Shown: positions 1-64,000 of the stretch, piece after piece
How the letters are laid out: every line of letters begins with the position of its first letter
How positions within the stretch are numbered: the first letter of the stretch is position 1
From: Manihot esculenta
Lineage: Eukaryota; Streptophyta; Magnoliopsida; Malpighiales; Euphorbiaceae
Direction: 5' to 3'
NCBI RefSeq assembly: GCF_001659605.2
Contig: NC_035168.2
Span: 62,001 to 126,000 of the forward strand
DNA: 64,000 nt
Made by a program: the position numbers and the translations under genes
Notes under the pieces: model-generated
Database searches by the model: none
Seen by the model: only the letters and a program-made list of their open reading frames with translations
What the model was told of the DNA's origin: nothing

Positions 1-934
1 AGACAAAAGTCTCTAACCTTCGGCAGCACCTTCGGCGGCCGAACTTCCCTCCAGAGCCGAAAGTCCAAAGGCTCGGGGGCAAGCTTGGGCAGCCGAAGCC
101 ACCTCCTCACATCGCCTCAGGGGTTCGGCGGCCGAATGTGCCTTCGGCGGCCGAACCTGAGTTCATCAGCAGGGCAGAAACTTGCCCTACCTCTCGCCAA
201 ATGCACCAAACTCCACTCCAACTACACACCACACTTCCTCCACTTGCATACACTCATGTATATGCTCAAAGGGGTCAAAAACTACCTAAAAACCCCAAAA
301 ACACAACACAAACAACACAGAAACAAGCTCTATGCACAAAATCAGCAAAACCTCACACAAAACCCTATTCATGCATCTCTTTCTATACACCCCATAAAAC
401 CTTCAGAAAATATAAAAACAAGCTCAGGATCTTCACTTACCTTGTGAAAACAAGTAGATGAAGGATCCTAACGTGGAGTTTTGGAGCAACTTGCCTTCAA
501 ACTCTCCAAACTTCACAACTTTGAGTTTTTAGCTTAAAACCTTCAAAAGATCATAAAACTAATCAAATCTTTGCATGATTTAATGAAAACATGAAGAAAT
601 ACTCACAAAGGGCAGAGGTTCACCTCAGCAAGTGAAAGAAACGATGTTCTACCGCTTCAACCGACTGAGGGCCATTTATAGGTGGCTGGCTAGACCACCT
701 TCGGCGGCCACACGTGAAACCGAAAGCCATGCATGTTCGGCGGCCGAACCTCAACTTCGGCGGCCGAACCTGGCTTTTCTGCCTTGGTTCATTTCACTCA
801 AAAACTCAGTTCTTTATGCATAAAACTTAATGAACAGATCAAAACATTTAAGAAAAACATAAATCAAACCCTTCTAGAGACTTCCGACATCCCGGATCCC
901 ACCGGAAAGCAGAATTCCGATGCCGGACTCCAGC
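1..934 (-). mobile_element. gypsy A LTR, partial (LTR in minus orientation)
   Basis: The segment is close to identical to the reverse complement of the first ~945 bp of the LTR at 17286-19609; the two differ by only scattered substitutions. It carries five exact TTCGGCGGCCGAA words (31, 124, 143, 735, 756). The LTR beginning should end in CCGGGTATTACA on this strand, but the match stops at about 934 inside ctccagc, so the last ~10 bp are lost. The other part lies left of the window. Its near identity to 17286-19609 suggests that the two are the LTR pair of one recent insertion later separated by rearrangement (inference). The ORFs here are spurious readings of the repeat words. Confidence 0.85.
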
Positions 935-1169
935 AGAATTTCATGTTGGGTTGAGGCATTTTTAATACTGTTCACGCCGGGTACTGTTCACTGGTTACTG
1001 TTTACTGGATTAAATTTTGTTATCTTCTTTTAATTCGTTTGAAGGTATAGGAGTATAGAGTTTTGGTTGAAATGGTTTCTGATAGTAAGACCCTATTATT
1101 AAAATTATCCCAACGTCTTCAGTAGCAGTTGAGACAGATAAAATGTGTCTTGTTTGCTCTTAATATAAA

Positions 1170-1457
1170 TGGGTCATTGATTCTGGTGTCACGGATCACA
1201 TGACAGGTAATTCTCATATTTTTACTAGCTTTCGATCTCATAAAGTACCTTCTCCTATTATTATAGCTGATGGGTCAACCTATAATGTTGAGAGTTCTGG
1301 GACTATTAAACCTACTCCTTCTATTACTCTATCATATGTGGTAAGTTTATCTAATCTTGCCTTTAATTTAATCTCTGTGAGTAAACTTACCAAAGACCTA
1401 AATTGTTGTGTTTTCTTTTTTTTTTTCTTGATTATTGTCTCATTCAGGATCTTGTGA
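1170..1457 (+). pseudogene. copia 1 aspartic protease remnant
   Basis: One open frame reads a WVIDSG motif (catalytic Asp codon at 1179-1181) followed by TDHMTG and a conserved stretch ending NLISVSKL, the standard Ty1/copia protease pattern. The usual DSGAT is DSGVT here. The frame runs into a T-rich tract near 1420 and stops at 1457. GAG-pre-integrase residues follow in other frames, so the polyprotein is interrupted. Role in the family: cleavage of the gag-pol polyprotein in the virus-like particle. It is not expected to be functional. Confidence 0.75.
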
Positions 1458-1549
1458 CGAATCAGATTATTGGTAAAGGACATGTATCTGGGGTCTCTAC
1501 ATTTTGAATGCATGGGTGCCTCAATCTGTTGCCTGCTCTAGTATCGTGT

Positions 1550-2548
1550 TTCCGTTTGAAGCACATTATCGGTTGGGACACCCTTCTTTACTAGTTTTGA
1601 AGAAGCTATGCCATCAATTTTATGAGGTATCTTTACTGGAATGTGAGTCATATCATTTTGCAAAACATCATCGAAACTCTTGAAGTCCTAGAGTCAATAA
1701 ACGAGCTAAGTTTGCTTTTGAATTAGTTCATTTAGATGTTTAGGGCCCATGTCCGGTTGGATCTGAAACTGGATTCAGATATTTTATCACTTTTATGGAT
1801 GATTACTCTAGAATAACTTGGATTTATTTTATGAAGCATCATTTGGAAGTATTTTTCTCATTTTTCTGCCTTTTGTGTTAAAATCAAGACTAAATTTAAT
1901 ATTTCTGTACACATTTTATGGAGCCATAATGCTAAAGAATATATGTCAAAACCATTCCAGGCTTATATGACTCAACATGGTATTCTTCACCAATCGTCAT
2001 GTGTTGATATACCGACTCAAAATGGGGTAGCTGAAAGGAAGAATCGACATCTCCTTGAGACTTCTCGAGCTCTGTTATTTCAAATGCAAGTTCCTAAGCA
2101 ATTTTGGGCTAATGTTGTCTCTATTGCATGCTTTCTCATTAATTGCATGCTGTCCACAGTACTAAACGGTAATAGTTTTTATAATGTCCTCTTTCCTAAG
2201 AAGCTATTATTTCCTCTCAAACAAAGACCATTTGACAGCACTTGCTATGTTTGGGATGTCAGACCTCATGTGACTAAACTTGATCCTAAAGCTTTGAAGT
2301 GTATTTTTTTGGGATATTCTTGCTTTCAGAAAAGGTATCGTTGTTACTCTCCAGACCTCAAAAAATATATGGTCTCAACAGATGTAGCCTTTTTCGAGCA
2401 AATTTCTTTTTATCCTATTGCACAAACCTCTTCTGATCAAGAAGAGGACGATGAGTGGTTCATCTATAGAATCATATCTGATGGTGGGACCTCTTCAAGT
2501 ATGCCTTGTACTGTACAATATGATGGTAACATTCCTCCTAGTACTTAG
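1550..2548 (+). pseudogene. copia 1 GAG-pre-integrase and integrase remnant
   Basis: From about 1555 the frames read HYRLGHPS (GAG-pre-integrase), then FITFMDDYSR (integrase core, first acidic region) near 1785-1810. The frame 1943-2548 reads QNGVAERKNRHLLE, which contains the catalytic Glu region, followed by LKCIFLGYS and a connector toward RT. Stops and frameshifts occur between 1690 and 1943. Family role: insertion of the cDNA into the genome. The open stretch of 201 codons is the longest remaining in this element, yet it lacks the N-terminal half of the core. Confidence 0.8.
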
Positions 2549-2739
2549 CCTCATGTTAAACCGTCAATTGTTCAAGTTTATTCTCGGAGACTAGTACCTA
2601 ATAATACATGTCCTGCACCAGAATCTTCTTCGCCATCGGATTCACTACCGAGTAAACTTGACCTCCCCATTAGTCTTCGTAAAGGTAAATGACAGTGTAA
2701 ATCTACCTATTCTGTTGCTAACTTTCTGTCTTATGATCA

Positions 2740-3414
2740 TTTGTCTCCTTCTTCCACCTCCTTAATTGTCTCTTTAGATTCCATTTCTTTGCCTAAGACA
2801 GTTAAAGAGGCCCTGCCTCATTCTGGATGGCATGATATAATGTTTGAAGAGATCAAGGCTCTAGATGAAAATCATACTTGAAAACTAATTGATTTACCCT
2901 CTGGTAAGAAGGTTGTGGGCTGTAAATGGATTTTTGCCATCAAAGTCAATCTAGATGGTTCCATAGCGAGGCTTAGGCCCATCTTGTCGCCAAAGGTTAT
3001 GTCCAAACCTATGGCGTTGACTATTCTAACACTTTTTCTCCTGTGGAAAAAATGACTTTAGTTCGCTTGTTCATCTCCCTAGCTGCTTCTCAGCATTGCC
3101 CTTTACACCAGTTAGATATCAAGAATGCATTTTTACATGGTGACCTCTAAGAAGAGGTGTATATGGAGCAACCACTAGGGTTTGTTGCTCAGGGAGATTA
3201 TGAAAAAGTTTGCCATTTAAAGAAATCTTTGTATAGTTTAAAGCAGAGTCCCCGTGCATGATTTGGCAAGTCTAGTGAAGTTGTTCAAAAATTTGGGTTG
3301 GAAAAAAGCAATGTGACCATTTAGTCTTTTATAGAAATTCAGATACTGGCATTATTCTCTTTATTGTATATGTTGATGATATTTTCATTACAGGAAATGA
3401 TAGTACAGGGATCT
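2740..3414 (+). pseudogene. copia 1 reverse transcriptase, first part
   Basis: Readable in several frames: a VNLDGS-type stretch, [13 protein letters not shown], a MEQP.GFV stretch, and YVDDI near 3370-3385, the catalytic YVDD of copia RT. In-frame stops occur (for example a stop replacing the residue after HGDL). The reading is cut at 3414 by the solo LTR at 3415-5554 and resumes after 5559. The TSD GATCT occupies 3410-3414. Confidence 0.8.
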
Positions 3415-5554
3415 TGTAACGACCCGGTGACCGGACCGCTACCGGCGCTAGGATTCAGATCGACTTAAGGTCGCCGGAACCCATAGCAAGCTTACTATAC
3501 ATTCTGTAAACCTAGTAAATCCCATACATGATTAACAATTTCCATAAAAATTTGAAACGTTACATCTACTAAGCTTAACCTGTGCAAGCACACTATCTCT
3601 GTAAACATAAAATCCCATACTAGATCCCGCATCAAATGCCCTAGTTGGGTCATCATTTCACATATTAAGCTTGGTTCTCATCATATATCATTATAAAACA
3701 TAAAAAGGGATCAACCAACTCTAGGGCCAAGCACAATTCTATCATCAATATACATTACATGACTTTACATTTCATTACATTAGTTTACAATACATGTCCA
3801 CTACTCATCTATTACATAAACTTTTACTCTTGCTTCTATCCCAAGCTATCTCTGACTGGCCCTGCAAACCTGGGGATTAGGGGAAAGGGGTGAGCTAAAA
3901 AGTCCAGTGAGTAGAACACTAAACATTATAATAAAACATGCTTTTATGGAATGCGTCATAGCACAAACATTTCACATCACGGATGGACATGACCCAAAAC
4001 TCCCTCTGATCTATGCCCGACCCTCGAAGGAGCTCCTCAGGACTTCATTAACATATCATAGTGCCCGGCCCTCGATGGGGCTCCTCAGGACTTCATTAAC
4101 ATATCATAACATCTCATATTAGACTTGGGCTATTGGGTCTCCTCTGGTCCATCCACACCAACAACATAATATGCAATGCATCATCTTCGTGAGATCTAAT
4201 GCAAGCAACCTAATACATATACATGGTATTCATGATGCATGTTTCATGCTAAAACCTTTCATTACTTAAAACATAGTTCAGTTTGACTCTGAACCAGCTA
4301 ACTCTGAGGGCCTCCTTGGTTCCTTGGGTCCGATCCTACAAAGGTGGACTCAAATGAAGTACCAACAAACTCTAACATAACTCTAAACATTCCCCCAAAA
4401 CCCCCCTAAAACACCTCAAACATGCATGGAAAAACAAGCAAAGGAAGGCTGGACAGGGGACTTTCGGCGGCAGGTTCGGCGGCCGAAGGTCCCTCCAGAG
4501 CCGAAAGTTAGGCACTTTCGGAGGCAGGGTTCGGCAGTCGAAAGTCCTTCCAGAGACGAAAGTCACAACCTTTGGCGGCATGTTCGGCGGCCGAAACTCC
4601 ACACCAGAGCCGAAAGGCCAAACTTTCGGGGGCGGGTTTAGGCGGCCAAAACAACCTCCTCAAGGGGTTCGGCGGCCGAACCTTGCTTCGACGGCTGAAC
4701 CTGAGTTCTCCAAGAAGGCAGAACTCGAGTCAACCTTACGGCTCCATCCTCCAAAACCTCTCCAAACCATGCACAACTCACAAGCAAGCTCTCAAACACA
4801 TGCATTTACCTTTCTTCAAGCATATAGGGGCTTAGAACTAGCTCAAACCCCCCAAAAACAACACATATACACACATATGGCTTATGAACAACATAAACCC
4901 TCACCATGCATAAACCATGTAAAACCTCCCTTAAACCCTTCAAAACTCACTTAAAACATAAGAAAAGGTGAGGATCCATGCTTACCTCTTGAAGATCGAG
5001 AGGATTGATGGTCTAAACTCGGAGATGTAAGGGAAACAGATCTAGAACCTCCAAGCCTCACAACTTTGCTTCTTTGCTCAAAACTTCAAAACCAACATGA
5101 AAACTATTTAACACTTGCTCAACTTTGAAGAAAACCAAGAAATCCACCAAAGGAGGTCAATAACTCACCTATACCCGAAAAGAGAGAGAAAATGCACCTC
5201 AAATCCGGATAAGAGGCCCTTTTATAGGTGGCCGGTCAACCACCTTCGGCAGCCAGAGCTGCCTGCACAGCTCCACCACTTTCGGAAGCCGAACTTGGCC
5301 TTCGATGGCAACAAAAACAAGCCACCTTCGGCGGCCGAAAGTGAGGTTCGGCGGCCGAACCTTACATTTCCCTCCTTGGTCTTTTCTCTTCAAAACTCAA
5401 TTTCTTTTGCATTAAAACCATAAAATCATGTGAAAACATTTTAGAAAACACATTTTACCCTTCTAGAAGGCTCTGGCATCCTTGAATTCCAGATTCCGAC
5501 GGAGATTCCGCCGGAAAAAAGACTTCCGATGCCGGCGTCTAGCCGGGTATTATA
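3415..5554 (-). mobile_element. gypsy A solo LTR (minus) inserted in copia 1 RT
   Basis: On the plus strand it begins TGTAACGACCCGG and ends GGGTATTATA, the reverse complement of a TGTAATACCC...TCGTTACA LTR with one change at its start. A perfect 5-bp TSD, GATCT, lies at 3410-3414 and 5555-5559. No internal domain or second LTR is present, so it is a solo LTR formed by LTR-LTR recombination. Two clusters of the TTCGGCGGCCGAA word sit at 4459-4695 and 5247-5367. A minus-strand TATA lies at 5219-5226. A direct repeat of about 49 bp (two units, 4014-4107) occupies the place of the CCAGG module of other copies. It is close in sequence to the LTR at 9997-12215. Confidence 0.92.
5219..5226 (-). promoter_or_regulatory. 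LTR TATA box
   Basis: The minus strand reads CCACCTATAAAAGGG. The same CCACCTATAAA context recurs at the equivalent place in the LTRs at 9997, 17286 and 61836. It lies about 330 bp into the LTR, between the two word clusters. Confidence 0.6.
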
Positions 5555-5559
5555 GATCT

Positions 5560-6050
5560 CTTCTTTCAAAAACTACTTGCAGGTGAGTTTTCATAACCAA
5601 AGACTTGGCTTAGCTTAAGTATTTCTTAGAAGTAAAAGTCTTGAGGAGTAAAAGGGGAATTTTTCTATCTGAAAAGAAGTATGTCCTTGACTTGCTTACA
5701 GAAATTGGGAAGATGGAAGCTAAACCATGTAGCACACCAATGATTCCTAATATATGTCTTACAAAGGATGATGGAGACCCTTATGATGATCCACAAAGGT
5801 ACAGGAGGTTAGTTGGAAAGTTGAACTACCTTATAGTGATGACTCGGCCAGATATTGCTTTTGCAGTAAGCTCATAAGCTAGTTCATGTCTACACCTACG
5901 GTGAAACATTGAGCCGCTCTAGAATAAATTATATGTTATTTAAAAGGGACTCCTAGACTCGGTATGCTCTACAGTGATCATGGGCATATACTATACTTGA
6001 GTGTTTTTCTGATGCTGACTGAGCGGGATCCAAAAGTGATAGAAGGTCGA
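5560..6050 (+). pseudogene. copia 1 reverse transcriptase end and RNase H start
   Basis: After the first insertion the copia reading continues. A frame at 5641-5878 reads GIFLSEKKY, NICLTKDDGD and MTRPDIAFAVS, the C-terminal RT and connection region of copia elements. It ends in a stop. Degenerate RNase H sequence (a DADWAGSKSDGRS-type stretch with a stop at the Trp) runs up to 6050. There the second solo LTR inserts with TSD GTCGA. Confidence 0.8.
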
Positions 6051-6394
6051 TGTAATACCCGGCTAGACTCCGGTATCGGAATTCCTACCGTCCGGTGGAA
6101 TCTCGGATGTCGGAAACCTCTAGAAGGGTAAAAGCGTGTTTTCATAAATGTTTTAATGTATCTTATGGTTTTAAGCAAAAAGAAAATTGAGTTTTAAATG
6201 AAAAAGACCAAGGAGACATTTCCAGGTTCGGCCGCCGAACCCCAAGTTCGGCCGCCGAACGTGGGATGGTTTAGGGAGGCAAGTTAGGCTTCCGAAAGTT
6301 TCAAAGGTTCGGCCACCGAACCTCATGTTCGGCCGCCGAACTTGCATGAATTTTGGAGGCACTTTAGGCTGCCGAAAGGTGGTCTGCCAGCCCC

Positions 6395-6402
6395 TATATA
6401 AG
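6395..6402 (+). promoter_or_regulatory. LTR TATA box (TATATAAG)
   Basis: It lies about 345 bp after the LTR start, between word cluster 1 and the leader. It is positionally equivalent to 17550, 59788 and 62173 in the other plus-strand LTRs. The implied U3 is short (about 370 bp) and the R-U5 long (about 1.9 kb). Confidence 0.65.
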
Positions 6403-7370
6403 AGCTCCATGGCCGAAACGGGCGAGTTTTCTCCCCATTTTCGGCCACGGTGAGTTCTTGCTCTCCCATGGTTCATTTTAGATGTTTTTCCTTCGATCTT
6501 TCATGTTTTAACAAGCTTTATGTTGATTTGAAGATATTTGAACAAAAGAGCAAGTTTTGAAAGCTTGGAGACCAAAGAGTTGAGATCTCCCCCATCTCCA
6601 AGTTGGATCGCCTCTCCTCTCGTTCTTCAAGAGGTAAGAGTAGATCCATAGTTTCTTTAATGTTTTAAGTAAGTTTTATGAAGTTTCTTGGGGTAGAAAT
6701 GCATGTGTAGGCTTATGTGGAGTTTATGGGTTTACTGTGCGTTTATGAACAATGTATGTTGGATATGCATGTTTGATGTGTTGTAGATGGGGTTTAGGAT
6801 AGTTTGAAGCCCCTAGGAGCTTGTATGCTTGAGTATGCATGTTGTAGAATAGGAAAATGCTTGATTGAATGTGTTAGGAAGCCTTTATGCATGGAGAGGC
6901 TGAGTTTCTACCCTTTGGGAAGAACTCAGGTTCGGCAGCCGAAGGTTCTTTCGGCCGCCGAACCTGCCTTTGGTAGCATGAATCGGCTGCCAAACCCTGC
7001 CCCCGAAAGTGGACTTTCGGCTCTAGAAGGGAGTTTCAGCCGCCGAAGGTGCCGCCGAACATGCATGAGTTTTGTCTCTGGAGGGAACCTTCGGCCGCCG
7101 AAAATGCCGCCGAAGGTGCATGACTTTCGGCTCTGGAGGGCCTTTCGGCCGCCGAACCTGCCGCCGAAAGTGCCCTGTTCAGCCCTCCTTTGCATGATTT
7201 ATGTGATTGTTTTAAGGTGTTTTAGGGGGTTTTTGGAGAGTATTTTAGAGTCATATTTATGTATGTTAGGTCCCTCATTTGAGTCCACCTGTGTAGGTTC
7301 GGACCCGAGGAACCGAGGACCCCTGCAGTGAGTTCAGCTACTTATGAGTCTGTCAGAGCTTCAGCCAGAG

Positions 7371-7887
7371 GTGAGTGGAATAACTCTTTATGTTTTAAAG
7401 TAAATAATGAATATTCCAGCATGATTCACGCATCATGGATACCATGTGATATGTTAGGGTATTTGCATTAGTATTCACGAATATGTTGCATTGCATACTA
7501 TGTTGTTGATATGGATGAATGTTGAGTGATCCATTAGCCCTCGTATGTCATGCGATGATATGTTATGATATGTACGGTACGGAATGACAGACCAGTGGGA
7601 CCCATTCTACGTTCGCTGGCACTATGTAAGAGAAAGACCAGGACCCATTCTACGTTCTGGCACTTTGGAATGTTATGTTATGTTATGTAAGAGAAAGACC
7701 AGGACCCATTCTACGTTCTGGCACTATTGGAAAATGTAGAGGGCTATTGGTGACAAATTCATCCTTTATGTGATATGTTTGTGATGTGATGCATTTCATG
7801 GAAGCATGGACTTTAAATTTAATGTTTTACTATTCTGCTCACTGGGCTTTATAGCTCACCCCTCTCCCTTAACCCCCAGATTTGCAG
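7371..7887 (+). other. Predicted LTR leader intron enclosing the CCAGG module
   Basis: A strong donor (AG|GTGAGTGGAA) at 7371 and a pyrimidine-rich acceptor ending TTTGCAG at 7887 recur in all plus-strand copies: 13944/14506, 18577/19088, 60783/61258 and 63139/63502. The enclosed length varies (about 364-563 bp), mainly through copy number of the CCAGG...CTGGCAC unit. Splicing is inferred from sequence only. Confidence 0.35.
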
Positions 7888-8365
7888 GTACAGGGTAGAC
7901 CAGGAGGTCAGCAGGAGTAGAGTCATGTGTTATGTAATAGCTAGATGTGGACATGAATATGATGTAATGTAAAAGTATGATATAGAAATGTTATGTAATG
8001 ATGCTTATGAAAGTTTAGAGTTGTGCTTGACCATAGTATTGTTAATCCCTTTCTAGTACATGATCTTAATGTTTAATGATGATTATTGTAAACCAAACTT
8101 AATTTATGTTATGTCACCCCATTGGAGCATTGATGAGGACTCCAAGGTGGGGTTAATGTTTATGTTTATGTATAGTGCATACACAGGTTGAGTTTGGTGA
8201 TTGAATGGAAAGAAAAGTTCAAAATTTTTATGTATGTTGTTGATCATGTATGGAATTAATCAGGTTCACAGGATGAATGTTTGGCTTGCTACGGGTCCCG
8301 GCGGCCTTAAGCCGATCTGGATCCTAGCGCCGGTAGCGGTCCGATTTTCGGGTCGTTACAGTCGA

Positions 8366-8778
8366 CTACAGGCTAATGTGTATTTGTTGGAGGAAACCTA
8401 GTGTCTTGGAAAAGTAAGAAGCAAAATATAGTATCCAGATTCAGTGCCGAGTCAGAATATAGGGCCATGGCTCAATCCATTTGTGAGATTCTGTAGATAA
8501 ATCATAAGTTGGTATGGATGTTGCGTTACCCGTGAAACTTTGGTGTGATAATTAGACTGCTCTTCACATTGCTTCTAATCCAGTATACCACGAACGGACT
8601 AAACATATTGAAGTTGATTGTCATTTCATCCGTGAGAAGATTCAAGAAAATTTAATCTCCACCAGTTATGTAAAGATAGGAGAGCAACTGGAGGATCTAC
8701 TCATCAAAACTTTAAATGAGCATCGAATAGAATATCTTTCTAACAAGTTGGAAATGATAAACATCTATGATCCAACTT
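8366..8778 (+). pseudogene. copia 1 RNase H remnant, second part
   Basis: The frame immediately after the solo LTR reads VYLLEET in the wrong phase, but in the copia phase it gives a GGNLVSWKSKKQ-like stretch, then SAESEYRAMA and a [16 protein letters not shown] stretch, all standard for copia RNase H. Stops interrupt it. It ends with [17 protein letters not shown] residues just before the polypurine tract. Confidence 0.8.
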
Positions 8779-8965
8779 GAGGGGGAGTGTTAGAGTGTGA
8801 ATATAACATGTACATAATCATAGGAGAATACATAATTATAGGCTAATTGATTGATAGAGGATTCTTAAGAGTTACCTTAACAAGGCCTTGTAATCTGTAT
8901 AGATACACACTTAATTCAATAAAGAAATATACGGAAATTACCCAATTATTCCTTATCTTGTTATA
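8779..8965 (+). repeat. copia 1 polypurine tract and 3' LTR
   Basis: TTGAGGGGGAG (8779-8788) is followed by a 177-bp LTR beginning TGTTAGAGTG at 8789 and ending CTTGTTATA at 8965. The end matches those of the copia 2 LTRs, which also finish in TTATA rather than the usual CA. The next bases are GAATT, part of gypsy B integrase coding on the minus strand. This fixes the copia insertion point inside gypsy B. Confidence 0.8.
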
Positions 8966-9996
8966 GAATTCAATATCCCTGCATTTGGCATTTGCAAGTT
9001 GTTTCATGTGGTTGCTGGCAGCATGCAAATTGGATTTTAATTAACAAAGCAAGGCATCTCAGTCAGGTAACTAGTGATCGACTTCATTTACTAGGCTAGT
9101 GTTGTCATAATACTGTGGAATTGTGGGAGGAGGCCTACCATACAGAACTTTGAAAAGGGTCATACCTGTTAAAGCATGATAAGTGGTGTTGTACCAAAAT
9201 TCTACCATGAAAGGTGAAACTGCCATTGATGAGGTTGCTGATAAGTGAAATAGCGAAGGTATTATTCAATGCACCAGGTCACAATTTCAATTTGACCGTC
9301 CGTTTGCAGATGATATGCAATGCTCATTTTAAACTGGGTATCGGACATTTTCAAAAATCCTTGCAAAAAATGGCTAATGAATATTGCATCACGATTGTTA
9401 ATGATGGTTTTGGGCATGCCATGTAGTTTGACAACTACTTCAATAAATTTTTCAGCCACAATTTTGGTTGTACATGGACGGGTTAGAGCTATGAAGTGTG
9501 CTGATTTGCTTAGCCTGTCAACCATTACTAGAATGGAGTTCTTTCCATTCGAGGTAGGCAATCCATCTAGAAAGTCCATTGTAATGTCATCCTAGAGATA
9601 GCAGGGAATGGGAAGTGGCTGAAGAAGGCCCGCTAGAGCCAAGGTTTTAGCTTTGGTACGTTGGCAAGTGTGACAAGAAGCTACATATTCTTTAATTGTA
9701 CGATACATGGAAGGCCAATAGAATTGTTGTGCCAAATGCTTATATGTGTGGAGGACTCCTGAATATCCACCCATGGGCGAATCATGGAACTCCTTAACCA
9801 ACTGTTGTATGATTAATTCAGAATGTGGAGGTACAACCACCCGATTTTTGTAACAACCTGTTGTGCTAGCTGTACAGACTACTCGATTTTTCATATGCTT
9901 ATGAGCCAATTTTTTTCATGTAAGAACTATTAGTTGCCTCAGCCTTGATGGTGTTCCAAAGCGGTGTTTGTGACCCAAATAATGCTTCAAGACTGG
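8966..9996 (-). pseudogene. gypsy B integrase (zinc-binding and core), truncated and inverted
   Basis: Minus-strand frames at 9909-9592 and 9579-9262 read an HHCC zinc-binding segment (CHTCQRTK) and an integrase core starting MDFLDGLPTS with VDRLSKSAHF. The usual SDRDxxF is altered to NNRDAIF. Reading on to 8966 gives PFKVLYGRPPP, a VNEVDH segment and a NHMKQLANAK segment up to RDIEF, with several stops. The coding then breaks off at the copia LTR. The missing downstream half (RDIEF onward, chromodomain) is found in the opposite orientation at 19683-20950. RT and RNase H are absent: the right edge is the gypsy A LTR at 9997. Confidence 0.85.
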
Positions 9997-12215
9997 TGTA
10001 ACGACCCGGTGACCGGACCGCTACCGGCGCTAGGATTCAGATCGACTTAAGGTCGCCGGAACCCGTAGCAAGCCTACTATGCATTTTGTAAACCTGGTAA
10101 ATCTCATACATGATCAACAATTTCCATAAAAATTTGAAACGTTACATCTACCAAGCTTAATCTGTGCATGCACATTATCGTTGTAAACATAAAACCCCAT
10201 ACTAGAGCCCTCATTAAATGCTCTAGTTGGGTCATCATTTCATATATTAAGCTTGGTCCTCAACATATATCATTATAAAATATAATAATATACAGATCAT
10301 GTACAAAAGGGATCTACCCACTCTAGGGCCAAGCACAATGCTATCATCAATACATTACATGACTATACATCATTTTTACAATACATGTCCACTACCACTA
10401 TTACATAACTTTTCTCTTGAAGCTATCCCATGCTATCCCTGGCCCTGCATACCTGGGGGTTAAGGAGAGGGGTGAGCTACTAGAGCTTAGTGAGTAGAGC
10501 AATAATAAAATCAATAAAACATACCTCCATGAAATGCATCACATCACAAACAATTAACCTCACGGATGGACTGGTTACCAATAACCCTCTACAGATCGTA
10601 ATATATCCACTGTGCCAGGGGCGATTAAGCCACACCTAGTCTTCTCTTACTCTGTGCCAGGGGCGATTAGGCCACACCTAGTCTTTCCATCTCAACTCAT
10701 ATCATATCATATCACATAGAGGGCTAAAGGATTCTCCAATATCCATCCACATCAACAACATATTATGCAATGCATCAGAATCGTGAATACTAATGCAAAC
10801 ATCCTATCATATATACATGGCATTTGTGATGCATGAGTCATGCATACTATTGCAAACAACCTAACATATATACATGGCATTTATGATGCATGAGTCATGC
10901 TAAAACCTTTCATTTAATTTAAAATATAGTTCAGTTCTACTCACTTCTAGTAGACACTGGAATATCTCTGAACCAGCTAACACTGAGGGCCTCCTTGGTT
11001 CCTCGGGTCTGATCCTACACAGGTGGACTCAAATGAGGTACCGACATACTCTATCATAACTCTAAACATTCCCCTAAAAACTCCCTTAAACATCTCAAAC
11101 ATGCATGGAAAAAAATCAAAGGAAGGCTGGACAGGGGACTTTCGGCAGCAGGTTCGGCGGCCGAAGGTCCCTCCAGAGCCGAAAGTCAGGCACTTTCGGA
11201 GGCAGGGTTCGGCAGCCGAAAGTGCTTCCAGAGATGAAAGTCACAACCTTCGGCAGCATGTTCGGCGGCTGAAACTCCACTCCAGAGCCGAAAGTCCAAA
11301 CTTTCAGGGGCGGGTTTAGGCGGCCAAAACAGCCTCCTCAAGGGGTTCGGCGGCCGAACCTGAGTTCTCCAGGAAGGCAGAACTCGATTCAACCTTAAGT
11401 CTCCAGCCTCCAAAACCTCTCCAAAACATGCACAACTCACAACCAAGCTCTCAAACACATGCATATACCCTTCTTCATGCATATAGGGGCTTAGAACTAG
11501 CTCAAACCCCCAAAAACAACACATATACACACATATGGCTTATGATCAACATAACCCTACCCATGCAAACCATGCAAAAAAACACATTTAAACCCTTCAA
11601 AACTCACTTAAAACATCAAGAAAGGTGAGGATCCATGCTTACCTCTTGAAGATCGAGAGGATTGATGGTCTAAACTCGGAGATGCAAAGGAAAACAGATC
11701 CAGAACCTCCAAGCCTCACAACTTAGCTTCTTTGCTCAAAAACTTCAAAACCAACATGAAAACTACTTAAAACTTGCTCAACTTTGAAGAAAACCAAGAA
11801 ATCAACCAAAGGAGGTCAAGAACTCACCTATACCCGAAAAGAGAGAGAAAACTCACCTCAAATCCAGATAAGGGACCCTTTTATAGGTGGCCGATCAACC
11901 ACCTTCGGTAGCCAAAGCTGCCTCCATAGCTTCACCACGTTCGGAAGCCAAACATAGGTTTCGGTGGCAATGAAAGCAAGCCACCTTCGGCGGCCGAAAG
12001 TGAGGTTCGGCGGCCGAACCTTGCATTTCCCTCCTTGGTCTTTTCTTCTCAAAAACTCAACTTTTCTTAATCAAAACACTAAAAACATGCAAAAATATTT
12101 TAGAAAACCTTTCTTCTACCCTTCTAGATAGCTCCGACATTCTTGAATTCCGGATTCCAATGGAGATTCCACCAGAAAGTAGGAATTCCGATGCCGGGTC
12201 TAGCCGGGTATTACA
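9997..12215 (-). mobile_element. gypsy A 3' LTR (minus) adjoining a minus-strand 3' internal end
   Basis: It starts TGTAACGACCCGG and ends GGGTATTACA on the plus strand, 2219 bp. Unlike the solo copies it has no TSD: the flanks are ACTGG (9992-9996, gypsy B) and TTCTC. The bases after 12215 are a reversed polypurine tract, so this is the 3' LTR of an element running leftwards. Word clusters lie at 11139-11360 and 11900-12018. TATA (minus) is at 11878-11885. Its CCAGG-module equivalent is the two-unit GTGCCAGGGGCGATTA repeat at 10616-10685. Confidence 0.9.
11878..11885 (-). promoter_or_regulatory. LTR TATA box (minus)
   Basis: The minus strand reads CCACCTATAAAAGGGT in the LTR at 9997-12215, at the same LTR position as in the related solo LTR (5219-5226). 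Confidence 0.6.
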
Positions 12216-12497
12216 TTCTCCCCCCCCTTAAGAACATTCGTCCCTGAATGTTCCTCACTAACACATGCAAGGAAGAACATAAACACATCAACATAGAAAG
12301 CACATAAAGAACACACAAAAACTAACCTTAAAAGAGATAAGGGTATTGCTGGAGCATAGACTCCCGTGTCTCCCAGGTACATTCTTCGATATTATGGTGG
12401 TTCCAAAGGACTTTCAGGATCTGACACGAACTTTCGTAGCATAGAAACATGGAAAACCGGATGGATTCTCTTTATAGAAGCAGGTAAATCTAACCAG
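12216..12497 (-). pseudogene. gypsy A polypurine tract and integrase/chromodomain tail (minus), internally deleted
   Basis: Reverse reading shows AAGGGGGGGGAGAA (PPT, 12216-12229) next to the LTR. Upstream are a chromodomain end (ECTWETRESMLQQYPYLF-like) and an IHPVFHVSMLR segment. Compared with the plus-strand copy at 16980-17213, about 120 bp are missing between the SDP and VLWNHH positions, which also shifts the frame. The match ends near 12497 in LDLPAS coding. Immediately right of it, plus-strand integrase zinc-finger coding of the same family begins. This head-to-head joint is a rearrangement breakpoint. Confidence 0.75.
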
Positions 12498-12615
12498 GAT
12501 CTAAAAAGGGTCTATTGGTGGCCAGCCATGAAGAAAGAAGTGGCGCAGTTTGTGACAGCCTGTGAGGTTTGCCAAAGGGTGAAATTAGAGCATCAGAAAC
12601 CAGCCGGAATGCTTA
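12498..12615 (+). pseudogene. gypsy A integrase zinc-binding half (plus)
   Basis: The frame reads DLKRVYWWPAMKKEV then CEVCQRVK, the second half of the HHCC integrase zinc-binding domain. The first half with the two histidines is missing because the segment begins at the 12497 breakpoint. It ends at GGAATGCTTA, where the nested element 12616-16130 is inserted. The coding resumes after its TSD at 16131. Confidence 0.85.
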
Positions 12616-15074
12616 TGTAATACCCGGCAGATTCAGACATCAGAATTTCTACCATCCGGTGGAATTCGAGGATGTCAGAGGTCTCTGGAAGGGTAAGAGA
12701 AAGTTTGTCTAAAATGGTTTCAAGTGTTTTAAAGGTTTAGAATGGAAAGGAGTGTGTTTTGAAGAGGAAAGGCTTTGGGGACAAAGGCCAGGTTCGGCCG
12801 CCGAAGTTAAGTTCGGCCGCCGAAAGTGCCCAATGTTCGGCCCCCGAAGGTTAAGTTCGGCCCCCGAACGGTGCATGGTTTTGCATGCGTTTCGGCAGCC
12901 GAAGCTGAGCTGGTCAGCCAGCCCTTGTGCACTCCTCAGTCGGTGAAATGGCCAGGTGATGCTTCCAAATCACAGACAGAGGATTAGGCCACGTCTCCCA
13001 TGACTCATCTGCAAGCTTTTATCAACTTATGCAGAGGGTTGGTTGTGTCTAAGTGGTTTGCAAGGTTTTGAGAAAAAAGAAGAGTTTTAGAGGTTTGGTG
13101 AAGGTGAAGTCGTGGTGGCCATTGTTCAGTGTTTTGGTTGTCCCAGCTTTTGGTGTCAAGAGGTAAGGAAAACTTTGAACTTGTTTTCATGGTTTATGAG
13201 CAGTGTTTAAGAAGGTTAAAGGTAGAGTTGTGCTATAGGTTTTCAAGGTTAGTTTTTGATGTTTTTAATGGTGTAAGCATGTTTATATGTATGTTTGTTG
13301 TTTGTGTTGGGGTTGTTAGGTAGTTTTAGACCCCTTTGAACATATACTTAAGTATATGTGAGTTGAGGGAGGAGGTATGCATGTTTTGCGAGTAAGAAGT
13401 GGATGAAGGAGGGAGGTTGCCGTCGGGGCTGAGTTCTGGATGAACTCAGGTTCGGCAGCCGAAGGAGCATTCGGCTACCGAACCCCTTGCATGGTGGCTT
13501 AGGCTGCCACAGCTTGCCCCCGAGTGTTTTTGAGGTTCGGCTCTGTTTAGGGGATTCGGCCGCCGAAGGTGCCGCCGAAGGTTAGAGACTTTCGTCTCTG
13601 GAGTGAGTTTTAGCCCCCGAACCTTGCCCCCGAAAGGTTTCGGCAGCCGAAAGTGGAGATTCGGCCGCCGAAGGTACTTGAGTTTCGGCTCTGGAGAGGA
13701 CATTCGGCCGCCGAACCTGTCGCCGAAAGTGTTCTGTCCAGCCTTCCTTTGCTTGTTTTGCCTGCATGTGTTGAGGTGTTCTAGAGGGGTTTTGGGGAAT
13801 TGTTTTATCAGTGGCATAAAGGATGTGTGGTGCCTCATTTACATCCTCCATTGTAGGATTGGACCCGAGGAACCGCAGAGTTTAGCAGTCGTAGCGGTCT
13901 CAGAGTTAGAGGTAGCCCAGAGTTAGCCAAGCAGTGGCTACAGGTGAGTGGAACTAACTGTACTATTTACATTCAGAAATGACACGAATCTAGCATGATC
14001 CATGCATCATAAAATGCCATGTTATGTATTAGGTTGTATTGCATTAGATTCCACGAATATGCTGCATTGCATAAGCTGATATTTGTGTGGATGAATGTTG
14101 GATGATCCTTAGCCCTTGATAGAGCACAGATACAGAGTTATGGCATGAGATAGCCATACCAGGTCGCCCCTGGATAGTCCAGGTCGCTCCTGGTACTATG
14201 AGTGAGACAGCTGGGCTGTCAGATCAGAGCTCAGAGCAGTCCAGGTGAGGCCTCATCGCCCCTGGCACAGTTGGACATGTTATGATATGAGTTACTTCAG
14301 AGTAGTCCAGGTGAGGCCTAATCGCCCCTGGCACAGTTGGACATACTATTATGTATGTAGAGGGCTATGGTGACAAGTTCATCCTTGAGATGATATGTTT
14401 GTGATGTGATGCATTTCATGAGAGCATGTAATTAATGAACTGTTTTTATTGTTCCTCCTCACTGGGCTTTAGAGCTCATCCCACTCCCTTAACCCCAGTT
14501 TTGCAGGTTCTGAGATAGCTATGGGAAGGAAGTCAAAGTCAGCAAGAGTACAGAGGAAAGTAATGCATGAATGTATGTTTGTTAGCATAGTGGACATGAT
14601 GTAATTAACAAATTAGTTGTCATGTCATGTATCGATATGTACTGTCAGTTACTGGATAGACTTGTGCTTTCTCTAGTGTCTTTGCCATAGTGTGATGTAT
14701 GATTAATCCCTTTGTACATGTATCCTGTTTTACGTTTCTTGATGAGAAATGTGTGAGTTAGGCTTAACGTATGGCTTTGATGAGATACCGATGGGATGTG
14801 TTACAGATTAGGGTTTCAATCCCTTGACCCACAGCAGATAGTAGTCCCTGGTATAGGCCCTGAGGGCCATTTCAGATTGGCATATCTGACAACAGCAGTT
14901 AAGCCTACAGAGTTTTACAGGATTGTTGAGTCGTTTTGTATCATGTATGGGATTTATCAGGTAGAGAGTATAGTTGGCTGACTACGGGTCCCGGCGGCCT
15001 TAAGCCGATCTGGATCCTAGTGCCAGTGATGGTTCGGACCGTTACTAAGGGGTACCGGTTTCCGGGTCGTTACA
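12616..15074 (+). repeat. 5' LTR of the nested gypsy A derivative (TATA-less subfamily)
   Basis: It starts TGTAATACCCGGC and ends TTTCCGGGTCGTTACA, 2459 bp. Word clusters are at 12793-12905 and 13449-13715. Where other LTRs have CCACCTATAAA before CTCAGTCGGT, this copy reads ccttgtgcactcctcagtcggt (12915-12936), so the TATA box is gone. The CCAGG module is duplicated (14155-14345). Donor- and acceptor-like sites are at 13944 and 14506. It is the most divergent LTR subfamily in the window. Confidence 0.88.
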
Positions 15075-15077
15075 GAT

Positions 15078-15090
15078 TGGTATCAGAGCA
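15078..15090 (+). other. Primer binding site (initiator Met tRNA)
   Basis: TGGTATCAGAGCA starts three bases after the LTR end. This is the classical plant retrotransposon PBS complementary to the 3' end of initiator methionine tRNA. It is not a tRNA gene. Confidence 0.9.
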
Positions 15091-15449
15091 TAGGGCCTCA
15101 AGAGTACGATGTGCTGAGTCAGTATACTCAGGGATCAGAGATATCTCACATCGGAAAGAGGTTAAGATGGTAGACTTGTAGATCTTTTGAGTACGGTGTG
15201 TTGAGCGAAGATGCTCAAGGATTAGATTCCACATCGGAAAGAGGTGTAGTCTTGTATAGGAGGGAAAGCACAATAAGTAAACGCATGTCCACTAGGATAG
15301 GATGTGGAGTCCTGTCTTGCCTGATGATGTGAAATGCCATGATGAGCTACATGTGCTAGGAATATGTTTGATATGTACTGAGGATTCATGTGTTTTCACA
15401 TGGATCATTTGATGATATTTTTGTGTGCTGTTGTGCTTACAGAGGCAGG

Positions 15450-16136
15450 ATGAGAGGAACTCGTCGATCTGCGAGATTGATTGGAGCTCCGCCGGAGAAT
15501 GAGGACATGGATGTCCATCTCCCTATTCTGCAAAGGGCAACAGCAGATAGCTTAAGTAGCGAAGGTACATCAGGGGACCCTAGAGGGTCTATTGAGGAGA
15601 GTAGAAGGGGAGTTGTCCAGAGTGGTATGTCCGGGCGTATGAGAGAAAGAGAGAAGGATGACCAGAGTAGAGAGGGCGGCTTTAGTATGAGCGGAATAGG
15701 AGGAGATATGGGTGAGTCCCAAGGAGGCACTCAGGCCTCGAGGTTTGTTCCACCTCAGTATCCACCCTACCAGTGGGGGACAGAGTACCCGATGAGAGGT
15801 ACATCAGAGGTTCCTAGGTATAACCCATATCCCACCTTTATGCCCTATCCTCCCTTTTATCCGCCATATCCACCATCATATCTACAGTATACCATGTTTC
15901 CACCCTTCTTTTGTTACCCAAGGTCAGTAAACCCTAACCCAGGGCAAGTTGCACCTCCTCCACCACCAGTAGAACCAGTAGCCCCAGTTATCCAAACACC
16001 TAAGCTTAGTTCACCTGGAGAAAGTATGGTGCAGCTGACAGATTATTTGAGGTTGGATGTTCCCAAATTTGAGACAGATGATAACCCTTTGGAGTATCTT
16101 AGAAGGGGTACCGGTTTCCGGGTCGTTACAGCTTAA
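15450..16136 (+). pseudogene. Truncated gypsy A gag
   Basis: The ATG at 15450 opens MRGTRRSARLIG, typical of the basic gag start in chromoviral Ty3/gypsy elements. An upstream in-frame ATG at 15390 is less likely because the intervening residues look like leader. Acidic and Ser-rich sequence follows, then a proline/tyrosine-rich segment (PPYPPSYLQY), then LTDYLRLDVPKFE, the entry to the retrotransposon gag domain. After LEYLRR (about 16103) the frame enters the LTR tip and ends at TAA 16134-16136. The capsid core and zinc knuckle are missing, so no working Gag is expected. Confidence 0.85.
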
Positions 16137-17213
16137 CCCATTACCAATTCCAGAGTGGAAATGGGAGAACATAGCCATGGATTTTGTAGTGGGTTTACCA
16201 GCTACGTCCAACAGGATAGACTCTATTTGGGTGATTGTGGACAGACTCACGAAATCTGCTCATTTTCTTCCAGTTCGGAGTAACTATTCTGTGGATAAGT
16301 TGGCACAGGTCTATCTGGATGAGATAGTGAGATTACATGGAGTTCCAGTGTCTATAGTTTCAGACAGAGGACCTCAGTTTACCTCCCGATTTTGGCGAAG
16401 TCTGCAGAGTGCGATGGGCACGAGATTAGAGTTTAGCACTGCTTTCCACCCACAGACTGATGGACAGTCAGAGAGGACCATCCAGACCATAGAGGATATG
16501 CTTCGACTGTGTGTGTTAGACTTTGGCGGTTCTTGGAGGCAACATCTACCTTTGTGGAGTTTGCCTACAATAACAGCCATCATGCTAGCATAGGGATGGC
16601 TCCTTATGAAGCTTTGTATGGGAGGAAGTGCAGATCCCCTATTTGCTGGGAAGAGATAGGAGAGAAGGCTCTTGCAGGGCCAGAGTTAGTAGAAATTACC
16701 AGTAGAATGGTGCCCGTAATCAGAGAGAGAATCAGAACAGCGCAGAGCAGACAGAAAAGTTATGCAGATGTTCGCAGGAAGCAGTTAGAATTTCAGGAGG
16801 GTAATTGGGTATTGCTAAAAGTGTCTCCAATGAAAGGAGTGGTTCGTTTTGGGAAAAAGGGTAAGTTAGCTCCACGGTACATTGGACCCTTTGAGATCTT
16901 GCAGAGGATCGGGAATGTGTCGTATAAGCTAGATTTACCTGCTTCTATGGCACGAATTCACCCGGTATTTCATGTTTCTATGCTACGGCAGTTTGTGTCA
17001 GATCCGAATCAGGTTCTGAGTGAGCCTGAGGTGGAGATTCATACAGATCTCACCTATATAGAGCAGCCAGTGCTGATTCTGGACACGCAGATCAGACAGC
17101 TAAGGAACAAGGAAATCCCAATGGTGAAAGTCCTATGGAACCACCATAATCTAGAAGAATGTACGTGGGAGACGCGAGAGTCTATGCTCCAGCAATATCC
17201 ATATTTGTTTTGA
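16131..17213 (+). pseudogene. gypsy A integrase core and chromodomain (plus), frameshifted
   Basis: After the TSD the frame continues PLPIPEWKWENIAMDFVVG (first Asp of the DDE triad). It then shows VDRLTKSAHFLPV, SDRGPQFTSRFW (second Asp) and QTDGQSERTIQTIEDMLR (Glu). Near 16545-16560 a one-base loss shifts the frame. The second frame (16509-17213) continues VEFAYNNSHHASIGMAP, a GPFEIL segment, IHPVFHVSML and a chromodomain-like tail ECTWETRESMLQQYP. Domain order and tail place the family among the chromoviruses. The gene stops 60 bp before the polypurine tract. Confidence 0.92.
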
Positions 17214-17272
17214 GGTTAGTTTTTCCTCCTTTGTATTTGTTAGTTGTTTGACATTCGAGGACGAATGTTCTT

Positions 17273-17285
17273 AAGGGGGGGAGAA
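17273..17285 (+). other. gypsy A polypurine tract
   Basis: AAGGGGGGGGAGAA-type tract directly before TGTAATACCC of the 3' LTR. It is preceded by the palindrome-like ACATTCGAGGACGAATGT (17251-17268), also present in reversed form next to the LTR at 12215. It primes plus-strand DNA synthesis in the family. Confidence 0.85.
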
Positions 17286-17549
17286 TGTAATACCCGGCTG
17301 GAGTCCGGCATCGGAATTCTGCTTTCCGGTGGGATCCGGGATGTCAGAAGTCTCTAGAAGGGTTTGATTTATGTTTTTCTTAAATGTTTTGATCTGTTCA
17401 TTAAGTTTTATGCATAAAGAACTGAGTTTTTGAGTGAAATTACCAAGGCAGAAAAGCCAGGTTCGGCCGCCGAAGTTGAGGTTCGGCCGCCGAACATGCA
17501 TGGCTTTCGGTTTCACGTGTGGCCGCCGAAGGTGGTCTGGCCAGCCACC

Positions 17550-17556
17550 TATAAAT
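17550..17556 (+). promoter_or_regulatory. LTR TATA box (TATAAAT)
   Basis: CCACCTATAAATGG, about 265 bp into the LTR, directly after word cluster 1. The equivalent site in the copy at 59526 reads TATACAA. Confidence 0.6.
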
Positions 17557-18744
17557 GGCCCTCAGTCGGTTGAAGCGGTAGAACATTGTTTCTTTCACTT
17601 GCTGAGGTGAACCTCTGCCCTTTGTGAGTATTTCTTCATGTTTTCATTAAATCATGCAAAGATTTGATTAGTTTTATGATCTTTTGAAGGTTTTAAGCTA
17701 AAAACTCAAAGTTGTGAAGTTTGGAGAGTTTGAAGGCAAGTTGCTCCAAAACTCCACGTTAGGATCCTTCATCTACTTGTTTTCACAAGGTAAGTGAAGA
17801 TCCTGAGCTTGTTTTTATGTTTTCTGAAGGTTTTATGGGGTGTATAGAAAGAGATGCATGAATAGGGTTTTGTGTGAGGTTTTGCTGATTTTGTGCATAA
17901 AGCTTGTTTTTGTGTTGTTTGTGTTGTGTTTTTAGGGTTTTTAGGTAGTTTTTGACCCCTTTGAGCATATACATGAGTGTATGCAAGTGGAGGAAGTGTG
18001 GTGTGTAGTTGGAGTGGAGTTTGGTGCATTTGGCGAGAGGCAGGGCAAGTTTCTGCCCTGCTGATGAACTCAGGTTCGGCCGCCGAAGGCACATTCGGCC
18101 GCCGAACCCCTAAGGCGATGTGAGGAGGTGGCTTCGGCTGCCCAAGCTTGCCCCCGAGCCTTTGGACTTTCGGCTCTGGAGGGAAGTTCGGCCGCCGAAG
18201 GTGCTGCCGAAGGTTAGAGACTTTCGTCTCTGGAGTGCCTTTTGGCCCCCGAAACTAGCCCCCGAAAGGGTTCGGCAGCCGAAAGTGGAAGTTCGGCCGC
18301 CGAAGGTGCTTGAGTTTCATCTCTGGAGAGGACTTTCGGCCGCCGAACCTGCCGCCGAAAGTGTTCTGTCCAGCCTTCTCTTGCATGCTTTGCATGGATA
18401 GTTGAGTGAGTTTAAGGGGATTCTTGGGGAGGTTAATAGAGTAATCATATGCTAGTTTGGTCCCTCATTTCAGTCTATCTGTATAGGTACAGACCAGAGG
18501 AACCAGAGAGAGCAGCAGTGAGTTCTGCTCTAGAGTTTTCAGAGCCTGCAGAGTCAGTCAGTCCAGATAGCCAGAGGTGAGTGGAACTAAACTTAACTCT
18601 TTGACTTGCACAATGGAATGTTTTAGCATATCTCATGCATCATGATTATGCAATAGGTTGATTGCATTAGTATCCACGAATATGTTGCATTGCATAGTTA
18701 TTGTTGATGTGGGTGAATGCTGAATGATCCAATAGTCTCAGACA

Positions 18745-18935
18745 GGAAGTCCAGGAGCCTTTGACTACGCCCTGGCAGGTATAGTAAAGACCAGGAGCCT
18801 TTGACTACGCCCTGGCAGTTATAGTAAAGACCAGGAGCCTTTGACTACGCCCTGGCAATGGTAAGTACAGAGGTGTTATATACACATATACATATATGAC
18901 AGGAAGACCAGGTGCTCGATTCTACGCCCTGGCAC
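18745..18935 (+). repeat. CCAGG...CCCTGGCA module, four units
   Basis: Three near-identical units of ACCAGGAGCCTTTGACTACG then CCCTGGCA, spaced by GTATAGTAAAG, plus a fourth, different unit (CCAGGTGCTCGATTCTACGCCCTGGCA). The ends CCAGG and CCTGG are complementary, so each unit can fold as a small stem-loop. Counterparts with different loops are at 7580-7735, 14155-14345, 60955-61105 and 63340-63475, and in minus LTRs at 10616-10685 and 4014-4107. Confidence 0.8.
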
Positions 18936-19348
18936 AGAGTTACTGGGACTATGTGGTGACAGGTTTACCTTTGATGTGGTTTGGTTGTGATATGGTGCAT
19001 TCCATGAGATCATATTTTAATGAATTGTTTTACTGTTCTACTCACTGGGCTATGGAGCTCATCCCACTCCCTTAACCCAATTTTGCAGGTTCAGTGTACA
19101 GTGTAGAGAGGAGATCAGCAGAGTACCAAAAAGAGTAAAGAGAATTGTAATAGTGTAGAGTGGGCATGTAATGTTAAAGAGATGTACTAGTTGTTAATGC
19201 AGTTACAGATGTGCTTGACTTAGTAACTTGTGTTGTAAATCTGTTGTTATGTACATGATCTGTATATGTATATGTTTTACAGAGTATGTGAAAAACCAGG
19301 CTTAACAGGTATGAGTTAACCCATCTAGAGCAAGCTCTAGTCAGGGGG

Positions 19349-19421
19349 ACAGAGTACAGAGTACAGAGTACAGAGTACAGAGTACAGAGTACAGAGTACA
19401 GAGTACAGAGTACAGAGTACA
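19349..19421 (+). repeat. 7-bp minisatellite (ACAGAGT)n
   Basis: About ten tandem ACAGAGT units near the end of the gypsy A LTR. The sister LTR at 59526-61718 has only about three units at the same place (61519-61540), so the array expanded in this copy. The minus-strand ORF over it is a simple-repeat artefact. Confidence 0.9.
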
Positions 19422-19609
19422 AAGATAGTGCATGCACAGGTTAAGCCTTGGTACAGAGAAAAGAGTTTTTATTTTTTTCACAGAAAATGTATGATCATGT
19501 ATGAGATTTACAGGTACACAGAGAGTATAGCAGGCTTGCTACGGGTTCTGGCGGCCTTAAGCCGACCTGAATCCTAGCGCCGGTGACGGTCCATTTTGGG
19601 GTCGTTACA

Positions 19610-19682
19610 TATACAAATTACAAGGTCTTATTAAGGCAACTCCTAAGAATCATCTATCAATCAATTAGTCTATAATTATGTA
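19610..19682 (-). repeat. copia LTR fragment (minus)
   Basis: The reverse complement matches positions 8812-8893 of the copia 1 LTR with several substitutions: GTACATAAT... through the ATTGATTGATAGA block to TTGTAATTTGTATA. It is cut on the left by the end of the gypsy A LTR and on the right by gypsy B coding. The first ~22 bp of the copia LTR and the TSD are missing. It is probably the remnant of the 5' LTR of copia 1. Confidence 0.8.
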
Positions 19683-20950
19683 ATCTCTTATAATTATGTA
19701 CAGATGGGAGACTTTGACTATTTGAAGCTTCATCCATATTGTGTTCAAAAGAGTCTACCAAAAACTAGCAAGTCACTATTACAGACCATATGATATTGTG
19801 GATAAAATCGGAAAGGTCGCTTATAAGTTGAAACTACCACAAGCAAGCAAATCCACTCGATATTTCATGCCTCTCTTCTTAAAAAGCAATTAGGAGCCAC
19901 ACACACTACTTGTATTGCATTATCGACAACAGCTGAAGATGGAGATTTGTTGCTTGAACCCGAGGCATTATTAAACACCATAGTTTTAAATGCCGGTCAT
20001 AGTCGCGGGTAATGAAAACAGGCCAGTAACAACCGTAACGTAATGGTAACGGCCTAGTGCTACGCAAATTTTTTAAAATAACTTGCAAAGTTCATAAATA
20101 AAATGATATTGATTAGATTTAATTTAGAACAATATATACAAATGCATAATAAATATAAATATATAAAATATAGATTATTTAACTTAAGTTAAATATCATA
20201 TAATTTAAAATAAGAAAAATCAACATAATCTTTATAGATGGAGTAAACTAATAGCTCAAAATATAATTTTAACTCAAAACTAACACTTTAATCCACAAAA
20301 ATTTACAAAAAAATAAGAAAAAAAAACAACAATTAAAAACTAAAATAGATAAAATTTAACTAACTTTTTAGGATAAATAAATTTGGAAATAGAGTAGTTT
20401 ATAATGGATTCAAGTTTATACGATAAATATGCACGAAAGATTGAAATTTGAAAGAAAAAAGGAAGAGAAAACTTAAAAATTATAGTTTTTGAAGCTGCTG
20501 AAAAGTGTATAAACTAATAAAAATGAGAATAGAGAGCAGAAGATAAAAAATATAAAAGAATTTTAATTATTGATAATGGCCGTTACTGTTATGTAACAAT
20601 CAGTAATGAACATTGTTACGTAACGGTCGTTACGCCTGCAAATCAGGAGGGGCCGTTGTATAACGGAATAATGGGTAACGCCCCAAAACCCATTATATAT
20701 GTGCCTACCGTTATTTAAAACCATGTTAGATACCCACTGAATTAAGAGAGGATCTAAATTTGTGGAACAAAGCTCAATTCAGTGGAAACATTTACCACCA
20801 GAAGATGTCACCTGGAAGGACACACGTGAGATCACTGAAAGCTTGTTCACTACCAACCTTGAGGACAAGGTTGAGGTTATTGGGGAAGGTATTGATAAGC
20901 CACGAAAATCCTTAAGGGTGCCTATAAAGAATCTGAAATATTATGATTAG
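19683..20950 (+). pseudogene. gypsy B integrase tail and chromodomain (plus), split by a hAT element
   Basis: From 19684 the plus strand reads MGDFDYLKLHPY, then with frameshifts PKTSKS, KIGKVAYKLKLPQASK and FHASLLKKQ (post-integrase SH3-like region), then LLLEPEALLNT. After the insertion 19979-20725 it resumes with an IKRGSKF segment, VEQSSIQWKHLPPEDVTWKD (chromodomain) and a basic tail ending NLKYYD before a stop at 20948-20950. It picks up almost exactly where the minus-strand gypsy B copy at 8966 breaks off, with only the residues around the copia insertion missing. It is not functional. Confidence 0.85.
19979..20725. mobile_element. hAT-like non-autonomous DNA transposon (747 bp)
   Basis: Terminal inverted repeats: CATAGTTTTAAATGCCGG on the left, and CATGGTTTTAAATAACGG as the reverse complement of the right end. 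Flanking 8-bp TSDs are TTAAACAC (19971-19978) and TTAGATAC (20726-20733), with two mismatches. Removing the element and one TSD restores a continuous chromodomain frame of gypsy B. Subterminal regions carry repeated GTAACG/CGTTAC motifs (20030-20052; 20580-20690), a usual hAT feature. The interior is AT-rich with no transposase. Superfamily assignment rests on TSD length and CA...TG ends. Confidence 0.72.
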
Positions 20951-21800
20951 TGGCTTAAGTGGGTCAAGTCATCATGCAGTACATACAGCTCATGTATATG
21001 GGGAATGCGGAAATGAAGAATGGACGTGGGCATGCTCTTGCCTGCAGTTAGATTTAATTTAGTATTTATTTTCAGTTCTTTGCATTTTCTTTTCAGTTCT
21101 AATGTGGTCCACTTCTTAGAAACGTAGCCTAGGAAATAGAAAAAGTTGTTGCTATTTGCATAATATTTAAATTCCTCAGATTATGAGAATGGCAGGCATT
21201 ATTTTTCTACAAAACAACTATGTAAGGTCCATTCTCACCCCAAGTAGAATTTTGTTCATTCTTTTTTATTTAAAAGTTTTAACCGGAATCTATCAAAACT
21301 CTCTCTATTTTTCAGAGAAAGATTTTTTTATCTCTCATTGGTTTGTTTTCTCTGATCCCATTATCTGCTTACTCCTCACCTGTATGGCCTCCTCCGCCTC
21401 TTCAGGTGGATGAGATATTTTTTTTAAATATTAGTCGTGCAATTTAGTGGAAGGAGAGTTTGTATTTTAGGATCTTGGTTTCCTTTGTAACTTATTCTAT
21501 GGGTCTTCTCCATAATACATCTATCTCAATTAAGCTTTGTCGCACGCTACAATCTTGTGGTGGAATGTAAGACGCCTTGAAAATGGGAATCTCAAGGGTT
21601 TATAACCAACTGCTTCTATTAGTTCGCACCCCTAAAGATCGTTGATGTCGTATAGAGCTTTCCATTTAATTTTACTGCAAAACTTAGAGATGGAATTATT
21701 TTTCAATGTTTAAAGGCTCTGTTATTTTAAATTTGGTCTTACATGTGCATTTCTCTTATCGTTTTGTGTTACTGCAGACTAGAGAAGGTGGTCGATATAA
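20951..21800 (+). other. gypsy B 3' noncoding region, probable LTR
   Basis: About 850 bp without coding capacity follow the chromodomain stop. T-rich leader-like sequence (21230-21420) and a sequence resembling a transcribed LTR are seen, but I could not fix LTR borders or a polypurine tract. It ends at the MITE TSD (21792-21800). The ORF at 21183 has no recognisable similarity. Confidence 0.4.
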
Positions 21801-22802
21801 GGACTTTTTATAAAATAAAGTTAAAAAATATATATATTTTTTAAATTCTGATCCGCGAGAAAATATTTTTCGGAATAAGGTGAATCGGTCCTCTACCGCA
21901 TTTTATAAGTGCGGTAGAGCCTACCCCTACCGCATTTATAAAATGCGGCGAGAGTTATGAATTCAAAAATAAAATTTTTTTAAATAAAGAAAATTTTATC
22001 ACACTTTTAAAGTGCGTTAAAATTTGATTTAAAATTTTTTTTAAAATAAAAATTCTATCGCAAAATAAAAATGCGATAGAATATTAAGCAAATTTTAAGA
22101 GGATTGCAAAGATCTGAATCAATTTCTCAATTTTTAAATTACCGCACAAGTGTGGTAATCCAAAGATTTGTTTCATATATATATTATATTAATTTTATTT
22201 ATTTATTTATATATAAAAAATATATATAATTATAAAAATTATATTAATATTAATCATTTAATATAATAATAATAATTGTATATAAATTTATTTTAATAAT
22301 TAAAATTATATATATATAACATTGTAATTATATTTATTTTAAAAATAATATCATATATTTTATATTTATTTATAAAATTTATTATTTTTATTAAAATTAT
22401 ATTTATAAATAAATAAATAAAATATTTATGAATCATAAAAATTTAAAAATATATATATAAATAATTAAAATTACGGAATGTAATAAAAATAAAATAATAT
22501 AATTACAAATAATAAAATAGAAAAATAATGCTAATGATGTCCCAAGTGTTCTCCCGTGCCATATGGACGTCCGTTTCTTTCACGTGGTCGTCGAGTTCTA
22601 TATGGTTTACGGTCACCACTTGTACCTTCACCTTCAAGAGCAGCAGGATTAATATTTAGATCAGGAGCCACCGAGTTCGGATCTTATATTATAGTATAAT
22701 ACGATGATAAATAGATATCAACCCTGATTCGAAAAATATTTTCTCGCGGATCAAGATTTAAAAAATATATAGATATTTTTAACTTTATTTTACAAAAAGC
22801 CC
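21801..22802. mobile_element. Mutator-like MITE (1002 bp) with ~80-bp TIRs
   Basis: The left end begins GGACTTTTTATAAAATAAAG, and the reverse complement of the right end begins GGGCTTTTTGTAAAATAAAG. The similarity continues through GATCCGCGAGAAAATATTTT for about 80 bp. A perfect 9-bp TSD, TCGATATAA, lies at 21792-21800 and 22803-22811. Long TIRs plus a 9-bp TSD indicate the Mutator superfamily. The interior is very AT-rich, contains several CCGCA...TGCGG inverted pairs (21888-22085, 22141-22158) and a short coding remnant. No MURA transposase is present. Confidence 0.88.
22531..22683 (-). pseudogene. Short coding-like remnant inside the MITE
   Basis: This is a minus-strand frame of about 50 codons, with higher GC than its surroundings. 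It starts after a stop with DPNSVAPDLNINPAALEGEG and continues with a basic, Arg- and Gly-rich tail (RTRRPRERNGRPYGTGEHLG) to a stop at 22531-22533. It could be the C-terminus of a host gene captured by the element or of the element's ancestral protein. The Arg/Gly tail loosely recalls plant mobile domain proteins, but I do not recognise it with certainty. Confidence 0.4.
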
Positions 22803-22811
22803 TCGATATAA

Positions 22812-23420
22812 TGCATTACTGCTGGTTACTCAATAGGTAGTGATTGGTGTACTTAGCCTGATGTTAGGCCAGTGAGTTTTCTCTTAATATATCTATATTT
22901 GTTTAAATTTGATTTAGATTTGTTCTACATATAATTTGTAATTTATGGACTTAATCAGTCATTATTAATAAATATATACCCTTGATAAAAAAGTTAAAAA
23001 TTATATTTTTCTTTAAATATTTAAAAATATTAAATTTATCCTTAAATTATATTGAAGGGGCAAAAATATTAAATTTTATTTTTTAAAATTATTATTAAAA
23101 AGTTAAATAAATTTAAATGAGAGAAAAAAATAAATAATATTTGTATTAAGCTTTTTAATAATTAAAAGATAAATTTAAATAAAAAATTAAATATTAGTGT
23201 ACTTAACTCTGGTTGTATGGTTGAATTAGTTTTTTTTTAAATCCCTCTAAACTTTTTTTCACTTTTTACCATTCTTTTTTATTTCTTTCCATTAATTACA
23301 CTTCCCACACCCAAACGTAAACACCAGTGAGTATCGCCGTTAACACGGTTAAAGTAGGTAGGTTGATGGGTACATTTAAACAAGTTTGTCATTTTTATTT
23401 TATCTTAAATTCCTTTGGGC
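22812..23420. other. AT-rich interval and likely promoter region of the hydrolase gene
   Basis: Remaining gypsy B flank (about 22812-22870) is followed by AT-rich sequence with A/T runs. No gene is seen. Pyrimidine-rich tracts at 23240-23300 precede the inferred 5' UTR of the hydrolase gene. No convincing TATA position could be chosen among many. Confidence 0.4.
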
Positions 23421-24382
23421 AAAGCAGAAAAATTTTAGAGGGAGAAACAAACAAAAGAACGAACAAAAAAGGTGGAGAAAAAGCTCCAGTAGAAAAAGGA
23501 AAGTTGTGTCGCAGCTGTTGCCTCGGCCCCTCTTGTCTCTGTCTTCCAATGCCCAGCTCCCGACGACACCCATTTTCTGGTCAAGTAAGGAGAGGCCGTC
23601 AAAGGAAGTTAAAAACTTCTTCTTCTTCTTCTTTTGTTTGCCTGCCCCTCTTTATCTCTCGTCGACTATTTTCTTCCCCCTATTGGGCTTTTCCCAATCT
23701 GCATTGCTGTTGACAAGGAACCTGTTATTTTAGGTCTTGAAGCGCCCCCATTTCTTAAAAGTTTTTCCTTCCTCCAAATATATTGAGTTTTATCTTTGAG
23801 AATAATTCATGAGTCAAACATCAACTTTCATTCTTTTAGTGGGTGCTCAGAAGTTTTATAGTTTTGAGATCTGAAATTTTGTTGGCTTTGTTCTTTTGAA
23901 AATGTGCATTTTATTTGTGCTTATCTTTATGTAGCTATGCTGCTTATTCATTTTTGCAACCAGTAACTAGTGATTCTCTCTTTCTTTCTCTCTCTCCTTT
24001 TCCCGGGGTTTATTAAATTTGTAGGAAATGAAGGTGGAAGATGAAGGCTAGCGCCACCAGTTGAATTGAGTTTTCAATTCCAAATTTCAAGCTGCTGGAA
24101 TTCCAAAGTCCAAACACAAGGGAAGAGAACTCTCCCCCACATTCCTGGAGGGACTTCCTTCTTGGTTTCTGTTCCTTACATTGTTCCTGACATTTGTATG
24201 TAAATTTAGAGGAATCAGATTTATACACATATCCATTCCCCTTCCAAGAGAATAATTAGATATGGTAGAGTAGAGAGTAAATGCTGGTTGAGCGTTCTCA
24301 CTGGTTATGCTCTTCTATCTCTTTAGTTTCTATTAAACGGGAAGATCCTACAGATGCCCTATCAGAAGCGACACTCTAGGAT
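23421..24382 (+). other. 5' UTR of the hydrolase gene with a UTR intron
   Basis: Purine-rich then CT-rich leader (23421-23584), a possible donor GTAAGG at 23585 and a possible acceptor TCTTTAG at 24326 would give a 742-bp 5' UTR intron. The second UTR exon (24327-24382) leads to the ATG at 24383. Overlapping ORFs at 23327-23733 show no conserved protein pattern and probably lie in UTR. The exact transcription start is not visible. Confidence 0.45.
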
Positions 24383-27300
24383 ATGATTGATCAATTCATC
24401 AATTTTGTTATTCGCCCTCCCAGGTTTTATTTTGCTCGTACATTATGGATATATATCCTTAAAACGTAAAGCTACTGCTTATCTAATGCTTCTATATGCC
24501 GTTTTTGTGCTGGACATATAGGGCGGACTATAACCCAGATCAGTATTTATGGGAGAAGGATTTCACTCTTGCTGGTAGAGCATACAAGAGACAAGACTTG
24601 GAGGCAAGTATGCACATCAATTCACACTACTTTGTACCCTTTGCCTTTGTCCCCCTCATTTAGTACAATGTATGCAGACTCTGTGCTGATTTTGAAGCCT
24701 GCTATTTTCCTGCTCTCATTATTTGCAGCTTACAAATGCAAGGGGTCATACCTTGCAGTGTAGCCACTATGTGCCATCACCTTTTCCTGAAGACACTCCT
24801 CTTCCTTGTGTTATATACTGCCATGGAAACAGGTAAACGATGGTCATTGAGAAAATTTCTTTCATTGGATACTTCCGTATAGTTTTGCATATTTATAATT
24901 CTATGTACAGATAGCTTATATCTTTATTGATAAAGTGCTATATACTTGTTCACATGATGTTCTTCATTCATTTGCCACACACATAATATGTTCTTCATTC
25001 ATTTGCCACACACATACTTTCTTTTCTTTTCTTCCCCCCCTTTTTTTGTCTATGAAGATCATGAATTTGCATTCGACCTCTTTTAAGAAAGATCAAATTT
25101 TTTTCAAAGAGTGCTTACTATAAATAGAGGCAGAAACTTAGTCTACTTCCATCTTGCACAATAATGCAGTGGATGCAGGGCAGATGCAAATGAGGCTGCA
25201 GTAATTCTTCTACCATCAAATATTACTGTTTTTGCTCTTGATTTTTCGGGTTCTGGCTTATCTGATGGTGAATATGTTAGCCTTGGTTGGCATGAGGTAT
25301 TCCTCTCTTTACTAATGTCATATGACCCAAATTTGTCTTTCTCTCTTCCTCAATTCTTTTTGTTTGTCTAACAGAGGCATGACCTCAAAGTTGTGGTTTC
25401 ATATCTACGAAGCAATCAGCAAATATCACGTATAGGCCTTTGGGGGCGATCAATGGGGGCAGTTACTTGGTACTCAGATCATTCATTTCTTACTTGTTTC
25501 CGACTCAATATTTTCTTGGAGTGTTTAAAGGTTTTAGCTTCTTAAATAGGATTATGGGATGCTCAAGATCATGTTATAAAGTGATATATTTAATGTTTTT
25601 TTAGCTTTCTATCATTATGAAAAATACAAGATGCTAGCCTACATTCTAGTATGTTAGCTTTTGCCCTCTTAACCTCATTATATAGCTTATATGCAGTCTT
25701 TCTGAAATATGATGCAGCCTTCTCTATGGAGCAGAAGATCCATCCATAGCTGGAATGGTGTTGGATAGTGCATTCTCTAATTTATTTGATCTAATGATGG
25801 AACTTGTAGATGTGTACAAAATTCGGCTTCCAAAATTTACAGTATGCTTCTCTCTCTCATAAAACCAAAGGAAGCATTGTAGACACATGCTCTTAAATGT
25901 TGGGAGTTGAAGTGACTCCTTAGTAAACTCAGCAATAATTAGAGTAAAACAAAAGGCAATGCCTTTCATATGCTATTTCCTTTATTTACTATCCTCTTTG
26001 AATTATTTTTGGCAGTTAAACTCTCAGATGCTTTTGCAATTTATTGATGCCTTCTCTAATGATCTTTATTTTGGTTTCTGATGGATAGTTATGAATCACA
26101 TTTTCAGTTCTCAAGTTCATAACACTTTGATATGCAATATGAAATTTGTGTAAACATGTTTCTTTTTAGGTTTGTAACTTTTGAAGACCAATGCTGTTTT
26201 ATATTTTATCAGTGTTTTTATCTATAGTTGCATCTTTTGATGACTCCCATGGAATGGCCTCTGAAAATTTATTGAGTTTTCCGTCTCTATTTACATAAGC
26301 TAAGTATACATATGTAATCTTAAAATATGAGGTAGGTAAACTGCAATTTTGAATTTTGTGTTCATGATGCCTACTTGTATAATGAACTCTTTTGCCTTAA
26401 CTTCGAATCAGGTTAAGATGGCAGTACAGTACATGCGGCGAATAATTCAGAAGAAAGCAAAATTTGATATTATGGATCTTAACTGCCTAAAGGTTTGAAT
26501 TTGTTGTTGAGTGTAGATAAATTGCTTTCTGTTGAGAATGTTGATTTTGTATGCTGTTGAACTTAAACTGAATAGGAACTTTTTTTTGCTGAATGATTAA
26601 GAAATCATAACCTTTTAACAAATTATCAATCTTAACCAATCTTTTTAATTTTATCAATTTTGTCCCAACCTTTTTGTGTGGTTTCAATCTTAGCAGTTCA
26701 ATTTCCGTTGATTTTTATTTATTTATTGTTGAATTGGTTAAAAATATTAATTTTAAGTCAATATCCCATTTTACTCCTTCCCTCCCTTCAAGAATGATTT
26801 GTAGTAGGAGGAAAAGCATGGAGTGGCATGAATTAGACCATTTCTGACTTCTCAGAATGTAACAGTCTCATGAGCTTTTCCCCCTTCTTTTGTGAGGGTT
26901 CTATTTTGTCTAGAAATTTTTCTCTAGAGGCCTTCAACATTTTTTACACAATCTAGGTGCTTTAATATGGTGTTGCCCAAATGTGACAGCCCCAGGAGGA
27001 ATTGAATTGGGTTCATTGTGGAGAGGAGAGACACGGGGGGGGGGGGGGGGGTGTATTTTGATTTATGGTTAAGGTTCCATTTGATTTAACAATAATAAAT
27101 TTATTGACTTGAATTGGATTACTAAATTTAAAACTAATTCTAATGGTTGTGGCTTTAAGAAAAGCTTTAATATGATTCATAATTGGAAAAACGTGTAAAT
27201 GTTTATTGATGCAGGTTGCACCCAAAACATTCATTCCTGCTTTATTCGGACATGCTAGTGAGGACAAATTCATTCAGTCCCACCACTCTGACCTCATCTT

Positions 27301-30300
27301 TAAGTCCTATGCAGTAATGCATCATCCCAAAGACCTTACATTTCTCTTTAACATATTTGCTTATTTCTGAGAAGTTAACCAGATTTCTTAACATATTTGC
27401 TTATTTCTGAGAAGTTAACCAGATTTCTGGTTCTGTTCAGGGGGACAAAAATATGATAAAGTTTGATGGTGATCACAACTCCTCTCGACCCCAGTTTTAT
27501 TATGATTCAGTTTCCATTTTCTTCTTCAATGTCCTTCACCCTCCTCATAGTTCTGCTTCTTCAAGTAAGCTTGAGAAGTATTACAATTTGGGCGATATGA
27601 AAGTTGGTGATGTCACAGATGAGGTGATTTCCCTTTATGTATGGTGCTTTTTGAAGAAGATAAAGATTAGAATATTAACATTGTAAATCCAGTTGCTGAT
27701 TTGGTAATTAGTCGTTTGCATCCTCCTCCTGTTTTTGTCCACTATCTTATCATGTCTGTACTTGTAATCTCTGTCTATCCATCTCAACTTTATATTGCAG
27801 TAAGATGCTCAATGCCTAGGGGGGGATGATGGCAAGTTCTAGTCTACTTGGTGATAGGGCAACCAAGGTTTTGTTGTCTGTGATTCTCTGGATAGGTTTT
27901 ATATGTTATCTAATAAATAATTGTTAACTATGCTTTTTTATTTTTGCACTATAGTGGGGGGTAGAATTCAAGTATCAAAGCACATGTTTTTTTTTAATGA
28001 CCTTGAAATTATAATGCTTTTGGAGCCAATATTAAGTGGAATTGAAAGTGAAGTAAAATTGTGGTCAGAAAGTGAATTGAAATTCAAAGCCTCCTTTTAG
28101 AGCATTGCAGGGTAGATTCAGTATGTGCATTTAGTGTTTGTGCGAGTTAGGGTACAAAAGTCGGTGTTTTTAGGATTTATTGTTTTGTTGGAAAGTAGGA
28201 TTATGTTTCAATTGGGTCCCATTTGGCTCTACAGAAAATGGACATTTACTTCCTAATTTCTAAAATGTAGCCTTTCTGTGAGACCTTAGAATTTGATCAA
28301 TTGGGATTTGATATCCCAAAAAGGGAGGCTAACAAGTTACTGGAAATTCTGGGAAGCAAGAAGGTTAGGTTTAAAATTGGTTGGCATTACCTAAAATTAA
28401 GCAGTGAATTGAGTAATCTTGTCATATAAGGAGGATTGTATGGCTGGTTTGTGAATAACCAAATAAGTCATGATTGTAGTAATCGTATAAAAGTTCAACT
28501 ACAGTTTTCTGTCCTTGTGTAATTAATCATTATAACTAGGAAGGGAACACATCTTTATATAATAATAACTTTCTGCATTTTCTGAATAGAAAATTTTCTG
28601 AATAAGAAACTTATGGACTCTTAAATAGAATGATCCGCAGCTGAACTTTTCAAATTTAAGGTTAAGAACTAAATGAATAAATAATCACTCGACTTCTTGT
28701 TTCTTAACTGTCATCCCTTCGAATTGAACTTGTCCTTAGCTTAGAATGTATAGAATCTTAAACTAAGAAGTAAGAACTGTACAAGTGAGAAGGCATAAAA
28801 GCTTGTTTGACTTTCTTTCTTCAGAAAGTAGCATCAAGCTGGAGACTATCTATGGAATGGGGCTAGCAGTATCTCTGGAGTTATGGAAGTCCATAATTTA
28901 CGTGAATTGCATACTCACTCGCCTATTGTTCAAACTAAATGTTATACTAATCTTGCTCATTTGAAATTTCCATTATCTTTGATGTGCTTTTTTTTCTGTC
29001 TCTAGCTTCTTTTTCCTCCAGAACAAAGAAAACGCATAAAGATAATGGAGATTATGGTATAGAGGTCAATTATTTTGATCTGAGTGCAAATATAAAATTC
29101 TGGAATTGAAGGATTAAATTCCTGGTATCAAGAAGATTATAAGGATTACAGGCGTATATATATTTTTGGACATTTAACTGATAAGCAAAGTCTTAAATTT
29201 CATCTAGGATTAATGAGATTTTATTTATATATAAGGAGAGTTGTTGGCTGTCATTTTAAAGGAGGGAGTAAGCCTATGAATGCCATTCTTTTTAGTGAAA
29301 CTGTAAGACAACCTAACAAACCACAAATGCAAAGTGAAGAGAAGTATAAGAAAGAAGTGTTTTTTCCCCTTTTTAATCAAATCCTCAAATACTAGATTAT
29401 ATAGATGTTTATAGAACTTGACTAATCCTTTCCTATTAAAATTAGCAATAATATATGGGATATTTTTAACAAATTTAAAATAAAAATATAATAATGATAA
29501 CTTTTCCTATGTAGCAAACAAATCAAAACTCTCTGATAGAAAGTTCAAAAAGCGAAAAAAATAATAAAAATAAATTTTTAGCGTAACACCCATTGCCCGT
29601 CTATAAAATAGCTCAATAAAGGATCCCACATACTATACTATATGCATTTATATAGGTAGACTTAAATTGACTTTTACATTATCAATTGTTATTTAATTTG
29701 TTTAAATACTATTAATTCACAAAAATAATTTTAAATGGAGAAACTGCAAGAGTCTCCTCTGTTTATCAGCAATTATCCCTGTGGAAAACAGTTATAAATT
29801 CTCAATATTTACTCAATGCACACTATTAAATCCATAAATAGAACATATTAACTTAAAGTAGTAAACATATTGATTTATGATGACCCCCGGGCTTCGCCAC
29901 CTCAAGGTAAGGCCGGGCCCAAGAAGACAGTACCGGCCCTAAGCCCATGAAGTCTTCTTTGAACGACCGGTCCAGCATCTCCAGCCCTGACCCAGGCATA
30001 TGGGGCAGGCCGGGTCACCCGCGAGCCTAGGTCCAGCAAGGAAAAGTCCAGCCCGGTGACGTGGCATAAGGAAGGACAGCAGGCCCAGTCACTTCGCAGC
30101 CCTGCCCGCCTGTGCGCCGGGGGAATTAAATGGTCGCCTGGCATGGAGAAGGGCTCTGACATTTTCGTACGTATGGACCCGCGTGACATAGACAAGTGGC
30201 ACTATAGCAGAGAGGCCATTAGGCGTCACTAGCAAACAAATTGAAAGGAATAAAAGGGGGAGGAATACCTTCCTCCCCGGCAAAGCTTACACAACTACTG

Positions 30301-33300
30301 TAAACCCTATTCTCTGGATCTCAGAACATCAATTTATATTTTTACTATTTTCAACACTTATTTATAGACTCCTGGTGGACTACTTATGTACATGCCAAAC
30401 ATAAATAATTTATGTATAAAACTTGTGAATAATTAGTTACGATGTCTCCGTGTCATGTTGATGCAGAATCAGACCTCTTGATTATTGCTTTCTTTATCTA
30501 TTACCTGCACATGAATAAGTGCAATGCACTGAGCTTATACCCAGTGGGAGAATAATAATATATTTGTTCAAATATAAATAAAAATACACATGACAGTTAC
30601 AACAAATTCATTTTATTAAACGAGTAGAAACTTTATATGTTTGTGGGTGAATAGCGATCAAATTAAATCATATAGTTGTATACATGTAAGGTCATTCATG
30701 CTAACCATCTTATATGCATGCTTGTAAGGTATTAATTCGTTGCATAGTTAATTTTAGTCCCCTATAAACCCTTAGCAAGATCAACTAGCTAGATAAGGGA
30801 AAACTGTGTGTATAGCACAAAGTGTCACACTGTATGGCTTGGAGGCCGAATGTTGTGCCTGTACGACTCAAAAGCCGAGAAATTATATGGCACATAGTGT
30901 GTCAAAAATATCATATCATGTAGTCTATTAGGGCGCAGTACTACTAAATTGTATATGACATGTTATGCTCTTATTCTGTCTATGATTCACTGAGATTTAC
31001 TAGGGCCAAGAATACATATTGACATGTTAAATATTTATTTGTTCTAAAATTATTCATTTAAATGTTTAACATATTGAAACAAACAAATATGTTAATTATA
31101 CATTTATAAGCAAACATGTCGATAAAATGAGTTCTTAAAAGCATACATGTGTATGTAATAAACTATATTCAGTCATGAATATATTGCTATTTCATTAAGA
31201 ACATGTGTGTAAAATTTTAGTTTATTAAGCTAGCACGTTCGTAAAGCAAGCACGTCAAGCTTGCACGTGCATAATTTGGTGGCAAAACTAACATGTCAAT
31301 CCCTTTTAGATCAATATTTAGTTTTATGTTGTTTTTCTGTCTGAGATTTGTGTGACATTTTTAAGTGTCTTATGGACAGAATTAGACTCCTCCCTCATGA
31401 ATTTTGTGTATTTATATCTTAACTTTCTAACAAGATATATTACATCTAATTTTGACCTTTCTAATTTAAGTTATGAATTTTTCTTTGCAAGCTGCCCAAT
31501 CAGATTCTAATAAGTACAGTTTTGGTATCTGGTTTTAGTCTAACAAAACATATTGTCTGCATACAGATTCAAGCTTAAGTTTATTCTACAAAGTTTTAGG
31601 TATACTTCTCAGGGTTCATTTAGCACTGGTCTTAATTCATTTCAACGAGTAAAGAATTGGTTATGATCTAAGTGATAGAGATTGTTCCGGATGCACTACC
31701 CCTGTGATCAGTTTAGGTTCACTAGCAATTTACATACACTTAGCTACATATTTAGTCATTTCATGAAAGTTTAGCTCTTTGTCTCAGCTTTTATTTGGTA
31801 TATGTTAAGCTTAATTTCAATGATTACACAATAAGTTATGAAGCTTCCAACACATACTGTCCTGTTGGAACCTATTCTGCCAGTTTTGCATTTTTAGCTC
31901 CCATGTTGTATTTATTTGCTTTAAGTCTTCAAATATCATTTCAACTTTCATATTATACGTCCGTACAATCAAAGAAACATTTCCTGCAATCAAAATCAAT
32001 CTTTAATTTTATATATTCATGAGAAAATCAAAGGAAAAAACAGAAATTCATACAAACACTAAATCTTTTGCACAATTCTTTTCAAAAGCTTTAGGTACAC
32101 CTTAGCTACTTTTTTTCCTTGCCTTTCCTCTTTGATGTACTTCATTTAATACAAAAATAAGAAAAATAGGGGTTTTAATTCATTTAACAATATAAAATTG
32201 ATTAAAAGCATGGAAGAATATGTTTGGCTAACTTAATTTTCAATTTCTATCACTTACCATTTAAGCACCTAAACTTCTCTCGTTCTTTCCTCCTTTTCCA
32301 TGGTTTCTTTGTTGGTTATTTCACTTAGAAAAGGATTTGCTTGAATGAAAATCTTGTCTTCATGGAGAAATATGGTGAAAATGGAAGAAAATAATACAAT
32401 AATTTTTCTTTTCTTTTTGGTGTAGATTCAGCCATCATGTTTAGTCATGTCTTGCTTATATATTTAGGTGACACATAGAGGGTTTAGGTGAAGAGGTGTA
32501 AAAAATAGAGGATCAAACTTGAAATTTACTTTTAAACTTTCTGCTTTCACACTTTAGCCTACTAAACTTTTTCCCATATTTCAATTTAGTTTTTAAACTT
32601 TTAATATTCATAGATTGACCTATTAAAGTTATACTTTTAATATTTAAAAGTCCATTTTATATAGGTAGGCATGTTAGTTTTAACAAGCACCTCAAGTTAA
32701 CATGTCGAAAAACTTTTAAGCACCTCCGAAAGTGACTTGATTCCGACTTGCTTATCACATAAGATGCTTTATTTTAAAATATGTTTGTTTTCTTATTTGG
32801 TCTTTCTATGATTTAGTTATTACAGCTGAATGATATTAAAATATTATTACTGGTCATTCTTATTTTAACTCCGACTCTATTTCTATCCTTAGGTTTTAGA
32901 ATGTGACATTTAGAATTAAGAATTAATGAAAATTGCACTTCAAGTTTCATTTTTCTTAATCACATGCAATTATATTGAATCTTTTTGCTTTTACTTCCAT
33001 CAGAAATATCCATGAGTTTGGGTGTCCGCAATTCATTGCTGAATAAAAGGCGTTGGTAGCACAAATTAGCTCCTTTATATTAGGACAATGCAGAGGAAAA
33101 ACACAAGCTTTATTGAAAATATTTTTATCAAGGGACTAATAAAACTTTTGCCCCTTTTTCCCAGAGCCTCCTATGTGAGATAATCACAGGCCTCCGTTCT
33201 GCATTTACTGATGCTGCAAGTTCATCTTCTGCCCCTCCTAGCTTTCCAACCACGAAACCTGTTAGTGAACTTCTTTACGAGACCATGCCTGTTACTAGTA

Positions 33301-34933
33301 TATTAGTGGTATGCAGCTTGTCTTCTTTCCTCAATTATGCTTACCTTTTATTTTATGAAATAAAAGAAATGTGTTATTATGCTGATAATGCAGGACTCTC
33401 CTGTCAATGAAAGTGATAGGCTCAGCAGTGACGAACCATCAAAGTTGCAGGTTTTGTTCATAATAATCATTGAACATGAAAAAAAAATATTTGGTCTATC
33501 ATGTAGTTAAAAACTAACAAATGAACATACCAGCAACTGTTTTGCCTCTGCCTCTCAGAATCTTCCATTCCTTTAAGGCAAGAAGTTGCAGATTTACAGC
33601 TTTCAGCCTTGAACTTGAATAGCAAATTACTATCCCACAAATCCCTTCTCCTCTCTCCAAAAGGAGCCTCCCCCAACTCATTTTTTTTCTCAAAAGAAGT
33701 CATCTTTTAGTCTGGTTATACATACCTGATGGTGAAGGCAACCGGTTTCCAAAAAGCAATAGAATCTATTAAAAGTTTATCGGGCAATTTTCATCTCAAA
33801 TTTTCAAAAAACAATGCCGAGTTGACATTAAGTTTGTGATTATTTTTGCAACACATCAGACAGTACGAGTTGGTTGAGGCGTCCAAGGGGTTAGTTTGCC
33901 GAAAGTAGTTGTAACCACAACTAGTAGCAGATGACTAATATGTTATTATCCATATTTTTTCAATTGAGCTTATAAAATGGAACCGCAATGCGGACGGCCT
34001 CGATGCATGGAGATTTGGTGTTGGTTCAGTTAAATCTTTATGCACTTTCCACCCTATTCTTGATTGTGGTTCTTGAATTTTTAAGATGGTTTGCACCAAG
34101 TTTAAGAGCAATTTTATTCTTTTTGGCACTGATGTTTTAGTGCTGGTATTGGATTTACAATTCCACAGGATAAGCCAAATGGTCAGAGTGAGGAATGTTG
34201 TTCATATACCAGCTCAAATAGAGAGAGTTGGGGAAGATGCTCTTCCCTTGGAGGCAGTGATGAGGAATCATCTGCTGAATGCAGAACTACTGACAAAAGC
34301 CAAGAGGTCATTCTCCTCTGTTTCATACATGTTTTCATGTGTTCATTTGAGTTTCAACATATAGATTTTATGAGCCTACTAACACTTGCATCCAGGGAGT
34401 GCTTTTTCTGAGTGTGCGCATGTGTGCTTGCACGTGCGCCTTTGCCATGATTTACATATTGTCTAATTTTATTTTGGAAAAAGAAAGTACGATACTGAGA
34501 TTGTTCTTATAAGAGGCATGAGCGGATAAGCAAACAACATTAATGAATTGCATATAATGGCTGTCATTTCAGCCTATCCCTTTTTTTATTAAGTATTACA
34601 TTATGGGTACTGGGCTGATCTTGTTAAAAGAATTCGTGCTTCTCACTAATCAGCATCACATTTTTTTATGTGCAAATTTGTACATATAATGCTTTATAAT
34701 CAAGTGATGATTTGTTTTTCTTTTTAACCTAGACGACTCTAAAGGCTTTTGCAACTCCTCTAAGAAGCATACAACAGAACCCAAACCTAGCAAAAGAAGA
34801 AAAGAAAAAGAAGAAAACTACAGTTGCAAAGAAGCTCAAGGGTGAGAAATTTGACAGGCTTGAGGCTTTTAGTAAGCGGCTGCGCCATTGCATTCTAAAG
34901 CGAGTAAATCATCAGAGACATTGTTCTTCATGA
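24383..34933 (+). CDS. Alpha/beta-hydrolase superfamily protein (13 coding exons, 491 aa)
   Basis: Coding exons: 24383-24423, 24522-24603, 24729-24832, 25170-25296, 25375-25469, 25718-25841, 26412-26492, 27215-27313, 27441-27623, 33165-33308, 33394-33450, 34169-34306, 34733-34933 (1476 nt with stop). The protein starts MIDQFINFVIRPPR, matching a conserved plant family (Arabidopsis At3g23540/At4g14290 type). The hydrolase domain spans about residues 40-300: oxyanion-hole HGNSG (73-77), nucleophile elbow GRSMG with Ser144, likely catalytic Asp235 (HASEDKF) and His263 (DGDHNSS). Residues ~313-425 are Ser-rich and low-complexity; 426-491 is a Lys-rich basic tail. The substrate is unknown; plant members are described only as serine hydrolases. 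All joints keep frame. Intron 2 has a GC donor (GAG|GCAAGT), intron 9 is 5.5 kb. No signal peptide is seen. The gene looks intact. Confidence 0.93.
27035..27051 (+). repeat. G17 homopolymer
   Basis: Seventeen consecutive G in intron 7 of the hydrolase gene, flanked by ACAC and TGTATT. It is prone to length error in sequencing and could form a G-rich structure in the transcript. Confidence 0.85.
27348..27427 (+). repeat. Perfect 40-bp tandem duplication before exon 9
   Basis: Two identical 40-bp units (27348-27387 and 27388-27427), TTAACATATTTGCTTATTTC...AGATTTC, end 13 bp before exon 9 (27441). They duplicate the likely branch-point and pyrimidine region of intron 8. Perfect identity indicates a recent event. 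Confidence 0.92.
27624..33164 (+). other. 5.5-kb intron 9 of the hydrolase gene
   Basis: Donor GAG|GTGATT and acceptor TTTTCCCAG|AGC. It is AT-rich, with short spurious ORFs only. The one well-delimited insertion is a solo LTR at 29878-30331. A GC-richer stretch with purine-rich blocks (30780-30960) may be further TE debris, but no borders are visible. Unlike the other introns (73-921 bp, typical 100-700), this one has grown about tenfold. Confidence 0.8.
29878..30331 (+). mobile_element. Solo LTR (454 bp) in intron 9
   Basis: It begins TGATGACCCCCGGG and ends CAGAACATCA, with a perfect 5-bp TSD ATTTA at 29873-29877 and 30332-30336. It is GC-rich within an AT-rich intron. A TATA-like ATAAAAGGGGG near 30251 and a CTCTGGATCTCAG end resemble Ty3/gypsy LTRs, orientation plus. 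No internal sequence is present, so it is a solo LTR of a family not otherwise seen here. The two overlapping minus-strand ORFs are artefacts of its GC content. Confidence 0.85.
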
Positions 34934-35679
34934 CTGCTGCTGTACCATAGGAACATATTTATAGTTTTAACTATCAGGTTATGTTTAATTATTACCTTCC
35001 ATCTTAGGCCATATGCACTTTTCTGGGTGCATTTCGGCCATTCTTGTTAATGCCCACAGTATTGGGTCTCTGGCATTCTCTCAGCTGGGTAGAGAACCCT
35101 GCAAGATTGCATTTGCAAGTGCCATACCCTCAAAACTGGCTGCGATTCACTTCCCTATCCAACAGTATATAAACATTGATGGTTACTTTTGAAGGGCTCA
35201 GTTCAGAATCGATAAGTGATATAACATTATAGAGTAGAACAATGATGCAGAATCACTTGAATATAAACTTGCAAAGCCTGATTATCCATGATTTTATACC
35301 ATTATTATTAATTTTTAACAACACAAGCACTAGTCTTGTCCACACTCTAATTCGTGAGCCTGCACATCAAATTACAATGCATCATTAATGACAGCATTCT
35401 TTACCAGAGTCTAACAGATGCATCGAGATCTATTGTACATATGTTAACCTAAGAACCCGTCTCCATTCACAATGCATATCCGCTTCCAGATGAGCGGCCT
35501 TAAGCATCTGACAGTCAATAGGGAATTACAATAAATGAACAGCTGTCCTTGAACCTAATCATCTGTGAAATCTAACATTAATGGGTTCTTCAACCCGCTT
35601 GAGAACATATTTTTAGAAGCTACGCAGAAGAGAAAAATGATAACAGCCATCAAGGGCAGGCATCGTGTAACAACCAAAA
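34934..35679. other. Convergent intergenic region (two 3' UTRs)
   Basis: 746 bp separate the stop codons of the hydrolase gene (34933, +) and the MYB-CC gene (35680, -). No ORF of interest is present. AATAAA-like signals are not sharply placed on either strand. The interval is short enough for the two transcripts to overlap at their 3' ends. Confidence 0.6.
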
Positions 35680-38426
35680 TTAATGATCATTGCCCGAAAC
35701 CTTCTCTATGTCATCTTCACTTCCAACAGATAACCCAGATGAAGGATTAAAGTGCCCCGTAGTCCGGAAGATAGAATGTGGTTGTGGATATGAGTTTAAG
35801 CTTGACTCCAGTATCTGGTGAGGAAAGATCATCTCTGGTTTTGCATATGTTGTGTCCAAGCAAGCCCGTAGCTTCTTCGCTGACCTCTCACCTTTAGGGC
35901 TCTCAGCTGGGGAACCAACATTACAACGTGAATCTGGAGTCAATGGCTCATGGCGAGATGATAATGATTCGTCAATAGAATGGCTTTTGGCTGGGGCACA
36001 CTCCTTGGCAGCTTTGTTTTGAACGGGGGACTCTGAAGTTGGAGCAGGGGTTGCTGGGTCAGTCTTGCTGTTAGATTCTGGGAAATTATCACCTGATACT
36101 GGGGCAGAAACCCCTGCACCAGGCACCTCTCCAAGGCCTCCGCTTAGTCGTTGTTGCTCCTCAATTATCTTCTTCAAGTACTTCCCTTGAGCTTCAATGC
36201 GTAACTGTAGCTGTCTCTGCACCTGTTGCATTCAAAATAGAATGCTTTGTAAGACTTACACCAACATGATACAAGCATAGTTACTACCAACCAACGAGAA
36301 CCAAAAAGACCAATGTGCATTTGCTTACAATTTTTTAGTTTCAACAAACATCACCAAAGTGAGACGTTAAAAAATGAAACTTTGTGCACCTGAAAGCTAA
36401 TGGCAATTTATATATCTCCTTTCATACATGGAAATGAACAGTGAAAACAGAATGCAAGAATACACAGTTAAACACACAGCAGTTATGAGGATTGTTTGCA
36501 TTGATAAGGTTTTGATGGATTGGATCCACTATTAATCATAATATAGCTAAGGCATTCTCCAAATTTTCTTTTTAATCTTCTAATGCACAGCGATTACAGT
36601 ATTTCACAAAAAGGATCACTTCTAAAATAAAACAATGGACGAAGAAGAAAAGACGAGCATCTCTATAAATGAGATAACAACAAATGATAGAAAAATTCTT
36701 TTTTGAACCAAGTATATAGCCCCACACATGCATCAAAGTGATAATCTTTTGCAATACAGGCACATACCAATCCTAGGTGAGAATTTTCCAAGAATTCAAT
36801 TAGTTATTTAATGTTATTAATTTATTATATACCATTGAAAATTCAACTGACCATCACTAATCTTTTTCTCCGCATTCATGCAGGGTCTACAATTTCAACT
36901 GATACTGATAACCATATTTCTAAAAGCTTAAAAGAAAAAAAACTAATTTACTGGATACTAGATAGAAAAGAAAAAACGTGCCTCCAACTGCTCATGCAGT
37001 CGCTTTTGCACCTCCATCTGCAGCCTGAGTGCTTCTGTAATTTGCATTCCACTGCAAACATTAAGAACACAATTTCCTAAATCAAGTTGCGAATTGATCA
37101 CTCCAAATAATCTAAATAGCACATCAGAAAAATTTTCAATGGCTTAAGCTCTACCATGTGATTCTGTGTGGTACAAACATATTCTAATTTTAAAACTTTC
37201 ACAAAAATCTAAACATGGCCTAGTTAAACAAATCATAAAGGAAAAAACACAAAAGAGAAGTGTAGCTCCACTTACGATGAACCATCCAAATTGGACAGCA
37301 TATCTCCAGTTTCTTTCTTGTCAGCTTTTTTCCCTTCCATTATAGAATTAGCCTCAGAAAAAAGTTACACGAGAAACCGTACATGTGGTCACATATGAAC
37401 AGAGGATACCAGTTGCACTTACCGTCAGATGAAGAGTCGGGAAGATATTTTGCAAGTCGATATTTCTGGATGTGTCAGAAAAGCAAAGTCATAAAAGGAT
37501 AGGAAATAGAGGCAAATAAAGTGAAGATATGAACTCCACAATCACCCAAAAAGAAATTCAGAAAACATAGAAGTTATTATTTCTAATTAGGATAACAATC
37601 AACTCTTACACACCTGTAAATGGCTTTTGACATGGTATATTGTTAGACCTTGCACGCCCATGACTCTGAGAACACCCTTGGGGGTGGCCCCTAGAGAGAA
37701 AAACATTGGAATGTTATACAATATACTCATCAACACCCAGATATATTCATATACTTGTGAAATTTCTTTACAGTCCTATGCCAATAAATAAGCTTCGAAT
37801 GGATCAACCTTCTCATTAAAGTAATCAAGCATTATTTCAAAATTGGTTATTCCAGTAATTGCAATTAACAACCATTCAACTTAGAGAAAGAGGGAGGGGG
37901 GGAGGAGAAAACACATGAAAACATACACATGTTCATCTCTGCTTTGTGTGTGTGCAACAGCATAAGACTTGATGTTTCCGTGTACGAAAAGAAATTACCA
38001 TCCATTATAACAGCTAGAAGTTGTCAGGAAACAACCAAACTGGCCAGTGGCCAGTGGTGTGTGAATTTCATTGCAGGGGCTCATTGTGTGAGTCATGAGT
38101 TCCTTTTGGAATTTACTGATGATATGGATGGTATTAATAATATCGAAAAATAACATTTGGAAGTTTTTATTTAAAAAAAAATCAGACAGGTGTGAAGAAA
38201 ACTCACGATCTGGCCCACCAAGTTGTGCCACAGCATCGACAAAGCGTTCATGAAGCTCATGAGTCCAACGCAGTCGTTGCTTTGAAGCGAGACTGGGGTT
38301 GTTGAGACTATTCCCTCCATTAATGGGTTCCATTTTACTAGCACCACACTCTAAATGCTGACCATGAACCAATGAGCAGCATGAATGGACCAAAGTTGAA
38401 CTAGGAATGCTCTTCGTCTGATACAT
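35680..38426 (-). CDS. PHL7: MYB-CC (GARP) transcription factor, PHR/PHL7-like (6 coding exons, 336 aa)
   Basis: Exons on the minus strand: 38426-38207, 37690-37614, 37465-37423, 37333-37276, 37051-36982, 36222-35680 (1011 nt with stop; all joints in frame). The GARP/MYB domain covers about residues 49-104: RLRWTHELHERFVDAVAQLG, then the SHLQKYRL helix. The MYB-CC coiled coil with the LHEQLE motif spans about 134-180. An acidic, Ser/Pro-rich C-terminus (181-336) ends VSGNDH. The family binds P1BS-type elements (GNATATNC) as dimers and works in phosphate-starvation responses; residues specific for PHL7 were judged from memory of family members. The start at 38426 (MYQTKSIPS) was chosen because the leader reads as part of related proteins; Met32 is a possible alternative. 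Intron 5 has a GC donor (GAG|GCACGT). Confidence 0.92.
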
Positions 38427-40730
38427 AAGTCATTCATCTATAAACCAAAAAAATGAAAGGTAAGAAAGAATAAATATAATGATGCACCTAACAAGCTAAC
38501 ATATTGAAATATCAACCAAAATGAGAAAAAGAAGAGTAGAGTGTAACTAACATGGGTTTCATGTTGCAAATATAATGAGCATGTCATATTTAAATGCAAT
38601 TGCCAATTCAATATGCATCTAAGATCTACTCGCCCCAATGTGAAATCTTGCTCGTACTAGCTAACAAAATGTTTATATATAAAAAAAAGGATGAAATATT
38701 TTTACGGATCATATATCTCAGCCATTAATCACAATGGTAAAGAACAAATATGAAAATGCAAAAATGATAAAAGTTACAGAGACCCAACCAGGATAGCATT
38801 AACTACGATGACAAAAAAATCAGCTTAGATACAAGTTACCTACTAAAACAGGACATCCACTGATCAAACGGCCAGAAAATCACCTGCTTAACTCTTTTCC
38901 ATACCCACCACTTGGTTACAACCAATTGCTTAGTAAATTGTCACTATTACATTGCCATGCTTCCATACACCATAAGCTTCAGACAAATAAAATACATATC
39001 TATATACCATAAGCTTAAATATTTATGTTGAAACATCTCTTTATTTTACATATTAGGTTCTCAGAAACAAACTGGAAGCCACATGCTCAAGAGCAATGAA
39101 CGGCACAATGTCAGAAAGAATTAATTAATTGCATTGCTTAATATAGATTTAATCATACAAATATAAAATAAAACCTGTGCCCTTATACACCACCTAGTAT
39201 TTCACCAATGAACTATATTTCCTGCTGCAGCTACTTAGCAGTTATATTGTAAGAGCACCCAAAACTTCTGTAGAACATTGTTTTCTCCATAACAATCAAA
39301 CATATATCTATAACCTTGTATTATATTAAGCAACTCTTACTTTCAATATTAGAGTAAGCTTTCATGTTCAACTCAACTACAGCTTCATCCCAAACCAGTT
39401 GGTGTCTGCTATATGAATCCATTGTGCCATTCCATACGCATCTTTTCAAAGATCTATAGCCACAAAACCATTAATCATAACTTCCCTGCACATCATACTA
39501 GCTCACCTCTCAGTTTCTTACAATTCAATATGCCCAACCTTCTCCTCAATAGATTCCACTTTTGTCATTGTACAACATCCATTCTTCATCTGCCACATCC
39601 TTGTATTTCTACATATCCATAGTAGCTTTTCATTTTAACCATGACAATCACATAAAAGAGTCATTTTTTCATTGCGTAACATTCACTGCCATACATCATA
39701 GTTGCTCAAATTTTTGTCCTATAAAACATTTCCTTCACCTCTTGTAAAAATTTTTTATCACATGGAACTTTTGTCACACTTTTCCATTTCACTCATCTTC
39801 CAGTTGAAATCCTCCTCATTTCACCATACTTTGTAACAGATCCTAATTCCTAGGTACCTAACGTGTGTGCTCTGGGAAACCTCAATCATATCTAGGCTAA
39901 CAATAGCTTGATCACTTCTCTTTCTATTGCAAAACTGTAATACATAAAATAACAATACTACTTAACATTCAGAAAGCACCACAATAAAATATGTAGCAAT
40001 TTATCTGATTTAGATAAAATTAAATATAATAAAAGTGCAGCGTTATCTAAAGCGAGATTGTGAATGTATATGCAAAAGTACCGGATCTTTTCTCGTACCA
40101 AAAAAGAAAAAAAAAAAAAAAGTAGGATTGTTCCACACTGTTGCATGTGTATTTGGGAAACAGGCGTGATTTGAGTTAAAAATGTAGATAATCTAAAATT
40201 CAGCAATTTTATACACTAAGATACACTTGGGAAGTATGACTAGCAGAACCAAGCTGAAGTAACGAAGATTAGAGATCATTTGGCCCAAGTTTTGAATGCA
40301 GTAAGGTCAGAGTATGTTTACATAGGAAAAGAAAGCACGGAGCTAGCAACGTTCAGCAGCATAAACTATGACCCTGATATAAATAAAATTACTAACAGGG
40401 GAAGAAAAAATAACTAAACCAGAAGCAGCATCAGAAAACATAGAAAGAAATTAGGGTTACAAAAAAAAGAGAGAATTAGAACATAAAGAGTACAGAACTT
40501 TGTGCACGTGAAGCAGTAAAAAACTGAGGAACCCAACCAAACGAAAAGAATGAAAAATACAATCAACGAAAGAAAAGAAGGGGGAAAAGCACAAATCATA
40601 AACAGGGAATAAAAGAAAGGGGAAAAGGACACGTACCCATATCTATATTAGACTAATCTCGTGAAAGCATAGAATTTGGAGCTTATGGATTGTATTTTTT
40701 TTACAGATGTTGCTTAAGTTACAGATTGAA

Positions 40731-40808
40731 TAGACAATCAAGGATGTTAATCTCAGGTGTTGAGTAGACAATCAAGGATGTTAATCTCAGGAGTTGGGTA
40801 GACAATCA
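40731..40808. repeat. 34-bp tandem repeat (2.3 units) in the MYB-CC 5' UTR
   Basis: Units at 40731-40764 and 40765-40798 (TAGACAATCAAGGATGTTAA... with two differences) plus a partial third unit, 40799-40808. It sits in the inferred first 5' UTR exon. Confidence 0.85.
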
Positions 40809-40941
40809 GGGGAAAGGAATGGGACAGGGAGAGAGTGGGAGGGAGCTGAGATTGTGTTTGAGAGAGAGAGAGAAGGAGACTTGACCCAAATGAATTGAGG
40901 AATGAGAAGGAACAGCAGCACAAGTCACCCACCCCTGCCCT

Positions 40942-41030
40942 CCACGACGATACCTCCTTTTTTTTTTTTTTCCCTCAAACACGACGATACCTCTTTTTTT
41001 TTTTTTTTCCCTCAAACACGACGATACCTC
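40942..41030. repeat. ~38-bp tandem repeat with T/A tracts near the MYB-CC promoter
   Basis: CACGACGATACCTC followed by a T13-T16 run and CCCTCAAA, twice, then a third CACGACGATACCTC (41017). On the gene strand these are GAGGTATCGTCGTG units separated by A-runs, upstream of a GA-rich leader (40860-40880). Confidence 0.8.
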
Positions 41031-41722
41031 TCTTCCGCCTCGAACTGCTGTTATTATTTTTAATTCAATTCTCTCTCCTGTTTTTTTACGTTTTCTAAAA
41101 TTTAATTAAATTTTTTAAAAAATAACTTTATGTTTTTTATTATTTTCTTTTGTAATCAAGTTTTGTTTTTAAAATTTTTAAATAAAAAACCTTTTTTATA
41201 ATAAAAATTACATTATAATGTTTTCACAATTAAAATAGAATACTTATTCAAAAATATTTATTTATAATTATAAAAATTAACTATATTATGATAAAATAAA
41301 TGAATAAGACATGGTAAAAAAAATTCAAAGGAAAATAATCGAGTTTTAACTATGTTTTCTGTTGATTATTGTTTTTTTTTTTTTTAATTATGAAAGTTAT
41401 GCCTATTTTGCATTGCTTTAAATTATAAAACGGCTTTTCATCATTCATTGTTATACATACAATTCAATTATGAAAACACAGTACTTTTTTATCATATATT
41501 TTACTATCTCATCTTTTTCAAAATCATTTAGAAAATATGTGCTTTTTAATCTTTTTAGCATATTTTAAATGTTATTTTAAGGTTTTTTTATCCTTCTTAA
41601 CAGAAAACTTTAATGTACACGCAAATTTTAATCATCCTTCTCATTACTCGTGCTAAAGTTTTAAGAAATTTAAATTTATTTGAGTTTTAGTATAATTCAA
41701 GTAGAGCTCGTGATATAATATT
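41031..41722. other. AT-rich intergenic sequence
   Basis: Upstream of the MYB-CC gene; long A/T runs, no gene, no clear repeat structure. It ends at the copia 2 LTR. Confidence 0.6.
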
Positions 41723-42199
41723 TATAACCAGATAAAGAATAATTGGATTGTTTTTGTATTTTTTTTATTAAAGTAAATTTGTTTATATATAAATTATAAG
41801 GTCTTATTAAAGTAATTCCTAAAAATTTTCTATTAATCAATTAGTATTAATTAGTTTACAATTATATAATCCCCTTTAATTATATATAAATTATGTTTAC
41901 ACTCTAATACTCCCATCAAAATGAAATATACATATTTATCATACCCAACTTGTTAGAAAGATATTATATTCGAAACCTATTATATTCGAAACCTATTTAA
42001 AGTTTTGGAGAGTAGATCACCCAATTGCTCTTATATTTTCATATAACTGGTGAAAAATAAAGTTTTTTGAATCTTCTCACGGGTAAAATGGCAATCAACT
42101 TCAATATACTTAGTCTGTTCGTGGTATATTGGATTGAAAGTAATGTGAAGAGCAAACTGATTATCACATTAAAGTTTTGTGGGTGATATAACATCCATA

Positions 42200-44560
42200 C
42201 CAACTTCTTTCAGCAGATAATAATTCATCCATAGAATCTCAAAAATTGATTGAATTATGGCCCTGTATTCTGACTCGACACTGAATCTGGATACCTTTTT
42301 TGTTTCTTACTTTTCCAAGATACTAGGTTTCCTCCAACAAACACACAATAGCCCGTAGTCGACCTTCCATCACTTTTGGATCCCGCCCAATCAACATCAG
42401 AAAAACACTCAAGTACAGTATGCCCATGATCACTGTAGAGCATACTGAGTCTAAAGATCCCTTTTATTAACATACAATTTATTCTAGAGCGGCCCAATGT
42501 TTTACCATAAGTGCATATATGAACTGGCTTACAACGCTTACTGCAAAAGCAATATGTGGCTGAGTCATCAGTTCAGCTTTCCAACCAACCTTCTATACCT
42601 CTCTAAATCATCATAATGGTCTTTGTTATCTTTTGTGAGACATAAATTAGGAATCATTTGTATGCTACAGGGTTTAGCTCCCATCTTTCCATTTTCTGCA
42701 AGTAAGTCAATAATATACTTCCTCTGAGACAGGAAAATTCCTTTTTTAATCCTTAAGACTTCAAATCCTAAGAAATACTTAAGCTGACCCAAGTCTTTGA
42801 TATGAAAACTCGCATGCAAGTAGGTTTTGAGAGAAGAAATCCTTGAATTATCATTTTCTGTAATAACAATGTCATCAACATATACAATAAGGAGAATAAT
42901 ACCAGTATCTAAATTTCTATAGAATACTGAGTGGTCACACTTGCTTTTTTTCAATCCAAATTCTTGAACAACTTCACTGAATTTGCCAAACTATGCACGG
43001 GAACTCTGCTTCAAATCATACAAGAAATTTTTCAAACGGCAGACTTTACCCTACTACCCCTAAGCAACAAATCCTGGTAGTTGCTCTATATACATTTCTT
43101 CTTGAAGATACCATGTAAAAATGCATTCTTGATATCTAACTGGTGTAAAGGCTAGTGCTGAGAAGCAGCTAGGGAGATGAACAAGCGAATTGATGTCATT
43201 TTGATCACAAGAGAAAAAGTGTCAAAATAGTCAACGCCATAGGTTTGTGCATAGCCTTTGGCGACAAGACGACCCCTAAGCCTTGCTATGGAACCATCTA
43301 GATTAACTTTGATGGCAAAAATCCATTTATGGCCTACAGCCTTCTTGCTAAAGGGTAAATCAGCTAGTTCTCAAGTATGATTTTCATTTAGAGTCTTGAT
43401 ATCCTGAAACATTGCATCACGCCATTCAAAATGGACTAGGGCCTCTTTAACTGTCTTAGGTAAAGGAATAAAATTTAGAGAGACAATTAAGGAGGTAGAA
43501 GAAAGAGACAAGTGATCATAAGAAAGTTAGCAACATAATAGGTAGACTTACATTGTCGTTTACCTTTACAAAAACTAATAGGGAGGTCAAGGTCACTCGG
43601 TAGTGGATCCGATGGCGTAGAAGATTTTAGTGCAGAACATGTATCATCAAGTACCGGTCTCCGATAGTAAATTTGAACAACTGGTGGTTTAACAGGAGGT
43701 TGAGTATTAGGAGGAATGTTACCATTAGATTGTGCAGCAAAAGGCACACTCGAGGAGTTCCCACCATCAGATGTGATTCTATAGATGAGTCACTCATTGT
43801 CCTCATCTTAACCAGTAGAAGTTTGTGCAACAGGATAAAAAGGAATTTTCTCAGAAAATGTTACATCTTTTAAGACCATATATTTTTTAAGGTCTAGAGA
43901 ATAACACTGATACCCCTTCTAAATGTGAGAATATCCCAAAAAAAATACACTTTAAAGCTTTAAAATCAAGTTTAGTCACATGAGATCTGACATTCTGAAC
44001 ATAGTAAGTGCTACCAAAAATTCGTGATTCTAGAAGAAATAATAGCTTCTTATTATAGAGAGTATTACCATTTAATACTATGGAGGCCATGTGATTCATT
44101 AGGAAGCATGTAGTAGAGACAACATTAGCCCAAAATTGCATTTGAAATAACAGAGCTCAAGCAATCTCAAGGAAATGTCGATTCTTCTTTTCAGCTACCC
44201 TATTTTGAGTGGGACATTATCTCCAAATATCCGAATGAACTAATTCAAAAACAGACTCAACTTGTTTATTGACTTTAGGACTTAAAGAGTTTTGATGATG
44301 TTTTGCAAAATGATATGACTTACATTTCAATGAAGATACCTCATGAAATTGAGGGCATAACTTCTTTAAAACCGGTAAAAAATGATGCTCCAACCGACAA
44401 TATAGTTAGAACGGAGACATGACATTGGAATAAGTAACAGACCAAGGCACCCATGTATTCAAAATGCAGAGATCTCCAGATATATGTCTTTTACCAATAA
44501 TCAGTTTTGTCATAATATCATAAATGAGATAATGATAAAAAAAAAAAAAAGAAACACAAC
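42200..44560 (-). pseudogene. copia 2 pol remnant (integrase, RT, RNase H)
   Basis: Reading minus: GKRHISGDLCILN (GAG-pre-integrase), degenerate integrase core, and a frame at 44141-43887 for the integrase end (LKCIFFG). A connector lies at 43830-43487. The RT frame 42954-42568 has YVDDIVI and FLGFEVLRIKKGIFLSQRKY. The RNase H frame 42497-42255 has FSDVDWAGSKSDGRSTTGY and LVSWKSKKQ. Stops and frameshifts separate every block. The blocks correspond one to one with those of copia 1. Confidence 0.85.
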
Positions 44561-45077
44561 AATTCAAATACTCCTATACCTTCGAACAAATTAAAGGAAG
44601 ACAACAGAACCTACCTAGTGAATAGTAGGCTGCCACTGAAAACACTTCCCAATCAACATTGAATGGCTGGAATTCTATTGGAGACATGCCGAAAATGGAC
44701 GGGCGATCGTCGAGGAAGAAATCAGAAGACAAACAGATGCCACACGTGCTCTCACATGCCATTGCATGAAACTGAGGCTGATACTTGGATCGACGCATGA
44801 GCACCACTCACGACAGCTCCAATCATCATTTTCTGAGGAACGACCGGAAACGATGTTGTGTCTTTCTGTGCCGGTAGTGAGATCAAACAGACACCCAAAC
44901 TTGGTGATCCAACAACCAGTTTCTCAATCCGAGAAACCCAATAAACAAACACCTAAAATTAGCTTAAAGGCTCTAATATTATATAACAAGACAATAAATA
45001 ATTAGACAATTTTTGTGCATTTTCTCTATTGAAATATGTGTGTTTATATACAGATTAGAAGACTTTATTAAGAAAAC

Positions 45078-45190
45078 TCCTAAAAATCATCTATTAATCA
45101 ATCAATTAATATCACTTAATTTATAAGTAAGGTAACTTCTAAAAATCCTCTATTAATCAATCAATTAATATCACTTAATTTATAAGTATA
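45078..45190. repeat. 59-bp tandem duplication in the copia 2 5' LTR
   Basis: Two near-identical 59-bp units (start 45081 and 45140), each containing AATCAATCAATTAATATCAC. The duplication is absent from the 3' LTR of the same element (41723-41909) and from copia 1. It arose after insertion. Confidence 0.85.
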
Positions 45191-45235
45191 TAATCTCCTT
45201 TAATTATGTAGAAATTATATTCACTATTTATAAAT

Positions 45236-48200
45236 CAAATAATTTTATGATATGTAAAATTTATAACATAAATAAAAATAATTTCATATTTGACTTGCTT
45301 ATCTATTATAATTGATCTGATTATTATTTTGTTAATTATATAAATATAAAGCAAAAACAAATTTTAAATATTTTTAAAATTATTTTAATAAGTATTAATA
45401 TTTTCAATTCGATCGATTAATTTGAAATAAAGTCAACAATATAATTAATTCAAGATTATAGATTTAATAATGTAGTTATTAATTTTTTAATAAAAAATTA
45501 AAGTAATATTATTTATATTAAAATATTACCTAAATAGTTTATTAGTTTTTTTTTAATTATCAAGAATTTTTTGGAAATTATACTACTTAATAATAATAAT
45601 GGGAAAATTATGGTCAAACAACATCTTCATAATTTCTTTTATTTAAACAAAGAAAAGTAACACTTTAAATTTAACTCTTGAATTTAAAAAAAAAACTTAT
45701 TTGATTATTTAATTTTTATTTTAACTTGTTTTATTATGTATCAAATAATTAATTTCAATTTGAATAAATATATAATTATTTATTATTATTATTAAGTTTA
45801 ATTGTAGAATAAGTAATAGTATTTGAATATATAATATAAAAATTAATAAATCGTTTATATTTCTTGAAATTTAAGGAATTATATGTATACATTATCTTTT
45901 AGTATTCAGACATATAACAATTTGATTGTTTAGAATAATCTTATTTATTGAATTCTCTTTTCACAAATAAAGAAAGTTTTACTTGTTATAAATGATTTCT
46001 TTTATGTTACTCAAAATAAAAATAAAAATTTATTATAATGTTTTAAAACTAAATCCAAAATAGTTTTAAAAAACAATTAAATCCAAAATAATTTATGTAC
46101 ATATTCATAATCTATCATTTATTTTTTATTATAATCTTTTTTTATTAAAGTATAAATGATCAAAAATTTTTGAAAGGAAAAAATCACTACTTATTTTAAG
46201 ACAATGATTGAAAATTATTATAGTTATAAATAGAAATTTATTACATCTACTCGCCTAATATAATATAAAGCAACGATTTTTTATTTTTTTATAATTAAAA
46301 AAAAACACGATTAAAATTATAATTTTTTTAAATATAAAATAAACTATTTATTAAAATATATTATTATATATGTAATCAAAATTAATTTTTTTATAATATT
46401 TTTAAATTATCGTTATTTTAATAATATCAAGACAATAATTTTATAACCAATGATATTGTTTTAAAAAATAAATGTTGTGGTGTATTCTTAATTTTATTTT
46501 TTTTATAATATTATAAATTATTGTAAAATATAATAGATTACTATACCATTGTATTTATAGAAAACAACATGTATTGTCTTATTACTACTATTATTATTAT
46601 TATTAATGTTTCTATATCTATAGGTGCAATAAATTTAGTCTTTCAAAATTATGATTAATTAATTAATTAATGTTGTGTTTTTATTTTTAAAAAATTCTTA
46701 TTAATCTAATCAAAATTGAGATAAATAAGAAAAAAGTTTTAAATTTTGTAAAAATTAAAAATATAAAATGCTAAGCAAAAATATAGTTACTTTCTTTTTG
46801 TTTCAGTTTTATTATATATAAAAAAATAAAGATCATAGTTTTTATTTAAATAAAAATGGAAGTAAACTCATTTTTGTATTTAAACTAATTTTCTTTTGCA
46901 ATTTACAATATGTATACTCGTTTTATTCATTATTTAGCTATAAAAAATTCTTTGATATTATAAGTCTATCATAATATCAATGAAAATATTGTATTTGTGG
47001 TATTAAAAAATAAAGTTTGAAATTATTTATCGATACAAGTTATTTAATATTTTATGCTATTAAAATAAATATAAATGTAAAGAATACAGATAGATTATAA
47101 ATTGATAGATATTAAATATAAATTATTAATGATTGTGGTAGCATTTATTTGATAAATTAAATAGCAACGATAGTAAATATGTATATAAATATTAAAATTT
47201 ACTTAATTTAACAAAAGCTAATTCGTGCGTCACCAAAAAAAAAAAAAAGGAGCTAATACGTGTGTATGTGTGTGTGAAGACAACCGGCCTTTTGAACGGA
47301 ATCTTCCCGAGTTATATTCCGTCTTGGTCTCCCTTTCATCATATATATACAATTATACATAATATGTGATATTCATTTGGATTTACGCAGGTCAGGATCA
47401 ACGCAACACGGCTTCTTTTGTAGTTTGTTGGATTATATTCTATCGGTATTTCTGGAAAGTTTTTTAATAGCTTACACTTGCCAATATCTCCACAAAGACA
47501 AAATAGTTTGATTGTCCAAAGAACCTTTGAAGAACCCGCAGACTCTATGGCTCAATTCATATTGTGCGAATAGTGATATTAAAAAACTTAATAATTTTAA
47601 AATACTCATGTGAATTAGTTTTATATGAATTGAATGATTGAAAAAAGTTCACACAACCGACCCTAAACATTGGGATTGTTCCTCTTCGTTCAAATAATAT
47701 AGCATATCTTTTTTTTTTTTTTTGACATCAATGGAAATTGTATTACAAAACTGAAGTTACAATTAGCAAAGAATGATGTTAAGAGAATATGTACAATGTA
47801 TTTTTTTCTCTCTCTAAAGCCTTTAAAAGAGATTCTCTCTTTTCTCTTTCTTTGCTTTTACCTTTTATAAAATTTCTCTCTAATCTTAAAGTTTTCGAGA
47901 TGTTTTTTTACCTAATAAATATTAAAATAATAATAATTCTTAAATCTTGAAAAAAAATCATTTTTTAAACCAGATTATAAACTTTATTTTATTTATAAAG
48001 TACGGTAAACATTTTTTTTAAGAGAAAAGAAGCATAACGCTTTAAAAATGCAGTATTTAAAAAAATTTTAAATAATAATTAATACCTTACCGCACTTATA
48101 AGGTATCATGATTACAGACGCAATGGAAGTCCTCTCACTTATGTCTGCTAACGGTAACTTTATATTAAAACTCAACTTGTCCAAGGGAACGAGTCTTGAT

Positions 48201-48666
48201 GATAAACTGGACGTTAAGGTATCCGGGTCTTCCTTTACTCGAGTAAGACCGTGTTTTCCACTTATCAGATCCCTGTCACATGGACCTATTCTATGGTAAC
48301 AACTCATGGCTTACTTTGGGAGACTCTTGTGTAGCATCAAGGTCCCCTCTGCTGGTCTTCGATTCTTCAGATTTGAATGTGACAATTGTTCTCACGATTT
48401 GGGTTACGTGATTTATGGATATTGATTTTTTTCTAACTCATGCCGCTTTGCCTGTCTAGCTTTTCAATGATGATTTCCCCGTTTCTTGAGCTGTATTTAA
48501 AGTCTACCATCAAAATTATCTTATAAAAACTCTTCTTCTTCCTCAAATATCACTTTTACTCTTAACTGTAATTTTTTGCTTTCAGGAAGACTTGGCCGCT
48601 CCTTTTTTTTCTCGATCGTACTCTTCTTGCTTTCACGGTAATTTCTATTTTCTTTTTTCTCTTAGA
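45236..48666. other. AT-rich intergenic sequence and noncoding flank
   Basis: 45236-47270 is extremely AT-rich, without ORFs or clear repeats. 47271-47760 has mixed composition with an A13 tract at 47234-47246 and a T20 tract near 47710. Around 48000-48105 a TACCGCACTTATAAGGTA-type palindrome resembles the CCGCA stems of the MITE at 21801. 48106-48666 may be the leader or terminal part of the element carrying the pseudogene that follows, but no TIR or LTR border was found. Confidence 0.4.
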
Positions 48667-50565
48667 ATGAATAGTAATACTTCACCTTCTCTTACTCCCA
48701 GTGGAGGTTCCACCTCAAGCTCTTCCTCCGACGGCCTCATCCGTGTCACATTCCCTATCGTTCCATTGAGGAAGGCTCTAGAAAGCGAAGGTAGCTCGAT
48801 TAGTAACATTCCGTTCGTCCTATTAGGGCAAGATGTAGACCATCTTTATGATACATACCAAATTCCTCGAGAGACTTTCTGGGTCTTTGCCCCTTCCCCA
48901 TGCATTCGTGTGAATGACTTGATTCCTGCAGATACTATTATGGTCTTCGAGGAGCAACTGAAGGCGGGTCTTCGGTTTCCCATAGACATGTTTTTCATTG
49001 ATTTCCTTCAGTTTTATAAGCTTTCGGTTGCCCAGTTGCATCCTAATAACTGGAGAATCTTGGTGACTTTTCGGTTCGTCTGTCTTAATAACCACATTGA
49101 ACAGAGCATAGCGCTCTTTTTCCAGTTGTACCAGTTGGGCACTCATAAAAATGAAGAGTTCTGATTTTTTAATGCTGTAAACTCTAGACAATGTTTGACC
49201 GGATATCTTCTTCATTAAAGCGATGGAAAAATAAATTTTTTGTCCTCCGACACTTGATGTCCAAGGATTTTAGACGCCTCCACACGAGTTGAAACCTGTG
49301 GGTGGAGGTGGGGTTCGGCCAAAGAGGGATGAGGACGAGACTTTAGCCTTCCTCTTGATGAAGGCTAGGTCCCTTCAGAAGATGGATATCACTAAGGCAG
49401 TGAGGAGCGTCGTTCTGTCTTAGCAGAATCAATTGCAGGAAAGCCAGTCCGGGGTCCTCACCCACCCAGCCTTAAGGAGAGTGCTTCCCTGGCTGGAGAT
49501 TAGGGTACTTTTCTTTATATATTCTTTTAGATTTCGAACTACCTTACTTACTTTTCAATTTATGCGTATATAGTCGGGTCAGAAAGTAGATTTGCTGAGG
49601 TAGCGCATGCTACCCATAAAGTCAAAGTTGTTGCCGGGGCAACTAGTTCCCCTACTAAGCATGCTCACTAAGAAGAAGAAGTGGTCATGCTTCCTCCTCC
49701 TCCTCCTCCCCAACCTATAGTAGAAGAGTCGGCTCCCTCGCAATCCGAGTCTTCTACTATGGGTGCTTCTATATCTGCCCTAGTTTTCAAGCCTTCTGTT
49801 GCCGTTCCCACTCTTGATGAGCCCTTTTTAGTGAGCATGAGGGTTGACTCCTTATGGCCTCCTATTATTCAGCGCATGGCCTTGGCACTAACTCGGACGC
49901 CTTCTCTCTTTGATGATCCTACCCTAGCCATCCCATTAACCAAGAATGCCTTAAGGCTCAGAAACTGTCGCCACCTGAATGAGCTCTAGACGAATGATCT
50001 TTTGAACCATGCCATGCACTCTACTCTGGAAAGTGCCATTTGTGCCTATGTGGCTAAAGAGCGCAGCAAAGTCTTGAGGGGAAAGTTTGGTGCTCAGGAA
50101 ATGGATAGGAGGCTCCTGGTGGATGAAAGCTCGAGGCTGAAGGCTCAGGTTGACAAAGTGGAAGGCACTATGAAGAATACTCTAAAGCTAATGGACAAAC
50201 TCTAGGCAGACCTAGGTGAGGCCAATGCTTCCCATCTTGTCCTTGAGAATCGGGCTAAAAGTGCTGAGAATCAAGTATCCATTCTTTAGCGTCAAGTGTA
50301 GGAGCTGCAATCTTAGGTGGAGGAAAATCGGGTCACCTTGAACATAATTGCTGAACTAGAGGCCGAGCTTTAAGAGACTGTGGCTGGGGGAGGAGAGATG
50401 TTCATCTAAGGCCAAGATTTTGTGAAGAAAAAGCTAGTAAAGCGATTTCCTTCTAAGAACTTCTATTGGATAGACGACATCCTTCCAGAGGAGGAGGTGG
50501 AGGCCAAGGACAAGCATGAGGAGGGGCAATTAATGATGCTTACTAGGCCTCTGCTGAAAATATAA
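48667..50565 (+). pseudogene. Transposon-derived protein with Transposase_28-like domain, degraded
   Basis: The ATG at 48667 (MNSNTSPSLTPSGGS) opens a frame to 49164 whose second half (ETFWVFAPSPCIRVNDLIP, FPIDMFFIDFLQFYKLSVAQ, NNWRILVTFRFVC) fits the plant 'putative gypsy type transposon' domain (Transposase_28, from memory). Coding then continues in pieces with stops: a Pro-rich piece (49681-49989) and a coiled-coil-like stretch (50002-50565, repeated leucine and charged residues) broken by several TAG/TAA codons. The function of such proteins is unknown; they occur in repeat-rich plant DNA. The copy is a pseudogene. Confidence 0.65.
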
Positions 50566-51084
50566 TAGATATAGAGAATGTTAATATAGTAGAGACTCCT
50601 GAAGTCATCCCTCCCTCTTTTTAATCTTCTGAGGCTTTTAATGAAAAAATATTTTTTGTCAAGTCTTTATTATCTTTGCGTGTGTTGTATGATCAATATT
50701 CATCCGTAATCCTCTTCCCTATATCTATCAACCTAGAAATAATTGATAAAAAATGCTAAGGGATTAACAACTGACCATCATAATAGTGGTAAGAAAAATA
50801 ACTTGAAGACTTTTGAGCATCGGGGCTAATACTCTGACATATGGCCTGGCAGATACCTGCCTTGGGCCTGATTAGTGGGACCATCGCCCGATCTTTTGGC
50901 CTGGCTATACTCACCGTGAATGCCTTAGGCATCAAATGCCTTAGAACTTTTTGTAGATGACTAACACTGGGTAGTTGAGCCAGGCGGAATTTGCTCGTTG
51001 GCTCCTCATTACTGCCTTAGTTAGTTGGACCAATACCTAGTCTTCTGACCTAGTAGAACCCATCTTATTGTTGTTTAGTGGGAC
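50566..51084. other. Noncoding flank left of the Athila-like element
   Basis: No gene. A degenerate direct repeat is visible: TTAGTGGGACCATCGCCCGATC (about 50873) against TTAGTTGGACCAATACCTAGTC (about 51020), with a further TTTAGTGGGAC at the insertion point. GGGAC (51080-51084) would be the left TSD of the Athila-like element; its partner lies beyond the window. Confidence 0.5.
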
Positions 51085-52695
51085 TGATAGAGCATATTTT
51101 AGTCCACTTTATCATGATCTTATTGATGTTTATTTACACCTTTTCTACCTAATTTTGTGGTGTAAATCATGTTTTGCAGATATTAGGTGTAAAGGAACAA
51201 TTTGGAGAAAATGCTCTTAAAAATACCAAAAAGTGCCAAAACTGGAAAAGCCACCTTCGGAAGCACTTTCGAAAGCCAAAAATCAATCATCTTCGGAAGC
51301 ACATTCGGCGGCCGAAAGTCTGGTCCAGAACCGAAAGTGACCCATCTTCGGCGGCACCTTCGGCTGCCGAACCTTCACTCCAGAGCCGAAAGTCCAGCCC
51401 CCGAAACTAAACTTAGGCGGCCGAAAGTCCCTCCGAACAGCCTCCTCCTTGTTCAATAAGCCAAATCTTGATGATCACATGTTTCCCACTTTATGCCATG
51501 CACATTCAATATTCAAATCAAGGCTCCACCTTCCTCTTTAGTGCATGAATAATGTGAAGAAGGCTTCTTGGACACACCTTGGGCAACAACAAAGACCATA
51601 AAGTCCTTGCAACTCCACACATGCACATAGAAGACACAAGGGCACTTTGGGCAATCTCAAAAAGATGCATAGGCATCCAAGAAACCCTAGGCAGCCTCTC
51701 AAGACATATTTAAACATCATATGAAGGCAAGAAGAGGCAGATTTTACATCCACACAATTCCTCCAAGGCTCTCCAAGGCTTCTTCCCTTTGGTTCTTCAT
51801 CTTCTTCCTTTCTTTTCTTTTATTTTCTGTTTTGGTTCAGCCATGAGTGGCTGAAACCCTCATTCTAGTTGAAGTTTGGTTGAAACTAAGGTTGTTTAAA
51901 GGGTTGTGAGATCTGAACATAAAGTGTTTGCTTTTGGTTTGTTCAATATTCATGCAATTGTGCTTAATTCTAAGATTGCTTTGTTGTTTTGATCAAATTG
52001 GCCACTTGATTCTTGATTGCAAAGTTAATTGATTGTTAGTTGAGATATTTTTTAGTCCGTAATTGCTGGAAATATTCTGACCTAAGAACACTTGGTGTAA
52101 AAACTAAGGAATTGCATGATCTAGCAACATCTCATGCGTTTGAGTAGCTAGGGTTGGATCTCTCTCATTCTTTATGCAATTGACAATTATTTTGATGCCT
52201 AAGGCCCAAGGATGCTCCTTGGCAATTTGTTAATTAGTAATTGATTAGAGGACGTTCCCTAATTGATTTAATCTTAAGGAGGGATATGGTGGTGAAAAGC
52301 GTTTTCCACCCCCATAACTAATCTATTGAATCAATCAAGAAAACCTAAGTTTCAATGATCAACCCAAACAACCAAAGTGGATCCATATCTTCAACTAGAA
52401 TTTTCTCATATTGATTTCTTTTTTTATTTTAATTACTTGTTGTTTTAATTGCTTTCGATAGTTGTTAGTCAAATCATCTCAAAACCCCCCTTTTTACCTT
52501 TATTGCACTTTACTTTCATTCAGCTTTCAATTACTTGCTTTCAATTGTGTTTTTAATTAGTTCTCTTGGTCTTGATTGAGAAAAATAAATAGGTAATCAA
52601 TTCTCTGTGGATTCGATCCTTCACCACTATCTGCAGTTGTAAATTGTTGATAACCAAGAAGGTTATTTTTGACCGGCTTTGACAACCGCGAGTCA
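51085..52695 (+). repeat. Athila-like 5' LTR
   Basis: It begins TGATAGAGCATATTTTAGTC and ends CGCGAGTCA, five bases before the PBS. Compared with the 3' LTR, the uninterrupted parts match closely. A block at 51248-51440 consists of TTCGGAAGC, TTCGGCGGCCGAA, CCAGAGCCGAAAGT and related words like those in the gypsy A LTRs, but in the opposite orientation relative to the LTR. A TATTTAAAC TATA-like site follows at about 51707. Confidence 0.88.
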
Positions 52696-52700
52696 AAAAT

Positions 52701-52718
52701 TGGCGCCATTATCGGGGA
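52701..52718 (+). other. Primer binding site (TGGCGCC type)
   Basis: TGGCGCCATTATCGGGGA, the PBS form typical of Athila-like elements (matching Asp-tRNA type primers, TGGCGCCGTTGCCGGGGA, with changes). It starts five bases after the LTR end. Confidence 0.8.
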
Positions 52719-52746
52719 ATTGATTTAACTTGTTTATTTTTCTTTC

Positions 52747-53985
52747 ATGACTAGATCTGAACACAGGGATACTCTGCCCTTTGATCCAGAAATTGAACGC
52801 ACCCTTAGAAAGTTAGGAAAGCGAGCTGCCGAGCATTCTGCCGAACCTTCGGCCGCCGAAACTCCTCTTCATTCGGCCGCCGAACCTTCCTTGCTCCAGC
52901 AACTGAATTTTGCACCAATGGCAGAACCAAATGTACAAGCTGCTGCCCCCAATGGACATGTTGTCCAGAATCAAATAGTTCAAGAAAATTCAGTCATGAG
53001 ACCTCAAGTGCCAAGGGAAAGAACCATGAGAGAGTTAGCAACACCTATAGGTGATCAAGCACCTCTTTGCATCACCTATCCACCTCTTACAGTTCCCTTT
53101 GAACTTAAGACAGGTTTGATTCATCTTCTCCCTAAATTTAGAGGTAGAGAGAATGAAAATCCACACAAGCACTTGAAAGAATTTAATATTGGTTGTTCAT
53201 CTATGAGACCTCAAGGGATCTCTGAAGATCATGTTAAATTGAGAGCTTTTCCCTTCTCATTAGATGACTTTGCTAAAGATTGGTTATTTTATTTGCCACC
53301 TGGATCTATAACTTCTTGGGATGATATGGTCCAAACCTTTCTGGACAAATACTTCCCACCGTCTAAATCAATAGGCATAATAAGAGAAATTACTAGCATA
53401 AGACAGAAACAAACTGAGGACTTATATGATTATTGGGAAAGGTTTGAAAGACTATGTACAGGTTGTCCACAACATGATATGTCAGACAGGTCTCTCATAC
53501 AGTTCTTTTATGGAGGATTGCTCCCATTAGAAAGAAAATTCATAAATGTAGCTTGTGGAGGATCCATTACAGAAAAGACACTAAGGGGGATGAAAGAGTT
53601 GATATCTACCCTTGCAGCCTCATCTAGGCAATATGGAGAAGAAAAACAACTGCAAAGAGCCAATGAGGTAAGTTCCTCCACTATTTCTGAACTAACATCT
53701 GTGATGAAAGATTTTGCCATAGGACTGGTTCAGCAGATTCAAGCAACCCAGCCACCTAGGCCATGTGGTATCTGTTCATATGTAGGACATCCAACTGATC
53801 AATGTCCTACTCTCCAAGAAGACCCCCAGCAAGCAAATGCCATTGGAGGATACAATAACCAGCCCAGACATGATCCGTACTCAATCACTTACAATCCAGA
53901 TTGGAGAGACCACCCCAATTTCAGCTATGGAAGGGCCAACAACACCCAGAACTACCAAAGAAATCAAGCCCAACCAGCACCTTAG
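52747..53985 (+). pseudogene. Athila-like gag
   Basis: 412 codons from ATG 52747 (MTRSEHRDTLPFDPEIE). Residues 30-50 contain SAEPSAAETPLHSAAEPS, encoded by TTCGGCCGCCGAA words. The retrotransposon gag domain runs about 120-290 (AKDWLFYLPPGSITSWDDMV, FLDKYFPPSKS, DLYDYWERFERLC). The zinc knuckle CGICSYVGHPTDQC (CX2CX4HX4C) starts at residue 340. The frame stops at a TAG (53983-53985), but the same phase continues into the protease region, so this TAG interrupts what is normally one polyprotein. It is a mutation or, less likely, a read-through site. Confidence 0.9.
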
Positions 53986-54009
53986 AACTCCAATCAAAGC
54001 CTTGAAAAG

Positions 54010-55005
54010 ATGATGGAAACACTGATAAATACCATGCAAGGCGTGCGACAAGACCTAGGACAAATGGCCACCTCCATAAACAAAATTGAAACCCAAGGTA
54101 AGCTCCCTTCTCAAACTGAAACTAACCCTAGACAGAATGTCAGTGCTATTACTCTGAGAAGTGGAAAAGAGCTTCAAGATCAAAGACAAGAGGAAGAAAA
54201 GCAAGTGGCGCGAGAACCAACGCAACCTGAAGCCATTCATGCGCAAACTGAAACACCTCCTGCGCAAAGAGCTGATCCGAAAGTAAGTTTTCACATTCCA
54301 CCTCCTTTTCCAAAAAGATTTGAAAGAACACAAAAAGAAAAAGAAGAAAAGGAGATCCTTGAGACTTTCAGAAAGGTAGAAATCAACATACCACTGCTAG
54401 ATGCTGTCAAGCAAATTCCAAGGTACGCAAAATTTCTGAAAGAGTTGTGTACCAATAGAAGAAAGCTAGCTGCAAGAGAGAAAGTAAGTGTAGGTGAGGT
54501 TGTCACTGCTGTCATTAAAAGAGAGCTCCCTGCTAAGTGCAAAGACAAAGGTATGTTTGCTATCTCTTGTAAGATAGGGAACGTTGGAATCAAGAAAGCC
54601 ATGTGTGATCTTGGTGCTTCTATAAATATTATGCCTCTCTCCATCTATAAATCTCTGAATGCATGTGCACTAAAAGACACAAGAGTTGTGATCCAATTAG
54701 CTGATAGATCTGTGGTATATCCATTAGGTGTTCTAGAAGATGTGTTAGTACAAGTAGATGAACTTGTCTTTCCTGCTGATTTCTATGTGATTGATACTAA
54801 AGAAGATAGTTGCAATGCTAGTTCTGATATCCTTCTTGGACGCCCTTTCTTGAGTACTGCTATAACTAAAATTGATGTGCATGATGGTACTTTAACCATG
54901 GAGTTTGAAGGAGAAGTGATTAAATACAATGTCTATGATGCCATGAAATATCCACATGATATGTCCCCTGTTTATGGTCTTGATATTGTTGACTGTTTGA
55001 GCTAG
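54010..55005 (+). pseudogene. Athila-like gag C-terminal region and aspartic protease
   Basis: In phase with gag. N-terminal coiled-coil-like and Gln/Glu-rich segment (residues 1-110 of this piece), then QIPRYAKFLKELCTNRR and a protease with CDLGASINIMPLSIY (catalytic DLGAS of the Athila type) and ILLGRPFLSTA. It ends at TAG 55003-55005. A further in-phase TAG is at 55111-55113. Family role: maturation of gag-pol. Confidence 0.88.
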
Positions 55006-55113
55006 GAAATTTTTGATGAAAATCAAGACGATATTCTTAACAATGATTTCTGCCAAGAAACTGATCAGGTACAAATTGAGAGGCAGAAAGAGACTGTCTG
55101 CAGCATCCAGTAG

Positions 55114-55480
55114 ATTGATATTGCACAAGCTGAAGCCAACTTTCGGCCGCCGAATCCAGTTTCCTTTCGGCCGCTGAATCCTATTGACTTGCAAACACCG
55201 AATTCTGCTTCGCAAACTGAGACCGATGCACTGACTGAAGACACCTTTCGGCCGCCGAACACAGGCAATCTTAGGCCACCGAATCCGACTACCATTCAGA
55301 CGCCGAATTTTTCCTCTCCTCCTGCAGCGCAGATTGAAGCCATGAGCTCTCGGCCTCCGAACTCAGCTGACTTTCGGCCGCCGAATGCAGACATTCTTCG
55401 GCCGCCGAACCTTGTTCCACAGCCTCCGATGCAAGCAAGCTCTTCCAGCCCACCTCCTCTGCAGTTAAGCCAGAAAGCAT
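55114..55480 (+). other. Linker encoding repeated RPPN words
   Basis: Between protease and RT the open phase encodes a low-complexity linker in which FRPPN, LRPPN and SRPPN recur about eight times. Each comes from TTTCGGCCGCCGAAT-type DNA (exact 13-mers at 55142, 55247, 55373, 55397; degenerate ones elsewhere). Gag uses the same DNA word in another phase (SAAEP). No domain is known for this linker. Confidence 0.8.
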
Positions 55481-56532
55481 CAGAATCAGATCTGAAACCT
55501 CTCCCAGACCATCTGAAATACATGTACTTGGGAGTTAACAAGACACTGCCAGTAATAGTGTCCAATGAGTTAAGCCAACATGAAGAAGCAAGCCTCTTGA
55601 AGGTACTGCAAAAGCATAAAGGAGCCATAGGGTGGACCATAGATGACATCAAAGGTATTTCTCCTTCCACATGCATGCATAGAATACACATGGAAGATGA
55701 ATGCAAGTCAGTCAGAGATGCTCAAAGCAGACTAAATCCACCCATGATGGAAGTAGTAAAGAAAGAAATAGTCAAGCTCCTTGATGCCGGTATCATATAC
55801 CCAATCTCTGATAGCAAATGGGTGAGTCCTGTGCATGTAGTTCCAAAGAAAACTGGGATTACCATTATGCCAAATGCTGAAGGAGAACTTGTTCCCACAA
55901 GAGTTCAGAATGGATGGAGAGTTTGCATGGACTATAGGAAGCTCAACGCTGCCACAAGGAAGGACCACTTCCCACTACCATTCATTGATCAGATGCTAGA
56001 AAGGCTTGCAGGTAAGTCTCATTATTATTGTCTTGATGGTTATTTAGGTTTCTATCAGATTTCAGTCGCTCCAGAGGACCAAGAGAAGACCACCTTCACT
56101 TGTCCTTTTGGCACTTTTGCCTTTAGGAGAATGCCATTTGGACTATGCAATGCGCCTGCCACCTTTCAGCGATGTATGATGAGCATATTCTCTGACTATG
56201 TGGGTAAGACAATTGAAGTGTTCATGGATGATTTCACAGTGCATGGCAACTCTTTTAAGGAATGCCTTGCCAACTTGGAAAAGATCTTACAAAGATGCAT
56301 TGAGTCCAACCTTGTGCTTAATTATGAAAAATATCATTTTATGGTTAATCAAGGTATGGTCTTAGGTCATGTTGTTTCAGCAAAGGGCATTGAAGTGGAC
56401 AAAGCAAAGGTGGATACCATCAAAAATCTGCCTTACCCCACAAATGTTAGAGACATCCGGTCATTCCTTGGCCATGCAGGATTCTATAGAAGATTCATCA
56501 AAGATTTCTCAAAAATTACTTTGCCATTATGA
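55189..56532 (+). pseudogene. Athila-like reverse transcriptase
   Basis: The phase is open from 55114. The RT domain starts near LPDHLKYMYLG (55500) and has GIIYPISDSKWVSPV, GWRVCMDYRKLN, DHFPLPFIDQMLERLAG, YYCLDGYLGFYQI (usual YSGYxQI), CPFGTFAFRRMPFGLCNAP and the catalytic VFMDDF near 56220. It continues with LVLNYEKYHF and IRSFLGHAGFYRRFIKDFS. A TGA at 56530-56532 interrupts the phase just before RNase H. The family role is synthesis of element cDNA. The active-site residues remain, but the polyprotein carries four stops. Confidence 0.92.
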
Positions 56533-57087
56533 AGATTGCTCCAACAGGATGTAACATTTGATTTTGATGCAGATTGCAAAAAGGCATTTGATTTGATTAT
56601 AGAATTGCTTGTGACTGCCCCAATTATTCAGGGACCTGACTGGAACTTGCCATTTGAAATCATGTGTGATGCAAGCAATTATGCAGTAGGAGCAGTCTTG
56701 GGGCAACGTGTGGGAAACTCACCCCATGTCATTCACTATGCCTCTCGCACACTGGATTCTGCACAAAGCAACTACACAACAACTGAAAAAGAGCTCTTGG
56801 CAGTTGTGTTTGCTTTGGAAAAATTCAGACCTTACCTCTTGGGAACTAAAGTCATTGTCTATTCTGACCACACAGCTTTGCGATATCTGATCAAGAAAAA
56901 GGAAGCAAAACTAAGACTCATTAGATGGATTCTTCTCCTACAAGAATTTGATCTGGAAATAAGAGACAAAAAGGGCAAAGAAAATCTTGTAGCCGACCAT
57001 CTCAGCCGGCTTCCATCTAGCTCTACACCTTGTCCAATCAAAGAAGAGTTCCCAGACGAACATCTGTTCGTCACTCACTCTGCCTAA
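56533..57087 (+). pseudogene. Athila-like RNase H
   Basis: In phase with the RT. Reads [15 protein letters not shown] (first catalytic Asp), [19 protein letters not shown] (Glu), [19 protein letters not shown] (Asp), [18 protein letters not shown] and ADHLSRL, ending [12 protein letters not shown] at 57085-57087. In complete relatives integrase follows directly. Here the frame ends and no integrase zinc finger or DDE core is found anywhere before the 3' LTR. Confidence 0.9.
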
Positions 57088-58135
57088 GTGATCATGCCAT
57101 GCACACCACACCCCAGGGGAGTATTCAGATTCCTTTGTTCTCTTCTTTTCTTTTACATTGAGGACAATGCATGATTTAAGTGCAGGGGTGCATACTTCTT
57201 CCTTTCTTCTTCTGCGAATTCACAATGCTTTCAGATTGCGAAAAATTTTTTCTTTTCCTTTCAGTTTTGCGTTTCTTTCAGTTTAAATAACCACAATTGA
57301 AATTTTTTTTCATTTTAGTTTGTTTATGCTTTCAATAAAACACACACAACCACAACCTTCTTCTTCTTTTTGTTTTGCTCTACTCAGACTGATGAACTAG
57401 GTTGAATGAGTTTTTCTTTCCATGACCCCATTGATGTGATAACTCTTTAAACTTATGTTGAATCAATTGCAGTGAGTTGTATTCATGTTTGAGAATTGCC
57501 TTTTGAATTGAATCTTTGAGCTTGCCATGGTGAAAAATATATTGATGACCCTCAATTGATGAGAATAAATTGAAAGTTGTGTGAATGAACTTAATGTGAC
57601 TTGATTTAGCAATTGGTGTTGATTTGCCCAAATCATTGAGAGAAAGAAAATTCAGCAAAGGCAAAGACCTCAAAAGCACAAAATCAAAAACTGTTCCAAT
57701 GGTCAAAAGACTAAGAACAAAGCTAGTAGCCACTTGGGAAAGTGACCAACTGAGTAACTAGGGGTGGGTATCACAAATATGTACCTTCACGTCAAAAGGT
57801 TGGTGACTTTTTCAAGAAAAATCTGAGTGCAAAAGCCTGAATAAAGTACTTCAAGGTAAGGGCAAGTCACTCTGAAAGCTAGAAAAAGTCTTATCTGAAC
57901 AATTAAAATGTGCATGTATGGTCTCTCTTGAGGAAAACAAATCCTAGCCATGGTAAGTAAAGGGAAACAAGGAAAGAAGGTGAGTAATCTTCATGCATAT
58001 ATTCTTCACTGCAATGATTCAAAATAGGTGTCTTGAGTAAAAGCTTAAGTGGAAATAAGGATCTAGAGCAAATAAAACTTATTTGACTATGTTTATTTGC
58101 TTGAGGACAAGCAAAAGGCTAAGTGTGGGAGTATT
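57088..58135 (+). other. Athila-like 3' noncoding region with polypurine tract
   Basis: About 1.05 kb with only small spurious ORFs. It contains ACATTGAGGACAATGCATGA and AGTGCAGGGG (57157-57188), sequence usually found downstream of integrase in such elements. This suggests a clean deletion of the integrase segment near 57087. The likely polypurine tract is AAGTGTGGGAGTAT just before the 3' LTR at 58136. Confidence 0.6.
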
Positions 58136-59525
58136 TGATAGAGCATATTTTAGTCCACTTTATCATGATCTTATTGATGTTTATTTACACCTTTTCTACC
58201 TAATTTTGTGGTGTAAATCATGTTTTGCAGATATTAGGTGTAAAGGAACAATTTGGAGAAAATGCTCTTAAAAATACCAAAAAGTGCCAAAACTGAAAAA
58301 GCCACCTTCGGAAGCACTTTCGGAAGCCAAAAATCAATCATCTTCGGAAGCACATTCGGCGGCCAAAAGTCTGGTCCAGAGCCGAAAGTGACCCATCTTC
58401 GGCGGCACCTTCGGCTGCCGAACCTTCACTCCAGAGCCGAAAGTCCAGCCCCCGAAACTAAACTTAGGCGGCCGAAAGTCCCTCCGAACAGCCTCCTCCT
58501 TGTTCAATAAGCCAAATCTTGAAGATCACATGTTTTCTACTTTATTCCATGCACATTCAATATTCAAATCAAGGCTCCACCTTCCTCTTTAGTGCATGAA
58601 TAATGTGAAGAAGGCTTCTTGGACACACCTTGGGCAACAACAAAGACCATAAAGTCCTTACAACTCCACACATGCACATAGAAGACACAAGGGCACTTTG
58701 GGCAATCTCCAAAAGATGCATAGGCATCCAAGAAACCCTAGGCAGCCTCTCAAGACATATTTAAACATCATATGAAGGCAAGAAGAGGAAGATTTTACAT
58801 CCACACAATTCCTCCAAGGCTCTCCAAGGCTTCTTCCCTTTGGTTCTTCATCTTCTTCCTTTCTTTTCTTTTATTTTCTGTTTTGGTTCAGCCATGAGTG
58901 GCTGAAACCCTCATTCTAGTTGAAGTTTGGTTGAAACTAAGGTTGTTTAAAGGGTTGTGAGATCTGAACATAAAGTGTTTGCTTTTGGTTTGTTCAATAT
59001 TCATGAAATTGTGCTTAATTCTAAGATTGCTTTGTTGTTTTGATCAAATTGGCCACTTGATTCTTGATTGCAAAGTTAATTGATTGTTAGTTGGGATATT
59101 TTTTAGTCCGTAATTGCTGGAAATATTCTGACCTAAGAACACTTGGTGTAAAAACTAAGGAATTGCATGATCTAGCAACATCTCATGCGTTTGAGTAGCT
59201 AGGGTTGGATCTCTCTCATTCTTTATGCAATTGACAATTGTTTTGATGCCTAAGGCCCAAGGACGCTCCTTGGCAATTTGTTAATTAGTAATTGATTAGA
59301 GGACGTTCCCTAATTGATTTAATCTTAAGGAGGGATATGGTGGTGAGAAGCGTTTTCCACCCCCATAACTAATCTATTGAATCAATCAAGAAAATCTAAG
59401 TTTCAATGATCAACCCAAACAACTAAAGTGGATCCATATCTTCAACTAGAATTTTCTCATATTGATTTCCTCTTTTATTTTAATTACTTGCTGTTTTAAT
59501 TGCTTTCGATAGTTGTTAGTCAAAT

Positions 59526-61718
59526 TGTAATACCCGGCTAGCGTCCGGCATCGAAATTCTACTTTCCGATGGAGTTTCGGATGCCGGAAGTCTCTAGAAG
59601 GGTTAGATTTATGTTTTTCTAAAAGGTTGGTATGTTTCATAGTTTTAAAGCATAAGGAAATGAGTTTTTGAGTGAAATGAACCAAGGCAGAAAAGCCAGG
59701 TTCGGCCGCTGAAGTTGAGGTTCGGCCGCCGAACATGCATGGCTTTCGTTTCACGTGTGGCCGCCGAAGGTGGTCTGGCCAGCCACCTATACAAGGCCCT
59801 CAGTCGGTTGAAACGATAAGATCACCGTTTCTTTTACCTTCTGAGGTGAGACCCTGTCCTTTTTAGAGTTTTCTTTATGTTTTCACTAAATCATGCAAAG
59901 ATTTGATTGATTTTTATGTTGTTTTGAAGGTTTTGAGTTAGAAACCTGAATTTTGAAGTTTGGAGAGTTTGAAGGAGAGTTGCTCCAAAACTCCACGTTA
60001 GGATCGTTCATCTTCTTGGTTTCAAGAGGTAAGTGAAGATCCTGAGCTTGTTTTTATGTTTTCTGAAGGTGTTATGAGGTTATGGGAGAGAGTTGCATGA
60101 ATAGGGTAACAAGAGAGGTTTTGGTGATTTGGTGAGAAAATCTTGTATATGTGTTCTTTGTTTTGTGTTTTTGGGGTTTTTAGGTAGGTTTTTACCCCTT
60201 TGAGCATATACTTGGGTGTATGCAAGTTGAGGAATCGAGGTGTTTGAGATTGGGAGAGTTTTGTGCTTTTGGTGAGAGGCAGAGCAAGTTTCTGCCTTGC
60301 GGATGAACTCAGGTTCGGCCGCCGAAGGTACATTCGGTCGTCGAACCCATGAGGAGGTGGCTTCGGCTGCCCAAGCTTGCCCCCGAGCTTTTGGACTTTC
60401 GGCTCTGGAGGGGAGTTCGGCCGCCGAAGGTGCCGCCGAAGGTTAGATACTTTCGTCTCTGGAGTGCCTTTCAGCCTCCGAAACTTGCCCCCGAAAGGGT
60501 TCTGCTGCCGAAAGTAGAGATTCGGCCGCCGAAGGTGCATGAGTTTCGTCTCTGGAGAGGACTTTCGGCCACCGAACCTGCCGCTGAAAGTGTTCTGTCC
60601 AGCCTTCTCTTGCATGCTTTGCATGGATGTTTGAGTACGTTTAAGGGGTTTCTTAGAGAGTTAAATAGAGTTGTTTATATGTGTTTATATGTGCTTACAC
60701 AGACCAGAGGAACCAGAGAGAGCAGCAGTGAGTACTGCTCCAGAGTTTTCAGAGCCTGCAGAGTCAGTCCAGATAGCCAGAGGTGAGTGGAACTAAACTT
60801 AATTCTTTTAATTGAGAAATGAAATGCTTTTAGCATAATTCATGCATCATGAGTATACGTAGGTTGTTTGCATTAGAATCCACGAATATGTTGCATTGTA
60901 TAGTTATTTATTGATGTGGGTGAATGCTGAATGATCCAATAGTCTCTGAGAGAAGTCCAGGAGCCTTTGACTACGCCCTGGCAGGTATAGTAAAGTCTAG
61001 GAGCCTTTGACTACGCCCTAGCAATGGTAAGTACAGAGGTGTTATAGACACATATATATATATGACAGGAAGACCAGGTGCTCGATTCTACGCCCTGGCA
61101 CGGTAGAGTTACCGGGACTATGTGGTGACAGGTTTACCCTTGATGTGGATTGTCTGTGATATGATGCATTCCATAAGATCATATTTTAATGATATGTTTT
61201 ACTGTTCTACTCACTGGGGTATAGAGCTCATCCCACTCCCTTAACCCCAGTCTTGCAGGTTCAGTGTACAGTGTACAGAGAAGATCAGCTGAGTACAGAA
61301 AGAATAAAGAGATGTGTAATAGCTTAGAGTGGACATGTAATAGTAAAGAGATGTAACAGTTGTGTATAAAGTTAGAATTGTGCTTGACTTAGTGATGTTT
61401 GTGTTGTAAAGCTGTGTTATGTACATGATCTGTATATATATATGTTTTATAGAGTATGTGAAAAACCAGGCTTAACAGGTATGAGTTAACCCATCTAGAG
61501 CAAGCTCTAGTCAGGGGTACAGAGTACAGAGTACAGAGATAGTGCATGCACAGGTTAAGCCTTGGTTCAGAAAAGAGTTTTTATTTTCACAGAAAATGTA
61601 TGATCATGTATGAGATTTACAGGTATACAGAGAGTATAGCAGGCTTGCTACGGGTTCTGACGGCCTTAAGCCGACCTGAATCCTAGCGCCGGTGACGGTC
61701 CATTTTGGGGTCGTTACA
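59526..61718 (+). mobile_element. gypsy A solo LTR (plus) in the Athila-like 3' LTR
   Basis: TGTAATACCCGGC to TCGTTACA, 2193 bp. The flanking 5-mers are CAAAT (59521-59525) and GAAAT (61719-61723), a TSD with one mismatch; the uninterrupted 5' LTR has one CAAAT at this place. Exact words are at 59721, 60314, 60416 and 60521. The TATA position reads TATACAA (59788). The CCAGG module has about three units (60955-61105). Closest relatives are the LTRs at 1-934 and 17286-19609. No internal domain. Confidence 0.92.
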
Positions 61719-61835
61719 GAAATCATCTCAAAACCCCTCTTTTTACCTTTATTGCACTTTACTTTCATTCATCTTTCAATTACTTGCTTTCAATTGTGTT
61801 TTTAATTAGTTCTCTTGGTCTTGATTGAGAAAAAT

Positions 61836-63987
61836 TATAATACCCGGCTAGACTCTGGTATCGGAATTCCTACCGTCCGGTGGAATCTCGGATGTCGGAA
61901 ACCTCTAGAAGGGTAAAACCATATTTTCATAAGATGTTTTAATGTATTTTATGGTTTTAAGCAAGAAAGGAAATGAGTTTTGTATGAAAATAACCTTGGA
62001 GGAAGACCCAGGTTCGGCCGCCGAACCTCAAGTTCGGCTGCCGAACATGCATGCATTTCGGGAGTGCTTTAGGCCCCTGAAGGCATGAGTGAGGGAAGTC
62101 CAGGTTCGGCCGCCGAACATGGCATGCATGCGGAGGCACGTTAGGCCCCCGAAAGTGGCCTGGCCAACCACCTATAAAGGGGTCCCCATGTCCGAACGGG
62201 TGAGCTTTTCTCCCCGTTCTCGGCCAAGGTGAGTTCTCCGCCGTCCCTCATCGATTTTGAGCTTCTTCCTTCGAATCTTCATGATTTTCTTATGAGTTTT
62301 CACTTGGTTTGAAGATATTTGAGCAAAAGAGCAAGTTTTGAAGCTAGGAGACCAAAAAGTTGATTTCTCCCCATCTCCAAGCTAGGATCGTCTTTCCTCT
62401 CGATCTTCAAGAGGTAAGCTTAGATCCAACCTTCCTTGTATGTTTTAAACAAGTTTTATGAAGATCTATGGGGTAGAAATGCATGTTTAGGTTATTGTTG
62501 AGTTTATGGGTTTATGTTATGTTTATGAGCGATGTGGGTTGTCTGATGTGTTTTGGTTGGGGTTTAAGTTAGTTTGAGACCCCTATGTGCTTGTTGGCTT
62601 GAGTTTGCATGTTGTAGACTAGGTAAATGCATGATGGAATGGATTGGGAGGCATTTGTGCATGAATGAGGCTGAGTTCTGCCCTTTGGAAGAACTCAGGT
62701 TCGGCAGCCGAAGGAACTTTTGGCCGCCGAACCTGCCTGTGGAGGCCAATTTTTGGCTGCCGAACCCTGCCCCCGAAAGTGAACTTTCGGCTCTAGAAGG
62801 GAGTTTTGGCCGCCGAAGGTGCCGTCGAATATGCATGAGTTTTGGCTCTGGAAACCACTTTCGGCCGCCGAAGGTGCCGCCGAAAGTGGCTGAGTTTCGG
62901 CTCTGGAGGGACTTTCGGCCGCCGAACCTGCTGCCGAAAGTGCCCTATTCAGCCTTCCTTTGCATGATTTATGTGATTGTTTTAAGGTGTTTTAGGGGGT
63001 TTTTGGGGAGTATTTTAGAGTCATGTTCATGGATGTTTGGTCCCTCATTTGAGTCCACCTGTGTAGGTTTGGACCCGAGGAACCGAGGACCTCAACAGTG
63101 AGATAGCTGCTTCAGAGTCATTAGAGCTTCAGCCAGAGGTGAGTGGAATACCTTATTACGTTTCAAAGCAAATAAATAAATTTTGAGCATGATACATGCA
63201 TCACGTATGCCATGAGATATACTAGGTTGTTTGCATTAGAATTCACGAATATGTTGCATTGCATAACTTGATGATGATGTGGATGGATGTTGAATGATCC
63301 TTTAGTCCTCGTATGTTATGGTATGATGATGATACGGTACGGATAGCCAGTGAGGCCCATTCTACGCCCCTGGCACTATGTTAAGAGAAAGACCAGTGAG
63401 GCCCATTCTACGCCCCTGGCACTATGGAATGTTATGCTATGTTATGTTATGTTAAGAGAAAGACCAGTGCTCACCCCTCTCCCTTAACCCCCAGGTTTGC
63501 AGGTACAGGGTAGACCAGGAGGTCAGCAGGAGTAGTATCATGTTTTATGTAATAGATAGATGTGAACATGAATATGATGTAATGTAAAGGTATAGTATAG
63601 AAATGTAATGTAATGATGCTTATGGAAGTTTAGAGTCGTGCTTGACCATAGTATGTTGTTAATCCCTTTTCGGTACATGATCTTAAATGTTTAATGATGA
63701 TTATGTAAACTAAGCTCAATGTATGTTATGATACCCCATTGGAGTATTTGATGAGGACTCCAGTGAGAGGTTTTATGTTATGATTTGTGCATGCACAGGT
63801 TAAGCTTGGTGAATGAATGAACGAATGAATGAATAAATGAGAAAGTTTTAAATTTTTATGTAATTGTTGATCATGTATGGGATTAAACAGGTATACAGGA
63901 TGTATGTTTGGCTTGCTACGGGTCCCGGCGGCCTTAAGCCGATCTGGATCCTAGCGCCGGTAGCGGTCCGGTTTCCGGGTCGTTACA
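61836..63987 (+). mobile_element. Second gypsy A solo LTR (plus) in the Athila-like 3' LTR
   Basis: Starts TATAATACCCGGC (G to A in the first dinucleotide) and ends TCGTTACA, 2152 bp. Perfect TSD AAAAT at 61831-61835 and 63988-63992. Exact words are at 62013, 62105, 62860 and 62914. TATA is at 62173-62178. The CCAGTGAGGCCC...CCTGGCAC module is duplicated (63345-63425) and a third unit is truncated: the segment between the module and the acceptor-like CTCTCCCTTAACC is shortened relative to 6051-8360. No internal domain. Confidence 0.93.
62173..62178 (+). promoter_or_regulatory. LTR TATA box (TATAAA)
   Basis: CCACCTATAAAGGGG, at the same place as in the other gypsy A LTRs. Confidence 0.6.
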
Positions 63988-64000
63988 AAAATAAATAGGT

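Follow-up and report, generated by a model that had tools for sequence, protein, structure and literature searches.

A 13-bp palindromic word, TTCGGC[CG]GCCGAA, was found to be amplified in the LTRs of a chromovirus-like Ty3/gypsy family of cassava (gypsy A) and to recur, in LTR and coding sequence alike, in an unrelated Athila-like element of the same window (the whole stretch of DNA analysed, 64 kb). These words were better kept than adjacent DNA, which suggests a control switch on which the elements depend. The preferred reading, to which a probability of slightly under 0.6 may be given, is that the word is a cis-acting retrotransposon DNA box, most probably recognised by a host protein that binds as a dimer and would drive LTR transcription. 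The two inverted half-sites, TTCGGC and GCCGAA, separated by a fixed 1-bp spacer, would be read by this putative DNA-binding protein. Gypsy A would have multiplied the word as spaced pairs just 5' of the TATA box and inside a tandem array of 54-bp units at a more 3' position in the LTR; the Athila-like lineage would then have gained an inverted piece of this array in its LTR. It would also have acquired words in its coding region, in gag and in the linker separating protease from RT, where they may serve as internal boxes superimposed on the genes. Repeated cis elements are also known from the LTRs of stress-responsive retrotransposons, such as the 13-bp motif repeated in Tto1 and the ONSEN heat-shock elements; those serve known host factors, whereas the factor of the cassava word is putative. 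The word could be used directly as bait for its putative reader protein.

An exact-match count gave exactly 47 copies of TTCGGC[CG]GCCGAA in the window, where about 47 had been counted by hand in the first-pass annotation, and their distribution was as listed there: the first six LTR stretches held 5, 5, 6, 4, 5 and 7 copies and the last two held 4 each, with one more in the 5' LTR of the Athila-like element (51304) and six in its internal region (52848, 52872, 55142, 55247, 55373 and 55397). The long gap reported up to 51,303 was also confirmed, with no exact word between 18348 and 51303. The chance expectation was about 0, in agreement with the earlier statement that essentially none should occur by chance. 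When one mismatch was allowed, 70 words were found, compared with 0.01 in dinucleotide shuffles, so that many one-mismatch versions do occur, and when any centre base was allowed, there were 57 copies of TTCGGC-N-GCCGAA. With the same arms, all 57 had a spacer of 1 bp, and none was found at spacers of 0 or 2-8 bp. Rfam and tRNA scans of the whole window yielded no matches, and open-access literature searches with the exact word, in either form, yielded none except for its 11-bp core.

The genome-wide count proposed in the first-pass annotation was performed on the 640-Mb cassava assembly and gave 273,055 exact places, compared with 1 for a reversed control pattern, or approximately one word per 2.3 kb. 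Forward and reverse counts denote the same places because the pattern equals its own reverse complement. An even spread outside these families was not seen: of the 72 words in 200 kb of sampled sequence, 71 lay inside LTRs resembling gypsy A of the window. If they are binding sites, these 273,055 candidates could dampen or divert a host regulatory factor in a crop genome. The centre base had been described as always C on the sense strand of gypsy A LTRs. This held for exact words, all of which were C-centred; among 120 oriented arm-perfect gypsy A words (window and sample), none had a G centre, and 20 had an A or T centre.

Eight gypsy A LTRs were mapped. Those on the minus strand lie at 1..934 (truncated, with 5 exact words and TATA near 680), 3415..5554 (5 exact words) and 9997..12215 (4 exact words plus one T-centred). 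Those on the plus strand lie at 6051..8360 (6 exact words plus one A-centred), 12616..15074 (5 exact plus three A-centred), 17286..19609 (7 exact plus one A-centred), 59526..61718 (4 exact) and 61836..63987 (4 exact plus one T-centred and one A-centred). A plus-strand remnant of the gypsy A internal region (15075..17285) precedes the LTR at 17286..19609 and carries an integrase core, a Tf2-1-like SH3 domain (PF24626 SH3_Tf2-1, E 2e-27) and a weak chromodomain match (PF00385, E 6e-4, below Pfam's cut-off). With up to two mismatches, 9-12 words were present in each of the seven full LTRs and 7 in the truncated one. The words form 11 homologous alignment columns across the eight LTRs, some directly upstream of TATA and others within a degenerate 54-bp repeat. 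Because the gypsy A words are homologous, their copy number overstates the number of independent events.

Two word clusters were delimited in the plus-strand LTR at 17286..19609. Its cluster 1 (17462..17530) combines two exact words, spaced by 20 bp, with a third that has 2 mismatches, and sits just 5' of TATAAAT at 17550. Of the eight LTRs, six have a TATA match within their first kilobase; in these, cluster 1 occupies LTR positions of approximately 167-314 and TATA positions 255-345. Cluster 2 (18075..18347) lies approximately 525-800 bp downstream of TATA, which was counted against the cis-box reading. Cluster-2 words are contained in a degenerate 54/55-bp tandem array at 7012..7168 (plus strand), and further such arrays occur at 4460-4616, 11138-11305 and 62785-62943.

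The conservation of the words in gypsy A was compared with that of their surroundings. Word columns were defined from third LTRs and not from the compared pair; the arms were 92.8% identical and other bases 67.6%, with the arms higher in 28 of 28 LTR pairs, although the words themselves may have served as anchors of the alignments and p-values overstate independence because the compared sequences are related. Decay of the words at the pace of their neighbours, which the first-pass annotation had named as the outcome opposed to its reading, was therefore not seen. CpGs were kept at 80% in words and at 37% elsewhere in the LTRs. Between 5' and 3' LTRs of the same pair, 1 of 168 word bases and 181 of 8077 other bases had changed; these are too few changes, and most rows lack word-bearing LTR pairs.

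The Athila-like element, whose lineage name is presumed from the first-pass annotation, is bounded by plus-strand LTRs at 51085..52474 (5') and 58136..59525 (3') that are 98.5% identical and contains Retrotrans_gag and RVT_1 domains. Its gag had 1006 relatives, and among the matches listed (best 120 of 1006), the best was from cassava. The 5' LTR carries, in inverted orientation (51260..51434, minus strand), a block homologous to cluster 2 of the gypsy A LTR. Identity was 97/128 over the best stretch (51269-51396) and 127/179 over the longest (51260-51434), and the block includes three words, at 51304 (exact, G-centred), 51359 (T-centred) and 51413 (one mismatch). The 3' LTR retains one T-centred and two 1-mismatch words and no exact word, a CpG having become CA at 58355. 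Therefore, an LTR block common to two lineages was demonstrated. Because this inverted block is homologous, the words common to both LTRs reflect capture or common origin rather than separate exploitation. The presence of the word in two unrelated retrotransposon families, as claimed earlier, was thus confirmed for two unrelated Ty3/gypsy lineages. The broader claim that several families exploit it stood only in part, since the lineages were two, the sampled words belonged overwhelmingly to one family and the LTR words were shared via the inverted block.

Words were also present in the coding sequence of this element. In the gag ORF (52747..53985, plus strand), two words (52848 and 52872) are translated as S-A-A-E, and the pol ORF piece encoding reverse transcriptase (55114..56532, plus strand) begins with the protease-RT linker (55114..55450), in which four exact words encode R-P-P-N in an 8-codon repeat. 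A protease match lies upstream of the linker, below Pfam's cut-off. Relatives of the element also have words in gag (SAAE frame) and in the linker (RPPN frame). When the linker by itself (residues 1-130) served as a protein query, no match was obtained at E 0.001 among 347 candidates. Of 28,729 linker candidates at first look, 90 were scored, and the tests rest on 21 sequences. In these, 72 of 72 exact words were in one frame, and 9 of 72 words were T- or A-centred. With columns taken from third sequences, arms were 90.3% identical, compared with 77.2% for the remainder, and were higher in 170 of 210 pairs; CpGs were kept at 71% in words and 25% outside. The AA of the N/K codon is not taken as conserved, since the RPP[NK] search itself fixes it. 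This may be a case of a cis element superimposed on retrotransposon genes in two different frames, and the coding words would be kept by selection on DNA.

Selection on the RPPN or SAAE repeats themselves would explain why the words are in frame with an 8-codon period. This explanation is highly improbable and was disfavoured by the two frames and by codon usage. Because the gag words use another frame, no single peptide accounts for the coding words. In the linker, third codon positions were 88.1% identical in words and 72.7% outside, proline was encoded by CCG in 160 of 184 codons within RPP[NK] and in 54 of 308 outside, and synonymous arginine sites were nearly fixed (CGG in 85 of 92). The residue preceding R varies among F, L, I and S, whereas the third base of its codon is T in 91 of 92 cases. 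Inside the words, synonymous NCA (18) and nonsynonymous NTG (17) changes were equally frequent. The difference in third-base identity at shared proline codons was modest (0.862 vs 0.794), and the CCG enrichment could have been inherited from the origin of the word. Replacement of NCG by NCA was seen at 18/264 in words and 48/138 outside when columns needed four NCG, and at 18/256 and 22/89 at a threshold of six. At the strict thresholds of 10 and 11, which leave only 4 and 3 outside columns, 18/256 was to be compared with 4/53 (p 0.78) and 4/43, respectively. The signal of synonymous constraint in the linker thus depends on column choice, being significant when the choice is loose and showing no difference under the strictest.

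Among known systems, the closest likeness was to the repeated motifs (RMs) with a CGG-CCG signature in the LTRs of Sireviruses (Ty1/copia), as described by Bousios et al. 2010 (PMC2829016). Like these RMs, the cassava words are short palindromes with a CGG-CCG core, numerous in each LTR (the RM class has at least eight copies per element) and clustered just 5' of TATA (6/8 LTRs). Extra copies occur inside the element in both cases; those of Sireviruses are described mostly in the linker before env (PMC2829016), whereas those of cassava fall within the reading frames of gag and of the protease-RT linker. The RMs were called Sirevirus-specific in that paper, but within a Ty1/copia comparison. 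The cassava hosts are not Sireviruses: both are Ty3/gypsy elements, gypsy A with an integrase bearing the Tf2-1 SH3 domain and a weak chromodomain match, the other with Retrotrans_gag and RVT_1. The published Sirevirus palindrome design is thereby extended to Ty3/gypsy elements. In maize Sireviruses, the palindrome CACCGGAC..GTCCGGTG (Bousios et al. 2016, cited in PMC10760457) is of a similar kind and is described there as the commonest motif of Copia structured regions and as present also in Helitrons, but it differs from the cassava word in its letters and its superfamily. A wider proposal, that CGG-CCG palindromes are a docking site across superfamilies, for which Sireviruses and Ty3/gypsy elements independently built arrays serving one kind of plant protein, and that the cassava word brought such an advantage that the second lineage captured it into gag and pol in two frames, where it constrains codons, is tentative and rather doubtful.

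It is fairly unlikely that the word is instead a chromatin or anti-silencing site, at which methylation would be kept or removed by an attracted factor, either a TE product of the VANC type or a host CpG reader. In the LTR at 17286..19609, the only one considered, the CpG observed/expected ratio was 1.04 in cluster 1 and 0.90 in cluster 2; three other segments gave 0.21-0.29, but a ratio of 0.81 was reached in the first 170 bp as well. Sirevirus RM clusters are described as forming CpG islands (PMC2829016). As described in PMC5735166, VANC proteins of VANDAL elements bind short motifs amassed by tandem repetition, and an unrelated TE, AT9TSD1, carries the VANC6 motif too, so that sharing between TE families has a precedent. 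The words of the Athila-like element are present in LTR and internal regions alike. However, the VANC motifs described there are asymmetric, noncoding 8-9-mers read by a TE-encoded protein, whereas the cassava word is a palindrome that also occurs in coding regions. A narrower form of the cis-box reading, in which an ERF-type (GCC-box) or LOB-domain factor is the protein that recognises the word, is unlikely. C- or G-centred words contain GCCGCC, on which the first-pass annotation had based its ERF proposal, and LOB-domain proteins are described as dimerising on palindromic DNA and binding GCGGCG (PMC10118128), but GCGGCG itself is absent from the word. The GCC-box idea is weak because A and T centres destroy GCCGCC (20/120 gypsy A words, 9/72 linker words) while the arms stay intact.

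Pairing of adjacent words in the transcript, giving hairpins, dimerisation, packaging signals or templates for small RNAs, is somewhat less likely still. All four neighbouring pairs tested, 19-24 nt apart, folded word to word (z -3.0 to -5.4), cluster 2 folded far better than shuffles (z -5.9), and small RNAs are reported to be drawn to maize Sirevirus palindrome clusters (PMC10760457). Any palindrome, however, folds trivially. Pairing between neighbouring words was not supported because compensatory changes were almost absent, making up none of the 29 changed cells of gypsy A and 4 of the 167 of the linker, and one-sided changes mostly broke the pair (17/28 and 120/162, respectively; one two-sided broken cell in each). 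Linker C>T (18) and G>A (20) changes gave no sign of G-U tolerance; on the gypsy A sense strand C>T exceeded G>A (24 vs 13), which points in the opposite direction, but 18 of the 24 were at one position. Lack of function, with tandem duplication and gene conversion in arrays regenerating the words and descent or capture explaining their sharing, appears improbable. It agrees with the degenerate array of cluster 2, the homology of the copies, the capture or common origin of the Athila-like LTR block and the strictest synonymous comparison. Against it, only approximately 13 bp are kept while the flanks diverge, third-party tests favour the words in LTRs and linker, and two cluster-1 columns outside the array, 199 and 219, hold exact words, with any centre, in 7/8 and 8/8 LTRs. 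The earlier claim of a binding site or structural element was partly supported, by words kept better than their surroundings.

Two minor observations were made. A spurious LTR ORF used as a protein probe for other species gave 19 matches, 4 of them named, all from Manihot esculenta, and thus carried no information about other plants. A weak helical phasing of word spacings was seen, with P 0.005 for 24 spacings, 0.07 with neighbours merged and 0.046 without the Athila spacing of 24.

In the window (C8:62001-126000 of the 640-Mb assembly), exactly 47 copies of the palindromic word TTCGGC[CG]GCCGAA were found; the first-pass annotation had counted about 47 by hand and had placed them correctly. 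Its claim that chance would yield almost none was also borne out, since 70 copies with at most one mismatch were present versus 0.01 expected. With the centre base left free, 57 arm-perfect words were counted in the window, and the same arms occurred there at none of the spacers 0 and 2-8. When inverted repeats with 6-bp arms (spacer 0-6, at least three different letters per arm) were ranked over 264 kb, comprising the window and a sample from elsewhere in the assembly, the word was represented by 129 copies and the best non-overlapping alternative by 7. The whole assembly contained 273,055 exact words, or one per 2.3 kb, and the reversed word, a control of equal composition, occurred at 1 place.

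The sample was small and followed a fixed grid: 18 stretches of 10 kb came from the 3-Mb point on C1-C18, and 2 more from the 12-Mb point on C1 and C2. At 0.30 per kb, exact words were less dense in the sample than in the genome (0.43 per kb). The 72 sampled words with any centre were confined to 8 of the 20 stretches. Of these words, 71 fell within stretches aligning over at least 100 bp to LTRs of gypsy A, and the remaining one was at a stretch edge.

Gypsy A was assigned to Ty3/gypsy, with an integrase, a Tf2-1-like SH3 domain and a weak chromo match. Seven of its eight LTRs in the window begin with T(G/A)TAATACCC, and the eighth is truncated. The word positions in these LTRs formed 11 homologous columns. 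Cluster 1, the first word group, lay upstream of the TATA box wherever one was found (6/8 LTRs). Cluster 2 lay approximately 500-800 bp downstream of it; in four LTRs the repeat finder called a degenerate tandem array with a 54/55-bp unit, and this array holds the cluster. In the one LTR analysed for CpG, both clusters were CpG-rich (observed/expected 1.04 and 0.90), like its first 170 bp (0.81) and unlike the other three segments (0.21-0.29). Two tandem repeats unrelated to the word, one of 40 bp and one of 7 bp (ACAGAGT), lie in the same LTR, at 18747-18857 and 19349-19421.

To avoid picking already conserved sites, word columns were defined on a third LTR. The arms were 92.8% identical versus 67.6% elsewhere, and words were ahead in 28/28 pairs, although these pairs are non-independent and the alignment was possibly anchored on the words. 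In the comparison of decay that the first-pass annotation had suggested, the words were kept better than the rest of the LTR. CpG retention between LTRs was 80% in words versus 37% outside.

The Athila-like element, a second Ty3/gypsy lineage, was found to share an LTR block (51260-51434) that aligned inverted to gypsy A cluster 2, with scores of 44-66 across the eight LTRs (best alignment, 97/128 identical) versus a maximum of 22.5 in 40 shuffles. With words masked, the score was 25.5 versus 16.5 for shuffles; therefore, the two LTRs share more than the word. In direct orientation, the block scored 39 unmasked because palindromes match both ways, and 13.0 masked, under the shuffle maximum of 15.5. 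For the words of gag and of the protease-RT linker, masking left no sharing other than the word itself. A second motif, CTTTCGGCTCTGGA, consisting of one half-site and TCTGGA, recurs between words in both LTR families together with its reverse complement.

When the genome was searched with the RT piece, 90 candidates were scored and gave 100 listed matches; 20 of these matches (identity 81-94%) were chosen, and their linkers were read. Each contained at least one arm-perfect word, and all 72 such words, including the window's 4, were in a single reading frame. Among 10 upstream stretches fetched, the LTR block was colinear in 6 (83-92%; 0-2 arm-perfect words each) and partial in 1 more, and the gag start region was present in 7, 6 of which had arm-perfect words. 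The stretches of L050 and L052 gave 70-79% matches to word-rich sequence without adjoining Athila parts, and that of L056 gave no match at all. The gag words read SAAE in the window and in the four relatives that had an arm-perfect word and whose gag start could be located; this frame differs from the RPP frame of the linker.

In 92 RPP[NK] peptides, the proline codon was CCG in 160/184 cases, versus 54/308 outside words and near-words, and the arginine codon was CGG in 85/92. The residue preceding arginine varied, yet its codon ended in T in 91/92 and in TT in 82/92. As CCG might be a legacy of the word's origin, three further tests were made. With columns defined on a third linker, arms were 90.3% identical versus 77.2% outside (words ahead in 170/210 pairs), third codon positions 88.1% versus 72.7%, and CpG retention was 71% versus 25%. 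For shared proline codons only, third-base identity was 0.862 in words versus 0.794 outside. In columns with at least four NCG, the NCA share was 18/264 in words versus 48/138 outside (Fisher p 5e-12, uncorrected for relatedness and with the ancestral state unknown). At a threshold of 6, it was 18/256 versus 22/89 (p 3e-5). No difference was found at thresholds of 10 (18/256 versus 4/53, p 0.78) and 11 (18/256 versus 4/43, p 0.54), which left 4 and 3 columns outside words, respectively. Judged from sequence, the coding words are therefore likely constrained at the DNA level, with the strictest NCG/NCA test showing no difference. Within words, synonymous NCA (18) approximately equalled nonsynonymous NTG (17), which gives no hint of extra selection on the protein at these sites.

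A dimeric DNA-binding protein is a candidate reader of the word. Such a reader would fit a palindrome whose arms keep a constant spacing while the centre base varies, its proximity to TATA, its inverted occurrence and the two coding frames. The earlier idea of a binding site agrees with the features of the word; its ERF component was weakened, as A/T-centred words count against ERF binding. Pairing of neighbouring words as RNA is possible on paper, but compensated changes between them were almost absent (0/29 cells in gypsy A and 4/167 in the Athila-like linker). Helical phasing of the word spacings was only suggestive.

The word shares its CGG-CCG palindrome design, its copy number and its place near TATA with the repeated motifs (RMs) of Sirevirus LTRs, described in PMC2829016 within a comparison of Ty1/copia elements. 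A maize Sirevirus palindrome is reported to occur in Helitrons too, with small RNAs drawn to its clusters (PMC10760457), and the motifs recognised by VANC proteins offer a second precedent (PMC5735166). The present case carries the RM design into Ty3/gypsy and combines it with extreme copy number, a common inverted block and a coding overlay; searches of an open-access literature library found no report of such a case.

The translation of an LTR stretch with words matched a cassava EamA-domain gene model, A0A199U9W4_MANES (84% identity, covering 22% of the query), which may be an exonised LTR or an annotation artefact. Pieces of a host MYB-CC-type gene lie between the retrotransposons (35680-36231 and 37995-38429, minus strand), the second match being under Pfam's cut-off. 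An ORF at 48490-49161 (plus strand) carries Transposase_28 (PF04195), which PMC11963269 reports from Retand elements, in ORFs on the antisense strand, and is possibly a further gypsy remnant.
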